Source: Dulcicalothrix desertica PCC 7102
GTDB taxonomy: Bacteria > Cyanobacteriota > Cyanobacteriia > Cyanobacteriales > Nostocaceae
Length of the DNA stretch: 64,000 nt
NCBI RefSeq assembly: GCF_003991905.1
Contig: NZ_RSCL01000031.1
Coordinates: forward strand, 1-64,000
Direction: 5' to 3'
Made by a program: the position numbers and the translations under genes. Of the stretch, positions 1 to 64,000 are shown one piece after another. The notes beneath the pieces are model-generated. The model did no database searches. It worked only from the letters and a program-made list of their open reading frames with translations, and had not been told where the DNA came from. Numbering within the stretch: the first letter of the stretch is position 1; each line of letters starts with the position of its first letter.

Positions 1-2
1 TA

Positions 3-875
3 TGTTTATTTACTAATGCCAGTACGTATTTATGTAATATTTTATGCGACATTCTGAAGTGCGGAATATGGGATATAACGATACTGTTTCGTACACGTAG
101 TCATGAAGCTGCAAAAAACTGGCTTGATGCGACTTTTGGTGTGCAGCGTCAAAGCAATTATATAGATAACCGTATTATTTGGTATTTTGTGCAGTTAGTA
201 GGTTGGTTAGTCGCACTCGGCGCCATTGCCCCTATTTTTCATATTAGCTTGAACGAGAAAAGTCCAAAAATACTTAATTGGGCAGGTTTATTGGCGGCGC
301 CGTTTTTTGGCAGCGGTGCGCTAATGCTGTTTAATAACTTTGGTAATATCGACGGTTTGGGTGGAGTGTTGGTTGGTGGAGCAGTAAGTATTTGGTATGG
401 TGTCGCTGGTATAACTTGGCTACTTATTATGGCACGTTTACCAAGACTGAGAATACAGGCATTTTTTGCTGGAATTGCTCTATTTGCCCTGCTGTGGATA
501 GCTTTTGGAGCAATGGCGCAGGTCGTATGGTTACAATGGTTGTTGGCGCCTGTTAGGTTACAATTATTTCCCATTCTCACAATTACTTGTTTTCCTTGGT
601 TTTTAGCATCGGGAATAACGCAGCAACATCTCACGTTTGGAAAACGAGTTTTATGGTGGTTAGGACAAAGCATAGTGTTAATAGGTGGATTTATTTTGGT
701 GCTTTACCTCTTGCCTCAACTTAGTTTTATTGCATTATTACTACCCGTTTTCCCTGTGTTGCTGGCTATATTTTCTTTCACAGCTAGCGTACTGAACGAG
801 GCTTGGAGTTATGCTATTGGTAATGCCTTGTTTTTTGGATGGGCACTAGCTGCTACTTTTCCTTTAGCGAGTTAA
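3..875 (+). CDS. Polytopic membrane protein, 5' end outside window
   Basis: The frame is open from base 3 to the stop at 875. Protein-like text (RTRSHEAAKNWLDATFG) precedes the first possible in-window start, GTG at 141, so the true start probably lies left of the window. From GTG 141 the product would be 244 residues. It is very hydrophobic, with about seven membrane segments (for example IIWYFVQLVGWLVALGAIAP and a double hairpin near residues 175-215). No enzyme motif is visible. The hydrophilic text before 141 could be the end of a soluble domain such as an alpha/beta hydrolase fused to this membrane part, but that is a guess. Function unknown. Confidence 0.5.
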   Translation, partial: CLFTNASTYLCNILCDILKCGIWDITILFRTRSHEAAKNWLDATFGVQRQSNYIDNRIIWYFVQLVGWLVALGAIAPIFHISLNEKSPKILNWAGLLAAPFFGSGALMLFNNFGNIDGLGGVLVGGAVSIWYGVAGITWLLIMARLPRLRIQAFFAGIALFALLWIAFGAMAQVVWLQWLLAPVRLQLFPILTITCFPWFLASGITQQHLTFGKRVLWWLGQSIVLIGGFILVLYLLPQLSFIALLLPVFPVLLAIFSFTASVLNEAWSYAIGNALFFGWALAATFPLAS

Positions 876-918
876 AGTATTATGTGCAGGTGTTAATTTA
901 TAAAGCTGGATTAACAAA

Positions 919-1155
919 ATGATACCAGCAGATGGTCAAAATCTCCCTATTTGTGAAACCCAAGTGACACCAGAATGGTTGACCCCGGAGTCCATTCAGT
1001 ACGTAGCTGAATGTATCAATGATTGCGAAAATGCCCAAATGCTAGCAGAATTAAGACATATCTTTCCACGGCAAGTTCTAACCGAGGCATCGCGATATGT
1101 CAAACCGCACCAACGTCAAAACATACGACTGTGGCTCACAGAACTTAATAAGTAA
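919..1155 (+). CDS. Small conserved-looking hypothetical protein
   Basis: This 78-residue soluble acidic protein starts at ATG 919, 43 bp after the preceding membrane protein gene. It is rich in helix-forming residues (WLTPESIQYVAECI, HIFPRQVLTEASRYV, QRQNIRLWL) and has no signal peptide or membrane segment. The last third reads like a short helical domain of the kind found in small cyanobacterial hypothetical proteins. I do not recognise a family. It ends just before an inverted repeat that could terminate transcription. Confidence 0.55.
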   Translation: MIPADGQNLPICETQVTPEWLTPESIQYVAECINDCENAQMLAELRHIFPRQVLTEASRYVKPHQRQNIRLWLTELNK

Positions 1156-1157
1156 AA

Positions 1158-1235
1158 AAACCCGGTTTCTACGCATTCATTGTCGCAGACAAATCCTCGT
1201 TTTTATTACAATATGTCAAATAAGAAACCGGGTTT
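1158..1235. repeat. Intergenic inverted repeat, ACCCGGTTTCT family
   Basis: Arms AAACCCGGTTTCT (1158-1170) and its exact complement (1223-1235) flank about 52 bp. The same arms recur at 45121-45183 and 49707-49773, so this is a dispersed intergenic element. It lies right after a stop codon and could act as a terminator or mRNA end-stabiliser. Confidence 0.8.
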
Positions 1236-1386
1236 CTAAGAATTTATAAATACGTATAATAAAAGCTGATTTGAAACTTTTGATTAATAAATACCTTCCA
1301 TAAGTCAGACCCAAAAATCAAGCACTAGATAGAGGCATCAGGCGCCTGTATTTATTTATTCTCAGCAATATACTAACAAGTTTCAC

Positions 1387-2601
1387 ATGAACAAGGCTAC
1401 TATTACTCAACCACTACAAGATTTTGCCCTGGCTCAATGGCAAAGTCATAACATTACTCAAGTTCTCACACGCGCACAAGAAATTGCTGACTTTTGTGCA
1501 GCAAACGCAGCTAATGTAGATGTAAATGGCGCCTTTCCGCAACGCGAGTTTGAATTAATAGCGAATAAGGGTTTACTCGCAGCACCGTTGCAGCGAGAAT
1601 TAGGTGGGTGGGGTGCTGGCTTTGATGCTTCTGTAACTCATGAAACATTAATGTTACTCAAGCATGTTGGACGCGGTAATTTAGCAGTCGGTCGAGTTTA
1701 CGAAGGACACGTCAACGCACTGCAATTAATTCAAACTTTGGGCAGTAATGAACAAATACAAATGTATGCTTCAGATGCCCGCAATGGTAAAATATTTGGT
1801 GTTTGGAATGCTGAAGCCAACGATGGTGTAAAAGTAATTCCCCTTGATAACGGTAAATATAGACTATCCGGCTCTAAAACATTTTGTTCTGGCGCCGGTT
1901 TTGTAGAAAGACCATTTGTAAATGGCGCCTTACCAGATGGAACTTGGCAGATGTGTATTGTGCCAATGGAGGAAGTGTCCACTGTGAGTGACCCTAGTTG
2001 GTGGCAACCAAATGGAATGCGTGCGACTGCTAGTTATAAAATAGATTTTACTGGAGTTGAATTAGAACAAAGTTCATTAATTGCCAACCCAGGAGATTAT
2101 TACCGTCAACCTTGGCTATCTGCAGGAGTTGTACGTTTTGCCGCTGTTCAACTAGGTGGCGCCGAAGCGTTGTTTAACCTAACGCGCGAATATCTTCAAA
2201 AATTGGACTATACAAACGACCCATACCAAAAAGAACGTGTGGGTAAAATGGCAATGGCTATTGAAAGTGGTAACCTTTGGTTGAAAGGCGCCGCACAGGT
2301 AATAGAAAACTATGCTCCAATTTTTGGCGGTTATCCAACACAACCACATCCGAAAGTGGATCAGTTGGTCGCCTACGCCAACATGGTACGAAGTACAATT
2401 GAACAAATCTGTATTGATGTAATTCAGATGTGTACACGTTCGGTTGGTACTCGTGGTTTACTACCACCGCATCAAATGGAACGGGTAATAAGAGATTTAA
2501 CGCTGTACCTGCGTCAACCAGCATTTGATGCAGCAGTTTCCAGTGTTGGACAATACGTATTGAGTGATAATAATCCTGCCCATTCTTTGTGGTATGAATA
2601 A
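1387..2601 (+). CDS. Acyl-CoA dehydrogenase family protein
   Basis: The 404-residue protein has the length and order of an acyl-CoA/acyl-ACP dehydrogenase: N-terminal helical domain (to about 115), middle beta domain (YRLSGSKTFCSGAGF near 160-175, the usual place of the FAD-contacting strand) and C-terminal helical domain (270-390). It would oxidise an acyl thioester with FAD. The ATG at 1387 opens a long gap-free frame. It overlaps the next gene, a PIG-L deacetylase, by 8 bp, and a HAD/NodS-like methyltransferase follows. That company suggests a role in making or tailoring an acylated sugar or amine rather than fatty acid degradation. Substrate unknown. Confidence 0.85.
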   Translation: MNKATITQPLQDFALAQWQSHNITQVLTRAQEIADFCAANAANVDVNGAFPQREFELIANKGLLAAPLQRELGGWGAGFDASVTHETLMLLKHVGRGNLAVGRVYEGHVNALQLIQTLGSNEQIQMYASDARNGKIFGVWNAEANDGVKVIPLDNGKYRLSGSKTFCSGAGFVERPFVNGALPDGTWQMCIVPMEEVSTVSDPSWWQPNGMRATASYKIDFTGVELEQSSLIANPGDYYRQPWLSAGVVRFAAVQLGGAEALFNLTREYLQKLDYTNDPYQKERVGKMAMAIESGNLWLKGAAQVIENYAPIFGGYPTQPHPKVDQLVAYANMVRSTIEQICIDVIQMCTRSVGTRGLLPPHQMERVIRDLTLYLRQPAFDAAVSSVGQYVLSDNNPAHSLWYE

Positions 2602-3328
2602 TCAGGTTCTCGAAATATCCCCCCTGGCGAATCCTTATGTCTTATCTATAAAGACAATAGAGGAAATTGCCGCAAGTCCAGCATTAATTGTTGCACCTCA
2701 CCCTGACGATGAGACGTTAGGTTGTGGAGGCGCCATTGCTTTATTACGTGCGCTAAATTACGATGTGCGCGTATTAATAGTTAGCGATGGTACATTATCG
2801 CATCCTAATTCTAAAAAATATCCGCCGCCAGAACTTAAAGCATTGCGAGAAAGTGAAACACTTGCAGCTTTAAATTTGTTAGGAGTGGAAAAAAAATCTG
2901 TAACTTTCTTAGGCTTACAAGACGGTTCAGTATCAAAACAGTATAAAAATATAACTGATACTTGTCGTATGTATTTAGCGGGATTAAAACCGCAAATTAT
3001 ATTTTTACCGTGGCGCCAAGACCCCCATCCAGACCATCGTGCGACTTGGAATTTAATTCATGACGCCACTAATGTACTTAAAAAACCACGTATAATTGAA
3101 TATCCTATCTGGGACTGGGATCCATCTCAACGGGGATTTATGAGCCAAGTACAGTGCTGGCGCCTGGATATAAGTAAAATGCTGACATTAAAAGAAAAAG
3201 CAATAACAGCTTACCGTTCCCAAACCACAAACCTAATAGACGACGACCCCGAAGCATTTATTCTCACACCCGAAATGCTCTCAAACTTCACCCACCCTTG
3301 GGAAATGTATATAGAAGTAAGCAGTTAG
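2594..3328 (+). CDS. PIG-L/LmbE family deacetylase
   Basis: This 244-residue protein shows the zinc-binding signature of the PIG-L family near the N-terminus, APHPDDETLGCGG (H36, D38, D39, E40), and the later PHPDHRATW motif that supplies the further metal ligand. Family members hydrolyse N-acetyl groups from GlcNAc-type sugars. I chose ATG 2594, inside the end of the upstream dehydrogenase gene (8-bp overlap, translational coupling), over an upstream in-frame start at 2564 that would add ten non-conserved residues. With the neighbouring NodS-like methyltransferase it could expose an amine on a sugar that is then methylated or acylated (inference). Confidence 0.88.
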   Translation: MNNQVLEISPLANPYVLSIKTIEEIAASPALIVAPHPDDETLGCGGAIALLRALNYDVRVLIVSDGTLSHPNSKKYPPPELKALRESETLAALNLLGVEKKSVTFLGLQDGSVSKQYKNITDTCRMYLAGLKPQIIFLPWRQDPHPDHRATWNLIHDATNVLKKPRIIEYPIWDWDPSQRGFMSQVQCWRLDISKMLTLKEKAITAYRSQTTNLIDDDPEAFILTPEMLSNFTHPWEMYIEVSS

Positions 3329-3346
3329 CTTCTGAAATACATAAGA

Positions 3347-3452
3347 GTGGAATGGGCATTGTATTGTGGAATGGGCATTGTATTGTGGAATGGGCATCCT
3401 TGCCCGTTCCATTCTAAATTCAGGGGGCAGGCAGGGATGCCCGCTCCACAAG
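3347..3452. repeat. Tandem 19-mer plus GGGCATCCTTGCCC-type palindrome
   Basis: Two full copies and part of a third of GTGGAATGGGCATTGTATT (3347-3384 and onward) run into an inverted structure, TGGGCATCCTTGCCCGTTCC facing GGCAGGGATGCCCGCTCCAC. Related copies occur at 39789, 40682, 42073 and 48529, always between genes. This is a dispersed repeat family, here expanded in tandem just upstream of the HAD/methyltransferase gene. Confidence 0.75.
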
Positions 3453-3464
3453 AAATAAAAAAAT

Positions 3465-4706
3465 ATGAAATTGATAGTATTCGATATTGACGGAACGTTG
3501 ACCAAAACCAACGATGTAGACACAGAGTGCTTCGTCCAAGCTTTTAAAGATGTATTTGAAATCACCCAAATAAATACAAACTGGAGTACGTATGGACACA
3601 CTACAGACTCTGGCATCACCTTACAAATATTCCATGAACAATTTGAAAGGGCGCCGTCTCAAGAAGAGTTATCAAAGCTTCAAGATTGTTTTGTTGAATT
3701 ATTAAACCAACGTTATTCAACAAATCCAGATATGTTTGCAAAAATACCTGCTGCATCTGTAATATTACATAAAATATCTTCATTACCAGATTGGAAAATA
3801 GCACTTGCAACAGGAGGATGGCGCCTCAGTGCTTTAATGAAGCTACAAGCAGCAGGTTTAGACGTTACACAATTTCCAATTGCAACTGCTGACGATAGTT
3901 ACTCGCGCGAAGTAATTGTTACAACAGCAATAAAAGCAGCCCAAAAAGCATATAATCAACAAGAATTCGAGAAAATCGTTTGTGTCGGTGATGGTATTTG
4001 GGATGTACTCACAGCTATACAACTACAATTACCTTTTGTAGGCGCCACAGATTTTCTGGATATTGAAGCATTTTTTGAAGCCTTAAATACAGCTACCGTT
4101 CCCAAACCGCATAAACCCGAAGAAGTACAAAAGAATTCCCTGCCACCAAGTTATTTTGAAACTCTATATACTACTAACCCTGACCCTTGGCAGTTTGAAA
4201 CAAGTGAATACGAAGCTAAAAAATATACTAACACTATTAATGCCCTAGCTAAACCGCGTTATCAATCAGCATTAGAAATAGGCGGTTCTATTGGAATATT
4301 AACAGAGAAACTGGCGCCTTACTGTGATTCATTACTATCAGTAGAAGTATCAAAAATAGCACAAAAACAAGCACGTACACGCTGTAAAAAACTATCCCAA
4401 GTCCGCTTTGAACTTATGCGGATACCAGAACAATTTCCTCAAGAAACCTTTGATTTAGTTTTAATCTCAGAAGTTGGTTACTACTGGTGTCGCAAAGATT
4501 TACAGAAATCACAAACCCTTATTTTAAAAAATCTAGCTAAAGGAGGACATTTGCTACTGGTACACTGGACAGAATACGCGCGTGACTATCCTTTGAATGG
4601 TAATGAAGTACATGACTCGTTTTTAGAATTGGCGCCAACCCAACTAAAACACCTTAAAAGTCAACGCGAACAACAATATCGACTAGACTTATTTGAACGA
4701 GTATAG
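3465..4706 (+). CDS. HAD hydrolase fused to NodS-like SAM methyltransferase
   Basis: The 413-residue protein has two domains. Residues 1-205 form a HAD-type phosphatase: the nucleophile motif DIDGT is at 7-11, and GDGIWD at 175-180 carries the metal-binding acidic residues. After a short linker, residues 225-413 form a class I SAM methyltransferase with motif I EIGGSIG (271-277). Its opening YFETLYTTNPDPWQFETSEYE is typical of NodS-like N-methyltransferases of lipochitooligosaccharide synthesis. The fusion would pair dephosphorylation with methylation of a sugar amine. It sits 136 bp downstream of the PIG-L deacetylase, on the same strand. Substrate unknown; no frameshift is seen at the fusion point. 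Confidence 0.82.
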   Translation: MKLIVFDIDGTLTKTNDVDTECFVQAFKDVFEITQINTNWSTYGHTTDSGITLQIFHEQFERAPSQEELSKLQDCFVELLNQRYSTNPDMFAKIPAASVILHKISSLPDWKIALATGGWRLSALMKLQAAGLDVTQFPIATADDSYSREVIVTTAIKAAQKAYNQQEFEKIVCVGDGIWDVLTAIQLQLPFVGATDFLDIEAFFEALNTATVPKPHKPEEVQKNSLPPSYFETLYTTNPDPWQFETSEYEAKKYTNTINALAKPRYQSALEIGGSIGILTEKLAPYCDSLLSVEVSKIAQKQARTRCKKLSQVRFELMRIPEQFPQETFDLVLISEVGYYWCRKDLQKSQTLILKNLAKGGHLLLVHWTEYARDYPLNGNEVHDSFLELAPTQLKHLKSQREQQYRLDLFERV

Positions 4707-4720
4707 CGTTTCGTAGTTTC

Positions 4721-4752
4721 GTAGGTTGGGTGGAGGCTTTGCGGAACCCAAC
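4721..4752. repeat. GTAGGTTGGGT/ACCCAAC intergenic repeat
   Basis: GTAGGTTGGGTGGAGG followed by GGAACCCAAC forms a short hairpin just after the stop codon of the fusion gene. Sister copies lie at 6906-6946 and 47414-47442. It is between convergent genes and could serve as a terminator for either. Confidence 0.65.
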
Positions 4753-4783
4753 ATAAATATTTATTGTTATATTGATATTAATT

Positions 4784-6550
4784 TTATTTAATTCTTAGAA
4801 ATTTCCACTTCTGTGTTTGATTATCCCAGGATAATGTGTAGTTTAAAGAAATACGCATAGTGTTACCTGCCTTCATATTATAAGCAACACGAGTATTCAC
4901 TACAGCATTATTAGAATTGGTTTTTATTACGTCTACCTGCTGCACATCAATTGATTTAACTGTTTTCCACCAATCTGCAAAGGATGCATATCCGTTTGGG
5001 TGTACTTTTGTATCTGACTGCAATGCTTTAGGTAATCTATCCCATGCAACTTCATAGTTACCGCTGTTAATATCATTATAGTAATTCACTACTTCAGTTT
5101 TTGGAGATGGTAAAGAAGTATTAAGACTTGTTTGATTGTTACCCAACTTGGTTTCTTGCTGTACAGAATTTGGTAGGGGTGATGGTGTTATTGCTGTTTT
5201 ATTAGTCGTAGTGTTTTGAGTAGCTTGAGTTTGCTCAAGAGGATTTGGTACTGGTAATGATGTTGTTGCTGTTTGATTAGTCGTAGTGCTTTGAGAAGCT
5301 TGAGTTTGCTCAACAGAACTTGGTCGGGGTGATCGTATTATTGCTGTTTGATTAGTCGTAGTGCTTTGAGAAGCTTGAGTTTGCTGAGGATAATTTGGTA
5401 CGGGTGATGATGTTATTGCTGTTTGATTAGTCGTAGTGCTTTGAGAAGCTTGAGTTTGCTCAGTAGTTTTTGGAGTGTTTAATGCTGGTAATTGGGTATT
5501 TTGAGAGGGTTGAGGGTTTTTTGTTGAATCTAATTCGCTTGGTGATTGTTGTACTACTGTCTGTGAGGTTTTTGTTAGCATCATGCTGGCAATAACAGAA
5601 GTACTAATTAAGGCGCCTGCACTCAAGATACCTATAATAATAGGATTTATTCCCTTTGATTTATTGACAGAAGCATAAATAGGATTCGGTTGAACTACGG
5701 CTGTTTTTACTACTGTTTGCTCAGGTAAGTGTACGTAACCATTCTGTAATGCATCAAGCATTTCTTTTGCAGTAGCAAAGCGCTCCCGTGGATGATAATA
5801 TATTGCTTTATCAACTACAAATTTAAGTGTAGGGCTAACATTCAAAGCATGGTGATGCCAAATAATTTCGCCTGTGCGAGAATCTGTTTCTAATTCTTCT
5901 GGGTATTTACCAGTTAGTAAATAAATTGCAGTAATACCTAAACTATATAAGTCACTAGAAAAAACTGGTCTACCCATTGCCTGTTCACTTGGCATATATC
6001 CAGGAGTACCAATCACTATTGTACTTGTTGGATTACCTTGAGAGTTAACTGCTGTTCCCATAACTTCCCTTACCGCACCAAAATCAATCAGCACTGGTAA
6101 ACCATCTTGATAGCGCAAAATAATATTATCAGGTTTAATATCTCGGTGAATAATTCGCCTGGAATGAATATAATCAAGTAATTGCAATAAGCTTAATAAT
6201 ATTTCTCGAACAATACTTTCACTTATAGTTCCTTGTTTTGATACTTTAGTCGCTAGAGTGTCGCCATCAATATATTCTTGAACTAAATAAAATAAGCCAT
6301 TCGATTCAAAGTAAGCATATAAATTCGGAATTTGATTGTGCTTACCACCTAGCTCCTCTAATATTGCTGCTTCACGTTGAAAGCGCTCTTGAACTAGCTG
6401 ATAAATTTGAGGATTATTTTGAATTAGTTTTAATTGTTTAATTACGCAAGAGCGATTTGAAGGCATTTGAATATCTTCGGCTAAGAAAGTTTCACCAAAT
6501 CCCCCAGTTGCTAATGTTTTTTTTATTTGATAGCGATTGTTAAGTAGCAT
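4784..6550 (-). CDS. Membrane-anchored Ser/Thr protein kinase with extracellular NTF2-like domain
   Basis: From ATG 6550 (MLLNNRYQIKKTLATGGFGE) the product is 588 residues. An upstream in-frame start at 6721 would add 57 AT-rich, non-kinase residues and is less likely. The kinase domain (1-270) has the glycine loop TGGFGETFLA, VIKQL lysine, IIHRDIKPDN and DFGAV. A membrane helix (about 305-328, PIIIGILSAGALISTSVIAS) is followed by a Thr/Gln/Ser-rich stretch with four 25-residue repeats. The C-terminal 100 residues (YYNDINSGNYEVAWDRLP onward) resemble NTF2-like sensor domains found on cyanobacterial kinases. Likely a receptor kinase sensing something outside the cytoplasmic membrane. Confidence 0.88.
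   Translation of the reverse strand: MLLNNRYQIKKTLATGGFGETFLAEDIQMPSNRSCVIKQLKLIQNNPQIYQLVQERFQREAAILEELGGKHNQIPNLYAYFESNGLFYLVQEYIDGDTLATKVSKQGTISESIVREILLSLLQLLDYIHSRRIIHRDIKPDNIILRYQDGLPVLIDFGAVREVMGTAVNSQGNPTSTIVIGTPGYMPSEQAMGRPVFSSDLYSLGITAIYLLTGKYPEELETDSRTGEIIWHHHALNVSPTLKFVVDKAIYYHPRERFATAKEMLDALQNGYVHLPEQTVVKTAVVQPNPIYASVNKSKGINPIIIGILSAGALISTSVIASMMLTKTSQTVVQQSPSELDSTKNPQPSQNTQLPALNTPKTTEQTQASQSTTTNQTAITSSPVPNYPQQTQASQSTTTNQTAIIRSPRPSSVEQTQASQSTTTNQTATTSLPVPNPLEQTQATQNTTTNKTAITPSPLPNSVQQETKLGNNQTSLNTSLPSPKTEVVNYYNDINSGNYEVAWDRLPKALQSDTKVHPNGYASFADWWKTVKSIDVQQVDVIKTNSNNAVVNTRVAYNMKAGNTMRISLNYTLSWDNQTQKWKFLRIK
5166..5465 (-). repeat. Four tandem 75-bp repeats inside the kinase gene
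   Basis: Four in-frame 75-bp units encode a 25-residue motif beginning TQASQSTTTNQTA and ending in a Pro-rich turn. Corresponding points lie at 5193, 5268, 5343 and 5418, exactly 75 bp apart. The three units nearest the membrane helix are the most alike and the last (TQATQNTTTNKTA) has diverged. They form a low-complexity extracellular spacer. Confidence 0.9.
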
Positions 6551-7110
6551 CTTTATAAATTTTTTATTTGTAATACTCGTATAGTTACATTTAGTTACTG
6601 TAGCTTGACGAAAACAATTAACCATAACAGTCGTGACAATATATTTAGCAATAATTTTAATTAGATAATTGTCACTAAAACTTTTAATCGCGCTGTCACT
6701 TATATAATTGCCGTATACCACCCATTATTAATACGCAAATCATTGACTACTGCCTTATTCTCAAATCTTAGCATAAATTTAACCTAAGTATCTGTCAAGA
6801 TAAATTAGTAATTAAATTTACAATTAATCTACGTAAATATTTATTCTACATTTAACCAGTTATTATATCAAGTCAGGATGATTAGTTATAATACAATTAG
6901 TTCACGTAGGTTGGGTAAAAACTTATAGTAGTGAAACCTAACCTACATAAATTATAAGTATTTAGCGCGCACATCATTATTACTTGTCATAAGCGTCTTT
7001 GTCATATTCCACGGCGCCTAAAACTTTAAGATGCTACCATCCGGGAAAACTGCGCCCTTCGTACCTCAGCATGACATAAGTTCAAATTTTACTTGTTTGC
7101 AGTATAATAA
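6551..7110. other. Intergenic region with one hairpin repeat
   Basis: This 560-bp AT-rich gap holds the upstream region of the kinase gene, one GTAGGTTGGGT/ACCTAACCTAC inverted repeat (6906-6946) and one GGCGCC near 7014. No ORF or RNA gene is convincing. Confidence 0.6.
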
Positions 7111-7962
7111 CTATTCAAATACTACAGTTCTATCACCATAAACCAGCACTCTATTTTGTAAATGCACCCGCACTGCTCTAGCTAAAACCATTCTTTCTAA
7201 ATCTTTACCCTTACGAATTAAATCAGCTACATCATCACGGTGACTTATTCGCACTACTTCTTGCTCGATAATGGGTCCTTGGTCTAAATCTGCTGTAACA
7301 TAGTGAGCAGTGGCGCCTATAATTTTAACTCCCCGTTGATACGCACGCTCATAAGGATTGGCGCCAACAAAGGCAGGTAAAAATGAATGATGGATATTAA
7401 TAACCTGTGGAAATTTACTAACAAAGTCGAAGCTCAGAATCCTCATATACTTTGCCAAAACCACTAAGTCAATATTATATTGTCGTAGAAGTTCTAACTG
7501 TTTAGCTTCCTGTTCGAGTTTATTTTCGTTATTTATTGGAACATAATGATAATCAATACCAAACTGGTTTGCAATAATTTGTAAATCAGGATGATTGCTG
7601 ATAATTAAAGGAATTTCTGCCGCTAACTCGGACGCGCGCTGGCGCCAAATTAAATCTAACAAACAATGGTCTTGACGACTTACCCAAATTGCAATTCGTG
7701 GTACAGTGTCAGAAAAATGAAGCTCCCATTTGGCATCTAAAGGTTGAGCAATCGCGTTGAAAGCTGGACTAATTAGTTCGCGGGGTAAGTGAAAACCCTC
7801 TAGCTGCCATTCAATTCGTGTCAAAAATAACCCGACGGCAAAATCTGTATGCTGGTCGGCGTGAACAATGTTACCACCGTTGGCATAAATAAAATTAGCG
7901 AATTTTGCTACCAACCCTCGTTGGTCAGGACAAGAAATGAGCAGAGTTGCAGTCGCGGTCAT
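7111..7962 (-). CDS. purU: Formyltetrahydrofolate deformylase
   Basis: The 283-residue protein is the usual PurU length. Residues 1-80 are an ACT-like domain (TLLISCPDQRGLVAKFANFI, then NIVHADQHTD). The rest is the formyltransferase fold with IAIWVSRQDHCLLDLIWR, the active-site stretch INIHHSFLPAFVGANPY (catalytic His) and GATAHYVTADLDQGPII (catalytic Asp). It hydrolyses 10-formyl-THF to formate and THF, balancing the one-carbon pool. Start ATG 7962 gives the canonical N-terminus. It is a single gene, divergent from the MFS gene. Confidence 0.95.
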   Translation of the reverse strand: MTATATLLISCPDQRGLVAKFANFIYANGGNIVHADQHTDFAVGLFLTRIEWQLEGFHLPRELISPAFNAIAQPLDAKWELHFSDTVPRIAIWVSRQDHCLLDLIWRQRASELAAEIPLIISNHPDLQIIANQFGIDYHYVPINNENKLEQEAKQLELLRQYNIDLVVLAKYMRILSFDFVSKFPQVINIHHSFLPAFVGANPYERAYQRGVKIIGATAHYVTADLDQGPIIEQEVVRISHRDDVADLIRKGKDLERMVLARAVRVHLQNRVLVYGDRTVVFE

Positions 7963-8454
7963 ACAATTTTAAACTACATACGTTGTAGAGACGCGATGAA
8001 ATAGCGTCTCTACGAGGATATATTTTTACATTATGTTGAAAAGGCGCCTTCCATTGCAATAGAAGTATGCCTTCATGCGTTTGTGCTTTGATTGCATTCC
8101 AAATTAGTGCATATGAACTATAAGCGCAGAAGTATTAAATCACAGGGATTTGCTTAACAAAATAATAACTCTTAAGTAAGATTATTTTGATTTATCTTTT
8201 AATTATTATAGGTTATTAAATTAGTGTAAACAAATACAAATATGTTTATTGTAATAATCCGTTCAGGAATTGTCAAAAGTTCCCAAATGTAGATGTTCCG
8301 TTATTGAGTGTTCTACATTTGGGAATTTTACGTTGAGTTATGCTGATTGCTATACAACCATTTTAAAAGCTAAAAAAGTTGATTTATATTGTCAACTTTC
8401 TTTTTTTGCTTAGAGTCAAATGATTCCTTTATATAAGACTTTGTGCTGTTTAAT
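7963..8454. other. Divergent intergenic region with two hairpins
   Basis: The 492-bp gap between divergent purU and the MFS gene holds a GTAGAGACGC/GCGTCTCTAC inverted repeat (7985-8013), one GGCGCC (8043), and a perfect 14-bp inverted repeat TTCCCAAATGTAGA (8280-8293) with its complement at 8312-8325, followed by TTTT. The second looks like an intrinsic terminator, yet no plus-strand gene precedes it. Confidence 0.65.
8280..8325 (+). terminator. Terminator-like hairpin without an upstream gene
   Basis: A 14-bp perfect stem (TTCCCAAATGTAGA and complement, 18-nt loop) is followed by a short T run at 8326-8329. It is 130 bp upstream of the MFS start codon. It could end a short RNA started in this gap or attenuate the MFS transcript. 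Confidence 0.45.
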
Positions 8455-9909
8455 ATGTCTAATAACCAAGGTGACGACTTTTTAACAGAAGTAACTTCTC
8501 TTCCCATTCACGAAATATCGCAAGATGTAGTAGTGATGGAAAAGGTACTTCCTGTAACTTCAAAACTACCTTTGAAAATTACTAAGCCGGAAATTCGGAC
8601 AAGTCTTAAAGCGTTAACTGTCGAAAGCATCTTTGCTACTGTTTTTTACAGTATTATTGGTGGTGCCTTGCTGACTAATTTCTTGTTAGAGCAAGGTGCT
8701 GATTGTGTGCAAATTGGTCTGCTTGCTTCTATTCCTCAACTGGTGAATCTAGCCCAACCGTTGGGAGCATACTTGTTAGAGCGATTTACTAGCTTCCGCT
8801 GGTATACTTTAATCATTTTTGCTTCGTCGCGATTAATGTGGCTGATTCTTTTACCACTGATTTGGTTAGTTACTTCGTCTCGAATTACAGGTTGTCAAGT
8901 AGTGCAGTTGACGTTGGGAGTTGTCTGGATAACTAACATCATTGAAGCTTTTGGTCGCGCTCCCTGGTCAGGCTGGACAGCTATATTAGTACCACGACAG
9001 TTACGGGGACGGTACTTTGGTTTTCGCAATAGTCTTTTAAGCGGTTCAGGTCTTCTAAGTGTGCCATTGTTAGGTTTTACTGTGTCAGCTTGGCCTGGTG
9101 GAACAGCTCAAGGTTTCGGCGCCGTACTGACATTAGGAATTGTGCTTGGGGTTATCAGTCTGGCGAGTCAGTTCTGGATGAAAGATGTTAACCCACAGTT
9201 ATTAAAAGCCAAACATGACAATACTTCATCGCAACCGAAGAAAATAGATACTACCGTTTTGAAAGATGGCAATTTTATGAAGTTTGCCTTCTACCTGGCT
9301 ATATGGTGTTTTGCTGTTAATGTCAGCGCTCCCTTCTTTAACCTCTATATGCTTGATAACTTACATATAGATATTAGTGTAGTCACAATTTATAACGGTT
9401 TAGCAGGGGCAGCTAACATGCTGATGCTGCCACTTTGGGGCAAACTAGCCGACCGCACTGGGAACCGTCCGCTGCTATTATTGGTAGGAGTTTTGGTGGC
9501 AGTGATACCTGTGTTATGGCTCTTTACTGGAAAGCATGAAATGACTATGTGGGTATTGTTTCCTTTGTTGCATGTGCTTCACGGTGCAACGTGGGCAGCG
9601 ATTGATTTATGTACTAACAATATCATCATGGGATTGGCGCCCTTACAACATCAATCGTCTTATTTTGGGCTTTCGGGCGCCGTTGCTGGTCTGACTGGAG
9701 CAGCGGGAATTACTGCGGGCAGCTTTTTTGCAACAGGACTTGGTGCTGGTGGTTTGTTAGTGCTATTCGCTATCTCCAGTGTTTTACGACTAGTTGCACT
9801 ACTGCCCTTAATGTTTGTTGATGAACAGCGTTCTTTAGCTTTAGGTCAGTTTATAAAAGTTTTGTTTCCTGAGTGGAAAAAAGCAGAACCATTAGCGGCA
9901 AATGATTAA
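8455..9909 (+). CDS. MFS transporter
   Basis: From ATG 8455 the product is 484 residues. A GTG at 8443 would add four residues and cannot be excluded. A hydrophilic N-terminus of about 50 residues precedes roughly 12 membrane helices in two halves, split by a cytoplasmic loop near residue 250 (HDNTSSQPKKIDTTVLKDG). The loop motif GKLADRTGNRPLLLL after a helix is the MFS motif A (GxLaDrxGrk). Substrate unknown. It stands alone between long gaps. Confidence 0.85.
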   Translation: MSNNQGDDFLTEVTSLPIHEISQDVVVMEKVLPVTSKLPLKITKPEIRTSLKALTVESIFATVFYSIIGGALLTNFLLEQGADCVQIGLLASIPQLVNLAQPLGAYLLERFTSFRWYTLIIFASSRLMWLILLPLIWLVTSSRITGCQVVQLTLGVVWITNIIEAFGRAPWSGWTAILVPRQLRGRYFGFRNSLLSGSGLLSVPLLGFTVSAWPGGTAQGFGAVLTLGIVLGVISLASQFWMKDVNPQLLKAKHDNTSSQPKKIDTTVLKDGNFMKFAFYLAIWCFAVNVSAPFFNLYMLDNLHIDISVVTIYNGLAGAANMLMLPLWGKLADRTGNRPLLLLVGVLVAVIPVLWLFTGKHEMTMWVLFPLLHVLHGATWAAIDLCTNNIIMGLAPLQHQSSYFGLSGAVAGLTGAAGITAGSFFATGLGAGGLLVLFAISSVLRLVALLPLMFVDEQRSLALGQFIKVLFPEWKKAEPLAAND

Positions 9910-9919
9910 CTGATAGTAT

Positions 9920-10050
9920 GCAACGGATGCAACGGATGTAACGGATAAGTTATTGCTGTATCCGGGCTTGAAGTATCTGACGTGCTATCTCAAACAAAAT
10001 CTACTTATTTAAGATCAACCATCCGTTACATCCGTTCATTATCCGTTGCC
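9920..10050. repeat. CAACGGATGTAACGGAT inverted repeat element
   Basis: Iterated CAACGGATG/TAACGGAT units (9920-9948) face their complement ATCCGTTACATCCGTT onward (10021-10050) across about 70 bp, forming a long hairpin between convergent genes. The same element is at 15682-15782, and a half copy at 45880-45907. It likely works as a bidirectional terminator. Confidence 0.8.
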
Positions 10051-10053
10051 AAG

Positions 10054-11181
10054 TTAACCCCAAAGTCTTCTGCCTGCTTTGCCTTTGAGTTGTTCGTGAG
10101 TGTCGTATAGCAGGGTGGGAATATCTAAATTCTCTGGACACTTGGGTAAACATTCTCCACATTCTGTAAACTTGTTTGCTTTCATTCCTGGAAACCAGTG
10201 TCCAGCATTTTCAAACATGCCGTAGCGATATTGTCCATAATCGGTCATATCATACGCTACGGCTAAGTTTCTTAATCGCAATACTTCAGGAATATTAATG
10301 TTCTCAGGACATGGTAAACAAGCATAGCATTGACTACATTTGTCGGCGCCTAAGCTCAAGGAAAGTTGATTTTCCAAACGCTGCAAAGCTTCAATTTCAT
10401 CTTGTGTAAGTTTATCTACGCTATCAGCAATACGCAACGGTTCGATTAACTCTTCTGGGGTTGCAGGTCCAACACTTAATGTCGTAATTCTCGAATTGCT
10501 AAGTAAAAAGCGGTAGTTTAATTCTAATGGTGTAAAAGGATGACAAATCTCTTGGAGCTTGGAAGGCGCCGTATATAATTTTCCACCTTTGTCAGCAGGT
10601 GAGATAATAAAAATACCCATATCTTTCTCTAGCGCGCGCTCAATAGCTGCTGCGTGACGTTGAAAAAAATAGTAATAATGTATATTGACAAATTCAAATA
10701 AATCTGTATTTATAGCGGCAAGAATTAGTTCGAGCGAACCGTGGGTAGAAAAGCCAACATGTCGAACTCGACCATCTATAACAGCTTCTTGTACCGCGTG
10801 CATACAACCGTCTTCAGCTTTTACCCAGTCAAGGTGTTCCCAAGTATTTAAACCATGAATGCCTAAACAGTCTAAATAATCAAGATTTAGCCGTTCTAAA
10901 GATTCGTTAATGTACCGACGCATCGAAGTCGCATCTGGTGTGGGTGGGATTTTGGTGGTGATATAAACTTGGTCGCGAGATACTGACCCAGAAGCAATAG
11001 CACCACCGAGATGCTCCTCACTACTACCGTAACCCCTGGCTGTTTCAATATGATTTATTCCCAACTCCACCGCTAGTGAGATAGTCTGCTGCGCGACTTC
11101 CTTTGAACCCAAGTAGCGCATAGTCCCTAAAGAAAAAACAGACAAACTAAGATTAGTTTTCCCAAAGCGTCGGTATTGCAT
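10054..11181 (-). CDS. Aldo/keto reductase with C-terminal 4Fe-4S ferredoxin-like motifs
   Basis: This 375-residue protein has an AKR barrel (1-280): N-terminal MQYRRFGKTNLSLSVFSLGTM, the ETARGYGSSEEHLG segment with the catalytic Tyr, and HGLNTWEHLDWV. Two Cys clusters follow, CSQCYACLPCPENINIP (near 285-300) and CGECLPKCPENLDIP (near 345-360), typical of AKR family members that bind iron-sulfur clusters. It is a soluble oxidoreductase of unknown substrate. Start ATG 11181. It is transcribed toward the MFS gene and separated from it by the long hairpin repeat. Confidence 0.9.
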   Translation of the reverse strand: MQYRRFGKTNLSLSVFSLGTMRYLGSKEVAQQTISLAVELGINHIETARGYGSSEEHLGGAIASGSVSRDQVYITTKIPPTPDATSMRRYINESLERLNLDYLDCLGIHGLNTWEHLDWVKAEDGCMHAVQEAVIDGRVRHVGFSTHGSLELILAAINTDLFEFVNIHYYYFFQRHAAAIERALEKDMGIFIISPADKGGKLYTAPSKLQEICHPFTPLELNYRFLLSNSRITTLSVGPATPEELIEPLRIADSVDKLTQDEIEALQRLENQLSLSLGADKCSQCYACLPCPENINIPEVLRLRNLAVAYDMTDYGQYRYGMFENAGHWFPGMKANKFTECGECLPKCPENLDIPTLLYDTHEQLKGKAGRRLWG

Positions 11182-11194
11182 GTTAAAAAGTTAT

Positions 11195-11313
11195 GAGTTA
11201 AGAGTTAGGAGTTAGGAGTTAGGAATTAACAATTATAACTTTTCTTCTTACTCAACACCCAGCACAGACGCGATAAATCGCATCTCTACACTCAGCACTC
11301 AGCACTCAGCACT
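11195..11313. repeat. Short tandem repeats (AGTTAGG and CTCAGCA)
   Basis: GAGTTAGGAGTTAGGAGTTAGG-like 8-bp iterations (11195-11227), a degenerate AGACGCGAT/ATCGCATCTCT copy (11265-11289) and three CTCAGCA units (11289-11313) fill the gap. CTCAGCA iterations recur at 16735-16804. Confidence 0.7.
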
Positions 11314-11314
11314 T

Positions 11315-11809
11315 TTAACTATTACTTCCAAAACGTTTAATTAAATCTTCGGGTCGGAGGTTAGAGACGAAATCGCGGAAAGCTTGCTGTTCAGCTTCGT
11401 CGGCATCTCGGTCTACGGGTATTGATGCATCAGCGACTACTTCCTCCATCACCCAAATAGGCGCATTTGTACGGAGAGCCACAGCAATTGCATCGCTTGG
11501 ACGCGCGTCGATTTCTTTACGGGTTTCCCCTTGTTGCAAGATTAAAGACGCATAAAAAGTGTCTTTTTGCAGCGAGTGAATAATAACCTTTTCTAGCGTC
11601 ATATTCAATGCTTCAATAATACTGACTATTAAATCGTGCGTTAAGGGTCGAGGAGGTTTCTGGTTCTCCAACGGCGCCATAATTGCTCGCGCTTGTTCCT
11701 GACCAATGTAAATGGGCAAAGCACGACGGTCTGTACTATCCTTGAGGAGTACTATTGGGCTGCGGGTGATGGCATCTAATGCTATACCAGCGACTTTCAT
11801 TTCAATCAT
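11315..11809 (-). CDS. Bifunctional nuclease family protein (DUF151)
   Basis: This 164-residue protein matches the DUF151/bifunctional nuclease family: it opens MIEMKVAGIALDAITRSPIV, continues RALPIYIGQEQARAI, and has the strongly conserved IDARPSDAIAVALRTNAPI in the middle. Members occur across cyanobacteria and plants and have reported RNase/DNase activity, though the cellular role is poorly known. The C-terminus is acidic (DRDADEAEQQAFRDFV). Start ATG 11809. The gene is monocistronic. Confidence 0.9.
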   Translation of the reverse strand: MIEMKVAGIALDAITRSPIVLLKDSTDRRALPIYIGQEQARAIMAPLENQKPPRPLTHDLIVSIIEALNMTLEKVIIHSLQKDTFYASLILQQGETRKEIDARPSDAIAVALRTNAPIWVMEEVVADASIPVDRDADEAEQQAFRDFVSNLRPEDLIKRFGSNS

Positions 11810-12147
11810 CTGTCAAGCCTCTACAATCCTTTGAGCGCTTCGTGAAGTATGTAACAAATCATACCCATTTCTAGGAATGATGAAGGTGAACGTAAACATA
11901 AGCTTTTACTCGCTATAATTGCTTCTATTAAACTCCCTATTTGATGTAAATACCAGAGTAAGTCTAGTTAGTTTAGTTTGACAATAATCTACTTACCCAA
12001 GTATGCCTTGAATTCCTTGTTCATGTATTGATAACCGTATACAAAATCGCGTTAGAAATTATACTTAAACAATTGAGCGCAACGCGATATTTACTAGTTT
12101 ATAGCAGCTAGAATTCATAGTAAATCAAGTAAGAATCAAGAAAAGCC
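11810..12147. other. Intergenic region between divergent genes
   Basis: The 338-bp AT-rich gap separates divergent DUF151 and ribE. I see no ORF, RNA gene or clear hairpin. It must contain the promoters of both genes. Confidence 0.5.
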
Positions 12148-12828
12148 GTGTTTACAGGATTAATTCAAGCGTTAGGAACGATTAAGCCCCTAGGGGGGGA
12201 TTTTTGGAAGGTATCATTTATCAGCCATTCGTTAGATGTTATTTTACAAGATTTAGCGTATGGCGATAGTGTAGCAGTTGATGGGGTCTGTTTAACAGTC
12301 GAGAAAATATCAAATGATGGATTTGTGGCAACTGCTTCACCTGAGACGCTAAAAAGAACAACTTTAGGTACTATGTCAACGCAAAACCGATACGTTAACC
12401 TTGAAGCTTCCCTAAAAGTTGGTAGTAAAATTGGTGGTCACTTTGTCATGGGACATGTTGATGGTGTTGGGGAGTTATTAGAGTCCCGGCAAACAGCTAC
12501 TTCCTGGGAAATGACTTTTCAGGCGCCGAGTTCCATAGCTAGGTATATAGTGCCTAAAGGAAGTATTGCCATAAACGGTATTAGCTTAACTGTTGCTGAG
12601 TATGACAGTGAGACAATGCTGTTTAAAGTTGCTGTTATTCCAATAACCTACAAAGAAACCAATTTAAGCCAATTGGTGCCTGGTAGTTCAGTAAATCTCG
12701 AAGGTGATATTCTGGGCAAATACGTCGAAAAATTCTTGATTTCAGGCAGAAACACTCACAATTTAACCGAAAACGCCGACGATTATAACATTACGTCAGC
12801 GTTTTTAGCAGAAAACGGATATATGTAA
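12148..12828 (+). CDS. ribE: Riboflavin synthase subunit alpha
   Basis: The 226-residue protein starts with GTG 12148, giving the family N-terminus MFTGLIQALGTI. It shows two tandem lumazine-binding barrels: the first with GDSVAVDGVCLTV and ATASPETLKRTTLG, the second from MGHVDGVGELL with KGSIAINGISLTV and the CPIT-like IPITYKETNLS. It dismutates two 6,7-dimethyl-8-ribityllumazine molecules to riboflavin. The C-terminus has about 20 residues beyond the second barrel. The gene is alone on its strand and converges on the M23 peptidase gene. Confidence 0.95.
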   Translation: MFTGLIQALGTIKPLGGDFWKVSFISHSLDVILQDLAYGDSVAVDGVCLTVEKISNDGFVATASPETLKRTTLGTMSTQNRYVNLEASLKVGSKIGGHFVMGHVDGVGELLESRQTATSWEMTFQAPSSIARYIVPKGSIAINGISLTVAEYDSETMLFKVAVIPITYKETNLSQLVPGSSVNLEGDILGKYVEKFLISGRNTHNLTENADDYNITSAFLAENGYM

Positions 12829-12833
12829 CAAAT

Positions 12834-12861
12834 GTAGAGACGCGATTAATCGCGTCTCTAC
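12834..12861. terminator. Perfect 28-bp palindrome between convergent genes
   Basis: GTAGAGACGCGATT followed at once by its exact complement lies 5 bp after the ribE stop and 11 bp before the M23 peptidase stop. It is a member of the GTAGAGACG family (7985, 28682, 55894, 58298, 63663) and probably terminates both transcripts. Confidence 0.7.
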
Positions 12862-12872
12862 GACTACACTTT

Positions 12873-14642
12873 TTACTGTTGCTGCTGATTTTGAGGTACT
12901 TGTGCGGTACGTATGGACTGCATTAATTGCGTAAGAGCGTATTGTAAGTGTATACCTGGGTCTGTCGCTACCCAACCTTCGGGTGTAAGCTGACGAATTT
13001 CAAAGTGTAGGTGAGGACCCGTTGAAGCTCCTGTACTGCCAACTAAACCAATGACTGTACCTTGCTGTACCCATTGACCTGGTTGCACAAAGAGTTGCGA
13101 CATGTGAGCGTAAAGTGTTTGTACGGCGCCGTTATGGTTCAGAACAGCAGTCAAACCGTAACCACCAACAAAGTCAGCGACTTCAACTTGACCTGTAAAA
13201 GCGGCAATTACTGGTGTACCCGTTGCAGCACCTAAGTCAGTACCAGAGTGGAATCTACTCTCGCCTGTAATTGGATGATTCCGCCAACCAAATATCGAGG
13301 TAATGGATGCTGGTATTGACAGAGGGAATATTAAGCCGTTGGGGTTGTAAGCAATTGTGGAACCCGAATAAGGTACACGAGGCAAAGTTGATTCTAAGGG
13401 AATGTTATATGCGACTCTACTTTCACGCGGCACCACGTTTACTGCGTTAACAGGTGGTGGTAGTGCTGCTCCATCTTGTGTAGGGGCGCCACCTAATGGC
13501 ATAGGTGATGGAGCAAAATTATTTGGGGAAGGAATAAATCGATTTGGATGGTAAGCACTTTTGTTTGATGAAATTGCAGCGCTTGCTACAGATAATGGAG
13601 CGCGGGGTACACTGCGAGTTACATGAACAGTATTTACATTACTTACATTTTGATTCGTCGATGCAATTCGAGTTCGCCAACTAGCTTGCCCACTAGCTTG
13701 ATATCTAGTTGTTAAGTTTGTTGTACTAGTAATAGTAGGGCGCCTTACGTTTACTGTGCTTGCAATGCTAACGTTTTGACTTTTTCTTATCCAGCTTGGC
13801 TTGCTGGCAGTTTGGGCATTATTATCGTTATCAACTTTAGAACCAGTTATACCTCTTCTTAACGAAGCAGCGATAGGTGTCTTGAGACAATCAGCACGCA
13901 CTCCACCGGCTGCTAAAATGGCACGGCAACCACTGGAACGCTCGGTTAAAACTACTGTGTCTGGAGATTCGTATTTGGCTGTATTCCCTGTACTGTAGTC
14001 TGTAGGGTCAATATAAGCGTTGTTGTAATCTTTAACAGGTTTATCTGTATCAGCAGTATTAACTGGTTTGTTATTTCGCGATATCTCAGGTAACTTATTT
14101 GGCACTTGAGTATTTTGTTCGCGCTTCGATTCTCTGGGTTGCGATGTCGCTTCAATACTTCTACGAATACGTACTTCAGGCGCCTGATTGCGTGGAGACT
14201 CAGCAATTTTGGGTCTTAAGTTTCTAATTGGGGGAATTTGTTGTGCTGACTCGTTTTGGTTTGTTTTCCGGGCTTGGCGTAAACGTTGTATAGTTTCTGA
14301 TGCTTGTTGTGAAGTACGTACTCTGGAACTATTGGAATTTTGTGCCTGTACTTTTCTTCTTAATCTGTCACGAAGCCTTGCACGACGAGAAGAAAAATCA
14401 TTTTCATTTGATGGTTGTTTAGACGAAGTACTGCTACGTTCTATTGTGACTTTTGGCGCCGATTCTCTAGAGGATTGCGTATTTTCCGTAGTCGGCACAA
14501 TATTATCAATTGCCGATTCGGTCTGAGCAAGCACCAACCCACTGCTCATTAGACTAATACTACTTAGCCAACAAAGGCTCTGGGCACCTAGAGAGCGATG
14601 CCATAAAATTTTTGAGTTACGGGCGTTTTTGCGCTGCGTCAT
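12873..14642 (-). CDS. M23 family metallopeptidase, secreted
   Basis: The 589-residue protein has a signal-type N-terminus (hydrophobic SLCWLSSISLMSSGLVLAQ, residues 22-40). A long low-complexity Ser/Arg/Asn/Gln-rich region (45-420) follows, then a C-terminal LytM/M23 domain (about 445-570). Zinc ligands are visible in SRFHSGTDLG (H, D) and HLHFEIR (His-x-His), with the family stretch YAHMSQLFVQPGQWVQQG between. It should cleave peptidoglycan cross-bridges or act as a cell-separation factor in the periplasm. The disordered region is rich in basic residues near 75-130 and could bind the wall. Confidence 0.92.
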   Translation of the reverse strand: MTQRKNARNSKILWHRSLGAQSLCWLSSISLMSSGLVLAQTESAIDNIVPTTENTQSSRESAPKVTIERSSTSSKQPSNENDFSSRRARLRDRLRRKVQAQNSNSSRVRTSQQASETIQRLRQARKTNQNESAQQIPPIRNLRPKIAESPRNQAPEVRIRRSIEATSQPRESKREQNTQVPNKLPEISRNNKPVNTADTDKPVKDYNNAYIDPTDYSTGNTAKYESPDTVVLTERSSGCRAILAAGGVRADCLKTPIAASLRRGITGSKVDNDNNAQTASKPSWIRKSQNVSIASTVNVRRPTITSTTNLTTRYQASGQASWRTRIASTNQNVSNVNTVHVTRSVPRAPLSVASAAISSNKSAYHPNRFIPSPNNFAPSPMPLGGAPTQDGAALPPPVNAVNVVPRESRVAYNIPLESTLPRVPYSGSTIAYNPNGLIFPLSIPASITSIFGWRNHPITGESRFHSGTDLGAATGTPVIAAFTGQVEVADFVGGYGLTAVLNHNGAVQTLYAHMSQLFVQPGQWVQQGTVIGLVGSTGASTGPHLHFEIRQLTPEGWVATDPGIHLQYALTQLMQSIRTAQVPQNQQQQ

Positions 14643-14732
14643 GTGTCCTACTGGTATATTTCGAGTGATTACTTTTAACTGGTACTTCCGGAAATTTAAT
14701 TAAAATTTATTCTTATTTGATTCAAATTTAAT

Positions 14733-15551
14733 TCACAGCTTTTGTGAATTGCGATAACCCAAACTGATTGTACCTGGAGGCAAGAATAAATCTGGTGTAT
14801 CTACTGATTTTGAATCAAAATTTAAGGTGCGAACATGGAGACATCCTGTAGATGTTACCCCAATTACAGTGCCTGAAACATTTTTCAAGTACACTCTTTC
14901 TCCAATATTTGTCAATAAACTTGTGTATTTCGGCAAGAGTACATCTACTCCATGTTGGCTAAGACATTCAATACCGGATTCTATACCAAGCAAAACCTTT
15001 TCGGCGAGTATTTCAATACTATAAATTGTTTGGGGTAATGCTTTAGTGGCGCCAACAAGCCAAGATTCCATATTAATTCCAGTTGTAGGAACTGGGTTTG
15101 AGTAGTTAATACCAACACCTATCACAGCTTGAGTGATTTTGCCATGACTAATTTTTGTTTCCGTTAGAATACCTCCCAACTTCAACTTATTTAAAAGTAA
15201 ATCGTTGGGCCATTTAATCTCCACAGGAATATTCCAGTTTCGCAGTTGTTGAGTAATTCCCCAAGCAGTAGCAAAAGTTAACAGGTAACTATCACGCGCT
15301 TCAATATTTGGTGCTATTGCTACAGAAAGATACAAACCACCTTGAGATGAAACCCACTGTCGTCCCCACTGTCCGCGTCCTGCTGTTTGTTGTGTCGCAA
15401 TTACTACCGTTCCAGCAGGCATACCTTCTTGCATTAATTGCCATAAAACTTGATTCGTTGAAGTGACACTATCATATATATGTAGCGAAAATGACAAAAA
15501 ATGACTTAAGCGCGCGTCTAAAGCTGCTTCTATGCTTCGTTTATCAACCAC
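14733..15551 (-). CDS. birA: Biotin-[acetyl-CoA-carboxylase] ligase
   Basis: The 272-residue protein is a stand-alone biotin protein ligase without the N-terminal HTH of bifunctional BirA. The biotinyl-AMP loop GRGQWGRQWVSSQGGLYLS, the IKWPNDLLLNKLKLGGILTE motif and GVGINYSN are all present. A C-terminal SH3-like cap (about 215-265, NIGERVYLKNVSGTVIGV) follows. It attaches biotin to the AccB subunit of acetyl-CoA carboxylase. The gene lies 90 bp from the start of the M23 peptidase gene on the same strand and could share a transcript. Confidence 0.93.
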   Translation of the reverse strand: MVDKRSIEAALDARLSHFLSFSLHIYDSVTSTNQVLWQLMQEGMPAGTVVIATQQTAGRGQWGRQWVSSQGGLYLSVAIAPNIEARDSYLLTFATAWGITQQLRNWNIPVEIKWPNDLLLNKLKLGGILTETKISHGKITQAVIGVGINYSNPVPTTGINMESWLVGATKALPQTIYSIEILAEKVLLGIESGIECLSQHGVDVLLPKYTSLLTNIGERVYLKNVSGTVIGVTSTGCLHVRTLNFDSKSVDTPDLFLPPGTISLGYRNSQKL

Positions 15552-15937
15552 AGCACGTTATACAATCAGGACGCTTGCTAAATTAGCATAGAATTTCATC
15601 ATTAAAGACCCAAACAGTTCCATTTTATAAAGTGGGCGCCTAAATTAGTAGTCTGTGTCATAAAATTTGGTGTGTTGGTTTGCAACGGATGTAACGGATG
15701 TAACGGATGATTTATTTGCTACAAACTTGCGTCCAGTTATTTAAAATTACTTATCCGTTACATCCTAGAATCATCCGTTGCCAATTTTCTTACTCCCCAA
15801 AACTTTTGACATGAAGTACTAGTCTTTCATCAGCAGTGCAAAATTAAAGAACTTACCATTGGGAGAGTGTAAAATTTCCGACTATCAAGATAAACTGAGT
15901 TGGCGTAATTTTACTTGATTTTTGGGGTAAGTTAACG
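15552..15937. other. Intergenic region with CAACGGATG hairpin element
   Basis: The 386-bp gap between divergent birA and pgeF holds one GGCGCC (15636) and a complete copy of the CAACGGATGTAACGG inverted repeat (arms 15682-15710 and 15752-15782). No ORF is convincing. Confidence 0.7.
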
Positions 15938-16732
15938 ATGCATGAATGGCAGTGGCGTACTTGGCAAGAATTGCCTTATTTAACTTGTAGTTTACTAGAA
16001 GGCTTTCCACATGGTTTTTTTACTCAACAGTTTGTAGGAAGACCACCGTTAGAATTAACACATGTACTACACAGTGAAGCATCGGGATATCGACTTAAGC
16101 AAGTGCATGGCAATGTCGTCTTAACACCACAGGAAATTACTAGTAAGTTAGCAACAGGTGGCGATGATGTTGGAACAGATGAAAATTCAGCACTTGTAGA
16201 TGGCGATGGTATAGCAAGTGACAACTCTTCTCAAGCAGTATGGGTAGCCAGTGCAGACTGTACACCAGCATTAATAGCGGATATAAAAACAGGCGCCGTT
16301 GCAGCAGTACACGCAGGATGGCGAGGAACATCGAAAAAAATTATACCAATTGCAATCGGGCGCCTAGTTTCGCAAGGTAGCTTCTTAGAAGACTTACGCA
16401 TCGCACTTGGCCCAGCAATAGCAGGTGAAGTCTACCAAGTTTCAACGCAAACTGCTGCTGAAGTAGGCGCCACAATATCATCAGAAAATGAAGATAAAAT
16501 TGTAGAAGCGTTACTAGAACAACCAAACTCACCAATACTAAACGACCCAGAACCAGGTAAAGTGCGTTTAGATGTGCGAAGAGTAAACGTACTACAAATG
16601 GAAAATATGGGAATAGACGCAGAACAAATAGCTATCGCACCCTACTGCACTTTTCAAACTCCCCAATACTTTTTCTCTTACCGTCGCGAAAAAGAAAAGA
16701 AAATCCAATGGTCGGGGATAGTTAGTAAATAG
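15938..16732 (+). CDS. pgeF: Peptidoglycan editing factor / laccase-domain protein PgeF
   Basis: This 264-residue protein of the YfiH/PgeF (Cu-oxidase_4) family shows the conserved LKQVHGNVV (near 43), WVASADCTPALIADI (near 103), VAAVHAGWRGTSKKI (near 120) with metal-binding Cys/His, and the C-terminal APYCTFQTPQYFFSYRRE with a further Cys. In E. coli the enzyme removes misincorporated serine from peptidoglycan precursors; other homologues have purine nucleoside phosphorylase or phenol oxidase activity. The plus-strand start ATG 15938 follows TAAGTTAACG. Single gene. Confidence 0.88.
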   Translation: MHEWQWRTWQELPYLTCSLLEGFPHGFFTQQFVGRPPLELTHVLHSEASGYRLKQVHGNVVLTPQEITSKLATGGDDVGTDENSALVDGDGIASDNSSQAVWVASADCTPALIADIKTGAVAAVHAGWRGTSKKIIPIAIGRLVSQGSFLEDLRIALGPAIAGEVYQVSTQTAAEVGATISSENEDKIVEALLEQPNSPILNDPEPGKVRLDVRRVNVLQMENMGIDAEQIAIAPYCTFQTPQYFFSYRREKEKKIQWSGIVSK

Positions 16733-16734
16733 TT

Positions 16735-16804
16735 ATGAGTGCTGAGTACTGAGTGCTGAGTAAATAAATTTTACTTCTTACTCAGCACTTTCTACTCAGC
16801 ACTT
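16735..16804. repeat. CTCAGCA/TGCTGAG iterations forming an inverted repeat
   Basis: GAGTGCTGAGTACTGAGTGC units at 16738-16760 face CTCAGCA units at 16780-16803. The right arm overlaps the minus-strand stop of kinase A, so the last residues SAE of that kinase are encoded by the repeat. Possible terminator between convergent genes. Confidence 0.65.
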
Positions 16805-18183
16805 TTTGTGAGCCAATTTCCTATTTCTTGCACTAACCATTTGCTTTCATAGTCACTTAAGTTAGTATGGTTATTAAAATTTAGTACTTTTATGCCAGAA
16901 ACCATTAATAATAGTTCAAATTTAAATTGTTCATAATTTAAATTTGATATTATCTTGACTTCAGATTTTGTACTTGTGTTAACAAAATATTTACGGTGCC
17001 GTTTAAACCAAAGTATTTTATGAATTATAGTAACATCTTGTGCTGTTATTAATACATGTGTTTCCTTAAATAAAGCCACTAGAATTAAACGAACGAGTAT
17101 TGCAAAGGTGAATAGTTGAAAAATTAAATATAATGAACCCCATACTGAAATACTCCTTTGTGTCATTAACAATTCAAATAAATTGAAAATATTAACTTCC
17201 TGAGAATGAATTCCGACACTAAAAGGTGTGAGTATAGAAATAAACGAAATTAAACCAACACTAAAGCCTTTTGGTTTTATAATAATTTCTACATTTTCAT
17301 CTGTTTTCTTCAAGGCAATTTGTGTATTATATGGTTTATCTAATAATTGCTGTGTAATAATGGCTTGCATTCTTGGTGGTGGATTATTGATAACTTCGAG
17401 AGCTAGATGTGCTGATGAAAATCTTTTATTTAAACTTGGTTCTGTCAACCATTCTAACCAGTCAGCAAATTCTGGATTTATATCAGCAAATTTACGAAAT
17501 TGAATTTGCAAGTCTTGTTGAGGTAGTTCGGTTGGATGCATTCCAGTTACTAAATATATCATAGTGGCGCCTAAACTATATAAATCTGAAGCTGGTTTGG
17601 TTCTACCACCAAACTGTTCAGGTGGCATATATCCATAAGTACCTACTACAGTAATTGTGCCACCTTCTTGTGCGGCGATATTTTGCACTGAGCCAAAATC
17701 AACTAAATAAACTTGACCAACACTGTTACCTGAACGGTTTGTAAGTAAAATATTACTAGGCTTAATATCACGGTGAATTATAGGCGGTTCTTGGTCATGG
17801 AGATAAGTTAAAATTTCTAATATTGTGCGTGCAAGCTCTTTGACTTCTGTTGTACTAAATCTTCTTCCTGCTTCCACATGTTGTTCTAACGATTTTGCAT
17901 CAACATAAGTTTGAACTAATCCAAAACCTTTATCATTTAGTGTATCAAACTCAAAATAATCTAAATATTGAGGAATCGCTGGATGATTTAAAGTTTTTAA
18001 TGTTTCTGCCTCACGTTGGAATAATTTTAATTCTTGCCAATCAAAATCTTTTCCTAGATATAAAACTTTCACAACAACTTGAGAATTAGATTCTAAATCT
18101 TGAGCAAGCAATGTGCGTCTACCAGTTTGTCTACCTAACTCATATATGATTTTATATCTATCGTTTAATACTTCGTTATTCAT
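16792..18183 (-). CDS. Ser/Thr protein kinase A with C-terminal membrane hairpin
   Basis: The 463-residue protein has a kinase domain (8-270) with VVVKVL lysine, IIHRDIKPSN, VDFGSV and MPPEQFGG. The glycine loop is atypical (ELGRQTGRRTLLAQD), a feature shared with its three neighbours. Two membrane segments lie near 310-335 and 355-385, followed by an about 80-residue cytoplasmic tail. It is a close paralogue of kinase A' at 19625-21007, and is 29 bp behind kinase B, so probably co-transcribed. It is the last gene of the four-kinase run. Confidence 0.88.
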   Translation of the reverse strand: MNNEVLNDRYKIIYELGRQTGRRTLLAQDLESNSQVVVKVLYLGKDFDWQELKLFQREAETLKTLNHPAIPQYLDYFEFDTLNDKGFGLVQTYVDAKSLEQHVEAGRRFSTTEVKELARTILEILTYLHDQEPPIIHRDIKPSNILLTNRSGNSVGQVYLVDFGSVQNIAAQEGGTITVVGTYGYMPPEQFGGRTKPASDLYSLGATMIYLVTGMHPTELPQQDLQIQFRKFADINPEFADWLEWLTEPSLNKRFSSAHLALEVINNPPPRMQAIITQQLLDKPYNTQIALKKTDENVEIIIKPKGFSVGLISFISILTPFSVGIHSQEVNIFNLFELLMTQRSISVWGSLYLIFQLFTFAILVRLILVALFKETHVLITAQDVTIIHKILWFKRHRKYFVNTSTKSEVKIISNLNYEQFKFELLLMVSGIKVLNFNNHTNLSDYESKWLVQEIGNWLTKSAE

Positions 18184-18212
18184 ATATTTTTTTCTTTATC
18201 AAAATACTATCT

Positions 18213-19508
18213 CTAATAATTGTTATTGTTAATTTCTTTATGTTGTTTTACATAAAAATAAGCTATTGACCGGCTAGCTGTCGCCATACATAATCCGGTA
18301 ATTACTGATGGCGCCACTATCCAAAATAATAAAAGTGAAATATTTATATTACTTGCATTAGAACTAATATTCTTGAAATAGATAAGCGCAACAGTAGTTC
18401 CAAGTATAGTGCTAGTCATAATGACTACACGTCGATACAAGTAAATATATTTTAGTCGAAAGAAAAATAATCTTGTAATTAATGTAATTAAAATTCCATT
18501 CACAAAACCCAAAGGAAAACCAAGTAAAGCACCCAAAAATCCCCCTAGAGCAGTTCCGAGAACTGGTATAACAGCTGTGCTGTACAACCCTGCGGTGAAT
18601 GTAACCATTCCACCACCAATTACTGTACTACGCCATAAAGCTTCCCAAAATAACTTTGCTAAATTTACAGGTTGGGCAATAGCACTGTCATCATTACCAC
18701 TTCGCATTTGTCCTGTAAGTAAAGCTTGTAGCGCTGCCATTGGGGTTTTGAGTCTGCGTTCAGCGCTTGGTTCAGTTAACCACTCTAACCATTCAAAAAA
18801 TGGGGGTGCAAAGTTAACAAGCGATGCAAATTCTATACGCATGTCTTTTTGTGGTAGGTCAGCAGGGTGAGTTGCTGTTGCCAAAGCTATTAATGTTGCT
18901 CCTAAACCATATAAATCTGATGCTGGTGTTGCATAACCGCCAAATTGCTCAGGTGGCATATAACCATATGTACCCACAACGGTAACTGTTTTACCTGCCT
19001 TAGAAGCAAGTGTCTGTACTGAGCCAAAATCTACTAAATATACTTTTCCAACTTTCCCCTTTAAATTTTCAACCAAAATAATATTGCTCGGTTTGATATC
19101 ACGATGAATTACAGGTGGGTGTTGTTCGTGTAAATATATAAGTATTTGAAGTAACTGTTCTGCAATATCTCGAAGTTCATCCTCTATAAATATCCTTCCA
19201 GTTTGCATGTACTGTTCGAGCGATTGACCCTCTATATAAGTTTGTACTAGCGCACAACTTCGATTACCTTCTTCAACCTCAAAATAGTCAATATAACTAG
19301 GAATAGCAGGGTGTGCGAGTGATTTTAAAGTTTCAGCTTCCCGTTCAAATAGCTTTAAGTCTTCCCAAACAAAATCGCTACTGAAATTTAGCAGCTTAAT
19401 AATCACCATTTGCCCAGTTTGGGCATCTTGCGCTAGTACAGTTTTTCTACCAGCTTTTTTACCTAGCTGCTTCTGTACCTCATAGCGTTGCAAAATTTGC
19501 TCGCTCAT
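18213..19508 (-). CDS. Ser/Thr protein kinase B with C-terminal membrane domain
   Basis: From ATG 19508 (MSEQILQRYEVQKQLG) the product is 431 residues. A TTG at 19535 would add nine residues but sits inside the upstream palindrome, and the paralogue aligns best at 19508. The kinase domain (8-265) has ELGKKAGRKTVLAQD-type loop, VIIKLL, VIHRDIKPSN, VDFGSV and MPPEQFGG. The C-terminal 130 residues form about four hydrophobic helices with Gly-rich stretches (GTALGGFLGALLGFPLGF). It pairs with kinase A downstream; close paralogue at 21022-22386. Confidence 0.87.
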   Translation of the reverse strand: MSEQILQRYEVQKQLGKKAGRKTVLAQDAQTGQMVIIKLLNFSSDFVWEDLKLFEREAETLKSLAHPAIPSYIDYFEVEEGNRSCALVQTYIEGQSLEQYMQTGRIFIEDELRDIAEQLLQILIYLHEQHPPVIHRDIKPSNIILVENLKGKVGKVYLVDFGSVQTLASKAGKTVTVVGTYGYMPPEQFGGYATPASDLYGLGATLIALATATHPADLPQKDMRIEFASLVNFAPPFFEWLEWLTEPSAERRLKTPMAALQALLTGQMRSGNDDSAIAQPVNLAKLFWEALWRSTVIGGGMVTFTAGLYSTAVIPVLGTALGGFLGALLGFPLGFVNGILITLITRLFFFRLKYIYLYRRVVIMTSTILGTTVALIYFKNISSNASNINISLLLFWIVAPSVITGLCMATASRSIAYFYVKQHKEINNNNY

Positions 19509-19529
19509 TTGCTTTTCTGTTATCAGGTT

Positions 19530-19544
19530 ATACAACAGTTGTAT
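19530..19544. promoter_or_regulatory. Palindrome ATACAACAGTTGTAT upstream of kinase B
   Basis: The 15-bp palindrome ATACAAC-A-GTTGTAT lies 21 bp upstream of the chosen start. An identical palindrome sits upstream of kinase B' at 22394-22408, and the flanking sequence (TTTATAT, CTACCTACT, TGTAAAGTTGT, TTAAAG) is conserved between the two. It is either an operator or a 5' UTR hairpin. Confidence 0.6.
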
Positions 19545-19624
19545 TACAATTTATATATAACTACCTACTAACGCTTGTAGATTCCCTGTAAAGTTGTGTT
19601 AAAGATTTACTTTATAAATGAGTT

Positions 19625-21007
19625 TTAAGTCTTTTTCAACCAATTTTTTATTTCTTGTGCTAACCATCCACGTTCAGATTCAGTTAAATTACTGTAGTTA
19701 TTAAAATTTAGCAAAGTTATACCAGATGCTATTAACAATAGTTCTGGCTTTGATTTGATTTGCTTTAAATTTAACGTGATGTTGACGTGAGATATTGTAC
19801 TTGTATCAAGAGAATATTTCCGGCACCATTTAAAGCAAAGTAGTTTATGAATTACAGTAATAGATTTTGCAGTCATTACTATCTGTGTGTTTTTAAACAA
19901 ACCCCATGCAATTAAATAAATTAAATATCCAAGTGCAGATAATTGAAAAAGTAAGTATAATACATTCCCAAATGAAATATCTGTTTGTCTTAATAATGCA
20001 AATATATTGAAAATATTAATTTCCTGAGAATGAATTCCTAAAGTAAAAGGTGTAACTAGAGAAATAAGCGCAATTAAACCAGCACTAAAGCCTTTTGGAG
20101 GCATAATAATTTCTAATTTATCGTCTGTTTTATTTAAGACAATTTCTGTACTGGGTGGTTTATCTGGTAATTGCTCTTTGATAATAGCTTTTGTTCTCGG
20201 CGCCGGATTGTCAATAGCTTCGAGAGCTATATGTGCTGAGGAATATCTTTGGTTTAAACTTGCCTCAGTCATCCATTCTAGCCAGTCACCTAATTCTGAA
20301 GTAATATCAGCAAATTGGCGAAATTGAATTTGTAAGTCTTGCTGAGGTAACTCTGTTGGATGCATTCCAGTAACTAAAAAAATTAAAGTGGCGCCTAAAC
20401 TATATAAATCTGATGCGGGTTTAGTTCTACCACCAAACTGTTCAGGTGGCATATATCCATAAGTACCTACTACAGTAATTGTGCCACCTCCCTGCGCTGC
20501 AATATTTTGTACTGAGCCAAAATCTACTAAATACACTTTACCAACGCTATTACCTGAACGGTTTGTAAGTAAAATATTGCTAGGTTTGATATCTCGGTGA
20601 ATTATAGGCGGTTGTTGGGTATGGAGATAATCTAGAATTTCTAAAATAGCGTGCGCGAGTTCTTTTACCTCTTTTGTACTAAATCTTCTCCCCGCTTCGA
20701 CATGTTGTTCTAAAGATTTTGCTGCAACATAACTTTGAACTAACCCAAAACCTTTATCATTTGCTGTATCAAACTCAAAATAATCTAAATATTGAGGAAT
20801 TGCTGGATGATTAAGACTTTTCAAAGTTTCTGCTTCGCGCTGGAATAATTTCAATTCTTGCCAATCGAAATCTTTACCTAAATATAATATTTTAACAACA
20901 ACTTGAGAATTAGATACTAAATCCTTAGCTAGCAGCGTGCGTCTACCAGTTTGCCTTCCTAGCTCACTTTGAATCTGATATCGGTTGTTTAATACTTCGT
21001 TATTCAT
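19625..21007 (-). CDS. Ser/Thr protein kinase A' (paralogue of kinase A)
   Basis: The 460-residue protein is nearly collinear with kinase A (16792-18183): the first 250 residues differ at scattered positions only. Kinase landmarks: ELGRQTGRRTLLAKD, VVVKIL, IIHRDIKPSN, VDFGSV and MPPEQFGGRTKPASD. Two membrane segments (about 310-330, 350-378) and a more diverged cytoplasmic tail follow. It starts 14 bp after kinase B' ends, indicating one transcript. Sequence divergence is concentrated in the C-terminal half, so signal input may differ between paralogues. Confidence 0.88.
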   Translation of the reverse strand: MNNEVLNNRYQIQSELGRQTGRRTLLAKDLVSNSQVVVKILYLGKDFDWQELKLFQREAETLKSLNHPAIPQYLDYFEFDTANDKGFGLVQSYVAAKSLEQHVEAGRRFSTKEVKELAHAILEILDYLHTQQPPIIHRDIKPSNILLTNRSGNSVGKVYLVDFGSVQNIAAQGGGTITVVGTYGYMPPEQFGGRTKPASDLYSLGATLIFLVTGMHPTELPQQDLQIQFRQFADITSELGDWLEWMTEASLNQRYSSAHIALEAIDNPAPRTKAIIKEQLPDKPPSTEIVLNKTDDKLEIIMPPKGFSAGLIALISLVTPFTLGIHSQEINIFNIFALLRQTDISFGNVLYLLFQLSALGYLIYLIAWGLFKNTQIVMTAKSITVIHKLLCFKWCRKYSLDTSTISHVNITLNLKQIKSKPELLLIASGITLLNFNNYSNLTESERGWLAQEIKNWLKKT

Positions 21008-21021
21008 ATATAATTTAATAT

Positions 21022-22386
21022 CTATTCTTCTTCTTGAGCTTGAAAGTAGCTATAAAACCTTTGACTCCTAATTTTTCGATGTCGATTCTCGTAAAAATTC
21101 ACAATAGACCGACTAGCAACACCCATGCATAGTGCAGTAATTAGTGATGGTGCTACAGTCAAAAATAATAATTCTTGAATATTTACATTAGCATGATTAT
21201 AAAGAAGAGCCTTAAAATAGTAAAGCGCGCTAGCAGTGCTAAATATAGCGCTAGTCATGTTAACTACACGTCGATACAAGTAAGCATTTTTAAGTGGAAA
21301 GAAAAATAATCTTGTAATTAATGCAATTAAAATTCCATTGACAATACCTAAAGGAATACCGAGTAAAGCACCAACATATCCCCCAAAAATAGTTCCAATA
21401 CCTGGCGCCCAAATTGTAGTATACAATCCTGCTGTGAGTGTAACCATTCCACCACCATAGACTACACTACGCCATACAGTTTCCCAAAATAACTGAGTTG
21501 AATTTATAGGTTGAGCAATAGCACTGTGAGAAATTGTATCTATTGCTGTATAGTCACCATCGCTTCGCATTTGTCCTGTTAGCAAAGCCTGTAAAGCTGC
21601 CATTGGGGTTTTGAGTCTTTTGTCAGCACTTGGTTCAGTTAACCACTCTAGCCATTCTATAAATGCAGGTGTAAAGTTAACAAGCTCCGCAAATTCAAGT
21701 CGCATGTCTTTTTGTGGCAAGTCAGCAGGATGAGTTGCTGTTGCCAAAGCAATTAATGTTGCTCCTAAACCATATAAATCTGATGCTGGTGTTGCATAAC
21801 CGCCAAATTGCTCAGGTGGCATATAACCATATGTACCCACAACTGTGACTGTTTTACCTGCCTTAGAAGCAAGCGTCTGTACTGAACCAAAATCTACTAA
21901 ATATACTTTTCCAATTTCATCCTTAGAATTTTCTACTAAAACGATATTACTAGGTTTGATATCGCGATGAATTACAGGTGGGTGCTGCTCGTGTAAATAT
22001 ATAAGTATTTGAAGTAATTGTTCTGCAATATCATGAAGCTCATCTTCGGTAAATAACCGCTTGGTTTGCATGTACTGTTCGAGCGATTGACCTTCTATAT
22101 ATGTTTGTACAAGCGCGCAACTTCGACTGCCTTCTTCGACTTCAAAGTAGTCGATATAACTGGGAATAGCTGGATGCGCGAGTGATTTCAACGTCTCTGC
22201 TTCTCGTTCAAATAGCTTTAAATCGTCCCAGACAAAATCGCTGCTGAAACTTAGCAACTTGATAATTACCATTTGCCCAGTTTGGCTATCTCGCGCTAGT
22301 ACAGTCTTTCTACCAGCTTTTTTACCTAGCTGCTTCTGTACCTCGTAGCGCTGCAAAATTTGCTCGCCCATTTGCTTATCTGTCAT
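21022..22386 (-). CDS. Ser/Thr protein kinase B' (paralogue of kinase B)
   Basis: The 454-residue protein starts at ATG 22386 (MTDKQMGEQILQRYEV). The second Met at 22371 aligns with the start of kinase B, so either is possible. The kinase domain (12-270) has GKKAGRKTVLARD, VIIKLL, VIHRDIKPSN, VDFGSV and MPPEQFGGYATPASD. A C-terminal multi-helix domain (305-425) is Gly-rich like that of kinase B, with an acidic tail ending QAQEEE. It is the first gene of the run; A' follows after 14 bp. Confidence 0.88.
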   Translation of the reverse strand: MTDKQMGEQILQRYEVQKQLGKKAGRKTVLARDSQTGQMVIIKLLSFSSDFVWDDLKLFEREAETLKSLAHPAIPSYIDYFEVEEGSRSCALVQTYIEGQSLEQYMQTKRLFTEDELHDIAEQLLQILIYLHEQHPPVIHRDIKPSNIVLVENSKDEIGKVYLVDFGSVQTLASKAGKTVTVVGTYGYMPPEQFGGYATPASDLYGLGATLIALATATHPADLPQKDMRLEFAELVNFTPAFIEWLEWLTEPSADKRLKTPMAALQALLTGQMRSDGDYTAIDTISHSAIAQPINSTQLFWETVWRSVVYGGGMVTLTAGLYTTIWAPGIGTIFGGYVGALLGIPLGIVNGILIALITRLFFFPLKNAYLYRRVVNMTSAIFSTASALYYFKALLYNHANVNIQELLFLTVAPSLITALCMGVASRSIVNFYENRHRKIRSQRFYSYFQAQEEE

Positions 22387-22393
22387 GTTTGTT

Positions 22394-22408
22394 ATACAAC
22401 AGTTGTAT
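22394..22408. promoter_or_regulatory. Palindrome ATACAACAGTTGTAT upstream of kinase B'
   Basis: The same 15-bp palindrome as at 19530-19544 is 7 bp upstream of the kinase B' ATG (22 bp from the second Met). Conservation of this site after duplication of the kinase unit argues that it is functional. Confidence 0.6.
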
Positions 22409-22588
22409 TCCAGTTTATATGTAGCTACCTACTGGCGCCGTTCCATTCCGTGTAAAGTTGTCTTAAAGTTTTGTAGATAAATACCTACCTTCGTTGAGTT
22501 AGGCAGTAAAAAGTAGGTGTGCAGATTGCGCTTACTAGGGATAAGAGCTTTAAATATAATACATGCCCTTTTCTTATCTGGAGCCTGA

Positions 22589-23449
22589 ATGTCGGAACAG
22601 CAAAATACTCAACCTCGCTTGGGATGGTCATTACAGGAACGAGACACAAATTTTATTAAATTATTAATGCCAATTTGGGAGTTGCTGTACCGCTATTACT
22701 TTCGTGTACAAACGAGTGGTTGGGAAAATATACCTAGTCAAGACAAAGTTTTACTTGTCGGGTCGCATAACGGTGGAATTGCGGCGCCGGATATGCACAT
22801 GATGATGTACGACTGGTTTCGTCGCTTTGGTGCAGAACGTCCGGTTTATGGGTTAATGCATCCTAAAGCTTGGCAAGTTAGTCCAGAAATAGGGCAACTA
22901 GCAGCAAAAGTTGGGGCAATTATTGCACGTCCACGGATAGCTGCTGCTGCATTGCGTAGTGGCGCCAGTTTATTAGTATATCCTGGTGGTCCTCAAGATT
23001 TATTTAGGCTACACTCACAGCGTCATCAAATATACTTTGCTGGCAGAAAAGCTTTTATTAAATTGGCACTGCGTGAAAATGTACCTATTATTCCTGTGAT
23101 TTCTACAGGCGCCCATGATACATTAATTATACTTTCAGATATATATCCTTTCGTTGAGCAAATACACAAAATGGGAATGCCTTGGCTGTTTAATGTAGAC
23201 CCCGAAGTTTTTCCTGTATATTTAGGCTTACCGTGGGGATTAAGTATTGGACCTTTACCAAATATTCCTTTGCCTGTAACTATTCATACTAGAGTATGTC
23301 CACCAATTGTATTTGAAAAGTATGGTGCAGAAGCAGCGTTAGATAAAATTTATGTGAATGATTGTTATGAGATGGTGGTTAGTAAAATGCAGTTTGAGTT
23401 GGATATGTTGGTGAGAGAAACTGTTGATCCCTCCCTAACCCCCCCTTAA
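22589..23449 (+). CDS. Lysophospholipid acyltransferase family protein
   Basis: The 286-residue protein resembles PlsC/DGAT-like acyltransferases: the catalytic His in LLVGSHNGGIAAPDMHMMMY (His and Asp separated by seven residues, the variant seen in the diacylglycerol acyltransferase-like branch), then SLLVYPGGPQDLF (the glycerol-phosphate binding block) and VPIIPVISTGAHDT. It would acylate a glycerolipid or related alcohol at the membrane. Start ATG 22589 is preceded by TCTGGAG. The stop codon is inside a C-rich/G-rich hairpin, so the last residues (DPSLTPP) are repeat-encoded. Confidence 0.87.
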   Translation: MSEQQNTQPRLGWSLQERDTNFIKLLMPIWELLYRYYFRVQTSGWENIPSQDKVLLVGSHNGGIAAPDMHMMMYDWFRRFGAERPVYGLMHPKAWQVSPEIGQLAAKVGAIIARPRIAAAALRSGASLLVYPGGPQDLFRLHSQRHQIYFAGRKAFIKLALRENVPIIPVISTGAHDTLIILSDIYPFVEQIHKMGMPWLFNVDPEVFPVYLGLPWGLSIGPLPNIPLPVTIHTRVCPPIVFEKYGAEAALDKIYVNDCYEMVVSKMQFELDMLVRETVDPSLTPP

Positions 23450-23499
23450 TAAGGGGGGGAACAAGAAACACAATCTAAAGCCCCCCGAATTTCGGGGGG
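23439..23499. terminator. Two strong GC hairpins between convergent genes
   Basis: Seven C, TTAATAA, seven G (23439-23459) and CCCCCCGAATTTCGGGGGG (23481-23499) form two hairpins in the 64-bp gap. The first contains the stop codon of the acyltransferase gene. A T-rich tract (ATTTTATTAT) follows on the plus strand. Likely a bidirectional terminator; the motif is a common cyanobacterial intergenic repeat. Confidence 0.7.
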
Positions 23500-23513
23500 T
23501 TGGGGGGATTTTA

Positions 23514-24425
23514 TTATGATTTCAAACGTTTTTGCGCTGATACCATCAACTTTTGTGCATCAGTATAAGCAGTCGTACCAGGTTTAATAGTTTTTAACTG
23601 TTTAATCAAATCTTGTAACTCTAATATATATGATTCTCTATCAGTCGGTGGAGATTGTGCTAAAGATTCAGCACGGTTATAAATATCATCTAATGTATCT
23701 GTGGCATTTGCCTCAAGTTGCATACGATATTGAATAACTTTAAGATTATTTTGATAAGTTGGAAGTAGCTTCTGTGCCTCAGCATAACCAGGTTCACCCT
23801 GATTAATTCTTTCTAATTCATTTGTTGCTTTATACCAAAACTGTTCAATAGCTTCCCAAGTTTCAACAGGATGCGGTGGTTTTTGTGAAGCTTTGGCAGC
23901 AGCAAATGCATATTGCTTCGCTTGCCCAATACGCGCGACATTTTCCGTTACCCATTCTTTTTTGTTTTCAAGCTGTTGATTCAAATCTTCCGCTTTTGCA
24001 CGCAAGTGAGCATATTTATCATCATAAACCGTTTCAGTTTCAACATCGACATCATAATGCTTAGTTCTAGAACGTGAACGTTTCGATGAAGAACGGCGCC
24101 TTCGCGATGATTTTCTCTCAACTTCTACACTAGTTGTAGTATATGAAGTTGGTAGATACTCCAAATGCGCTTTAATTTCATTCAACTTAGTTTCGCTTAA
24201 CTGTAAATGCTGTGTGCTTGTACCGTTCACAATTAATTGTTCTGTTTCTTTTAATAATGCAGTAACTTTTTGCGCGCGTTCATCTACACTCAAGGCGCCG
24301 GACTGTTGCGCGTCAGTTTTGCTAATAACAGACGCATCAAGCAGCGAACAACCACTGCTCAATAAAGCAATAGACAATAAAGGGATAATTCCCACGGTTG
24401 ATATAAGCTTTTTAAAATTGAACAT
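23514..24425 (-). CDS. Putative lipoprotein, helical, function unknown
   Basis: The 303-residue protein starts with a lipoprotein signal: basic MFNFKK, hydrophobic STVGIIPLLSIALLS and lipobox SSGC (Cys at about 26). A very basic Arg/Ser segment (RKSSRRRRSSSKRSRSR, near 105-122) could bind a polyanion. The rest is mostly helical with repeated hydrophobic spacing (AEDLNQQLENKKEWV, IYNRAESLAQSPPTDRESYI). I do not recognise a named family. It converges on the acyltransferase gene. Confidence 0.7.
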   Translation of the reverse strand: MFNFKKLISTVGIIPLLSIALLSSGCSLLDASVISKTDAQQSGALSVDERAQKVTALLKETEQLIVNGTSTQHLQLSETKLNEIKAHLEYLPTSYTTTSVEVERKSSRRRRSSSKRSRSRTKHYDVDVETETVYDDKYAHLRAKAEDLNQQLENKKEWVTENVARIGQAKQYAFAAAKASQKPPHPVETWEAIEQFWYKATNELERINQGEPGYAEAQKLLPTYQNNLKVIQYRMQLEANATDTLDDIYNRAESLAQSPPTDRESYILELQDLIKQLKTIKPGTTAYTDAQKLMVSAQKRLKS

Positions 24426-24545
24426 ACACCCAACTGGTACTTGGCTGCCCTTAGTATTCCCAGATAATGCCAGAGCAGTTATAGTAAGATATACGGATTT
24501 TTATTTGTAAAAATTATATTCGCTGTATAATTATAATCATTATTA

Positions 24546-24599
24546 ATCCGTTACCCTCAAGGGTGCGGCTATACGAGCGAAGCCCGCCTTCGCGGGCTA
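24546..24599. repeat. REP-like double hairpin, left copy
   Basis: The unit contains hairpins ACCCTCAAGGGT (24553-24564) and GCCCGCCTTCGCGGGC (24582-24597). Its reverse complement matches 25868-25921 at 50 of 54 positions. It is 75 bp upstream of the RAYT start, in inverted orientation to the unit at 25085, the usual REP-RAYT arrangement. Confidence 0.85.
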
Positions 24600-24673
24600 A
24601 ATGGGTAAATGTTATTTATTTGTATTATTAGGGAAATATAAAATTAGCATCTTTGAAATTAATTAAAACAAAT

Positions 24674-25078
24674 ATGACAAGAAATTTTACGCAATTATAC
24701 TTACATTGCGTTTGGGGAACATGGGATAGACTTCCGTTGGTTACTCCAGATATACAGAATATTATTTATAACGCTATTGTTAAACAATGCAATGATTTGG
24801 GATGTACGGTTATAGCTATTGGTGGCGTAGCAGACCATGTACATCTTCTTACAGGTTATCCACCTAATCTGACAGTATCAGAGCTAATAGGTAAAGCGAA
24901 AGGAAGTTCATCGCATCTTGTTACTCATGAAATTAAGCCAGGTACATTTTTTAAATGGCAAGGAGGCTACGGCGCCTTTACCGTTAGCGAGCGCGGTATT
25001 GATACAGTAGCAAACTATATCAGAAATCAAGCTCAACACCACAGTGGGAAAAACTTAGTCTCTGACTGGGAAATATAA
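24674..25078 (+). mobile_element. REP-associated/IS200-like tyrosine transposase (Y1)
   Basis: From ATG 24674 (MTRNFTQLYLHCVWGTWDR) the product is 134 residues. A TTG at 24653 would add seven. The HUH metal-binding motif is in GGVADHVHLLTGYPP (His-Val-His), and the catalytic Tyr is most likely in VANYIRNQAQHH near the C-terminus. IGKAKGSSSHLV is the usual helix before the tyrosine. Such single-stranded DNA transposases move or maintain REP hairpins. The gene is flanked by GCCCGC hairpin units on both sides and contains one GGCGCC. The frame is intact. Confidence 0.9.
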
Positions 25079-25084
25079 CTAAAT

Positions 25085-25132
25085 TAGCCCGCGCAGGCGG
25101 GCTTCGTTCGTCTAGTCCACCATGCACGGGTG
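25085..25132. repeat. REP-like double hairpin, middle copy
   Basis: Hairpin GCCCGCGCAGGCGGGC (25087-25102) is followed by CACCATGCACGGGTG (25118-25132). It begins 6 bp after the RAYT stop. It has the same direction as the right copy and opposite to the left copy, with a diverged second hairpin. Confidence 0.8.
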
Positions 25133-25157
25133 TAAATACTCACCGAAATATAAAATT

Positions 25158-25778
25158 ATGAAAATTGAATTTCGTCTCACCTTAAAAGATGTTCAAGAAG
25201 CAATCAAAATTCGCAATAAGAAGATTTTGATGATATGCGATGGGGAGCATCCACTTTTGGAAGAAACATAATTATCTGGTGCCAAAAACCTTACTATACG
25301 CTTAGTCTAAAAAAGTCGATCTGCCAAAACTGGATGCTCCCTATGCGATGTGTCAATTGGAGCAAGTATGTTATTTGTGTTACTACGATTTGCTCAAATT
25401 GTAATAACGAATGTTAACGCTCCAATAATTAATATTTTTATAGCAAAAATAGTTCCGCATATTATTGAATGTATAAGTTTATATATACTTGCTCGTGTTA
25501 TTCAGTATTTTTTGATCCGCAGGGCATGGGAAAATAGCCATCATTGGAAGTATGATTTTTGCGTAGAAACTATAGAGAAAGGACTATTAATAAGCACTTC
25601 TGGTGAAGAGTCAAAAATTCAGTGGTCAATGTTTACGCATTATAGAGAAACAAATAATTTGTTTCTACTTTATTTCTCATCAAACTACTATAACTTATTT
25701 CCAAAACGTGCTTTTGAAAATCAAGAAGTTAATCAATTCAGAGACTTGTTGCGTCAAAATATTCAACAAATCAAGTAA
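25158..25778 (+). pseudogene. YcxB-like membrane protein gene interrupted by a MITE
   Basis: The gene starts at ATG 25158 (MKIEFRLTLKDVQEAIKIRN). After residue 25 a 99-bp element brings an early stop. Removing 25243-25341 and one copy of the 9-bp duplication restores one open frame, reading ILMICDVSIGASMLFVLL across the joint and running to 25778. The repaired protein of about 173 residues has two membrane helices (FVLLRFAQIVITNV, ECISLYILARVIQYF) and a C-terminal domain like YcxB (VETIEKGLLISTSGEESKI). It sits between two REP-like units beside the RAYT. The downstream part could still be expressed from an internal start. Confidence 0.85.
25243..25341. mobile_element. 99-bp MITE with 18-bp terminal inverted repeats
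   Basis: Left end GGGAGCATCCACTTTTGG (25243-25260) and right end CCAAAACTGGATGCTCCC (25324-25341) are inverted repeats with one mismatch. The element is flanked by the exact 9-bp duplication TATGCGATG (25234-25242 and 25342-25350). It has no coding capacity, so it must have been moved by a transposase encoded elsewhere. The exact duplication and near-identical ends suggest a recent insertion. Confidence 0.93.
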
Positions 25779-25867
25779 CATTATTATACATTTCACATTT
25801 AATGCAGGTAAAATCATACATACAGGCTAATACACAACATTATAGACCTAAAAAGAAACATAAAAAA

Positions 25868-25921
25868 TAGCCCGCGAAGGCGGGCTTTGTTCGTGTAGCC
25901 GCACCCTTGAGGGTGACGGAT
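25868..25921. repeat. REP-like double hairpin, right copy
   Basis: GCCCGCGAAGGCGGGC (25870-25885) and CACCCTTGAGGGTG (25902-25915) form two hairpins. The unit is inverted relative to 24546-24599 with four differences in 54 bp. It ends 30 bp before the stop of the TPP enzyme gene and may also terminate that transcript. Confidence 0.85.
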
Positions 25922-25950
25922 GATGTATGACCGATAATGTGTGACGGGTT

Positions 25951-28155
25951 CTACCCAACCAACTCCATCCCCCGTTTAACCAAAGCATCAGCAGTCAACC
26001 CATTAAACGCCATCAACTCACCTGCACTAGCGGTAGTTTCCCCACGCTTCCAAGCAAAAGTATCCCGCACACAATTACTGCGTAACATAATAGGTTCCAA
26101 CATAGCCGAGGCGCCACCAGTAACACCAATTAAAGCATCTCCTCCAAACAACTGATTAAATTTTGCATCATCAATAAACCCACCATCAGCTTCAGAACAT
26201 GTATCCCAAGCTACATCCGAAGCACGATACAAACGACGAGGATTAATTACAGAAACAATACGACTTCCTACACCTTGTGCTTGAAGTGACTTAGCAGCTT
26301 CGTAAACAGGAATTAATGTCATATCACCGATAACTGCAAATACCACTGTCTTATTTCCAGAAGTTTCTTGTAAAACTACGGCGCCATTTTCTAAACCTTC
26401 GCGTGTTTGTGCAAAAGTAGTTCTAATTGCCAAAGGTGATTTACTAGCAGTAATTACAATTCCTTTATTCTTAGTAGTTAATGCCCAGTCGTAACAAACC
26501 TGGATACTATTAGCATCAGGTGGGAATACAGGGAAAACGTTTCCATTACGCATCATCGAGGCAAAGTAAGCTTCGATTTCGGGACGTTGGTGAGTCCAAC
26601 CGTTACGTCCTTGTTCTAAGGCGCCTGCTGTATATAAAGTAATTGTAGACGGTGTTTGGCGCCGTAATTCAGCCATTGCTTGCGTAACTGTCTGAAAAAT
26701 GGGCAACCCATTAATTGCAAAGGACTCGTAAGAACACCATAATGTTCTGGCGCCCATTAATGCCAAACCTACTGCTAAACCTGCACAAGCGTCTTCACTC
26801 AATGGTTCATAAACTTGACCACCAGGTGCTTGGTTATACAAATCATCTTTGACAGGGTGATTAATTTTTAAAGCTTGGTTGATATTGGCAATACCTGATG
26901 CTTCGTTACCATCAGCGTTAGTGACAAGGAAGTTTTTGTCTTTTTGTCCAACTATACCTACTAATCTTCCCATTGCTGTAGTAGAAACTTTCGCTTCGCC
27001 ACCTACTTCATATTCTTCTAAAGGTAAGGCGCCGATATCAGCTAATGGTAACTCAAATTCGGTGACAGCAGTCTTGGATGCTGGCCCACCACCTGCTTTT
27101 TCAAGGTTGGTTCTAACTAACTGCCAAGCTTCCTGAGTCAGCGCGCGTTCTTTAAGCGCACTTATAATATGTGGAGCATCAAGTGTATCTTTAGCATACA
27201 AGTTGTGTGACTTGGCGCCACGTGCGTGAACTCCAGCACCTTTTAATTGTTTAATAATAAAGACGGTTAATTTGCCACCAAGTGCTGACTTCGCTGCTTT
27301 ATCGACATTTTCTAAAATAGCTTTAGTAAACTCAATCCTTTTAGAGAACGAAAAAGCTGTACTATCAACATAATCACCAGGCTGGTTTTTATCGTCAAAG
27401 TCCTTTGCGTCAACTAATATAACTTCCTCAAAACCATTACCTTGCCAGTACGCTATCATCTCTGCGTTAGATTTAGTTGAGACCATACTGTGGTGTTCTT
27501 GGCTAAAACCATTCCATACCAACACGGGTAAGAAATTTGTCACATCTGGGTATGCAGTATGAAAATGACTCATCGAACTCATAATGTAAGGTTCACCCAA
27601 ACCACCATCACCCACAGTGAACGGGAAAAGCTTATCACGATGAAGTAATGCTGCTGACATTGCAAAGTGTTGCCCTTGCCCTAATGGCCCAGCAGGCGCC
27701 AAAATACCAGGAATATATCCAGAAAGGTGTCCGAGAAGTCCATGCTTTTCACGGAAACGGTCGCGTAGTTGCTGCACAGTGGAAATGCCCATATCTTCGA
27801 GCGAACGGTCGAGGAACATGGCACTATAAAAACCGGGAGCATGGTGTCCGACTTCGGTAACAATATTTTTGTGACCAAGCATGACTAAAGCAGCATAAGC
27901 TTCAGCTTGACTTGCGAAACCACCTGGGTGCCCTGAAGCTTTGGAACCAGTGACTTGTAAAGTTAAGTAACGGAGTGCATCGGCATAGAGAAGTGTCTGG
28001 TATACTGCCGCATCATCACTGGGGTTAACGACATTACCAGTTAATGCACTTTCTTTTCCATACTTATCAAAGTCCGGCAAAGGTTCCCCAAAATATTGTA
28101 TGCCTTCACAAAAATTGGGAATAACTGAAGTTGGCTTTGGGGTTGTTGCTGTCAT
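25951..28155 (-). CDS. TPP-dependent transketolase/phosphoketolase-like enzyme
   Basis: The 734-residue protein has the three-domain order of the transketolase superfamily. TPP/Mg binding is in FTVGDGGLGEPYIMSSMSHF (GDG near 187, N near 215). SGHPGGFASQAEAYAALVML near residue 75 carries the transketolase-type SGHPGG motif, and LLGHLSGYIPGILAPAGPLGQG recalls phosphoketolase. The pyrimidine-binding domain lies near 430-560 (EDACAGLAVGLALMGARTLW) and the C-terminal domain follows. Length lies between transketolase (about 670) and phosphoketolase (about 800). The donor sugar phosphate cannot be decided from sequence alone. Single gene, five or more GGCGCC sites. Confidence 0.75.
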   Translation of the reverse strand: MTATTPKPTSVIPNFCEGIQYFGEPLPDFDKYGKESALTGNVVNPSDDAAVYQTLLYADALRYLTLQVTGSKASGHPGGFASQAEAYAALVMLGHKNIVTEVGHHAPGFYSAMFLDRSLEDMGISTVQQLRDRFREKHGLLGHLSGYIPGILAPAGPLGQGQHFAMSAALLHRDKLFPFTVGDGGLGEPYIMSSMSHFHTAYPDVTNFLPVLVWNGFSQEHHSMVSTKSNAEMIAYWQGNGFEEVILVDAKDFDDKNQPGDYVDSTAFSFSKRIEFTKAILENVDKAAKSALGGKLTVFIIKQLKGAGVHARGAKSHNLYAKDTLDAPHIISALKERALTQEAWQLVRTNLEKAGGGPASKTAVTEFELPLADIGALPLEEYEVGGEAKVSTTAMGRLVGIVGQKDKNFLVTNADGNEASGIANINQALKINHPVKDDLYNQAPGGQVYEPLSEDACAGLAVGLALMGARTLWCSYESFAINGLPIFQTVTQAMAELRRQTPSTITLYTAGALEQGRNGWTHQRPEIEAYFASMMRNGNVFPVFPPDANSIQVCYDWALTTKNKGIVITASKSPLAIRTTFAQTREGLENGAVVLQETSGNKTVVFAVIGDMTLIPVYEAAKSLQAQGVGSRIVSVINPRRLYRASDVAWDTCSEADGGFIDDAKFNQLFGGDALIGVTGGASAMLEPIMLRSNCVRDTFAWKRGETTASAGELMAFNGLTADALVKRGMELVG

Positions 28156-28412
28156 GCTAGGTACCTTAAAGATGCTTATTACAAAGAGAAGCCGATCATA
28201 AACTCACCATCGGGAACCGACTGGTGCGCTTGTCCAATTTAACAAAGATTTTACAACTTCCCGGTTCCCTCAGTTATTTGTTTTCCGCAATACAATAATA
28301 AGTAAGCTTGAGGAATACATGTATTTGCTAGCTACATACAAGCTCTTGCGGGATAGGGGTCTCGCCTGTCCCTACATAAAGATACAATAAACGTACATTT
28401 GTACCTTTACCT

Positions 28413-28664
28413 ATGACAAATACTATCACCACAACAGAAGCGCGGGCAAACTTCCAAGACGTGCTTAACCGAGTCGAGCATGGAGGTGAACGCATCGTAA
28501 TTGAGCGACATGGTAAAGCAGCAGCTGCCATTGTGACGGTAGAAGACTTCAAGCGACTAGAAGACCTAGAAGATGTTATTGCATCCAGACAATTACAACA
28601 AGCAGTCGAACAAAACAATGGTTTTACGACTTTAGAGGCAATTGTTGCTCAAAGAGGTTTATAA
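28413..28664 (+). CDS. Phd/YefM family antitoxin, no partner seen
   Basis: The 83-residue protein has the Phd/YefM fold signature: TITTTEARANFQDVLNRVEHG, then ERIVIERHGKAAAAIVTVEDFKRLE. Such proteins bind DNA with the N-terminal half and a toxin with the C-terminal half. No toxin gene follows within 100 bp; the next feature is a palindromic repeat and then an unrelated toxin-antitoxin pair. It is therefore an orphan antitoxin or one that lost its toxin. Start ATG 28413. Confidence 0.85.
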   Translation: MTNTITTTEARANFQDVLNRVEHGGERIVIERHGKAAAAIVTVEDFKRLEDLEDVIASRQLQQAVEQNNGFTTLEAIVAQRGL

Positions 28665-28681
28665 AAACCTGCAACCACCAC

Positions 28682-28709
28682 GTAGAGACGTTACATGTAA
28701 CGTCTCTAC
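28682..28709. repeat. Perfect 28-bp palindrome, GTAGAGACG family
   Basis: GTAGAGACGTTACA is followed directly by its exact complement. It lies 18 bp after the Phd/YefM stop and is likely a terminator. The family has members at 7985, 12834, 55894, 58298 and 63663. Confidence 0.8.
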
Positions 28710-28771
28710 TACATAAATTATTAATTTCAGAGTTAGAATTGATTATATATATCAATATCTAGGTAAAAGCG

Positions 28772-28996
28772 ATGACCTACGGAGACATCATTACTATTGA
28801 ACCAGGTAAGCGTGGTGGTAAACCCTGTATTCGAGGAATGAGAATTACAGTGTATGATATTTTAGAATATCTTGCAGCAGGAATGTCTCATCAAGAAATT
28901 CTTGAAGATTTTCCGTACCTAACTGAGGACGATATTCGAGCTTGCCTTAGTTATGCTGCTGATAGAGAAAAAATGTTAATGGTTGTAAAAGTGTGA
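28772..28996 (+). CDS. DUF433 family antitoxin
   Basis: This 74-residue protein has the DUF433 pattern: ITIEPGKRGGKPCIRGMRITVYDILEYLAAG with a winged-helix-like region, then SHQEILEDFPYLTEDDIRACLSYAADRE. DUF433 proteins are antitoxins of DUF5615-type toxins. It overlaps the next gene by 4 bp (GTGA), giving a coupled pair. Start ATG 28772. Confidence 0.88.
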   Translation: MTYGDIITIEPGKRGGKPCIRGMRITVYDILEYLAAGMSHQEILEDFPYLTEDDIRACLSYAADREKMLMVVKV

Positions 28997-29325
28997 AGTT
29001 GCTCTTTGATCATAATTTATCCCCAACATTAGTAAATCGTTTGCAAGACCTTTATCCTGATTCCAATCACCTTTACAGTTTAGGTCTTGATCGAGTACCA
29101 GATACAGAAGTTTGGGAATATGCACAACAAGAAAACTTTTTAATTGTTACTAAAGATGCTGATTTTAGCGACCTCTGTTTGCTTCGTGGCTTTCCACCCA
29201 AAGTTATTTGGATTCGACGGGGTAATTGTAAAACAGCCGATATTGAAGCAATACTGCGAAGCCACTATGATGATATTACTAAATTGAATAATGAAGGAAC
29301 AGTTGGTGTACTGACATTATTTTAG
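28993..29325 (+). CDS. DUF5615 PIN-like toxin
   Basis: The 110-residue protein opens MKLLFDHNLSPTLVNRLQDLYP and continues DRVPDTEVWEYAQQENFLIVTKDADFSD, the DUF5615/PIN-like nuclease pattern with conserved acidic residues (D6, E near 40, D near 58 and 61). The start is a GTG overlapping the DUF433 stop. It is probably an RNase toxin neutralised by the upstream antitoxin. No GGCGCC lies in this block, in contrast to the surrounding genes. Confidence 0.88.
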   Translation: MKLLFDHNLSPTLVNRLQDLYPDSNHLYSLGLDRVPDTEVWEYAQQENFLIVTKDADFSDLCLLRGFPPKVIWIRRGNCKTADIEAILRSHYDDITKLNNEGTVGVLTLF

Positions 29326-29345
29326 TCAAAAAGAAGTCTTAATAT

Positions 29346-29576
29346 AACAGAGGTAAAAAAAGGCTTCGGTACATTGAATTTCAAACCAAAGTCAAAAATG
29401 GCTGAATCCAAGTTACTGATGAGTATAAACAAGAACTTAATAAGTTAGACGATATTAAAGTCATAATTTTAGTGAATAATAAATTACATAGGCAAAAAGA
29501 TATTATTGATGAGTTAACAGAAAATCCCGTTCCAGTTGATGGTTTTCTTAGCCGCGAAGAAGTTTACAGTAAATAG
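29346..29576 (+). pseudogene. Remnant of a small antitoxin-like gene with in-frame TGA
   Basis: A frame without a normal start codon reads RLRYIEFQTKVKNG, then TGA (29403-29405), then IQVTDEYKQELNKLDDIKVI and on to DGFLSREEVYSK and a stop at 29574. The residue at TGA fits Trp (NGWIQV), so a G-to-A change is likely. The pattern resembles the small beta-rich antitoxins that precede PIN toxins in cyanobacteria, but the family is not certain. No toxin gene follows. Confidence 0.5.
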
Positions 29577-29648
29577 TTATGACTAATGGTTATTTGTGCC
29601 ATAAAGTACTAACTATTAGAACTTACGATACTATTACAACTATAAGTT

Positions 29649-29707
29649 GGTGCGTGACGCTACAAGTCTTATAACTACGTTGAAATCTTTTCGTAGCGTC
29701 ACGCACC
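29649..29707. repeat. Hairpin GGTGCGTGACGCTAC/GTAGCGTCACGCACC
   Basis: A perfect 15-bp inverted repeat (29649-29663 and 29693-29707) encloses 29 bp. It lies between the antitoxin remnant and the first P450 gene. It could be a small non-autonomous element or a terminator. Confidence 0.7.
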
Positions 29708-29827
29708 CTACTAATTACCAAGAACATAGGTTAAATTGGCTACTTTTTAAAAATATTGTAACAAAACTTAATAATTAATTTGGGGTTTCAATGGCACAAC
29801 AGAAGTAATACTTCTCTACATACAAGT

Positions 29828-31192
29828 ATGAAACTTCCAAACGGTCCGCAAACTCCTGCAATTGTACAAATGCTTCAATGGGTTGCTACTCCCATGTGGT
29901 TTATGGAAGATTGTGCAAAGCGTTATGGTGATATTTTTACGCTACAGTTAAATATGCCACTTGTATTGATTAGTAACCCGCAAGCGCTACAGCAAATTTT
30001 AACAGGTGATGGTAAAGAATTTGCGGCGCCTAGCAATTTAAATTCGGTGTTTGAACCACTTCTAGGAAAAAACTCTGTAATTACAGTTAGCGGTGAAACG
30101 CATAAACGTCAGCGACAGTTATTAACACCACCTTTTCACGGTGAACGAATGCATAATTATGCTCAAACTATTAGTAATATTACCCAAGAAGTTATTAAAA
30201 GCTGGCAAGTTTCGGAAGTTGTTTGTATTCGTTCGGTGATGCAAACTATAACTTTACGGGTGATAATGCAAGCTGTATTTGGATTATATAACGGTGCCCG
30301 TGCCCAGGAACTTGAGAAAGTTATTAGCATTATGATGGATGCAGGTGGAAGTTCACCTTTACGCGCGCTTATGTTATATTACCCTGCTCTGCAACGCGAT
30401 TTGGGTAAGTTAACACCGTGGGGGATTTTTTTAAGGCGCCGGGAAATGGTAGATAAGTTAATATACGCCGAAATTGCCGAACGTCGAGAAAACCCTGACC
30501 CATCATGTACTGATATTTTAAGTTTATTAATGGCAGCGCGCGATGAAAACGGTGAACCGATGACTGATGTGGAGTTGCGTGATGAGTTGATAACACTGTT
30601 AAGTGCTGGACATGAGACAACCGCAACAGCTTTAACTTGGGCATTTTACTGGATACATAAAACACCATCGGTACGTTATAAGTTATTAACTGAACTTGAT
30701 GGTTTGGATAATATGGACTTTAATGCTGTTAATAAGCTGCCGTATTTAAGTGCTGTTTGTAACGAAACCCTGCGAATTTATCCTGTAGGAATGCTGACTT
30801 TTCCGCGCGAGGTGAGAGAACCTGTAAATTTGTGTGGCTATGATTTAGAACCAGGTACTTATATTATGGGTTCGATTTATTTAACTCATCGACGTGAGGA
30901 TATATATCCAGAAGCAAACCAATTTAGTCCAGAAAGATTTTTGGAGAAACAATTTTCTCCGTATGAATTTTTACCTTTTGGTGGTGGTGTACGTCGATGT
31001 ATTGGTAATGCTTTTGCAATGTTGGAAATGAAGGTTGTTTTAGCTACGGTTATGAAGTTGGTAGAGTTGGAGCTTGTTACTACTGAGGATGTTAGACCAC
31101 GACGACGCGGTTTGGTAACGGGTCCAAATCGTGCCATTAATATGAGTGTTAAAGAAATGAGGGAAGCGCGCGTGCTTAGTACGAGCGTTTAA
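29828..31192 (+). CDS. Cytochrome P450, CYP110-like
   Basis: From ATG 29828 (MKLPNGPQTPAIVQMLQWV) the product is 454 residues. A TTG at 29780 would add 16 unrelated residues. P450 landmarks: I-helix LLSAGHETTATAL, K-helix ETLRIYP (ExxR), and heme loop FLPFGGGVRRCIGNAFA with the axial Cys. The N-terminus without a membrane anchor and the overall text match the CYP110 family of filamentous cyanobacteria, some of which hydroxylate fatty acids or terpenes. The next P450 gene starts 84 bp downstream. Confidence 0.92.
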   Translation: MKLPNGPQTPAIVQMLQWVATPMWFMEDCAKRYGDIFTLQLNMPLVLISNPQALQQILTGDGKEFAAPSNLNSVFEPLLGKNSVITVSGETHKRQRQLLTPPFHGERMHNYAQTISNITQEVIKSWQVSEVVCIRSVMQTITLRVIMQAVFGLYNGARAQELEKVISIMMDAGGSSPLRALMLYYPALQRDLGKLTPWGIFLRRREMVDKLIYAEIAERRENPDPSCTDILSLLMAARDENGEPMTDVELRDELITLLSAGHETTATALTWAFYWIHKTPSVRYKLLTELDGLDNMDFNAVNKLPYLSAVCNETLRIYPVGMLTFPREVREPVNLCGYDLEPGTYIMGSIYLTHRREDIYPEANQFSPERFLEKQFSPYEFLPFGGGVRRCIGNAFAMLEMKVVLATVMKLVELELVTTEDVRPRRRGLVTGPNRAINMSVKEMREARVLSTSV

Positions 31193-31275
31193 TTGGGTTA
31201 ATTTTGATAGGGGTATGTTTACTTGTGTAAAATTGAAATGTAGCTTAATATCCCTAAACCCTAATTTTACCAGAT

Positions 31276-32613
31276 ATGCATTTACCACCATCACCTCGTA
31301 CTCCTGGCGCCATACAGTTGTTACGCTGGATATTTACACCGATGTCTTATATGGACGAATGCGCTTCTGCGTATGGTGATATTTATGGTTTGAATATACG
31401 TCCTGATTATCCATCAGTTTTAACGAGCAATCCTAATGCCTTGCAAACTATTTTGACTAGTGATACAAAAGAATTATCATCTCCTGGTGAGTTAAATGGG
31501 ATATTTATACCCATATCGGGAACGCAGTCGCTAATTACTGCTAGTGGAAAACAGCATCAGCGTAAAAGACAGTTAGTTATGCCCGCATTACATGGTGAAC
31601 GTATGCGCGCGTATGCAAATATTATTAATCAAGTTACAGATGAAGTTATATCTACATTACAAATTGGTGTTTCTTTTTCGATTCGCAACGTAACGCAAAC
31701 CATTACGCTCAAAATTATCATGCAAGCTGTGTTTGGACTATATAATAGTCCGCGCGCTATAGAGTTAGAACGGGTATTAAGCTATATTTTAGAATCTACA
31801 AGTTCACCATTATCTCTTGCTGCTGGCGTTTTTCCAATTTTAGGCAAAGTATTAGGCAAATTAAACCCTGCCCGCGACTTTGAGACCTTGCTACAACAAG
31901 CCGATAAAATAATTTATGAAGAAATTCAAGAACGACGCAATAACCCAGACTCAGAGCGCGTCGATATTTTAAGCTTATTAATGTCGGCACGCGATGAAGA
32001 CGGACAAGGAATGACTAATGTCGAACTGCGTGATGAACTTATGACATTATTAACAGCAGGTCACGAAACAACAGCAACCGCTTTGGCATGGGCAGTATAT
32101 TTCATTTATAAAGATGAGACCATCAAAACCAAATTACTGAACGAACTTAATAGCTTAGGAAAAAATCCTGATTCAAACACTATTTTCAAACTACCTTACC
32201 TTACTGCCGTTTGTAACGAAACACTCCGTATTTATCCTGTAGCACTGACGACTTTTCCTCGTCAAGTAGAAAAACCCATATCCCTATGCGGTTATGATTT
32301 AGAACCAGGAACATTAGTTTACGGTTCCATATACGACACTCATCGTCGTCAAGATTTATACCCAAATCCAGAGCAATTTAAACCAGAAAGATTTTTAGAA
32401 CGGCAATATTCAGCTTATGAATTTTTACCATTTGGTGGAGGCGCCAGACGTTGTATTGGACTAGCATTTGCCCAGTTTGAAATGAAACTAGTACTAGCGA
32501 GAATTCTTACATCAGTACAATTAGAACTAGTCACAAAAACCAAAGTAAACGCCAAACGTCGAGGTTTAGTTTCGGCTCCCGACCGTCCTATCTACATGAG
32601 TAGGTTAAACTAG
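31276..32613 (+). CDS. Cytochrome P450, CYP110-like
   Basis: The 445-residue protein is closely related to the preceding P450: MHLPPSPRTPGAIQLLRWIF, I-helix LLTAGHETTATALAW, K-helix ETLRIYP, heme loop FLPFGGGARRCIGLAFA. Tandem arrangement and similarity point to gene duplication. The convergent adenylate cyclase gene ends 17 bp away. No redox partner gene lies nearby. Substrate unknown. Confidence 0.92.
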   Translation: MHLPPSPRTPGAIQLLRWIFTPMSYMDECASAYGDIYGLNIRPDYPSVLTSNPNALQTILTSDTKELSSPGELNGIFIPISGTQSLITASGKQHQRKRQLVMPALHGERMRAYANIINQVTDEVISTLQIGVSFSIRNVTQTITLKIIMQAVFGLYNSPRAIELERVLSYILESTSSPLSLAAGVFPILGKVLGKLNPARDFETLLQQADKIIYEEIQERRNNPDSERVDILSLLMSARDEDGQGMTNVELRDELMTLLTAGHETTATALAWAVYFIYKDETIKTKLLNELNSLGKNPDSNTIFKLPYLTAVCNETLRIYPVALTTFPRQVEKPISLCGYDLEPGTLVYGSIYDTHRRQDLYPNPEQFKPERFLERQYSAYEFLPFGGGARRCIGLAFAQFEMKLVLARILTSVQLELVTKTKVNAKRRGLVSAPDRPIYMSRLN

Positions 32614-32629
32614 TACAGGGCAGTTTTTA

Positions 32630-33565
32630 TTACAATTCACTGAAAACACATTCAGTATTCAAACCCGCCCCTACAAATGTTTTTGTCTTTTGGGGTAAAT
32701 ATAAGTTATGTTTTCCACCGATACCGCCTATTTCATAAATTGTAATTTGTTCTTTAATTCCCTTCGGTTGTACTTGCATTTCTCCATCGACCCGCACTAT
32801 TTCTTTTAGTGATTTTAAAGTATCAGCGGAAATCAGAATTTGTCCGCCTGCTGTGTACTTTTCGATACGAGCAGCTAAGTTCACATTACTACCCATCACT
32901 GTATATTTGGCATACTTTTGGGAGCCAATATTGCCAGCAATAACGGCGCCTGTATGTATACCAATACCCATTGCCAAAGATGGAAATCCTAAAATGGTTA
33001 GTTGCTTATTAATATCATCCATCGCTAATTGCATTTCAATTGCACAGCTTACTGCCTGTTCTTCAGAATTCGCAATCTCTACAGGGGCGCCGAACATCAC
33101 AAAAATTCCATCCCCAATCAAATCATTTATAGTTCCATTGTACTTGTGAATAATACTCGTCATTACCTCAAAATAAAGATTGATAATTTCAACGATTTGT
33201 TCTAAAGATAATTGTTCCGATAATGCTGAAAACCCACGTAAATCGGAAATAAGTAAAGTTACAATTCGCTTCTGTCCACCTAATTTTAAACCTTCTTGCG
33301 TCTGCAATAAGGTAGTTACTACTTCGTCAGTCAAATAACGTCTAAAAGTTTTCCGCATTCTTCTGTTGCTGTGAACAGCATATGTCGTTACCGCAATTAC
33401 ACCACCATATAATGCCAAAATTGATGGTAGCACTTGACTCAAATACCCACATATAAATGCAAAATAGCTAGAAGCCACGCTTACACCTCCCATAGTAATT
33501 AAAATTGTGGTGTAAGTTATTTCTGCCGTTATTCTTAGATTATTTTCTTGTATCGAACTGAACAT
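32630..33565 (-). CDS. Membrane-bound class III adenylate/guanylate cyclase
   Basis: The 311-residue protein has two N-terminal membrane helices (about 15-38 and 43-65), a short linker and a class III cyclase domain (95-270). Metal-binding Asp residues are in LLISDLRGFSALS and NDLIGDGIFVMFGAP, and the transition-state Asn/Arg in GSNVNLAARIEKY. No sensor domain such as CHASE2 or GAF is present, so it is short for the cyanobacterial family. It makes cAMP or cGMP at the membrane; which one cannot be told with confidence. About 30 residues follow the domain. Confidence 0.88.
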   Translation of the reverse strand: MFSSIQENNLRITAEITYTTILITMGGVSVASSYFAFICGYLSQVLPSILALYGGVIAVTTYAVHSNRRMRKTFRRYLTDEVVTTLLQTQEGLKLGGQKRIVTLLISDLRGFSALSEQLSLEQIVEIINLYFEVMTSIIHKYNGTINDLIGDGIFVMFGAPVEIANSEEQAVSCAIEMQLAMDDINKQLTILGFPSLAMGIGIHTGAVIAGNIGSQKYAKYTVMGSNVNLAARIEKYTAGGQILISADTLKSLKEIVRVDGEMQVQPKGIKEQITIYEIGGIGGKHNLYLPQKTKTFVGAGLNTECVFSEL

Positions 33566-33634
33566 ATAGCCACCTATTATTCTAAGTAAAATATATTTTA
33601 AGTAGAGTGACGGAAACCAACACTTTTATACTAA

Positions 33635-33874
33635 TTAGCGAGAAGACTCATAGATAATGGCAACGCCAAAGAAACAAAAGATGAAAACTGCCGCACGTCC
33701 TAGCCACTCCCACAAACTTAAACTTGAAAGTATCTGAACAATAGCAGAAGCTCCAAAAACTTGAGATACTACACAGGCAATTACAAAACCAAACAGAGTT
33801 AACAGAAAATATTTCAGGTTTCTACAAGCCCATCGAAATAACAGGTTATGGTTGTCAGGTAAATTATTTTTCAT
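33635..33874 (-). CDS. Small two-helix membrane protein
   Basis: From ATG 33874, preceded by a good ribosome site (AAGGACAAAGCC), the product is 79 residues. An upstream start at 33955 would add 27 residues without support. Two membrane helices (KYFLLTLFGFVIACVVSQVF and LGRAAVFIFCFFGVAIIYE) are joined by a short loop. No family is recognised. It lies 69 bp upstream of the cyclase on the same strand, so the two could be co-transcribed. Confidence 0.65.
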   Translation of the reverse strand: MKNNLPDNHNLLFRWACRNLKYFLLTLFGFVIACVVSQVFGASAIVQILSSLSLWEWLGRAAVFIFCFFGVAIIYESSR

Positions 33875-33953
33875 GGCTTTGTCCTTTTTGACACTTAAAT
33901 AGAGAAGTAAACAATGACACAGACAGCCAGTACTAAAGAGTGCAACTTCCAAC

Positions 33954-33991
33954 AAAAAAGCTGGTCGCGCAAAAACAGAGCGCGAACCAGC
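33954..33991 (-). terminator. Intrinsic terminator on the minus strand
   Basis: GCTGGTCGCG (33960-33969) pairs with CGCGAACCAGC (33981-33991), with one bulge, and is followed on the minus strand by six T (33954-33959). It would end transcription of the hypothetical gene at 34112-34489. Confidence 0.7.
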
Positions 33992-34111
33992 ATGTGATTA
34001 GTGTGTAATCCTCGAAACGCTAGTTGGATAGTTAATCAAAACCTATTCAATTGTTTATAGTGTCAGCTGTGTAAGCTGCTCAAATTAAAAACTTAGAAAT
34101 ATAACAGGTTG

Positions 34112-34489
34112 TTACAGCTTCTTTCGTCGCTGCCCTCTGTAAGATATTTCGACTGTGCCAATAAATGATTTAGAGTCACAGTATTCCACTCTCACGTTGC
34201 CAAAACCACTGATTATTGCGACAACAATAACTCTAGAACGAAAAAAATCAATAGGGTTATGTAGAGGTTGCGGCAACAACAAGGTTGTCATTTCAGAAGG
34301 TGATAAAGGGAGACTATACTCAGAAGCTATATCTAGCATTTCCTTACAAGAACAAGTAATTAGGCAACCATTTGGAAAAATTATCCTTTGGTTATCTCTT
34401 CCAACTCTTTCCAGAAAGGCATAATATGAACTTCCTTCAATTAACTTGGACAAACTCTCGAAATATGTTTTTAACGACAGTTGTGTCAT
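34112..34489 (-). CDS. Hypothetical protein divergent from the NACHT gene
   Basis: From ATG 34489 (MTQLSLKTYFESLSKLIEGS) the product is 125 residues; a GTG at 34528 would add 13. It is soluble, with a helical first half and beta-rich second half (RVIVVAIISGFGNVRVEYCD) and a basic tail (YRGQRRKKL). I do not recognise it. It is divergent from the HTH-NACHT gene and shares its upstream region, so it might be regulated with it. No GGCGCC is present. Confidence 0.55.
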   Translation of the reverse strand: MTQLSLKTYFESLSKLIEGSSYYAFLERVGRDNQRIIFPNGCLITCSCKEMLDIASEYSLPLSPSEMTTLLLPQPLHNPIDFFRSRVIVVAIISGFGNVRVEYCDSKSFIGTVEISYRGQRRKKL

Positions 34490-34698
34490 AAATTTGACGT
34501 TGCCCTTGCCTAAGCGAGTATAACTCACCTTTATGGCTTATTTTTTAGTATATTAGCGTACTGCTCTTTATTTTGCAACTATGCTAGCTTATTCGTTAAT
34601 TATGTCTGTTTATCATAGCATAAGCTGGTAAAAAAAACTAGCATGTTCGTTTATTGTTGCTTATAATTGCAGAATGTACCCCCCTAACCGTTACCGCA
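34490..34698. promoter_or_regulatory. Divergent upstream region of the NACHT gene
   Basis: The AT-rich gap contains repeated elements: ATGCTAGCTTATTCGTT near 34581 and CTAGCATGTTCGTTT near 34638, and ATCATAGCATAAGCT near 34613. These near-repeats of GCTAGC/AGCATA and TTCGTT could bind the HTH of the NACHT protein, though I cannot define a single operator. Confidence 0.35.
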
Positions 34699-37038
34699 AT
34701 GGCCAAACCCTCTCTAAAAGTTTCTCAACAAGGACAAAAGCTTGCACACGAGGCTTTTACTAAGAAAGGATTTACGCAGGAGTCCTTAGCTGCTAAACTC
34801 GGTTGCAACCGCTCTGTTGTCAGCAAGTTTTTCAACGGTGAGAACGTCTGGGAGAAGTACTTTACAAGCATTTGTGACTCGTTAGGCATTAACTACAAAG
34901 AAGTTTCATACGGATATATTCCCCCTGAAGTTAAGTCCTCTGTTGACAAGGTACGCAATAAGGTCAGAGAACTTACCCAAGAGTTATGCGGAACGATGCG
35001 TATATTGGATATGACGCAACCAATTGAGTTAAGTCATATATATACCGATGTCAATATTTTGGAAAAGCTAACAGCACTTAGACGCAGAACAATTGACGAA
35101 CTGCTCTCTGAATGTGGATATGATGACTTTGACAGGTTTGGATTGGGTAAGGTTGTAGAGAAGCGAATTTTTGGTACACAAGCAGTAGAAAAATATAAAA
35201 AGTTAATTGTATTAGGGAAACCTGGTGCTGGGAAAACTACCTTTTTAAGATACCTAGCAATTCAATGTAACCAAGGGAGTTTTCTCTCGAACCTTGTTCC
35301 TATTTTTATTCCTCTGAAATATTTTGCTGAAGACCCAAACCGACCTATTTTATTAGAATATATTAGTCAGCAGTATTCTGGATGTGATGTTACAGAAGAC
35401 GAACTAACTGAGTTATTGAAGCGGGGTTCTGCTCTAATTTTATTTGATGGATTAGATGAGGTTAGTACTGAATATCAAGAATACACATTAAAAGAAGTTA
35501 GGAGTTTTTCTAGAATATATTTCGATAATCATTTTGTTATTGCTTGTCGTATTGCAGCATGGGAATATACCTTTGATAAATTTACAGAAGTTGAAATAGC
35601 TGACTTTGATGATAAACAAATTCATGAATTTGCAAATAATTGGTTTAAAAATAAAGATATCAAATCAGATGAGTTTATTCGGCGCCTAAAACAAAACAAC
35701 CGTGTCTACCAGCTTGCGGTTACTCCTTTATTACTAACTCTTTTATGTCTAGTATATGAAGAATCTGGTAGTTTACCACATAACCGTTCAGAATCTTATC
35801 ACGAAGGGTTAGATGTTTTATTAAAAAAATGGGATGCAAAACGAGGAATTAATCGAGACCCAATCTATGAAAAACTATCATTGAAGCGTAAGAAAGATTT
35901 ACTCAGGCAAATTGCTTATAGTAGTTTTGAAGAAGAAAAATATTTTTTTACAATTTTAGAAATTAAAAGTATTATTAATAATTTTATTAGCAAAATTATA
36001 AATCAAGACGATGATTCAAATATTTCACAAGAAGAGATTGAAAAGCTTTTAAAGTCTATGGAATCTCAACATGGTATTATTATTGAGCGAGCCAAAGGAA
36101 TTTTTTCATTTTCTCATTTGACTTTTCATGAGTACTTTGTTGCAAAAAGAATCGTAAGCTTAATCCCTCAAAAAGAAGAAGACTGTAACCCATCAGTTAG
36201 TAAAGACAATCAAAATTCACAAAGAATTAAAGAATTAAGAAAACTAACTGAGCATTTAACCAATTATAAATGGAGAGAAATATTTTTACTAGTATCAGAA
36301 ATTTTACTTGATACTAGCGAATTATTTAAATTAATGCAAGAAAAAATTGCTAATATTTTAGATAGCAAAGAACATTTACAAGAATATGTAAGAAGCGCAA
36401 ATAAAAGTTCTCAAGCAATGTTAGGCTTATTTGTAATGAATAGCAATCTGGAAAATAAAAAGTTTCAGGCTGCTGTACGTGCATTTTTTTTTGATATCGA
36501 TTATGATATTGATTCAGAAAGAAAACTTTGCTTTGTATTAGAACCACGTACCAAATATTTAACTTGTGGTAATTGTTTTACTCGTATATTTAAAGATGTG
36601 AATACTTTGGAAGAAGGAGTGATTTTAGCTCAACAATACGATAATATGATAACTGATTCAAATCTAAAAATAATTAATGCAAAATCTACTGACCAAATTA
36701 TGAGAATAGCTGTTAATTATGGCATTCAAACTAAAAAACTTATCAAAAGTAATAAAAATGAACTAGAGGAGATTAAGAATAATTTTTTTGAAGAAGACAA
36801 TTTTGAAGAAGATAAATTGAAATATGGGGCCAATGAAGTGAGAAAAATAGCAAGTAAAAAACTATTATCTCATCAGTTACTAGGAATCAGTTTTAAAGAT
36901 TTTAGTAAGGAAGACCAAGAAATACTTAAAAGCTACTATTATGCAAATAACTTATTAATAGATTGTTTGCTTCAAACAGATTGTGTCACAAGCAGTCAAT
37001 TACGTAATGAAATCTTTGACACATTATTCATACAGTAA
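34699..37038 (+). CDS. HTH-NACHT NTPase (bacterial NLR-like)
   Basis: From ATG 34699 (MAKPSLKVSQQGQKLAHEAF) the product is 779 residues; a TTG at 34654 is less likely. An N-terminal XRE-like HTH (18-62, GFTQESLAAKLGCNRSVVSKFF) precedes a NACHT domain with Walker A GKPGAGKTT (173-181) and Walker B LILFDGLDEV (247-256). HLTFHEYFVAKRI near 475 is the typical post-NACHT winged-helix segment. The C-terminal 250 residues are helical and end in a domain (YYYANNLLIDCLLQTDCVTS) seen in cyanobacterial NACHT proteins. Related bacterial NACHT proteins give phage immunity. Only one GGCGCC lies in 2.3 kb. The next gene starts 23 bp downstream. Confidence 0.9.
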   Translation: MAKPSLKVSQQGQKLAHEAFTKKGFTQESLAAKLGCNRSVVSKFFNGENVWEKYFTSICDSLGINYKEVSYGYIPPEVKSSVDKVRNKVRELTQELCGTMRILDMTQPIELSHIYTDVNILEKLTALRRRTIDELLSECGYDDFDRFGLGKVVEKRIFGTQAVEKYKKLIVLGKPGAGKTTFLRYLAIQCNQGSFLSNLVPIFIPLKYFAEDPNRPILLEYISQQYSGCDVTEDELTELLKRGSALILFDGLDEVSTEYQEYTLKEVRSFSRIYFDNHFVIACRIAAWEYTFDKFTEVEIADFDDKQIHEFANNWFKNKDIKSDEFIRRLKQNNRVYQLAVTPLLLTLLCLVYEESGSLPHNRSESYHEGLDVLLKKWDAKRGINRDPIYEKLSLKRKKDLLRQIAYSSFEEEKYFFTILEIKSIINNFISKIINQDDDSNISQEEIEKLLKSMESQHGIIIERAKGIFSFSHLTFHEYFVAKRIVSLIPQKEEDCNPSVSKDNQNSQRIKELRKLTEHLTNYKWREIFLLVSEILLDTSELFKLMQEKIANILDSKEHLQEYVRSANKSSQAMLGLFVMNSNLENKKFQAAVRAFFFDIDYDIDSERKLCFVLEPRTKYLTCGNCFTRIFKDVNTLEEGVILAQQYDNMITDSNLKIINAKSTDQIMRIAVNYGIQTKKLIKSNKNELEEIKNNFFEEDNFEEDKLKYGANEVRKIASKKLLSHQLLGISFKDFSKEDQEILKSYYYANNLLIDCLLQTDCVTSSQLRNEIFDTLFIQ

Positions 37039-37061
37039 TCAAAATAAAAATATTAATCTAA

Positions 37062-38141
37062 ATGTTTTTAAATACACAAGCAAGTTCCAAAAGCGAGAAA
37101 TTAATTAATCAAACCTCATCTGATAAAAATATAAGCACACTGTCACAACAAGTTGCTTATCTTCTTTCTGATAACCATCAAGCATTACCTTTATCGGAGA
37201 CAATCCTCAATGATTTATACCAAGAATTGCCTACAATTATATATTCAGCATTTCAAGACGAAGATAAATTAGCCTTGTTAGAAATTCATAAAACTCTTTA
37301 TACTATCTATGAAATAAACTTTAGTCATCCTTTATCACCAGTTTGCTTACACGAGCATAGTTCTTGGCTCTTAAGAATTCGTAATCAACTTGAAAGTGCA
37401 TGGCTAAATTACGAAATAGCACGTATTCAAAAACAATTACCTTCCTATTCTGAAGCAGAAGACCCAAAATTACTTCGTGATTGGTTTATTGAACAGGCAC
37501 TTTTAGAGTCAAAGATTGATAAAAATGTATTAGGATTTTTAAAAAACCAGGCATCCATTGAGCAATTCAATATATTTATACTTTCAGATGCGACTTTAAA
37601 CTATCGCTTTTGCGATGCTTTAGCTCTATCATTACCCTACTCTTCAGAAAAAGTAAAAGCAGAAATTTCTCAAAATATATGGGATGAGTGTGGTCATGGA
37701 ATAGCTGAAAAATCACACGTTAGACAATTTGTGCGGATGCTTACTGAACTAGGTTTACAACAACCAACATACCCTATTTGGCAAGATTGGCGCCCTTATG
37801 CAGGTCATAATATATACTTTTGCTTTGGTTTGAACCGGAAACATTACTTCAAAGCAATTGGAAATTTAGCAATGCCTGAAATTTTCGATTCAAGTCGCAA
37901 TCGTAAAGTTGTTGCTGGTTTAGAGCGCTTATATTCAGATGCGCGGGTAAAATGCGAATATTTTTATAATCATCTAGAAGCAGACGAAAAACATGGTTTA
38001 GATTGGTTGAATAATGTAATTACTCCTATTGTTGAAGCACAACCAGAAGCTGGAATTGAATTAGCAATTGGCGGCGCCATTCGCATGGAAGCAATGAGAC
38101 GCTATAATGAGTATCTAGCAGACAGGTTTGGCTTATTGTAA
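37062..38141 (+). CDS. Heme-oxygenase-like iron-dependent oxidase (Haem_oxygenas_2-like)
   Basis: The 359-residue helical protein resembles the iron-containing redox enzyme family with a heme-oxygenase fold. Likely iron ligands are in FIEQALLESKI (Glu), NIWDECGHGIAEKSHVRQFV (Asp/Glu, His) and NHLEADEKHGLDW (Glu, Asp, His), in the order expected for HDO-type diiron oxidases. Such enzymes do N-oxygenation, desaturation or C-C cleavage in small-molecule pathways. The start is 23 bp after the NACHT stop on the same strand, so one transcript is likely. The first 30 residues are polar and poorly structured. Confidence 0.78.
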   Translation: MFLNTQASSKSEKLINQTSSDKNISTLSQQVAYLLSDNHQALPLSETILNDLYQELPTIIYSAFQDEDKLALLEIHKTLYTIYEINFSHPLSPVCLHEHSSWLLRIRNQLESAWLNYEIARIQKQLPSYSEAEDPKLLRDWFIEQALLESKIDKNVLGFLKNQASIEQFNIFILSDATLNYRFCDALALSLPYSSEKVKAEISQNIWDECGHGIAEKSHVRQFVRMLTELGLQQPTYPIWQDWRPYAGHNIYFCFGLNRKHYFKAIGNLAMPEIFDSSRNRKVVAGLERLYSDARVKCEYFYNHLEADEKHGLDWLNNVITPIVEAQPEAGIELAIGGAIRMEAMRRYNEYLADRFGLL

Positions 38142-38194
38142 TATAGTAAAATGCCATTCATAACATAACATAACCAGAATATTATTAAATTATT

Positions 38195-38842
38195 ATGGCA
38201 ATAATACAAGCTAGAGACATCACCTTACTAGAGTTAAAAACAAAATTTGGACTGCGACTACTCGAAGACGAACAACTGTTTCGGGAATGGCAAGACGACT
38301 TACCAGAAATTACAGATAGTGAAAAGCTACGACTTGATCGGGCAAAAGCTGGTTACTCAAATTTACTCGAATACCCTCCGTTGCTTGAAAACACGGTCAA
38401 GATGGTAGTCTTATCATCACTTTTGGATTTAGCTGACTTTTATTTATCTCCATTCCACGTCAAATCTGAACAGTCAGTGCAAATATCTGCTGAGGACGAA
38501 GGAGTAATATTTAAAGGAAATATAGACGTATTAGTTTTATTAGACGAGTTAACAGTAGCGGTAATTGAGTCGAAACAAGCGGCTTTTTCTGTGGAAGTTG
38601 CAAAACCACAACTTTTGTCTTATATGCTAGCAGTTTCTAATTCTGATAAACCAGTATACGGATTAATCACTAACGGCGCCAGTTTCTTGTTCGTAAAACT
38701 GATTAGACAGGAGGCGCCTAGATATCTATTATCTAGATTATTCTATATTTTCAATCCGGGAAATGATTTGTATATAGTTCTTAGTATTTTAAAACGCTTA
38801 GGACAATTAGCAACTGGTGGCGCCACAGCAAAGGTAAACTAA
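38195..38842 (+). CDS. PD-(D/E)XK nuclease-like protein (HsdR N-terminal type)
   Basis: The 215-residue protein has the pattern of the type I restriction R-subunit N-terminal nuclease domain: FKGNIDVLVLLDELTVAVIESKQAAFSVE contains the D and ExK residues of the PD-(D/E)XK core, followed by AKPQLLSYMLAV with the usual Gln. No helicase part is present. Solitary proteins of this type are common in cyanobacteria and are of unknown function. The start ATG 38195 is 53 bp after the oxidase gene. It contains three GGCGCC sites. Confidence 0.75.
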   Translation: MAIIQARDITLLELKTKFGLRLLEDEQLFREWQDDLPEITDSEKLRLDRAKAGYSNLLEYPPLLENTVKMVVLSSLLDLADFYLSPFHVKSEQSVQISAEDEGVIFKGNIDVLVLLDELTVAVIESKQAAFSVEVAKPQLLSYMLAVSNSDKPVYGLITNGASFLFVKLIRQEAPRYLLSRLFYIFNPGNDLYIVLSILKRLGQLATGGATAKVN

Positions 38843-38938
38843 CTTTAAGCACAATTAACGATACTTCGTTGGAAAGACGTAATATTGACGCTCCTTTTTT
38901 AGAATTGTAAGCGTTGTTATATGTAGAAGTATAAAATA

Positions 38939-39739
38939 ATGAATTCATCAATTATACCTTTGGCTGTTGTAACTGGCGCCTCTAATGGTATAGGTTACGA
39001 GCTTGCGAAACAGTTCGCTAAAAATGGTTATGATTTGCTGATTACTGCCACAGGTTCAAATATAGAGGAAGTTGCAAAAGAAATCGCTCAAACTTCAAAG
39101 GCTGAAATTGAGACGGTGCAAGCTGACCTTGCGACTTATGAAGGTGTTGAGACTCTTTATAACAAGATAAAAGCGCTTAACCGACCTGTGGATGCTATCG
39201 CTATTAATGCGGGTGTCGGTGTTGGTGGTGACTTTGCGCGCGAAACTGACCTACAAGACGAACTTAATCTTATCAACCTGAACGTTGTATCGTCTGTTCA
39301 TCTTGCTAAAAAAGTAGTAAAGGATATGCTCGAACGTGGCAAAGGTAAAATTCTCTTTACTTCATCGATTGCTGCTATAATGCCCGGACCATTCGAGGCA
39401 GTTTATGCAGCTTCCAAGGCGTTTATACAATCTTTCTCACTGTCGCTACGTAATGAGTTGAAAGATACAGGTATAACCGTTACAGCACTTCAGCCCGGTC
39501 CGACCGATACCAACTTCTTCCACCGCGCGGATATGGACGATACAAAAGCAGGTGCAGGTCCAAAGGATGACCCGGCAGAAGTGGCAAGACAAGGTTTTGA
39601 AGCTTTAATGGCTGGTAAAGAAAGTGTTGTTGCTGGTTCAATTATGACAAAAATTCAAGGTGCAGTAGCTAAGGTTCTACCCGATGGCGCTAAGACTGAA
39701 ATGCACCGTCAGATAGCTGAACCAGGTTCTGCTAATTAA
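38939..39739 (+). CDS. Short-chain dehydrogenase/reductase
   Basis: The 266-residue SDR has the cofactor motif VTGASNGIGYELA (TGxxxGIG, 12-19), NAG in AINAGVGVGG, catalytic Ser in LFTSSIAAIMPG and YAASK (Tyr/Lys). LQPGPTDTNFF follows. It has an unusual higher-GC codon use in the middle (for example GCCCGGTCCGACC near 39493) compared with its neighbours, and just one GGCGCC, so recent acquisition is possible. Substrate unknown. It is 96 bp downstream of the nuclease-like gene. Confidence 0.9.
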   Translation: MNSSIIPLAVVTGASNGIGYELAKQFAKNGYDLLITATGSNIEEVAKEIAQTSKAEIETVQADLATYEGVETLYNKIKALNRPVDAIAINAGVGVGGDFARETDLQDELNLINLNVVSSVHLAKKVVKDMLERGKGKILFTSSIAAIMPGPFEAVYAASKAFIQSFSLSLRNELKDTGITVTALQPGPTDTNFFHRADMDDTKAGAGPKDDPAEVARQGFEALMAGKESVVAGSIMTKIQGAVAKVLPDGAKTEMHRQIAEPGSAN

Positions 39740-39788
39740 GATTGAACCCCCTAGAGGTATCTCTTTCGGGATAATTTTGTAGGATGAT

Positions 39789-39816
39789 CTTGTGGGGTGG
39801 GCATCCTTGCCCGCCC
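39789..39816. repeat. CTTGTGGGGTGGGCATCC palindrome copy
   Basis: GGGTGGGCATCCTTGCCCGC forms a short stem and is a member of the family at 3347, 40682, 42073 and 48529. It lies between the SDR gene and the amine oxidase remnant. Confidence 0.7.
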
Positions 39817-39871
39817 ACTCATCAGGAACAGATGAACATGAGTATACTTAATCGGCAGAAGTGGTTACTGA

Positions 39872-40684
39872 CATGATGTGCGACCAAAGGTTATCGGCAT
39901 TTACGAAAAAGACAACGGTATACTTTGGAAACACGACGAATATAATACAAAGCGTAATGATGTTCGTCGCAGTCGAGAACTAGTAGTGACGACAACAACA
40001 GCGTTGGAAAACTATGATTACGGCATTAGCTGGATTTTTCACCAAGATGGAACTCTAGAACTGCAAAGCGATTTAACAGGTATTGTACTGCCACAGGGAA
40101 CAGCTTCTATAAACCAATCTGAAAGTCAGCCTTACGGTAAATTGGTCGCAAAAAACATCATAGGGGTAAATCATCAACACTTCTTTAACTTCCGTTTAGA
40201 TATGGATGTCGATGGTCAGGCAAATGAGGTAATGGAAATGAATGTAAAACCCTTACCTGTAAATGAAAATGCTTTAGGAAATGCATTTGTAGCTCTTGAA
40301 ACTCCACTGACAACAGAAACGGTTGCTGTGCGTGATTTAGAAATGAAGCAAAGTCGTAAATGGATGATTATGAGTGCTGATAAAAAAAATGCTTTGGGCG
40401 CCGCAACTGCATATATGCTAATGCCGGGAGGCAATGCTGTATTTTTACCTACAGAGTCAGCAGAAATTCGCTCCAAAGCTGCCTTTGCAACTTATCATGT
40501 TTGGGTAACTAATTATAATGCAAGTGAATTATATGCTGCTGGAAATTATCCCAATCAAGCTAAACCCGGAAAAGGTTTACCAGAGTATATTTCAAATGAT
40601 GAGTCTTTGATAGGTAAAGATATTGTATTGTGGTATTCAACTATGTTGGGCAATATTCAGTTGAAGATTAATCTTGTCGGATAA
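39872..40684 (+). pseudogene. Truncated copper amine oxidase
   Basis: The frame from about 39872 (GTG 39878) reads as the catalytic-domain middle of a copper amine oxidase: GIYEKDNGILWKHDE, then ALENYDYGISWIFHQDGTLE, whose Tyr matches the one that becomes topaquinone, and HQHFFNFRLDMDVDG with the His-x-His copper pair. The N-terminal domains and the catalytic Asp of the family (about 350 residues) are absent, and a TGA lies just upstream at 39869. At the C-terminus, DIVLWYSTMLGN replaces the region that should bring the third copper His. An active enzyme is very unlikely. Confidence 0.85.
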
Positions 40685-40746
40685 TCTTGTAAAATAATCT
40701 TGTAAAATAATCTTGTGGGATGGGCATCCCTGCCCGTCCCAACAAG
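40682..40746. repeat. Tandem ATAATCTTGTAAA units ending in GGGCATCCCTGCCC hairpin
   Basis: Two 13-bp units (TAATCTTGTAAAA) precede TAATCTTGTGGGATGGGCAT and a CCCTGCCCGTCCC arm. The element lies directly upstream of the third P450 gene and supplies a spurious in-frame GTG-like extension to it. Confidence 0.75.
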
Positions 40747-40764
40747 CTTAAAAAGCATATTATA

Positions 40765-42105
40765 ATGACTTCTTTAATACAAACTCTTCAACTAATCGCT
40801 AACCCTACCAATTTCCTAGATAAATGCGCCACAAAATACGGCGATACTTTTACAATCAGGGTACTAGGTATAAACTCTCCACCAGTTGTATTTTTTGCTC
40901 ATCCGCAAGCTATATCTGAATGTTTCGCTATTCCTGCACAAAAATTAGACTTTAAAAAAGCAACCCACGTCTTTAAACCATTGTTCGGCGCCAATTCGAT
41001 TGTCCTTCAAGAAGGTCAACAGCACAACCGTCAGCGTAGTTTACTAATGCCACCTTTTCATGGTGATAGGATGAAGTCTTACGGTGACACTATATATAGT
41101 ATTACTCAAGATGTCACCAAAAACTGGCTTGAAGGGAGAGTAGTGTCAATGCAGCATGTAATGCCCGATATTACTTTACAAATTATTTTACAAGTAGTAT
41201 TCGGTATTAGCCCAGGCGTCAGGTATAAAAAGCTCAAGCAACTTCTCAGTGCTTTGTTAGATGATATTACTACACCTTGGTACTCTAGCTTATTTTTCTT
41301 TCCACCGCTACAACAAGACTTAGGCGCCTGGAGTCCTTGGGGAAATTATCTAAAACGTAAGCAAGATATAGATAATCTTGTCTATGCTGAAATTTCTGAA
41401 AGACGAAGCGTAGAAGATAATTCACTTACTGATATTTTAAGCTTATTAATGTCCGCGCGTGATGAAGACGGACAAGCGATGAGTGATGAAGAGTTAAAAG
41501 ACCAACTCATATCGCTTCTACTTTTAGGCTATGAAACAACTGCTGGGGTTTTACAGTGGCTATTTTATCTCATTCATGCACATCCGAATGTAAAAGCAAA
41601 AATTGTTGATGAACTCAAAGGTGTAGCAGTAAGCGAAATTACTAAATTGCCGTATCTTTCTGCTGTTTGTCAAGAAACAATGCGACTCCACCCCATAGCA
41701 TTAATTTGTACTCCACGTATGACAAAAGAAACAGTAGAAATAAGTGGTGTTGAATATGCAACTGGTACTGTTTTAGTTCCTTGTATTCATTTAGCGCATC
41801 ATCGTAGTGAAACTTATATAGAACCAGAAAAGTTTAATCCTGATAGATTTTTACATCAAAAATATTCTGCAACTGAATATTTACCTTTTGGAGGTGGGTA
41901 TCGGGGATGTATAGGTTCTGCTTTTTCTATGTATGAATTAAAGCTAGTAGTCGCACGAATTTTATCTCAATTTGACCTTGAACTTGTTGATAGGCGCCCT
42001 GTTTCACCAGTGCGTCGCGGTATTACTATTGTTCCATCTTCAGGTGTACCAATGAAAATAAAACAAATAAACTCTTGTGGAGCGGGCATCCTTGCCCGCC
42101 CTTAA
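40765..42105 (+). CDS. Cytochrome P450
   Basis: From ATG 40765 (MTSLIQTLQLIANPTNFLD) the product is 446 residues. A frame extension to 40720 runs into the upstream repeat and is rejected. I-helix LLLLGYETTAGVL has Leu-Gly-Tyr in place of the usual Ala-Gly-His; K-helix ETMRLHP; heme loop YLPFGGGYRGCIGSAFS. It is related to, but more diverged than, the two P450s at 29.8-32.6 kb. The last 11 residues (SCGAGILARP) are encoded by the downstream repeat, which has probably displaced the original stop. Confidence 0.9.
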   Translation: MTSLIQTLQLIANPTNFLDKCATKYGDTFTIRVLGINSPPVVFFAHPQAISECFAIPAQKLDFKKATHVFKPLFGANSIVLQEGQQHNRQRSLLMPPFHGDRMKSYGDTIYSITQDVTKNWLEGRVVSMQHVMPDITLQIILQVVFGISPGVRYKKLKQLLSALLDDITTPWYSSLFFFPPLQQDLGAWSPWGNYLKRKQDIDNLVYAEISERRSVEDNSLTDILSLLMSARDEDGQAMSDEELKDQLISLLLLGYETTAGVLQWLFYLIHAHPNVKAKIVDELKGVAVSEITKLPYLSAVCQETMRLHPIALICTPRMTKETVEISGVEYATGTVLVPCIHLAHHRSETYIEPEKFNPDRFLHQKYSATEYLPFGGGYRGCIGSAFSMYELKLVVARILSQFDLELVDRRPVSPVRRGITIVPSSGVPMKIKQINSCGAGILARP

Positions 42106-42142
42106 TGTAGAGAAGAAACAGGCAGGGATGCCTGTTCCACAA
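42073..42142. repeat. CTTGTGGAGCGGGCATCC palindrome copy overlapping a coding end
   Basis: CTTGTGGAGCGGGCATCCTT and CAGGCAGGGATGCCTGTTCC are oppositely oriented copies of the same repeat. The first encodes the tail of the P450. The element forms a hairpin after the stop codon and likely ends transcription. Confidence 0.8.
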
Positions 42143-42291
42143 GATAATTGCCTGTTTTACAAGATAAAAATAAGGCGCCTTCTATCAATTGGTAGAATAA
42201 GCAAAATAATATATTACCTTCGCAATGTAGATTAATTTTAATTTCATAGCGTCTAGATTTACAGAGTTGACGAAATCTTAAGGGTAAAATT

Positions 42292-43053
42292 GTGAAAACT
42301 GAACAAAATATCGAAGGAACGCTAGTCTCTAAAGCGATTGAAACAAGTGTGGGTCTTGCGTTTGATAATGTTGAAGAAATTGACGTTGATATTCAAACTG
42401 ATATATTGAAACTTCTTCAAGGACAAGTTGATGGAGTTGGGGTACAGGGACAGGGTTTGGAAATACAAGGTGTTCGCATACAAGAACTTCAGTTGCAAAC
42501 CGATACTGTTTCAGTTAATCCTTTAAACGCTGTTTTTGGTAAAGTCGAATTTGATCAACCTGTTAATGCTAATGCCCGTGTGGTATTGACCGAGGATGAT
42601 TTAAACCGTGCGATGACTACTGACTGGGTTCGTAGCTTCCTACAAAAGGGACTAGCTTTAAATTTGAACGGTGAAGATATAACCTTTAAACCCCAACTTA
42701 TCCGTATTCATTTACCTGAACCAAACAAAATAAAGGTTGTCGGTAAAATTTTACTCGAACAAGGTGGCGCCACACGCCCATTAACGTTTCAATCTATTTT
42801 TTGTCCTCGCACTGAAACCTCACCAATTATACTCGAAAGCTTTGTCTGTGCTGAAAATGAAGGTGTTACCCTTGATTTCGTCACAGCTTTTATCAAAAAA
42901 ATTAAAGAATTGACAGAAGCACCTCATCTAGAAATAGATGGGACTGCTTTTCGTGTTAAAAATATGGAGGTAGAAAAAGGCACTATGACCTTAATAGTAC
43001 AAGTGCATTTACGCAAAATCCCTTCGTCTAATAAAGTAGAATCATGCAACTAG
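42292..43053 (+). CDS. DUF2993 (LmeA-like) family protein
   Basis: The 253-residue protein starts with GTG 42292 and follows the DUF2993 pattern found throughout cyanobacteria: VSKAIETSVGLAFDNVEEIDVDI, then VFGKVEFDQPVNANARVVLTEDDLNRAM. It is beta-rich and may bind lipid, as reported for LmeA-type relatives, but no signal peptide is present. The gene overlaps dgcA by 10 bp, which suggests translational coupling, although a link to D-glutamate turnover is not obvious. Confidence 0.85.
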   Translation: MKTEQNIEGTLVSKAIETSVGLAFDNVEEIDVDIQTDILKLLQGQVDGVGVQGQGLEIQGVRIQELQLQTDTVSVNPLNAVFGKVEFDQPVNANARVVLTEDDLNRAMTTDWVRSFLQKGLALNLNGEDITFKPQLIRIHLPEPNKIKVVGKILLEQGGATRPLTFQSIFCPRTETSPIILESFVCAENEGVTLDFVTAFIKKIKELTEAPHLEIDGTAFRVKNMEVEKGTMTLIVQVHLRKIPSSNKVESCN

Positions 43054-44096
43054 ATGTAAAATTATTTACCCTAACAAAACGTTTCCCGCTCAAAATTAGT
43101 TATGGCACAACGGCGCAGACAACGAATGCATGGGTAAAGATTTTACATGATGGTATTGAAGGTTGGGGTGAGGCATCACCATTTAGTGCTGGAGGTGATG
43201 CTTTAACTACCGACATGATTCACTCTTCTTTACTTAAGCTGGCGCCAACTTTAGAAAAATTTACTCCCTATGAGCGTCAGCGTATAGAACAAGTTTTAAT
43301 TGAAGCTAATATTATCAGCCCAGTACGCACGGCAATAGATATCGCTTTACACGACTGGTTTGGCAAAAGTGTTAATTTACCCCTTTGGAAAATATGGGGT
43401 TTAGATAGAAGTTCTATTGTTCCAACTTCCGTAACAATTGGTATAAATACACCTGATGGTGCAAGAGAACGAGTTAAAAAATGGTTGGAATATGCTGATA
43501 TTCAGGTTTTGAAAGTAAAGCTTGGCAGCAAAGAAGGCATAGAAGCTGACAAACAAATGTTACTTGCTGTACGTGATGAGGTGCCAAATCTTGAGATATT
43601 TGCCGATGCCAACGGTGGTTGGAGTTTGGAGAATGCCATTATAATGGGTAAATGGTTAGCAGATTTAAATATTAAGTATATTGAACAACCACTAGCAAAA
43701 GGAAAAGAGGCAGAATTACCGGAATTGAAAGCTAAACAGCCATTACCGATATTTTTAGACGAAAGTTGTTTTAATAGTCTTGATGTTCCTGACTTGGCAA
43801 ATAGCATCGATGGTATTAATATCAAGCTGATGAAGTCGGGTGGCTTAACCGAGGCAATACGGATGATACATGTAGCGCGCGCCTATGAATTACAAGTTAT
43901 GTTTGGTTGTTATTCAGATAGCGCATTAACTAATACCGCTGCTGCACAAATTTCTCCGTTAGCAGACTATCTAGATTTAGACAGTCATCTTAATCTTATA
44001 GATGACCCTTTTTGTGGTGCGGTTCTGCAATCTGGGCGCCTGTTTCCTAATGATTTACCAGGTTTAGGAGTAGAATATCGTGCGGTTAGCGCTTAA
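43044..44096 (+). CDS. dgcA: Dipeptide epimerase / N-acetyl-D-glutamate racemase (enolase superfamily)
   Basis: The 350-residue enolase-superfamily protein has the capping domain (1-115, WVKILHDGIEGWGEASPF) and barrel with the catalytic KVKLG (Lys-x-Lys), metal ligands in FADANGGW (Asp), YIEQPL (Glu) and LDESC (Asp/Glu), and the opposite-face Lys in INIKLMKSGG. This matches L-Ala-D/L-Glu epimerases and DgcA. Because a DUF1611 gene (DgcN) overlaps by 17 bp, racemisation of N-acetyl-D-glutamate is the better guess. Start ATG 43044 lies inside the preceding DUF2993 gene. Confidence 0.85.
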   Translation: MQLDVKLFTLTKRFPLKISYGTTAQTTNAWVKILHDGIEGWGEASPFSAGGDALTTDMIHSSLLKLAPTLEKFTPYERQRIEQVLIEANIISPVRTAIDIALHDWFGKSVNLPLWKIWGLDRSSIVPTSVTIGINTPDGARERVKKWLEYADIQVLKVKLGSKEGIEADKQMLLAVRDEVPNLEIFADANGGWSLENAIIMGKWLADLNIKYIEQPLAKGKEAELPELKAKQPLPIFLDESCFNSLDVPDLANSIDGINIKLMKSGGLTEAIRMIHVARAYELQVMFGCYSDSALTNTAAAQISPLADYLDLDSHLNLIDDPFCGAVLQSGRLFPNDLPGLGVEYRAVSA

Positions 44097-45120
44097 TCAA
44101 AGGGTTGCAATTCTTTTACACGGTGGAATTACTGGAACGATTGGAAAAACTGGGCTGTCGCTTTTGCGATATAGCGAAGCTCCGATAGTTGCCGCAATTG
44201 ATAAAGAATGTGTTGGTAAATCAGTAGTTGAGTTAACGGGTATCAAACGCGATGTACCAATAGTCGCTTCGGTTGCAGAGTCTTTGAAATATCAACCCGA
44301 AGTTTTAGTCATTGCTATTGCTCCTAAAGGTGGCGCCTTACCAGATGATTATTGGCACGAATTAAAAGATGCTATTAAAGCAGGAATGTCTATAGTTAAT
44401 GGGTTACATACTCCTTTAGAAAATATCCCTGAACTCAAAGCACTCCTCAAACCTGGTCAGCTAATTTGGGATGTGCGAAAGGAACCATCTAATTTAGGTA
44501 TAGGAACAGCACAAGCACGCAATTTACCTTGTCGTCGTGTATTAACGATTGGCACTGACATGGCTGTAGGCAAAATGTCTACTAGTATCGAATTACACCA
44601 TGCATCTCGATTAAGAGGTTGGCGTTCTAAGTTTTTAGCAACCGGGCAAACTGGGTTAATGCTCGAAGGTGACGGAGTTCCTTTAGACGCTATACGGGTA
44701 GATTATGCAGCCGGCGCCGTTGAACAAATGGTAATGCGATATGGAAAAAATTATGATATTTTGCACATCGAAGGACAAGGTTCGCTATTACATCCAGCAT
44801 CAACGGCAACATTACCTTTAATACGAGGCTCACAACCAACGCAAATGATTCTCGTACATCGGGCAGGGCAAACCGAAGTAATGGAAGGTATACCGATTCC
44901 TCCGTTGAACGAAGTTATCAAGCTGTACGAAATAGTCGCAAAAGGTGCAGGAGCATTTACAGGCGCCTCTGTTGTAGGTATTGCTTTGAATACAGCACAT
45001 CTAGATGAAGCCACAGCTAAACAAGAAATAGCTAAAGTACAAACAGAAACTGGTTTACCTTGTACTGATGTAATTAGATATGGTGGTGCTAAGTTATTAG
45101 ATGCCGTAATGCGAAGTTAG
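44080..45120 (+). CDS. dgcN: DUF1611 family protein, D-glutamate N-acetyltransferase-like
   Basis: The 346-residue protein is a DUF1611 member: N-terminal Rossmann-like domain (VAILLHGGITGTIGKTGLSL), IWDVRKEP, then a P-loop-like GTDMAVGKMSTSIEL (near 160) and FLATGQTGLMLEGDGVPLD. DgcN, a DUF1611 protein, acetylates D-glutamate so that DgcA can racemise the N-acetyl form. The 17-bp overlap with the epimerase gene supports the same pathway here, probably recycling D-Glu from peptidoglycan. The stop codon abuts a hairpin repeat. Confidence 0.85.
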   Translation: MRLALNQRVAILLHGGITGTIGKTGLSLLRYSEAPIVAAIDKECVGKSVVELTGIKRDVPIVASVAESLKYQPEVLVIAIAPKGGALPDDYWHELKDAIKAGMSIVNGLHTPLENIPELKALLKPGQLIWDVRKEPSNLGIGTAQARNLPCRRVLTIGTDMAVGKMSTSIELHHASRLRGWRSKFLATGQTGLMLEGDGVPLDAIRVDYAAGAVEQMVMRYGKNYDILHIEGQGSLLHPASTATLPLIRGSQPTQMILVHRAGQTEVMEGIPIPPLNEVIKLYEIVAKGAGAFTGASVVGIALNTAHLDEATAKQEIAKVQTETGLPCTDVIRYGGAKLLDAVMRS

Positions 45121-45183
45121 AAACCCGGTTTCTACGCTAAATCCTTATTTGTATTACAAGATATCGACCAAGAAACCGGGTTT
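45121..45183. terminator. ACCCGGTTTCT inverted repeat after dgcN
   Basis: AAACCCGGTTTCT (45121-45133) and its exact complement (45171-45183) begin immediately after the dgcN stop. Same family as 1158-1235 and 49707-49773. Position suggests a terminator. Confidence 0.7.
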
Positions 45184-45270
45184 CTTATGTGTGTCGTAAG
45201 TTAGAGATAGTGAACCTACTGAGTTTCTATAATAGAATTTATGTTCTTAGAATATAACAGTTGGTTAAGA

Positions 45271-45822
45271 ATGCAGATTTTTAAATTTTTTAAGCATATC
45301 AAGCAACGGCACTTAAATTTTGTAGTTAACCCATTGGTAATTTTAGGAGCCAGTGCTGGTGTTCTACTTTTTAGCACCAATGCGAATGCTGCCGAACAAG
45401 TGATTTTAAAATACGGCTCCTTCCAAGGAAAAGTCTCTACCAACGAATTGAATCAGTTTGTACAAACTGGTCAGACTACACCTGTACTAAAAGCTTATTT
45501 ACAAGCATCTCAACAAACTCCTGCGGTTGCTCGTAAAGCACTAACAGCAGGTATAAAAGCCGACCCAGCGTTTTTAGATAGCTTATTATCAAGCTGGGCA
45601 GGGCCAGTTTTGGTAGACCAAATTGGCTCAGTAGTTAGTCCTCCTGGAAAAGAATTAGACCAACGCACACTGCGAACAGCTTTGAGTGAGTCTATAAAGC
45701 AAAATGGTGAAGTAACTTTGCTAGGAGCTATTCGGAACTATCCCACTGCTGCTGTTGAACTTCGTGGAGATAGACTCGTCTCTGTTTATGAACGTTTAAG
45801 CACGTTTGCGAAATTGTTCTAA
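45271..45822 (+). CDS. DUF1400 domain protein, exported
   Basis: From ATG 45271 the product is 183 residues; an ATG at 45241 would add ten. A signal peptide is visible (VVNPLVILGASAGVLLFSTNANA, cut before AEQVIL). The mature part matches DUF1400 (VILKYGSFQGKVSTNELNQF, then LDSLLSSWAGPVLVDQIG), a cyanobacterial domain often placed in front of an alpha/beta hydrolase. Here it stands alone. Periplasmic or thylakoid lumen location is expected. Function unknown. Confidence 0.8.
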   Translation: MQIFKFFKHIKQRHLNFVVNPLVILGASAGVLLFSTNANAAEQVILKYGSFQGKVSTNELNQFVQTGQTTPVLKAYLQASQQTPAVARKALTAGIKADPAFLDSLLSSWAGPVLVDQIGSVVSPPGKELDQRTLRTALSESIKQNGEVTLLGAIRNYPTAAVELRGDRLVSVYERLSTFAKLF

Positions 45823-45838
45823 TCTATAGTAACTGTAA

Positions 45839-45907
45839 GGTGGGCAGTGCCCACCCTACGTACTATTTTTATTTATATTATCCGTTTCATCCGTTCTATC
45901 CGTTGCC
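45839..45907. repeat. Short palindrome plus ATCCGTT iterations
   Basis: GGTGGGCAGTGCCCACC (45839-45855) is a perfect palindrome. ATCCGTTTCATCCGTTCTAT (45880 onward) is a half copy of the CAACGGATG element seen at 9920 and 15682. The rest of the gap to 46080 shows nothing more except one GGCGCC. Confidence 0.7.
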
Positions 45908-46080
45908 AATTTTCACAATCTACAGCCAATTGTAAAAACTATCACGCTTCAAACCCAGAGGTAATTGCAAACTACGTAATTAATAATGTAACTCCAGGCG
46001 CCATAAATTCCAAACAGTGTCACAAATGCTCAAATAATCTACACTCGAAAGGTAAGACCCGATTATTTGATGCCGTTGCT

Positions 46081-46515
46081 ATGTCGTTTTCGATAGAATC
46101 ATTGCCACCGTCCTTGGCGAAAATCGTCCAACGTTTCCAACGCGCGACAGACCAAAAGCGACGGTACGAACAGTTAATTTGGTACGGAACCAAGCTCAAC
46201 CCACTTTCTGAAGAAGATAAAGTACCAGAAAATAAAGTCCCAGGTTGTGTCTCGCAAGTTTTTATTACTGCTGCACTCGATGATGGGAAGGTTACATATA
46301 GTGGTGACTCTGACTCACAACTCACCAAGGGTTTAGTTGGTTTATTGGTTGAAGGACTCAACGGACTGACCCCAGCAGAAATTATTCAACTGACTCCCGA
46401 CTTTATTCAAGAAACTGGTTTAAACGTTAGTCTTACCCCATCGCGCGCTAATGGTTTTTACAATATTTTTAAAACCATGCAAAAAAAAGCTTTGGAAACA
46501 GGGAGCAATAACTGA
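46081..46515 (+). CDS. sufE: SufE family sulfur acceptor
   Basis: From ATG 46081 (MSFSIESLPPSLAKIVQRF) the 144-residue protein matches SufE. The frame is open further upstream to 45847, but those 78 residues are not SufE-like and lie in a repeat-rich gap. The sulfur-accepting Cys is in KVPGCVSQVFIT, and the family pattern YEQLIWYGTKLNPL and DSQLTKGLVGLLVEGLNG is present. It stimulates SufS cysteine desulfurase in Fe-S cluster assembly. It overlaps the next gene by one base (TGATG). Confidence 0.92.
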   Translation: MSFSIESLPPSLAKIVQRFQRATDQKRRYEQLIWYGTKLNPLSEEDKVPENKVPGCVSQVFITAALDDGKVTYSGDSDSQLTKGLVGLLVEGLNGLTPAEIIQLTPDFIQETGLNVSLTPSRANGFYNIFKTMQKKALETGSNN

Positions 46516-47417
46516 TGACAAATTTATTATCTCAAGACACCGCAGTTAAATTTAATATTGGTGGCGCCGTTCACGAATACACGTGGAACTACCAAAACCA
46601 AAGCGTTCGCGTAGTTTACGAAATTCTCGGCAACGGGACTCCAGTACTGCTATTACCAGCATTTAGCACCGTCTCAATGCGTTCAGAAATGAGTGGTATA
46701 GCCAAGCAGCTATCACCCCACTTCCAAACTATCGCAGTTGATTTTCCTGGTTTCGGTGATTCATCGCGACCTGCTTTTGACTATCAACCAGCAATTTATC
46801 ATCAATTTCTTCGAGACTTCATTATAAATTGCCTACAAACTCCTATTGCCGTTGTTGCTGCGGGACATAGTAGTGCTTATGTTTTAGAACTTGCCAATAA
46901 ACAGCCAAGTTTATTTTCGCGGATTGTATTAGTGGCGCCAACTTGGCGTGGACCTCTACCCACAATGGGGTTAAGTCGCGACCAAGCTGATATTGGTAAA
47001 AATTTAGTGCGTTCTCCAATTGTTGGACAACTATTATATAAACTCAACACCGCACCATCTTTTTTAAGCTGGATGTATCGGCGCCATGTATACGTTGATG
47101 CAAATAAGCTTACACCCGAATTTGTAGAACACAAGTGGCGTAACACTCAGAAATCAGGAGCGAGGTTTGCACCAGCAGCATTTGTTACAGGTAATCTAGA
47201 TGCAGTTCATAGTCGAACAGAATATTTAGAATTAGCAAGTCGTTTAAATATACCTTTAATGGTAATAATTGGAGAATCGTCTCCACCAAAATCGCGTGCT
47301 GATATGGATGCACTAGCAGCATTGCCCAATGTTATTAGCGTCACCCTTCCGGGTACACTAGGAATGCACGAAGAATATTCCCAAGAAGTTGTTGAAGCAA
47401 TAACTCCATTCTTGTAG
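46515..47417 (+). CDS. Alpha/beta hydrolase
   Basis: The 300-residue alpha/beta hydrolase has an oxyanion region VLLLPAFSTVSM, the nucleophile elbow AAGHSSAYVLEL (Ser), an Asp candidate in VIIGESSPPKSRAD and His in GTLGMHEEYSQEV. Start ATG 46515 overlaps the sufE stop, so it is translationally coupled to it. The stop TAG lies in the GTAGGTTGGGT repeat. Substrate unknown. Confidence 0.88.
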   Translation: MTNLLSQDTAVKFNIGGAVHEYTWNYQNQSVRVVYEILGNGTPVLLLPAFSTVSMRSEMSGIAKQLSPHFQTIAVDFPGFGDSSRPAFDYQPAIYHQFLRDFIINCLQTPIAVVAAGHSSAYVLELANKQPSLFSRIVLVAPTWRGPLPTMGLSRDQADIGKNLVRSPIVGQLLYKLNTAPSFLSWMYRRHVYVDANKLTPEFVEHKWRNTQKSGARFAPAAFVTGNLDAVHSRTEYLELASRLNIPLMVIIGESSPPKSRADMDALAALPNVISVTLPGTLGMHEEYSQEVVEAITPFL

Positions 47418-47442
47418 GTTGGGTGGAGGAACGGAACCCAAC
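47414..47442. repeat. GTAGGTTGGGT/ACCCAAC repeat copy
   Basis: GTAGGTTGGGTGGAGG and GGAACCCAAC form a short stem that includes the stop codon of the hydrolase gene. Same family as 4721 and 6906. Confidence 0.65.
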
Positions 47443-47533
47443 AAAATCTTAAATTATCCAGAAAAAATGCCCATCGACTTGAAAATTGTATTTGACTAAC
47501 AGGTAAACTTCTCACTCCCCACTCTGCAATATT

Positions 47534-48514
47534 ATGACAACAACTGATATTACTCCCTCAGTCCCTGTAACAGTTTTAACTGGCTACCTAGGCGCCGGCA
47601 AAACAACACTCTTAAACCGAATACTCACGCACGAACACGGTAAAAAAGTTGCCGTTATTGTGAACGAGTTTGGAGAAGTAGGTATTGACAACCAATTAGT
47701 TATCGATGCTGATGAAGAAATCTTTGAAATGAACAACGGTTGTATTTGTTGTACAGTGCGTGGTGACTTGATACGCATTATCGGCAACTTGATGAAGCGT
47801 CGTAACAAATTTGACCACCTCGTCATTGAAACTACTGGATTAGCAGACCCGGCGCCTGTAATTCAAACTTTCTTTGTCGATGAAGACATGAAAGAAAAAT
47901 TAGAACTAGATGCAGTCGTTACAGTAGTAGATGCGAAGCATATTTGGCAACATTGGGATGCAGATGAAGCGCAAGAGCAAATAGCATTTGCCGATGTTAT
48001 ATTATTAAATAAAACCGATTTAGTCGAACTCGAAGAACTCGAAGAACTCGAAAAACGAATTCGGTCGATGAACATCATGGCTAAAATTTACCGCACCCGC
48101 AACTCCGAGTTAGAAATGGATGCACTGTTAGGTGTAAAAGCGTTTGATTTAGAACGTGCGTTAGAAATAGAGCCAGAGTTTTTAACCGAAGAACACGACC
48201 ATGAACACGATGAAACAGTAACATCAGTCGCACTCGTCGAAAAAGGCGCCTTAGATGGAGAAAAACTCAACGCTTGGTTAAGCGAATTGTTACAAACTCA
48301 AGGAACTGATATCTTTCGGATGAAGGGGATATTGAATATTGAGGGTGAAGATGAGCGCTTTGTTTTTCAAGGAGTACATATGTTGTTTGAAGGCAAACCA
48401 GACCGTGCTTGGAAAGAAAGCGAAACTCGCAAAAATGAATTAGTTTTTATTGGACGTAACCTAGACGAAGCCAAATTAAAACAAGACTTCTTAAGCTGCC
48501 TCACCTCTAACTAA
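47534..48514 (+). CDS. CobW/COG0523 family GTP-binding metallochaperone
   Basis: The 326-residue protein has the G3E GTPase landmarks: Walker A TGYLGAGKTTLLN (near 16), the CxCC metal motif NNGCICCTVRGDL, ETTGLADPAP (Walker B area) and NKTD in LLNKTDLVELEEL. A His/Asp-rich stretch (EEHDHEHDE) follows, then the CobW C-terminal domain. It probably delivers a metal such as zinc or cobalt to a client. No Zur site is evident upstream. A 9-bp repeat codes ELEELEELEK near 48027. Confidence 0.92.
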   Translation: MTTTDITPSVPVTVLTGYLGAGKTTLLNRILTHEHGKKVAVIVNEFGEVGIDNQLVIDADEEIFEMNNGCICCTVRGDLIRIIGNLMKRRNKFDHLVIETTGLADPAPVIQTFFVDEDMKEKLELDAVVTVVDAKHIWQHWDADEAQEQIAFADVILLNKTDLVELEELEELEKRIRSMNIMAKIYRTRNSELEMDALLGVKAFDLERALEIEPEFLTEEHDHEHDETVTSVALVEKGALDGEKLNAWLSELLQTQGTDIFRMKGILNIEGEDERFVFQGVHMLFEGKPDRAWKESETRKNELVFIGRNLDEAKLKQDFLSCLTSN

Positions 48515-48528
48515 AATATTACCCTTCT

Positions 48529-48556
48529 CTTGTGGAGCGGGCATCCCTGCCCGCCC
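48529..48556. repeat. CTTGTGGAGCGGGCATCC palindrome copy
   Basis: GAGCGGGCATCCCTGCCCGC forms a stem after the CobW stop codon. Family members are at 3347, 39789, 40682 and 42073. Confidence 0.7.
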
Positions 48557-48629
48557 TTGTAGATTTTATTTACAATTTGATGTTAAACGGGCGGGTTTAG
48601 ATGATTGTAATTTAGTTTTAGGTTACGGG

Positions 48630-49601
48630 TTAACCCGCCCCTACGGTATCACGATTGTGCGGCGCCTCGAAATCTATGTTTGGTCCTTTGGGTACGATGC
48701 GGGTGGGGTTGACTTTGGGATGGCTTTTGTAATAATGGCGTTTGATGTGGTCGAGGTTACAGGTTACTTTGACTCCTGGATATTGATATAAATCTTTAAG
48801 ATAGTTCCATAGATTTGGGTAGTCGATAATGCGGTTGATATTACATTTGAAGTGGACGTAATATACTGCATCAAATCTAAATAGCGTTGTGAACATGCAC
48901 CAGTCTGCTTCGGTAATTTGGGCGCCACATAAATAACGCTGTGTTTTTAGTAATTTTTCCCAATGTTCTAATGCTGTAAATAATTCATTTACGGCTTCGT
49001 CGTATGCTGTTTGAGATGTAGCAAAACCCGCGCGGTATACACCATTATTTATCGGTTGATATATTTTATCGATGGTTTCGTCTATTTTGTCTTGTAAATG
49101 CTTCGGGTAAAAATCAACGTCTTGGTGCGCGAACTCGTTAAATTCGGTGTCTAACATTTTGATGATTTCGCGTGATTCGTTATTTACTATTGTCGAAGTT
49201 TGTTTATCCCATAAAACGGGTACTGTAACACGACCGCTGTAATTAGGGTCAGCTTTAAGATAAATTTGCCATAGATACTGGGCATTGTTTACAGTATCGG
49301 GAATGCTACCTGGTTCGTCTGTAAATTCCCAACTGTTATCTTTTATTTCTGCTCCTACTACTGACATACTAACAACGTCTTGCAGTCCCTTGAGTTCTCG
49401 TAAAATAGCTGTGCGACAAGCCCACGGACATGCCCAAGATATATATAAGTGATATCTTCCTGGTTCTGCTTTAAATTTACTTGAACCATCTGCGGTGATT
49501 TTGTCGCGGAATGTGGTAGATGGACGGATAAATTTACCTTCTGTGTCTTCTTGCTCCCGCTCTGGTATCCATTTACCGTCTTTGAGAATTCCTAAACCCA
49601 T
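48630..49601 (-). CDS. Glutathionyl-hydroquinone reductase (Xi-class GST)
   Basis: The 323-residue protein matches the YqjG/ECM4 family. The catalytic Cys is in ISWACPWACRTAILREL (Cys58), followed by SMSVVGAEIKDNSWEF, the cis-Pro region VTVPVLWDKQTSTIVNNESREI and the C-terminal helical domain. It reduces glutathionyl-hydroquinones using glutathione. Start ATG 49601. Single gene. Confidence 0.93.
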   Translation of the reverse strand: MGLGILKDGKWIPEREQEDTEGKFIRPSTTFRDKITADGSSKFKAEPGRYHLYISWACPWACRTAILRELKGLQDVVSMSVVGAEIKDNSWEFTDEPGSIPDTVNNAQYLWQIYLKADPNYSGRVTVPVLWDKQTSTIVNNESREIIKMLDTEFNEFAHQDVDFYPKHLQDKIDETIDKIYQPINNGVYRAGFATSQTAYDEAVNELFTALEHWEKLLKTQRYLCGAQITEADWCMFTTLFRFDAVYYVHFKCNINRIIDYPNLWNYLKDLYQYPGVKVTCNLDHIKRHYYKSHPKVNPTRIVPKGPNIDFEAPHNRDTVGAG

Positions 49602-49706
49602 GATTTTTAACCTACATGCAAATATATTAGTCTGTTATTCATTGATGCAGGTTGTAGTATTTAATTCATCTTTCTGTGGGTTAGTTATGAAACAGTTCGT
49701 GATGCC

Positions 49707-49773
49707 AGAAACCGGGTTTCTGTTGCTTGATGTTGATGATTGTGATGTTTAGTGACAAAGAAACCCGGTTTCT
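49707..49773. repeat. ACCCGGTTTCT inverted repeat
   Basis: AGAAACCGGGTTTCT (49707-49721) and AGAAACCCGGTTTCT (49759-49773) face each other. Each arm is itself palindromic. Same family as 1158 and 45121. Confidence 0.75.
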
Positions 49774-49871
49774 AAGATGAATATTTTTTAATATTTCTTT
49801 CATGAATGGTTTATTAATTTTGCAGAGTATGAATAAGAGCGCGTTCATACGGTAGGTTTACGGGAAGAACG

Positions 49872-51281
49872 ATGTGGTATCAACAACGGGTAGGTTTACA
49901 AGTTCTAAAACTTAAAGTTTTTATTATTACTGTATTAGTAAGTGTTTTTACTTTATTACAGTCGGCGCCAGCTTGGGCAAACCCAGCTAAAACAGCGAAT
50001 GTACAAATACAATTAATAAGTGAGATTAGTAATATTCAACCTCAAACGCCGTTTTGGGTGGGGTTTAATTTTAAAATTCGCCCTGGTTGGCATACTTATT
50101 GACGTAACCCTGGTGATTCTGGCGCCGCTTTCAAGGTAAATTGGAAGTTGCCAAATGGGTTTACGGCTAGTGATATTATTTATCCGTATCCTGAAAAGTT
50201 TGCTGTTGGCCCATTGATGAATTATGGGTATAAAAATGAAGTTACTTTACTTAGCCAAATTACTCCTGGGAAGATAGCTGCTGGTAGTCCAGTTGAAATA
50301 CAAGCGTCGGCTGAGTGGTTGGTATGTGAAAAAGAGTGCATTCCAGAGGAAGCAAGTCTAAGTCTAAAATTACCTATCGGCGCCACAAGCAATACTAATA
50401 CAACTTGGACAAAAGTTTTTGAACAAACTCGACGAAATATACCAAAATCTTCTCCGTGGCAAGCGCAGGCTAATATTAATGGTGAAACGCTAAGTTTGCA
50501 ACTTCAGGCGCCACAGTTAAAAGGTACAAATAATCAAATCGAAGAAATATCTTTTTTTCCCGATGAAGATGGTTGGATAAATAATGCTGCCCCTCAAAAA
50601 GTATCTTTTAATAATGAAGGATTAATTTTACAATTACAGCGCGGGAATCGTAGTGATATTAATAAACTTAGTGGTGTGCTGGTTGTTCGCGAAAAACTAG
50701 ATACTTTGGTAAACCAAGCTTTTAATATAGAGGCGCCTGTTAGTAGTCAACCTATACAAACGACTCAAGCTTCTACACCACTTGCTCAAGTACTGCTACT
50801 AGCGTTTATAGGAGGAGTAGTTTTAAATTTAATGCCTTGCGTTTTTCCTGTTTTATCTATTAAAGCTTTGGGTATCGCGCGAAAATCTCAGGCAAGTACC
50901 CAGGAAGTACGCTTACAAGCATTGGCATTTATGGCAGGAGTGTTAGTAAGTTTTGGTGTTGTTGCCGGAACTTTATTAATATTACGTAGTTTGGGTGAGC
51001 AAATTGGGTGGGGTTTTCAGTTACAGTCCCCTGTATTTGTAACTTTAATGGCTTACTTAATGTTTGCCGTCGGACTAAGTTTATCTGGAGTTTTTATATT
51101 TGGCGCCGCATTAATGGGTGTCGGGCAATCTTTAGTATCGCGTTCAGGTTATTTAGGAGAATTCTTTACAGGAATTTTTGCAACATTAATTGCCACACCA
51201 TGCACTGCTCCATTTATGGCAACAGACATATTGCTGCACAAGCTTACCAAGTTACTTTTTAGCAATTTGCAATACATTTAA
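49872..51281 (+). pseudogene. DsbD-like protein-disulfide reductase, broken by TGA and 3' loss
   Basis: The gene starts at ATG 49872 with a signal peptide (IITVLVSVFTLLQSAPAWA). Residue 77 is TGA (50100-50102) in RPGWHTY-stop-RNPGDSG, where DsbD-like proteins have Trp, and the same frame goes on to 51281. A beta domain with Cys pair VCEKECIPEEAS and membrane helices with VVLNLMPCVFPVLSIKAL follow. After IATPCTAPFMA, the text changes to TDILLHKLTKLLFSNLQYI and stops, so the last helices and thioredoxin-like domain are gone. Six GGCGCC sites show it is a long-resident gene, recently lost. Confidence 0.9.
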
Positions 51282-51369
51282 ATACGCTATATAAATTTTG
51301 TCACATTTTGTAGCATTGTAGTTATATTACAATCGGATATGGCTTCAACCTTCCGATAGCGAAAATCAA

Positions 51370-51549
51370 ATGAAAGATAGTCTTATTTTATACTCAGGGG
51401 GCATGGATTCTACTGTACTTCTCTATGATAAAAGAGAGGAGATAGCTCTTGCCGTGAGTTTTAATTATGGAAGTAAGCATAATGAACGTGAATTATATTT
51501 TGCTTCGTTAAATACACAAAAATTAGGTATTGAACAATTCAACGCATGA
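51370..51549 (+). pseudogene. queC 5' fragment (7-cyano-7-deazaguanine synthase)
   Basis: A 59-residue frame begins MKDSLILYSGGMDSTVLLYD, carrying the SGGxDST ATP-binding loop of QueC, and continues ALAVSFNYGSKHNERELYFA before ending at the junction with a hydrolase gene on the other strand. A full QueC is about 220 residues, so three quarters are missing. The text resembles Bacteroidetes-type QueC more than what I would expect in a cyanobacterium, hinting at transferred DNA. Confidence 0.8.
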
Positions 51550-52256
51550 CTTACAGGTACCATTGGGTCTTGTTTTCCCCATATAATTAATGTAGACGCA
51601 GTAATTTTGTTCAAGTTTTCAACGATTGGCTGATAAAATTGTCCCCAAATGTTAAAATTAGAGCTACCAACATTAAGCATGGCTTGTGTTGCTCCAGGAA
51701 GTGTTGCCATTTGATAAAATTCTTCTACTAGTTCCGGAGTAATTACTTTTGAGTTATAAACAGCTTGCTTACATAGCATTGTTAGACCAGATTTACTAGG
51801 CTTACTAAATAGCTTACCCAATATTGGAATCGTTCGAAGTCGCAATAATAAACTTACCTCTTTTCCTAAGCCTGCACTACCAACTATTACAAGCTTATCT
51901 ACCAACTCAGGAAACTTTAATGTAACAGTAAGCGCTACGCCTCCTCCAGCAGAGGCGCCAACCAAACTTGCTTTTGAGATATCTAGAGCTTGCATAAATT
52001 GGCGTGTAAAATTAGCCATGAAGTCGAAGGTATACTTGCTGCCAGGTTTATCAGACAGTCCGGCGCCAACCATATCAAAAGCATAAACACGATGATGCTT
52101 GGCTAGCTCAAAAATATTATGCTTCCATAATTCAATATAACCACCACCGCCATGAAGCAAAATAACTATGCTTCCGGAATTACCAAGTTGCCAATATCAG
52201 GTGTTAACGTTATCAACTTTGACATATTTATTTGAATATTGCTCGGTATAACTCAT
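51465..52256 (-). pseudogene. Alpha/beta hydrolase, nonsense-mutated and 3'-truncated
   Basis: The original start is ATG 52256 (MSYTEQYSNKYVKVDNVNT), followed by TGA at 52197-52199 and then YWQLGNSGSIVILLHGGGGY in the same frame. The nucleophile elbow is LVGASAGGGVAL (Ser), and IIWGKQDPMVPVSHALN holds the Asp. After about 51550 the frame enters the antisense of the queC fragment, so the C-terminal His region is lost. Two separate lesions make function very unlikely; an internal start could still give a partial protein. Confidence 0.88.
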
Positions 52257-52302
52257 TTTATATACCTATTATTTATATACATAACTTTATAATAAAACCA
52301 AG

Positions 52303-52968
52303 CTATATAAGCGATTTACCAAATATATGAGCAACACAGTCAGCAATAAGCAATAAGCCAAGGATAATCAAAATAAATTTCATGACCTTCGGAAACCATT
52401 TCGTTACTGATTGATGAATTTTTTGTAGTAAAGTTGCTGCATTATTGCGAAATATTAAATAAATTACCAGTAAAGTGATTAAAGGCAAAACGAAAATCAA
52501 GTTGTAAAAAGCAATAACACTCATTAGCTGTGGTAATCTAAGATTTTCACGGGTAATTCTTTCTATCGCAGCTAAATATGGTAAAGCAGTTGGTGCTTCT
52601 ACAAATGCGATTGTCCCCCCTAGAATAAATGCACTACCTGGGGACAATGATTTTGGACGTTTTGTTTGTGATTGGTTCAAGAATCTATTGAGGTTGCAAC
52701 CCAAGTAAATGAGTGCGACACCAATCAACAATTGTAGTACATATATTACACTACCTAATTGCGTAAATACAAAACGAATAACCTGAGAGATTCCAAGACT
52801 AAGCAAAATTCCCGCAATCCAACTTGCTGTAAAATCTCCAGCGATAAATGCCAGAGCGCGAGCAACTGGTTTTGGTGTGCTTAATAAATAAATGTGTACT
52901 GCCATTGCATTTGGGTTGATGCTATCAACTAATGCAATTGTGGCAATCGAAATCAGAAGGTTAATCAT
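52303..52968 (-). CDS. GAP family membrane transporter-like protein
   Basis: The 221-residue protein has six predicted helices and the opening LLISIATIALVDSINPNAMAV, typical of the GAP (Sap) family related to LysE/cytochrome c biogenesis transporters. It has the paired NP motif and a basic loop (NQSQTKRPKSLSPG) before helix 4 (AFILGGTIAFVEAPTALPYL). It appears intact though surrounded by broken genes. No GGCGCC occurs within it. Function is not known; export of a small molecule is possible. Confidence 0.82.
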   Translation of the reverse strand: MINLLISIATIALVDSINPNAMAVHIYLLSTPKPVARALAFIAGDFTASWIAGILLSLGISQVIRFVFTQLGSVIYVLQLLIGVALIYLGCNLNRFLNQSQTKRPKSLSPGSAFILGGTIAFVEAPTALPYLAAIERITRENLRLPQLMSVIAFYNLIFVLPLITLLVIYLIFRNNAATLLQKIHQSVTKWFPKVMKFILIILGLLLIADCVAHIFGKSLI

Positions 52969-53037
52969 TATATTGACGCTTCGCTGAGTTCTTGGAGAGC
53001 GCTTATCAATCTCTTAAATATAAATATAATTCAACTT

Positions 53038-53292
53038 TCAAGTTTTACATAAGTTTCTGTAGGATGAGATTGTGCCCATTACAACTCCACTGGTAGCATT
53101 TAACAACATTTGAAACGTTAAAGCAGCTAATTTACCAGCAGCGAGACTTTCTTGTCCCAACCTACCCATCATAATTGTGTCAACAAAACCTGTCGCAGAC
53201 TGAGCAACTTGTGCTGATGCTAAAGGTATAGCAAGTTGAAGAAATCCTTTTACTTCGCTGCGGATATGATATTTGACAAATATTGAAGTCAT
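53038..53292 (-). pseudogene. MATE efflux transporter, 5' fragment only
   Basis: This 84-residue frame begins with the N-terminus of a MATE transporter: EVKGFLQLAIPLASAQVAQS, then GFVDTIMMGRLGQESLAAG (the helix 1-2 region) and NATSGVVMG. After Gly the text ISSYRNLCKT is unrelated and stops. About 370 residues are missing; the intact GAP-family gene begins 70 bp downstream. Confidence 0.85.
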
Positions 53293-53479
53293 AATTAAAT
53301 TTGATGATTTTTTGTTTACTTACGCTATATAAGTTAAAGGTAGCAAGTCTGAAAAATCTCCCTGAAACTTGCGACATTATCAAAATCTTGCTGTTTAATA
53401 AGAGGCGCCTTTTACTTGACTAACAGCAAACAATCGTACTATATTGACCTTGTTAGTTTTCTGTTGGAGAGGAAAAGCG

Positions 53480-53554
53480 ATGAAACTCTCGTATACAATT
53501 CTCTATGTCAAAGATGTATCTTCTTCAGTCACTTGCTCTCATAAGTGGCTCTAA
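53480..53554 (+). pseudogene. VOC (glyoxalase) family 5' stub
   Basis: After a good ribosome site (TTGGAGAGG), ATG 53480 opens MKLSYTILYVKDVSSSV, the classic start of a VOC/glyoxalase family protein. The text then departs (TCSHKWL) and stops after 25 codons. A shifted frame from 53505 to 53636 reads LALISGSNANLNAAKDIF and on to a stop, possibly the tail of a second unrelated gene joined here. The rest of the gap to 53768 is AT-rich and empty. Confidence 0.6.
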
Positions 53555-53768
53555 TGCCAACCTTAATGCAGCCAAAGATATTTTTATAGATTTTTTAAGA
53601 TATAACCATTTAAAAAGACGAATATTGGATTTGTAGAACTAAAAAAAGTTAAAAAATAGATGCTGATTTTATAATTATCAAATTTTTATATTTTGTAATA
53701 ATCATTATTTCCAATTAAGATACAATTATTATATTGTCCATAACATAATTTTTTTGGATTTGATTTTC

Positions 53769-54329
53769 ATGAAAACTCAATACTACACAGCTACTAGTTT
53801 GGATGGGTTTATTGCTGATTCAAATAACTCCCTAGATTGGTTATTTCAATTTGGCGAGGTAACAGGAGATAGCTATTCTAATTTCATTCGAGAAGTTGGC
53901 GCCATTGCAATGGGTTCAACCACTTATGAATGGATTTTAGCTCACCATATTAATCAAGATGCCGAGCGTCCTCAAGCATGGCTCTACGAACAACCAACTT
54001 GGGTTTTTTCCTCTCGTATTTTACCTGAAATTGATGGAGCAGATGTGCGATTTGTAAAGGGGGATGTTCGACCTGTTCATCAGGAAATGCTTGCAGCAGC
54101 AGGGAATAAAAATATTTGGCTAGTCGGTGGTGGTGATTTGGTCGGGCAATTTTACGATTGTGGGTTACTCGATGAGATAATTGTCTCGATAGCATCAGTA
54201 ACGCTTGGCAGTGGGGCGCCATTATTACCACGTACAATTGCCACACCTCCATTAAAACTATTAACTGCAACAGTGTATGGAGATAGCTTTGTGGAACTGC
54301 ATTATCAAGTTCGTTATGCCTCCGAATAA
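53769..54329 (+). CDS. RibD C-terminal/dihydrofolate reductase-like protein
   Basis: From ATG 53769 (MKTQYYTATSLDGFIADSNN) the product is 186 residues; a TTG at 53754 is rejected. The family pattern is IAMGSTTYEWIL (MGRxTYE), TWVFSSR, NIWLVGGGDLVGQFYDCGLLDEII. It would reduce a pteridine or related substrate with NADPH; the actual substrate is unknown. Seven bases separate it from the GNAT gene, indicating an operon of three. Confidence 0.88.
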   Translation: MKTQYYTATSLDGFIADSNNSLDWLFQFGEVTGDSYSNFIREVGAIAMGSTTYEWILAHHINQDAERPQAWLYEQPTWVFSSRILPEIDGADVRFVKGDVRPVHQEMLAAAGNKNIWLVGGGDLVGQFYDCGLLDEIIVSIASVTLGSGAPLLPRTIATPPLKLLTATVYGDSFVELHYQVRYASE

Positions 54330-54336
54330 TAAAATT

Positions 54337-54822
54337 ATGTCATACATGATTCGTTCTCTTATGCCCAGTGATGAAGCTTTATTGTGGGAAATGTTATATC
54401 ATGCACTTTACGTTCCGCCGGGAGCTAAACCTTTAGCAAAAGAAATTATTTATCGTCCAGAATTAGCAAGATATATTGAAGGTTGGCAAACAGATGATAT
54501 AGGTTTTGTTGCAGTTTTAGAATCTAGCTTTATACCGATTGGAGCCGTATGGATTCGTCTGTTTAATAGTCAAAATTCAGGTTACGGGTATATTAATGAT
54601 GAAACACCTGAATTATCAATTGCTGTACTACCTGAATACCGAAATCAGGGTATTGGTACACAATTAATTACACATCTATTAAACAATACCAAAAATGTGT
54701 ATTCCGCAATTTCTCTAAGTGTATCTTTGTCAAATCCTGCCTTGCGGCTTTACCAACGTTTGGGATTTGAGGTTGCTGCTCAATTGAATGATTCTTTGAT
54801 AATGAAAAAAGAGCTTATATAA
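54337..54822 (+). CDS. GNAT family N-acetyltransferase
   Basis: From ATG 54337 (MSYMIRSLMPSDEALLWEM) the product is 161 residues. An in-frame start at 54277 lies inside the previous gene and is rejected. The acetyl-CoA binding motif A is LSIAVLPEYRNQGIGTQLI (Q/RxxGxG/A), followed by LSVSLSNPALRLYQRLGFEV. Substrate unknown. It lies between the RibD-like gene (7 bp) and the Vat-like gene (4 bp) in a compact operon of possible resistance functions. Confidence 0.9.
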   Translation: MSYMIRSLMPSDEALLWEMLYHALYVPPGAKPLAKEIIYRPELARYIEGWQTDDIGFVAVLESSFIPIGAVWIRLFNSQNSGYGYINDETPELSIAVLPEYRNQGIGTQLITHLLNNTKNVYSAISLSVSLSNPALRLYQRLGFEVAAQLNDSLIMKKELI

Positions 54823-54826
54823 AGCC

Positions 54827-55459
54827 ATGCAATACCCTGACCCAAAATTAACTCATCCTATGGAAGGATTTCCACAAGTTTGTTTCATCAAAAACACTGT
54901 TACTAACCCAAATATAATAATTGGAGATTACACTTATTACGATGACCCTGAAGACTCAGAGAATTTTGAGCGCAATGTGCTTTATCATTTTCCTTTTATT
55001 GGTGACAAGCTTATAATTGGCAAATTTTGTGCTATCGCTAGAGGTGTAAAATTTATTATGAACGGCGCCAATCATAAAATGTCTGGCTTTTCAACTTATC
55101 CATTTCAAATTTTTGGTAATGGGTGGGAGCGTGTAATGCCTGAATCAGATGAATTTCCTTTTAAAGGGGATACTATAATTGGCAATGATGTATGGATAGG
55201 GTACGAAGCCCTAATAATGCCGGGAGTTAAAATTGGCGATGGAGCAATTATTGCTGCCAAGTCTGTTGTAACTAAGAATATACCACCTTACACTATTGCA
55301 GGAGGGAACCCTATTAATATACTACGGCAGCGTTTCCCTGATGAAACAATCAAAATTTTACTCGATATTGCTTGGTGGAACTGGGATATTGAAAAAATTA
55401 CCAGGAATTTAGAGAAAATTGTTGGCGCCGATATTGAAGCATTAAAAACCTGCATGTAA
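54827..55459 (+). CDS. Vat/CatB-like xenobiotic O-acetyltransferase
   Basis: The 210-residue left-handed beta-helix acetyltransferase has the xenobiotic acetyltransferase pattern: IIIGDYTYYDDPED, NVLYHFPFIGDKLIIGKFC, the catalytic His in MNGANHKMSGFSTYPF, and DTIIGNDVWIGYEALIMPGV plus IPPYTIAGGNP. Homologues inactivate streptogramin A (Vat) or chloramphenicol (CatB), but many environmental members have other substrates. It is the third gene of the compact group. Resistance is inferred only. Confidence 0.9.
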   Translation: MQYPDPKLTHPMEGFPQVCFIKNTVTNPNIIIGDYTYYDDPEDSENFERNVLYHFPFIGDKLIIGKFCAIARGVKFIMNGANHKMSGFSTYPFQIFGNGWERVMPESDEFPFKGDTIIGNDVWIGYEALIMPGVKIGDGAIIAAKSVVTKNIPPYTIAGGNPINILRQRFPDETIKILLDIAWWNWDIEKITRNLEKIVGADIEALKTCM

Positions 55460-55461
55460 AC

Positions 55462-55857
55462 TTACTTTCTTGGAAAAAACGATTTAAATAAAGGAATTCC
55501 TCCTATCGCTACTGCGACTGACCCTACTCCAGTAAATATAATAGGGAACAACCACATCTCCAACCAAGAGTAAATTGTAGCTGATTCTGGCTGTTGAGGA
55601 TTATATAAAACTTCAACTTGCTGACCTTTGGTGTATGCTGGTGGACGACCTGTTGCGGACGGAGCAGCAAGCATTGTCTGGGCAGCGACCCTTCCTAATG
55701 ATAGACCAACGGGTGGTTTGTTTAGAGACGGCAAGCCACTGCCTTGGTAAATTATTTTGGAAAGTGAATGTAAATGAGACAGGCGCCCTAATTTTGTGTG
55801 AGGAAGTTTCGTATCCTTCAGGTTATTATTCCACATTTCAACAAAGAAGTCTTGCAT
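55462..55857 (-). CDS. DUF3592-like protein, N-terminus apparently lost
   Basis: This 131-residue frame ends with a DUF3592-type segment: PPAYTKGQQVEVLYNPQQPESATIYSWLEMWLFPI and a C-terminal membrane helix (IIFTGVGSVAVAIGGIPLF). DUF3592 proteins normally begin with a membrane helix, but here the first 70 residues (MQDFFVEMWNNNLKDTKLPH onward) do not read like that, so an upstream deletion or frameshift is likely. It may be a pseudogene. It ends 2 bp from the end of the Vat-like gene. Confidence 0.5.
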   Translation of the reverse strand: MQDFFVEMWNNNLKDTKLPHTKLGRLSHLHSLSKIIYQGSGLPSLNKPPVGLSLGRVAAQTMLAAPSATGRPPAYTKGQQVEVLYNPQQPESATIYSWLEMWLFPIIFTGVGSVAVAIGGIPLFKSFFPRK

Positions 55858-56346
55858 TAGGGTAATAATACTGCGGTATTTGACGATTTAAATGAGACGC
55901 GATATATCTCGTCTCTACATTTACTCCACGATTCTACTTCGCTTTAAATCTTGCATTAGTATTTTCATGAATTCTACAAACACACGAACCAAAGCTTGTC
56001 AATACTGTTTTTGTGCGTACAATATGGTGATGGGTACACCTGGAGGTCTCTTTTATATTACAATACATATTACATTAATAATACTCTGAGCTTATTCAAT
56101 CGGGCTTGAACTATGCGAACAATTGTAGTTGGCGATATTCATGGTTGCTATACAGAACTGCTTCAGCTATTAGCTAAAGTAGAAATTACAGAGGAAGATT
56201 GCTTAATTTCCTTGGGAGATTACCAACCCAAGACTTATGGTTACAGGTAATGACCGATTTGGGAATTCACCTATTTTCAAATCTGTAAAAGGATCGTCTA
56301 ATATGCTAATATCTATAAAATAGATACATAAGAAGGCAATAGCTCA
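55858..56346. other. Gap with a palindrome and one gene fragment
   Basis: The 489-bp gap holds an imperfect GAGACGCGAT/ATCTCGTCTC palindrome (55894-55916), a metallophosphoesterase fragment (56113-56250) and the promoter of the toxin-antitoxin pair. Nothing else is recognisable. Confidence 0.6.
56113..56250 (+). pseudogene. Metallophosphoesterase 5' fragment
   Basis: ATG 56113 opens MRTIVVGDIHGCYTELLQLL, the GDIHG metal-binding motif of a Ser/Thr phosphatase-like metallophosphoesterase. The text continues to DCLISLGD, where family members have GDxVDRGP, but here it turns into YQPKTYGYR and stops at codon 46. Over 150 residues are missing. Confidence 0.85.
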
Positions 56347-56601
56347 ATGGCTATTATTGTTACCCTTAATCCAGAACTAGAAGCCCTATTGCGTAGTAAA
56401 GCAGCGCAGCAAGGTCAAGATGTTAATTTGGTAGCATCTGAATTACTAGCCGGTGTATTAGAGTTGGAAGCACAAGAAACTCAAAAAGCTGTACAAGGAA
56501 TTCAGCAAGGTTTAGATGATTTTGAAGCAGGCAAGTTTCGTTCTTTTGATGAATTTGCTTCAGAACAGCGTCGTAAATATAATCTACCAACCGATTTATG
56601 A
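56347..56601 (+). CDS. Putative antitoxin of a type II toxin-antitoxin pair
   Basis: The 84-residue protein begins MAIIVTLNPELEALLRSKAA, the pattern of small cyanobacterial antitoxins with a ribbon-helix-helix-like N-terminus. An acidic C-terminus with FEAGKFRSFDEFASEQRRKY should bind the toxin. It overlaps the toxin gene by 4 bp (ATGA). The upstream region is AT-rich with a TATAAAAT stretch near 56320. Confidence 0.8.
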   Translation: MAIIVTLNPELEALLRSKAAQQGQDVNLVASELLAGVLELEAQETQKAVQGIQQGLDDFEAGKFRSFDEFASEQRRKYNLPTDL

Positions 56602-56933
56602 AGTATCGCGTCGATATTTCTAGTGTGGCAGAGGTTGAAGCTGACGATGCCTTCTTAAGGTTGTCTCAAATCACATCTCCGACAACAGCGAGTCAGTGGT
56701 ATGCAGGATTGTTGCAGGCAATTGAGTCTTTATCACAAATGCCGAAACCTTGTTCCATAGCACGTGAGAATGAGTTTTTTAGCCAGGAAATTAGACAACT
56801 TCTTTATGGTAAAGGGCGCAATTTATACCGTATCATCTTCACGATTATTGAGGAAGAAGAAGTTTCTACAGTTCGTATTTTACATATTAAGCACGCTGCA
56901 CAGCAAACCATAGGTGAAGAACCAGAGTCATAA
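56598..56933 (+). CDS. RelE/ParE family toxin
   Basis: The 111-residue protein has the RelE/ParE pattern: MKYRVDISSVAEVEADDAFL, then SQWYAGLLQAIESLSQMPKP, EIRQLLYGKGRNLYRIIFTI and VRILHIKHAAQQ. Likely a ribosome-dependent RNase or gyrase poison held by the upstream antitoxin. Start ATG overlaps the antitoxin stop. It contains no GGCGCC. Confidence 0.88.
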   Translation: MKYRVDISSVAEVEADDAFLRLSQITSPTTASQWYAGLLQAIESLSQMPKPCSIARENEFFSQEIRQLLYGKGRNLYRIIFTIIEEEEVSTVRILHIKHAAQQTIGEEPES

Positions 56934-57009
56934 CGCCATTAGTATGGAGAACTTTATTACATAATCAAAGTTATTATGATTATGTAATATATCTTTACAT
57001 TTTGAGTAG

Positions 57010-58251
57010 ATGCAGACTACACGTTTGTTTTCAAATATAGAATTTAATGGTGATAAGATACTTCACCAACCAGGTAGTGTGTTGGGGAGTACCGCGTTAA
57101 TTGCTGGAACAACAGTTGGCGCCGGAATTTTGGCTTTACCGACAGTAACTTTGCCTTCGGGAGTGGCGCCTTCGACGGTATCATTAATCGCTGTATGGTT
57201 ATATGCTTTAGTATCTGGGTTATTAATTGCTGAAGTTAGTTTAGATGGGATGCGGAACTCAGGCGCCAGTAGTAGTTTTTTAGCGATGGTGGAGAATATA
57301 TTAGGAAAACCGGGAGCAATATTAGCTGGTGGTGCATATTTATTCTTGCATTACGGGTTGCTGGTTGCGTATATTGCTCAAGGTGGAGAAATATTGCTGG
57401 TCACGTTGCCAGTTGATTTACCAAACTGGGCAGGGACAACGATATTTGGGCTGTTGTTTGGTGGAGTTATGTATTTTGGGCATCCAAAGTTAATTGAAAA
57501 ATTGAATAACGCTTTAGTATTTGTAGTAATAGCTTCATTCACTGGCCTATTGTTTTTGGCAAGTAGACAGGTTCATTTATCACAGTTTGCTTTTCAAGAT
57601 TGGACTAAGTTAACTGCTGCGATTCCAGTTATGTTAGTCGCATTATTTTATCATAATGTGATTCCAGTAATTGCAATTCAATTAGAAGGAGACGCAAGAA
57701 AAGTTAAACAGTCAATTTTTTTTGGCTCATTAATTCCACTTTTAATGTTTATTGCGTGGAATGCTGTAATTTTAGGTAGTGTAGATTCGGAATTACTAAA
57801 AAACTTTACTGGTGCAGAAAAATTTGACCCGCTAGAAAATTTACGAGGTGGAAGTGGGGGAAATTTGCTGGAAATAATGGTTTCAGTCTTTTCTGAAGTT
57901 GCAATTATTACTTCTTTTATAGGCTTCTTTTACGGTCTGCTGAATTTTCTCGATGTAGTAAAATTATCAACTGCACGCCCATTAACATATGGTTTGGTTT
58001 TATTTCCACCAATGTGTTTAGCTGTATTGAATCCGAATATATTTTTAAATGCACTCGAAACTGCTGGCGCCTTTTGTATTTCAGTTTTAGGAGCTATTAT
58101 TCCAGCGTTAATGGTATGGAAGCGGCGCCGTGATAATGAAAATATTCATAACTATCGTAGATTAGTTCCAGGCGGTAAAACAACTCTAGTTATTGTCATT
58201 AGCATAGCAATTTTAGTCATCTTTAATAAAATATTGTCATTCATAAAATAA
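57010..58251 (+). CDS. Aromatic amino acid permease (HAAAP/TyrP-like)
   Basis: The 413-residue protein has about 11 membrane helices. It matches the hydroxy/aromatic amino acid permease family: GSTALIAGTTVGAGILALP in helix 1 (GxxxGAGxLxLP), then LFYHNVIPVIAIQLEGD in the middle. It should import tryptophan or tyrosine by proton symport. Five GGCGCC sites lie in the gene. It is alone on its strand and followed by a GTAGAGAC hairpin. Confidence 0.88.
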   Translation: MQTTRLFSNIEFNGDKILHQPGSVLGSTALIAGTTVGAGILALPTVTLPSGVAPSTVSLIAVWLYALVSGLLIAEVSLDGMRNSGASSSFLAMVENILGKPGAILAGGAYLFLHYGLLVAYIAQGGEILLVTLPVDLPNWAGTTIFGLLFGGVMYFGHPKLIEKLNNALVFVVIASFTGLLFLASRQVHLSQFAFQDWTKLTAAIPVMLVALFYHNVIPVIAIQLEGDARKVKQSIFFGSLIPLLMFIAWNAVILGSVDSELLKNFTGAEKFDPLENLRGGSGGNLLEIMVSVFSEVAIITSFIGFFYGLLNFLDVVKLSTARPLTYGLVLFPPMCLAVLNPNIFLNALETAGAFCISVLGAIIPALMVWKRRRDNENIHNYRRLVPGGKTTLVIVISIAILVIFNKILSFIK

Positions 58252-58297
58252 ATTCATATAAAAACCTCTACGGAAAAGCCTCTGGTTTACGCACGTT

Positions 58298-58325
58298 GTA
58301 GAGACCGTACATGAACGGTATCTAC
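58298..58325. repeat. Imperfect palindrome, GTAGAGAC family
   Basis: GTAGAGACCGTACATG faces AACGGTATCTAC (one mismatch). It follows the permease stop by 46 bp and is a probable terminator. Confidence 0.65.
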
Positions 58326-58406
58326 ATAGATACAATTTATACAAAAAAACAGATTTTTTACTTATATCAATGCAATGCTGGTAGCTCAAAAATGAAAACA
58401 TACCCA

Positions 58407-59273
58407 TTATTTTTTCATTGCTACAATGCCGTACATCAAGGGTATATTTGGTATATTTTCGAGGGAAAACCATCTTCTTCCTGGTTCTTCTCTCATGTTT
58501 TCAAAAGGTTTCCAACCATTTGAGTAAGGATATTCTTTAAAAGTAACCAGTATTAATCCAGCTTGCAATAATGCTGTTATTATTTCGCCAATTCCCCACT
58601 GAAATTCGTGTGAACGATATAGGTTGCGAAAATTTTGTACTCCTGCTTGATAATTATCAGGCGCCAAACCCGTGTTAGACTCAGCAACATAATCACTAAC
58701 ACCATCAACACATGTCAGTGGTTCTCCATTTTGGAAGTAAGGAAACTTGTGGCTCCAATCAATATCAAACATCATTGCTACAGGGTGGAATTCCATCATA
58801 ATCAAGCGTCCACCTTGTTTAAGAACAGAAGCAATCCTATACGCCCAAAGATTTAAATCAGATAGCCAACAAATTGCACCATAAGAAGAGAATACAATAT
58901 CATACTCAGTTTTGTTTGCAGTTTTTTCTAACCAATCAAATACATCTGCTCTTTCAAAACCCACATTAATACCAGAATCCTGCGCCAATTTCTGAGCAAA
59001 ATCTATTGCTTCATCACTAATATCTACACCAGTTACATTGGCGCCTAAGCGAGCTAGTGATAATGTATCTTGTCCAGCGTTACATTGAAGATGAACCACA
59101 GATAAATCAGCAATATCTCCTAATAATTCTACTTCTTCAGGAAACAAAGTGCTACCACCTTCAAGGAAAAACTTTGCTTGATTACCTTTATGACTGTTAT
59201 GAGCTTTTGTAGCTTCGTTCCAAGATAAACGATTTTCCTCATGAAGTTCTTTTCTAAAAGGAGAATTAGCCAT
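58407..59273 (-). CDS. SAM-dependent methyltransferase
   Basis: The 288-residue class I methyltransferase has motif I VVHLQCNAGQDTLSLARLGA (GxDT variant near residue 62), GVDISDEAIDFAQ (acidic residue for SAM ribose) and VFSSYGAICWLSDL. The protein opens NRLSWNEATKAHNSHKGNQA, typical of a group of unassigned bacterial methyltransferases. Substrate unknown. It converges on the permease gene. Start ATG 59273. Confidence 0.88.
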   Translation of the reverse strand: MANSPFRKELHEENRLSWNEATKAHNSHKGNQAKFFLEGGSTLFPEEVELLGDIADLSVVHLQCNAGQDTLSLARLGANVTGVDISDEAIDFAQKLAQDSGINVGFERADVFDWLEKTANKTEYDIVFSSYGAICWLSDLNLWAYRIASVLKQGGRLIMMEFHPVAMMFDIDWSHKFPYFQNGEPLTCVDGVSDYVAESNTGLAPDNYQAGVQNFRNLYRSHEFQWGIGEIITALLQAGLILVTFKEYPYSNGWKPFENMREEPGRRWFSLENIPNIPLMYGIVAMKK

Positions 59274-59433
59274 AATTGATATTTACTTCACTGTTTGCCC
59301 TTCTGAATCACAAATGTATTGTAATGCGTTATTCATAGCAGCCAACATAACTTATTATATTGCTAATAACCGCAAAAGTTTTTATGAGCTATTTGCGCTC
59401 GCACTTCCTTTTTAGATGCCCTTACGCTGGGTT

Positions 59434-60048
59434 TCAATACGGCTCGCGCGCTAATCCAGCAATTAAAGTACGAGTAACAAATTCTGATAATGCTTGAATA
59501 TCCTGAGCTTGAGTAACTGGTAATCGCCCATCAATTAGCAACATTGCTAACCCATGCACCGTTGACCAAGCAACCCACCCTAGTTGCATTGTATCTCCTG
59601 CTCTCACAGCAAGGGCAGATTGCCCTGCTTCAATAGCATTAAACAATACCTGAAACGCCTGCCATCCTGCCTGCGCGCGTTCTGGATGAGATGCTTGCTC
59701 TCCCTGATAACTACCAAACATCACCCTGTAATGAGATGGATGAGCTACAGCAAACTGTACATATGCTACTCCAGTTGCTTCTAAACGTTTCAGGGGTTCA
59801 TCCGGCGCCTGCTCTATCCCCCTATTCATTGCTTCTGTTAAGCCAATAAATCCTTCTTCTGCGACTGCTGCTAATAAGCTCTCCTTATCCTGAAAGTGTC
59901 GGTAAGGCGCCGCATGGGACACTCCCACCCTTCGCGCAACTTCCCGCAGCGACAAACTACTTACATCCTGTTCTGCAATCAGTGAGATGGCGCCATCAAT
60001 TAACGCCTGTCGTAAATCTCCATGATGATACGCAGTTTTCTCAGCCAT
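59434..60048 (-). CDS. TetR family transcriptional regulator
   Basis: The 204-residue protein has an N-terminal TetR HTH: SLSLREVARRVGVSHAAPYRHFQDKESLL (near 25-55). A C-terminal helical ligand domain follows (HPSHYRVMFGSYQGEQASHP is the conserved mid-section of the TetR_C_33-like group). It is divergent from the oxidoreductase gene at 60159, and the 110-bp gap carries a large inverted repeat. It probably represses both genes. Start ATG 60048. Confidence 0.92.
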   Translation of the reverse strand: MAEKTAYHHGDLRQALIDGAISLIAEQDVSSLSLREVARRVGVSHAAPYRHFQDKESLLAAVAEEGFIGLTEAMNRGIEQAPDEPLKRLEATGVAYVQFAVAHPSHYRVMFGSYQGEQASHPERAQAGWQAFQVLFNAIEAGQSALAVRAGDTMQLGWVAWSTVHGLAMLLIDGRLPVTQAQDIQALSEFVTRTLIAGLAREPY

Positions 60049-60092
60049 ACTCTCCTTTCTTCTTAGCCCTTAATAAAAGTTTACACTTGCTT

Positions 60093-60142
60093 TGTTTACA
60101 CTGTCAACATGTTTAGTTATTATTATGTTGACGATGTAAACA
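60093..60142. promoter_or_regulatory. Operator palindrome for the TetR regulator
   Basis: TGTTTACACTGTCAACAT (60093-60110) and ATGTTGACGATGTAAACA (60125-60142) are inverted repeats with 16 of 18 matches, 14 bp apart, centred between the divergent genes. Each arm also contains GTTTAC and GTCAAC. A further half-site GTTTACAC is at 60079. A ribosome site AAGGAGA (60147-60153) precedes ATG 60159. Confidence 0.8.
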
Positions 60143-60158
60143 TTCAAGGAGAATAGTT

Positions 60159-61766
60159 ATGCAAGCTAAATCAATTGAGGATTCCGCTTACGACTTGATA
60201 TTGATTGGTTCTGGTATGGGCGTCCTCACAGTTGCCAGCTTGATGGCACAACTACGGGGCAAACGAGTGTTGGTGTTAGAACGTCATTTTAAAGCAGGTG
60301 GTTTTACCCATGATTTCAAGAGACAGCAATTTCATTGGGATGTAGGAATTCATTACATTGGGCAGATGAATGAAGGCTCGTTGATGCGTCAACTGTTTGA
60401 CTTGGTTACACAAAAGGGTGTGCAATGGAATAAGATGCCAGAGCCGTTTGAGCGGTTCGTCTACCCAGAATTGACGTTTGATTTGTATGGTGATCCAAGA
60501 CGCTTTCAAGATGATTTGATACGAGTATTCCCAAAGGAAAAACGAGCGATTCAGCAATATTTCCGAGATTTGCAAAAAGCTGCTGCTGCTTTATTTCTGC
60601 ACAATATACGTATAAATGGCAACTGGATATTTAAGACGATAGGACATCTAGGCAAATTATGGAGCGGTATTAAATTAGACTTGACGACACAGGAATATTT
60701 CGATAAGCATTTCACAAATCCCCAATTAAAAGCATTGCTAGTTTCGCAATGGGGTGACTATGGTTTGCCTCCTTCTCAAAGTCCATTCGCAGTTCATGCC
60801 ACCATTGCAATGCACTATTTAAATGGAGCTTATTATCCTGTCGGAGGCGCCGGGAAAATCGGCCAGAGTGTAAAAGATATTGTAGAAAAAAACGGCGGGC
60901 AATTCTTGTTAAATCGGGAAGTTACCCAGATTTTAATTGAAAAAGGTCGAGCGGTTGGGGTGAAGGTTCGCAAGGTAAATGCCTCAAAAGTGACTAAAGA
61001 GACTTACTATGCTCCAGTGATAGTTTCTAATACAGGCGCCGCAACTACCTACCTTAAACTAATTCCAGCAAATTATCCCATTCCATTTAGGGAGCCATTA
61101 CGGCAGTTTGTTCAAAAGCATTCATCAATTACAAACGTAACGTTGTATTTAGGTTTAGCAGATGACTCAAGAAAGCTTGGTTTTCGGGGCGAAAATCACT
61201 GGATTTATGAGAATATTGACCACAATGTCACTTATAAACGGCGCCTTCATTGGATATGGGATAATCAACCTCCACAATCCTATTTATCTTTTCCATCACT
61301 AAAAGACCCTAACGCAACAGCACACACTGCTGAAATTGTTGCCTGGGTAGATTATGACGCATTTACAAAGTGGAAAACTCAAACCTGGCTGCATCGAGAC
61401 ACAGATTATCAGCAATTAAAAGAACGTATTAGCCAAGCATTGATTCAGCAAATAGAAAAACACTATCCTGGCTTTGCCAATTTAGTTGCATATTACGAAC
61501 TTTCAACTCCTCTAACTAATGAACATTTCACTGGACATAACAAAGGTGGAATTTATGGTTTGCCTGCCATTCCAGAACGGTTTGCACCCCAAAATGCTGC
61601 TTGGACAAAAGCTGAAACCCCTGTTTTTGGACTTTACCTGACAGGCGCCGACTTGTATATGGGTGGTATTGTTTCTGCAATGTTGGCTGGAATTACAACT
61701 GTAAGTTGTCTCCCTGATGGCATCTCGATACCACAAGCATTTGCAACAGCAGCAAAGCAGCTTTGA
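60159..61766 (+). CDS. Phytoene desaturase/carotenoid isomerase-like FAD oxidoreductase
   Basis: The 535-residue FAD protein opens DLILIGSGMGVLTVASLMAQ (GxGxxG dinucleotide fold), then VLVLERHFKAGGFTHDFKR and FHWDVGIHYIGQ. This is the pattern of the CrtISO/retinol saturase branch of the phytoene desaturase superfamily. The second FAD contact, TGADLYMGGIVSAMLAG, is near the C-terminus. It would saturate or isomerise a polyene or similar lipid. It is controlled by the divergent TetR gene, suggesting induction by a small molecule. Confidence 0.88.
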   Translation: MQAKSIEDSAYDLILIGSGMGVLTVASLMAQLRGKRVLVLERHFKAGGFTHDFKRQQFHWDVGIHYIGQMNEGSLMRQLFDLVTQKGVQWNKMPEPFERFVYPELTFDLYGDPRRFQDDLIRVFPKEKRAIQQYFRDLQKAAAALFLHNIRINGNWIFKTIGHLGKLWSGIKLDLTTQEYFDKHFTNPQLKALLVSQWGDYGLPPSQSPFAVHATIAMHYLNGAYYPVGGAGKIGQSVKDIVEKNGGQFLLNREVTQILIEKGRAVGVKVRKVNASKVTKETYYAPVIVSNTGAATTYLKLIPANYPIPFREPLRQFVQKHSSITNVTLYLGLADDSRKLGFRGENHWIYENIDHNVTYKRRLHWIWDNQPPQSYLSFPSLKDPNATAHTAEIVAWVDYDAFTKWKTQTWLHRDTDYQQLKERISQALIQQIEKHYPGFANLVAYYELSTPLTNEHFTGHNKGGIYGLPAIPERFAPQNAAWTKAETPVFGLYLTGADLYMGGIVSAMLAGITTVSCLPDGISIPQAFATAAKQL

Positions 61767-61877
61767 TAAGATTATGTAGCCAGATTGTTGCAATTTTGAG
61801 AATGATTATACTACTATTAACAAATTCTCAGGCAACTAAAAGATTTTACGTACAACACTTTATAAGGTTGTAACTAT

Positions 61878-62747
61878 ATGTCAATAGATAGTTTACTTTG
61901 CACTATTCCCGGAGAAAACACGCCTTTACCAGTTTTTGAGAAGATTGTGCGATTACTGAAGGGTGGTGTTTCTTATGGTTGTAGTAATCCTGCACATTTT
62001 GCGGAACACACCGACCCTCATTTTAAAATTGCGATTCCGTTTGAAGGAGCATCGATTCATACTACTTGGCAAACAGCATCAGGACAACGTAAACAAAATC
62101 ATGTTAGGCAAGGTCATGTTTCTATTCTTCCAGCAAACTTACCTCATGAGACAACTTTAGAAAATCGGTTAGAAATGATTATTGTAAATTTAGAAGCATC
62201 GTTAATTGAAGAAGTCGCTGAGGAATTAGTTGGAACTGTTGAAATTATTGAAAATTGGACTGCGCGCGATGTATTGATTCGTCAATTAGGCTTAGAACTG
62301 CGGCAAGAATTTCAACATGGTTCACCAAGGCTCTTGTATGTAGAATCAGCCGTTAATATTTTAGCAACACATTTAGTTAGACATTATTCAGCTAATCGCG
62401 CTGATATCAATGATTTACACCAAAGACTTTCAGCGCAGAAGCTAAAACAGGCAACTGATTATATAAGCGAACACCTGGAAGAAAATATAACCCTTGCTGA
62501 ACTAGCTTTTGTAGTACAAATGAGTCAATATCGTTTTGCGCGCGCATTCAAGCTATCTACGGGATACTCACCACATCAATATTTAATGCAGCAACGTATC
62601 GAGCGAGCGAAACATCTTCTTAGTCAAACTAAAATACCAATTGTAGAAATTAGCTACAAGCTAGGTTTTTCCAGTCAAAGCCATTTTACTTCAGCATTTC
62701 ATCGCTTAGTTGGAGTGACACCAAAAAATTATCGAAGTAAATTGTAA
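61878..62747 (+). CDS. AraC family transcriptional regulator
   Basis: The 289-residue protein has an N-terminal cupin-like ligand domain (FKIAIPFEGASIHTTWQT, VSILPANLPHETTLENR) and a C-terminal double HTH (195-285). The HTH contains ITLAELAFVVQMSQYRFARAF and IPIVEISYKLGFSSQSHFTSAF, followed by VGVTPKNYR. It is on the same strand 111 bp after the oxidoreductase gene and might regulate it, or the methyltransferase 108 bp downstream. Ligand unknown. Confidence 0.92.
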   Translation: MSIDSLLCTIPGENTPLPVFEKIVRLLKGGVSYGCSNPAHFAEHTDPHFKIAIPFEGASIHTTWQTASGQRKQNHVRQGHVSILPANLPHETTLENRLEMIIVNLEASLIEEVAEELVGTVEIIENWTARDVLIRQLGLELRQEFQHGSPRLLYVESAVNILATHLVRHYSANRADINDLHQRLSAQKLKQATDYISEHLEENITLAELAFVVQMSQYRFARAFKLSTGYSPHQYLMQQRIERAKHLLSQTKIPIVEISYKLGFSSQSHFTSAFHRLVGVTPKNYRSKL

Positions 62748-62855
62748 TTTTTTTGATATGGGCAAGTTTTTGATAAAGCGGCAAGAATTTAAAAGACTGG
62801 TGAGTAATGAAACAAATATTCTGAAGTAAATCACAACATCATTCTTGCAAAAACT

Positions 62856-63551
62856 ATGGATTTCAATAAAGTTGCTTTTCTCCCAGAAGCCGAACAATAC
62901 CACGAGACGGCGGCGCATCTTGTCCCAGGTTATGCATCGTTGTATGAAATTGCTGGCTGCTATCTTAGTTTAAATATACCTGATAATGCCAATATATTAA
63001 TTGTCGGCGCCGGGGGTGGGATGGAGATTAAAACTCTTGCCAAATTTTCCCCCACATGGCAGATGACAGGCGTTGACCCATCGTCAAAGATGCTTGAAGC
63101 TGCAAAATTCTGGGTAGAACACGCCAATGTCACAAATCAAGTTAAATTGATTGAAGGCTTGATATCAGATGTATCAAATGAGACTTTATTTGATGCAGTT
63201 ACGTGTATTTTAGTAATGCATTTCCTTGATGAAGCAAAAAAAATACAGCTTTTACAAGATATTTATACCAAACTTAAGCCCAATGGGATTTTAGTTTTAG
63301 CAGACATGTCTATATCTAAAAACACAGAAGAATTTGACATATTTATTAATCTTTATTGTCAACATGCTAAATTTAAGGGAGAGTCTGAGGAAAAGCTTCA
63401 ACAACTTCTAGATGCATTAAATACTTCGACTTTCCCAATTTCAGGAGAAAAAGAAGCCGAATTAATCACAAAAGCTGGATTTACAAAACCAATAATGTTC
63501 TTTTCTTCACTTTGGTTTAAAGCTTGGTTTGCTAGTAAAGTGGTAAGTTAA
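62856..63551 (+). CDS. SAM-dependent methyltransferase
   Basis: The 231-residue class I methyltransferase has motif I ILIVGAGGGMEIKTLAKFS (near 48), GVDPSSKMLEAAK and an active-site-side stretch AVTCILVMHFLDEAKK. ILVLADMSISKN follows. It resembles small-molecule methyltransferases without a clear substrate. Start ATG 62856. It may form a unit with the upstream AraC gene. One GGCGCC overlaps the motif I codons. Confidence 0.88.
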   Translation: MDFNKVAFLPEAEQYHETAAHLVPGYASLYEIAGCYLSLNIPDNANILIVGAGGGMEIKTLAKFSPTWQMTGVDPSSKMLEAAKFWVEHANVTNQVKLIEGLISDVSNETLFDAVTCILVMHFLDEAKKIQLLQDIYTKLKPNGILVLADMSISKNTEEFDIFINLYCQHAKFKGESEEKLQQLLDALNTSTFPISGEKEAELITKAGFTKPIMFFSSLWFKAWFASKVVS

Positions 63552-63662
63552 CACAAAGGACATAGGCGCCTATAATAATTATAAGTATAAATACTGATGT
63601 CAAGGCTAATACTAACACCAACAATATAGGCGCCGCGCATCATTTATAAAATCCGCACGTCT

Positions 63663-63690
63663 TAGAGACGCGATGTTCCTCGCGTCTCTA
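63663..63690. repeat. TAGAGACGCGA/TCGCGTCTCTA palindrome
   Basis: An 11-bp perfect inverted repeat (63663-63673 and 63680-63690) lies between convergent methyltransferase and LysR genes. It belongs to the GTAGAGACG family. Likely a bidirectional terminator. Confidence 0.75.
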
Positions 63691-63705
63691 CATGGATATA
63701 ATTTT

Positions 63706-64000
63706 TTATAAATCATGTAAGACTGTTATAGTATCTAAAAACTTATGTAAGATCGCCGATGTTTCATGCCGGCGCCAAATCATTGCCAATTCGACTTGTG
63801 GAGTTTCTTCTGCCAAATCTTTATATATTACTCCAACTCGTTGAATATTTTGCATAGAAGAGGGAACTATCGCAACTCCTAACTCTGCTGCGACTAAGCT
63901 AACGATTGTTTGCATTTGCACTGCTTCTTGTGCTACTTGAGGACTGAAACCTGCTTTTTGGCATATGGTGATAATTTGATCATAAAAGCCCGAACCCAAA
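63706..64000 (-). CDS. LysR family regulator, C-terminal part only
   Basis: The frame enters from the right edge (no start in the window) and codes the last 98 residues of a LysR-type substrate-binding domain: GFSPQVAQEAVQMQTIVSLVAAELGVAIVPSS is the conserved effector-domain segment, followed by PQVELAMIWRRHETSAILHKFL. The DNA-binding part lies outside. The target is unknown. Confidence 0.88.
   Translation of the reverse strand, partial: LGSGFYDQIITICQKAGFSPQVAQEAVQMQTIVSLVAAELGVAIVPSSMQNIQRVGVIYKDLAEETPQVELAMIWRRHETSAILHKFLDTITVLHDL

What the first reader, a model, noticed from the sequence alone, without database searches (positions are those of the whole stretch)
1..64000. GGCGCC replaces HIP1 as the highly iterated palindrome
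About 124 GGCGCC sites were counted by eye in 64 kb of AT-rich DNA, where a few would be expected by composition. They occur in coding and non-coding DNA on both strands, often adding Gly-Ala or Ala-Pro codon pairs (for example GGCGCC inside GAGxx turns). The usual cyanobacterial HIP1 octamer GCGATCGC was not seen. HIP1 abundance is thought to be tied to DNA methyltransferases and repair, so a core switch to GGCGCC implies a different methylase specificity in this lineage.
Basis: partly seen in the sequence, partly recalled or inferred. Interest (0 to 1): 0.75.

Follow-up and report, generated by a model that had tools for sequence, protein, structure and literature searches.

The report
GGCGCC replaces HIP1 in Calothrix
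In one genus of filamentous cyanobacteria the six-letter DNA word GGCGCC is repeated more than once per kilobase in place of the usual cyanobacterial word, apparently because a DNA-marking enzyme lost its cutting partner while another cutting system removed the old word.

Summary
In detail: 125 GGCGCC against 3.1 expected from composition, no HIP1; genome-wide 19,393 GGCGCC and 58 HIP1, no more than the reversed control's 62. It is already published: Elhai 2015 (PMC4390886) reported GGCGCC as an alternate HIP in Calothrix PCC 7103, here congener G060.

Added here. (1) The trait is genus-wide: 7 of 7 genomes at 1150-1711 per Mb; the other 210 family genomes have at most 111. (2) All 7 carry a HindV/BsaHI-type m5C methyltransferase (predicted site GRCGYC) and no HindVP restriction gene was found; one genome keeps that gene's last 20 codons beside the methyltransferase. 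(3) All 7 carry a DpnII-type GATC restriction-modification pair and GATC is scarce, which would remove HIP1. (4) Of 40 C-to-T changes in GGCGCC, 33 hit the central C (16 expected), as deamination of a methylated base would give; outer positions change about fourfold less than background.

The driving force (methylation-directed repair or selection) is open. A solitary methyltransferase is not sufficient: 17 other family genomes have it without GGCGCC excess of this kind.

The parts
1..64000. 125 GGCGCC sites (first at 219, last at 63771; all starts listed); 17 GATC and 11 GGCC sites, no GCGATCGC
   Evidence: Counts. The methyltransferase and restriction genes discussed lie outside the window: D1 at G000:C4:441733-442689, DpnII-type pair at G000:C17 near 92651-93478.
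59804..59994 (.). Example of a dense stretch: GGCGCC at 59804, 59906 and 59989
27695..30030 (.). Example of a long gap between neighbouring GGCGCC sites (27695 and 30025)

Best explanation
GGCGCC is the alternate HIP of a Calothrix genus. Most likely history: a GATC-cutting DpnII-type restriction-modification pair, now in all seven genomes, drove GATC, and with it HIP1 (which contains GATC), close to zero. In the same lineage a GRCGYC restriction-modification pair of the HindV/BsaHI type lost its restriction gene and left a solitary m5C methyltransferase (D1) that marks the central C, GG(m5C)GCC. Methylated GGCGCC sites then accumulated to 1.1-1.7 per kb and are maintained: outer positions are held while the methylated C decays to T faster than background. 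Shown by sequence: the counts, the genes present, the absence of a detectable HindVP gene with a relic in one genome, the constraint, the position-specific C-to-T excess. Inferred: methylation in vivo, the order of events, and the force. I favour methylation-directed mismatch repair that fixes mutations creating G(m5C), Elhai's ratchet, over plain selection for the site.
For: Genus-wide trait, 7 of 7 against 0 of 210. D1 in 7 of 7 (split over two contig ends in G061, which also has an 83% copy elsewhere), one clade at 100/100, same neighbours in six genomes. HindVP (PF09519) not found in the 7; relic of residues 357-376 of 376 just upstream of D1 in G063 (0 of 150 random draws as good). Where D and HindVP are both present (39 genomes) GGCGCC is depleted, median 0.71 per Mb against 5.09 in 150 genomes with neither. 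DpnII-type gene beside a D12 methyltransferase in all 7, GATC at 10-46% of expectation. Footprint: 33 of 40 C>T/G>A singleton changes at the central CG, expected share 0.40, p=3e-8; 33/114 sites against 119/1013 other NNCGNN (p=4e-6) and 15/123 other xGCGCy (p=0.002). M.BsaHI methylates that base (PMC2413257). Conservation: 106 of 142 sites kept in G062 against 42% of other GC-rich hexamers.
Against: Seventeen family genomes outside the genus have D with no HindVP match (four of these D matches are fragmentary or broken) and are not enriched as a group: median 6.08 per Mb, max 42.6, p=0.57 against genomes with neither. The switch is one clade, so one event; the comparisons ignore phylogeny. 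G194 also has scarce GATC and low HIP1 but no DpnII gene in the dmtA locus read, so GATC loss has other routes. G063 has GATC at only 46% in 20 kb, and HIP1 at 147 against a control of 37. The relic is in one genome; the other D1 loci searched show none. The footprint rests on two regions and 114 of 162 columns. Methylation was not measured.
Confidence: 0.5

Rival explanations
1. The word itself is selected as a functional site (bound by a nucleoid, repair or uptake protein, in the way of Chi or DNA uptake sequences) and methylation of its central C is incidental.
For: Outer positions change about fourfold less than background (7 against 27.6 expected); near-miss words at outer positions are mostly scarce; density of 1-2 per kb and nearly random spacing; Gly-Ala pairs in proteins are 1.21-1.24 of expectation in three genus samples (1.03 in G062) against 0.82-0.95 in outgroups.
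Against: In the family the excess is confined to genomes with D and without HIP1, and the central base decays fast. No binding protein is known here. Constraint is equally expected from biased repair.
Confidence: 0.32
2. A second copy of the GRCGYC methyltransferase was needed (dosage), as Elhai suggested for PCC 7103.
For: Five of seven genus genomes have further D matches besides D1 (some fragments; in G061 two of the four matches are the pieces of D1), among them PCC 7103.
Against: The window's genome (1698 per Mb) and G063 (1150 per Mb) have a single D match each at E<=1e-40. The extra copies are about 60% identical to D1 and in two strains lie on plasmid records.
Confidence: 0.07
3. Very short patch repair of the Vsr kind restores GGTGCC to GGCGCC and so enriches the word.
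For: An m5C methyltransferase is present; in E. coli such repair enriches Dcm sites (recalled).
Against: It predicts scarce GGTGCC, but this is the commonest near-miss, 113 against 72-90 expected, although slightly low in ORFs (82 against 99.8). It does not explain constraint on outer bases. Vsr was not searched for genome-wide.
Confidence: 0.05
4. An unrecognised methyltransferase strictly specific for GGCGCC is responsible, not D1.
For: Many methyltransferases are present (13 PF00145 matches in the genome; also PF01555 and PF02086 matches), and GRCGYC is wider than the enriched word.
Against: Of the PF00145 families of the genome only D1 and the family-wide 370-aa type were seen in all seven genus genomes. 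The footprint falls on the base known to be methylated by the BsaHI-type enzyme. GACGCC, GGCGTC and GACGTC are scarce as well, as Elhai's model expects.
Confidence: 0.1

Closest known systems
Alternate HIP GGCGCC of Calothrix PCC 7103 and Calothrix D253 (Elhai 2015, PMC4390886)
   Same: Same word, same genus, HIP1 absent, GATC scarce, GATC restriction gene, GRCGYC methyltransferase.
   Different: Here the trait is shown in 7 of 7 genus genomes; Elhai called alternate HIPs sporadic, not in clades. Single-copy strains, loss of the restriction partner with a relic, and the central-C footprint were not in the sections I read.
HIP1 (GCGATCGC)
   Same: GC-rich palindrome at about one per kb, linked to solitary methyltransferases.
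   Different: Different word; HIP1 is near background in this genus (31-163 per genome, reversed control 37-75). GGCGCC did not arise at old HIP1 places.
HindV/BsaHI restriction-modification group (GRCGYC; PMC2413257)
   Same: D1 is 55% identical to annotated hindVM with the same recognition-domain core.
   Different: No HindVP restriction gene found in the seven genomes; its site is enriched instead of avoided.

Membership tests
HIP sequences (class proposed by Elhai 2015) | GC-rich palindrome at about 1000-2000 per Mb | tested here: met
   1698 per Mb in the window's genome; 1150-1711 over the genus.
HIP sequences (class proposed by Elhai 2015) | Alternate HIPs only where HIP1 is low or absent | tested here: met
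   HIP1 58 against 62 reversed control in G000; 31-163 against 37-75 in the genus, up to about fourfold over control in G063.
HIP sequences (class proposed by Elhai 2015) | A methyltransferase able to methylate the word is in the genome | tested here: met
   D1, predicted GRCGYC by similarity; activity not tested.
HIP1 | GCGATCGC strongly over-represented | tested here: not met
   0 in the window, 58 in 11.42 Mb.
HindV/BsaHI m5C methyltransferases (GRCGYC) | Sequence similarity, C5-methylase domain and recognition-domain core | tested here: met
   PF00145 E=8.6e-66; 55% to annotated hindVM; YYYRHPR and RR(G/A)IFSIDEP blocks shared.
HindV/BsaHI m5C methyltransferases (GRCGYC) | Methylates the central C of GRCGYC | tested here: inconclusive
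   Indirect: excess C>T at that base in GGCGCC. No site of GACGCC, GGCGTC or GACGTC was available in the alignments (0 sites).
HindV-type restriction-modification pair | HindVP restriction gene beside the methyltransferase | tested here: not met
   PF09519 in 0 of 7 genus genomes, 43 of 217 in the family; relic in G063.
Methyltransferase strictly specific for GGCGCC | Recognition limited to GGCGCC | not testable with these tools
   In the stretch inspected no recognition-domain residue separates all seven genus copies from the restriction-linked copies.

The most novel reading that the evidence does not exclude
A methyltransferase that outlives its restriction partner can seed a new genome-wide word: methylated sites are created and kept by methylation-directed repair, at 1-2 per kb, faster than the methylated base decays, once restriction has emptied the place of the old word. 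HIPs would then be self-made landmarks of strand-directed repair, and which word a lineage has would be an accident of which solitary methyltransferase is at hand.
Probability: 0.35. Interest if true: 0.8.

Novelty: new member of a known kind. Interest (0 to 1): 0.52.

Why it matters
What HIP1 is for is still debated, partly because so many cyanobacteria have it. A genus that switched to another word, beside sister genera that did not, makes the question testable with one gene (D1) and one word in culture-collection strains such as PCC 7103, PCC 7716 and NIES-4105. The footprint suggests, from sequence alone, which base of a HIP is methylated, and it is the base that Elhai's repair model requires; the same test could be applied to HIP1. 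The genus-wide spread also amends the published view that alternate HIPs are sporadic.

Tried and rejected
Composition, codon usage and dispersed repeats were tested and rejected. The 370-aa methyltransferase (L017 type) is in all 7 genus genomes but also in 163 of 210 others. For the Eco29kI-linked methyltransferases no G061 member was among the loci compared. PF01555: one group of 301-348 aa, recognised only by match span and length, is in all seven and in the three outgroups searched. Change of the D1 recognition domain: one residue (S for G after TIR) differs in four of the seven genus copies but not in NIES-4105, C42 or the HK-06 copy, so it does not track the trait. Replacement of HIP1 in place: 1 of 21 cases. 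Phylum scan (386 genomes): G420 (2,493 against 38) looked like a second case, but in about 86 kb of readable sequence it has HIP1 (35 sites) and 37 GGCGCC; the script's 3.3-fold excess counted withheld letters in the length, and at its G+C of 0.49 I recalculate about 2-fold. G284 (9,489 against 2,450) has G+C 0.54, 6.2-fold excess and 5 HIP1 in the 171 kb read; unresolved. PADLOC and NCBIfam named no site specificity. A first, smaller footprint pass on the window alone pointed the same way (14 central of 20 C>T/G>A) and is superseded. Loss of the CGATCG methyltransferase (reported by Elhai for PCC 7103) was not tested here. R-only genomes (4 of 210) were left out of the class medians, and some D and HindVP matches counted there are fragments.

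Papers: Elhai 2015, abstract, sections 9, 13, 18 (part 1 of 2), 19 and 21, and passages with GGCGCC; Neely and Roberts 2008, parts 1 and 2 of 4; RIMS-seq paper, one passage. Searches for later work on GGCGCC, HIP1 or a Calothrix methylome showed none in the listings (one open-access library only).
Full report
Observation. The window contains 125 GGCGCC against 3.1 expected from composition and no GCGATCGC; site starts are. The genome (G000, 11.42 Mb, 109 contigs; the window is contig 31, 1-64000) has 19,393 sites and one CCGCGG, the reversed control, and 58 HIP1 against 62 of its control. In 464 kb of the genome the excess over composition is 32-fold (796 against 25.1). With proteins and codon usage held fixed, synonymous shuffling gives 38.3 (sd 5.9) sites where 672 are seen; density is 1.90 per kb in ORFs of 150 aa or more and 1.13 per kb elsewhere. 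Sequence contexts are nearly all unique (3 of 668 distinct 26-mers recur) and gaps are close to random, with few under 20 bases (3 against 22 expected).

Who it is. A search with methyltransferase D1 returned named contigs whose lengths match those of the congeners: G060 is Calothrix sp. PCC 7103, G065 PCC 7716, G062 NIES-4105, G061 HK-06 (NIES-2101), G063 the MAG C42_A2020_038 and G064 the MAG FI2-JRJ7.

Distribution. Of 217 family genomes scanned, all 7 of the genus have 7,475-20,380 GGCGCC with 1-8 CCGCGG, that is 1150-1711 per Mb; the highest of the other 210 are 111, 108 and 106 per Mb (G084, G034, G071; controls 1,270, 355 and 87 sites). HIP1 in the same 217: 31-163 in the genus against reversed controls of 37-75, so at background in most but up to fourfold over it in G063 (147 against 37); the others are far higher, the lowest being G182 (30 against 4, 88% complete), G194 (535 against 57), G191 (574 against 31) and G184 (990 against 52). 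The switch is thus a clade-wide trait, unlike Elhai's statement that exceptional HIPs occur sporadically and not in clades (PMC4390886).

Methyltransferases. The genome has 13 PF00145 matches, some of them two per gene. Grouping those of the seven genus genomes by similarity to the genes of G000 left two families in all seven: the 370-aa type, in 170 of 217 family genomes, and D1, in 7 of 7 and 56 of 210 others at E<=1e-40. D1 is 55% identical to a plasmid gene annotated as HindV modification methylase, next to its restriction gene, and shares the recognition-domain core. M.BsaHI of the same group methylates the central C of GRCGYC, shown by HhaI protection at a GGCGCC site (PMC2413257); Elhai wrote that the methylated base was known for no enzyme of this specificity. 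The genus copies form one clade (100/100; the G061 row is its 83% copy). D1 has the same neighbours in six genomes; in G061, fragments 95% identical to D1 lie at two contig ends, one of them on the contig that carries the same 661-aa methyltransferase gene as the D1 region of G000.

Loss of the restriction partner. PF09519 (HindVP) is found in 43 of 217 genomes and in none of the 7. In 39 genomes with both D and this gene GGCGCC is driven down (median 0.71 per Mb) against 150 genomes with neither (5.09; p=1e-6); 4 genomes with the restriction match alone were left out. In G063 the 20 codons before the stop of the restriction gene survive just upstream of D1, 75% identical to residues 357-376 of 376; none of 150 random stretches of the window's genome matched as well. 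The other six genus loci tested show no such relic. So D1 most likely is what remains of a broken pair.

Loss of HIP1. All seven genomes carry a D12 methyltransferase followed by a gene 87-100% identical to one that scores as DpnII (PF04556) in G000 and G060, and GATC is at 10-46% of expectation in the seven samples (119 against 1,086 in G000; 23 against 50 in 20 kb of G063). In G038 and G194 a dmtA-like gene lies near rbfA with no such gene in the stretch read, and G081 has a related methyltransferase without it. Elhai described the GATC restriction gene and GATC scarcity for PCC 7103; its genus-wide presence is added here. Sites of other restriction-linked methyltransferases are scarce too: CTGCAG 7 against 83 and CCGCGG 0 against 25 in ORFs, with PstI-like and Eco29kI-like genes in the genome (their sites are recalled).

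Footprint. The window and a second 60-kb region were aligned with six congeners. Of 162 columns with GGCGCC in at least one of the five close genomes (four or five compared), 114 have it in all or all but one; the other 48 were not used. The 52 single departures are 33 central C>T/G>A, 7 outer C>T/G>A, 5 other single changes and 7 multiple. Background C>T rates in the same trinucleotides predict 18.0 central and 27.6 outer changes, so the centre is raised 1.8-fold and the outside lowered fourfold (p=3e-8 for the share). Central change per site is 33/114, against 119/1013 at other GC-rich NNCGNN and 15/123 at other words with the same GCGC core. An outgroup has GGCGCC in 20 of the 33 central cases, another word in 7, the same variant in 2 and no data in 4. 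This is what deamination of m5C at that base would produce, on top of strong maintenance of the rest. The word is kept at 106 of 142 sites in G062 against 42% of other GC-rich hexamers, and at 77-89% in the closer genomes against 65-70%. In 464 kb most outer near-misses are below expectation, while GGTGCC is the commonest near-miss, 113 against 72-90, though 82 against 99.8 in ORFs.

Force. Enrichment needs more than a solitary methyltransferase: 17 other family genomes have D and no HindVP match (four of the D matches are broken or partial), at a median of 6.08 per Mb, and in all 17 HIP1 is abundant. In G194 HIP1 is low, D was not found, and no substitute word stands out in 100 kb. This fits Elhai's idea that a substitute arises where HIP1 is gone and a suitable methyltransferase is at hand, but it is one event. 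A second methyltransferase copy, which Elhai thought may have been critical, is not needed now: G000 and G063 have one D match each. GGCGCC did not arise at old HIP1 places (1 of 21 cases). It also shifts proteins: Gly-Ala pairs are 1.21-1.24 of expectation in three genus samples, 1.03 in G062 and 0.82-0.95 in outgroups. I lean to methylation-directed repair over selection for the site, without a decisive test.

Verdict. A real feature of a published kind, in a genome and a genus to which it had not been extended in the papers I could search, with a better supported mechanism: a GRCGYC methyltransferase left solitary by loss of its restriction gene, HIP1 removed by GATC restriction, and methylation at the central C inferred from its decay.

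Noticed in passing
G194 (L187-L191): A 10.7-Mb relative with neither word: HIP1 535 per genome, GGCGCC 326, GATC 23 against 247 expected in 100 kb, and no over-represented GC-rich palindrome there. A HIP-poor large genome would be a natural control for what HIPs do.
   Followed up: partly
G062 (L176-L178) and G063 (L186): CGCGCG is also strongly over-represented: 55 against 3.6 expected in 60 kb of G062, 15 against 1.1 in 20 kb of G063, and 143 against 25 in 464 kb of G000; perhaps a second word in the genus.
   Followed up: no
G284 (L267-L276): Same order, other family: 9,489 GGCGCC in 3.8 Mb while three listed members of its genus have 304-343; G+C 0.54, 6.2-fold excess over composition, 5 HIP1 in 171 kb. 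Either another case or an unusual assembly.
   Followed up: partly
G076-G080: One other genus of the family has a mild GGCGCC excess (20-45 per Mb, control CCGCGG 4-42 sites) with abundant HIP1; four of its five genomes have D and no HindVP match, the fifth is 54% complete.
   Followed up: no
window 1-64000: GGCC is also scarce (11 sites), as in all the samples of relatives read, HIP1-bearing ones included; cause not examined.
   Followed up: no
L042, L052 (G062), L062 (G065): Further D-like methyltransferases about 60% identical to D1 lie on plasmid records of NIES-4105 and PCC 7716, in part broken.
   Followed up: no
window 34654-37038: ORF with NACHT and NACHT C-terminal helical domains (Pfam), a type often found in defence genes (recalled).
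   Followed up: no
window 5165-5462: Four tandem copies of a 75-base unit inside the ORF at 4784-6721 that has a protein kinase domain.
   Followed up: no
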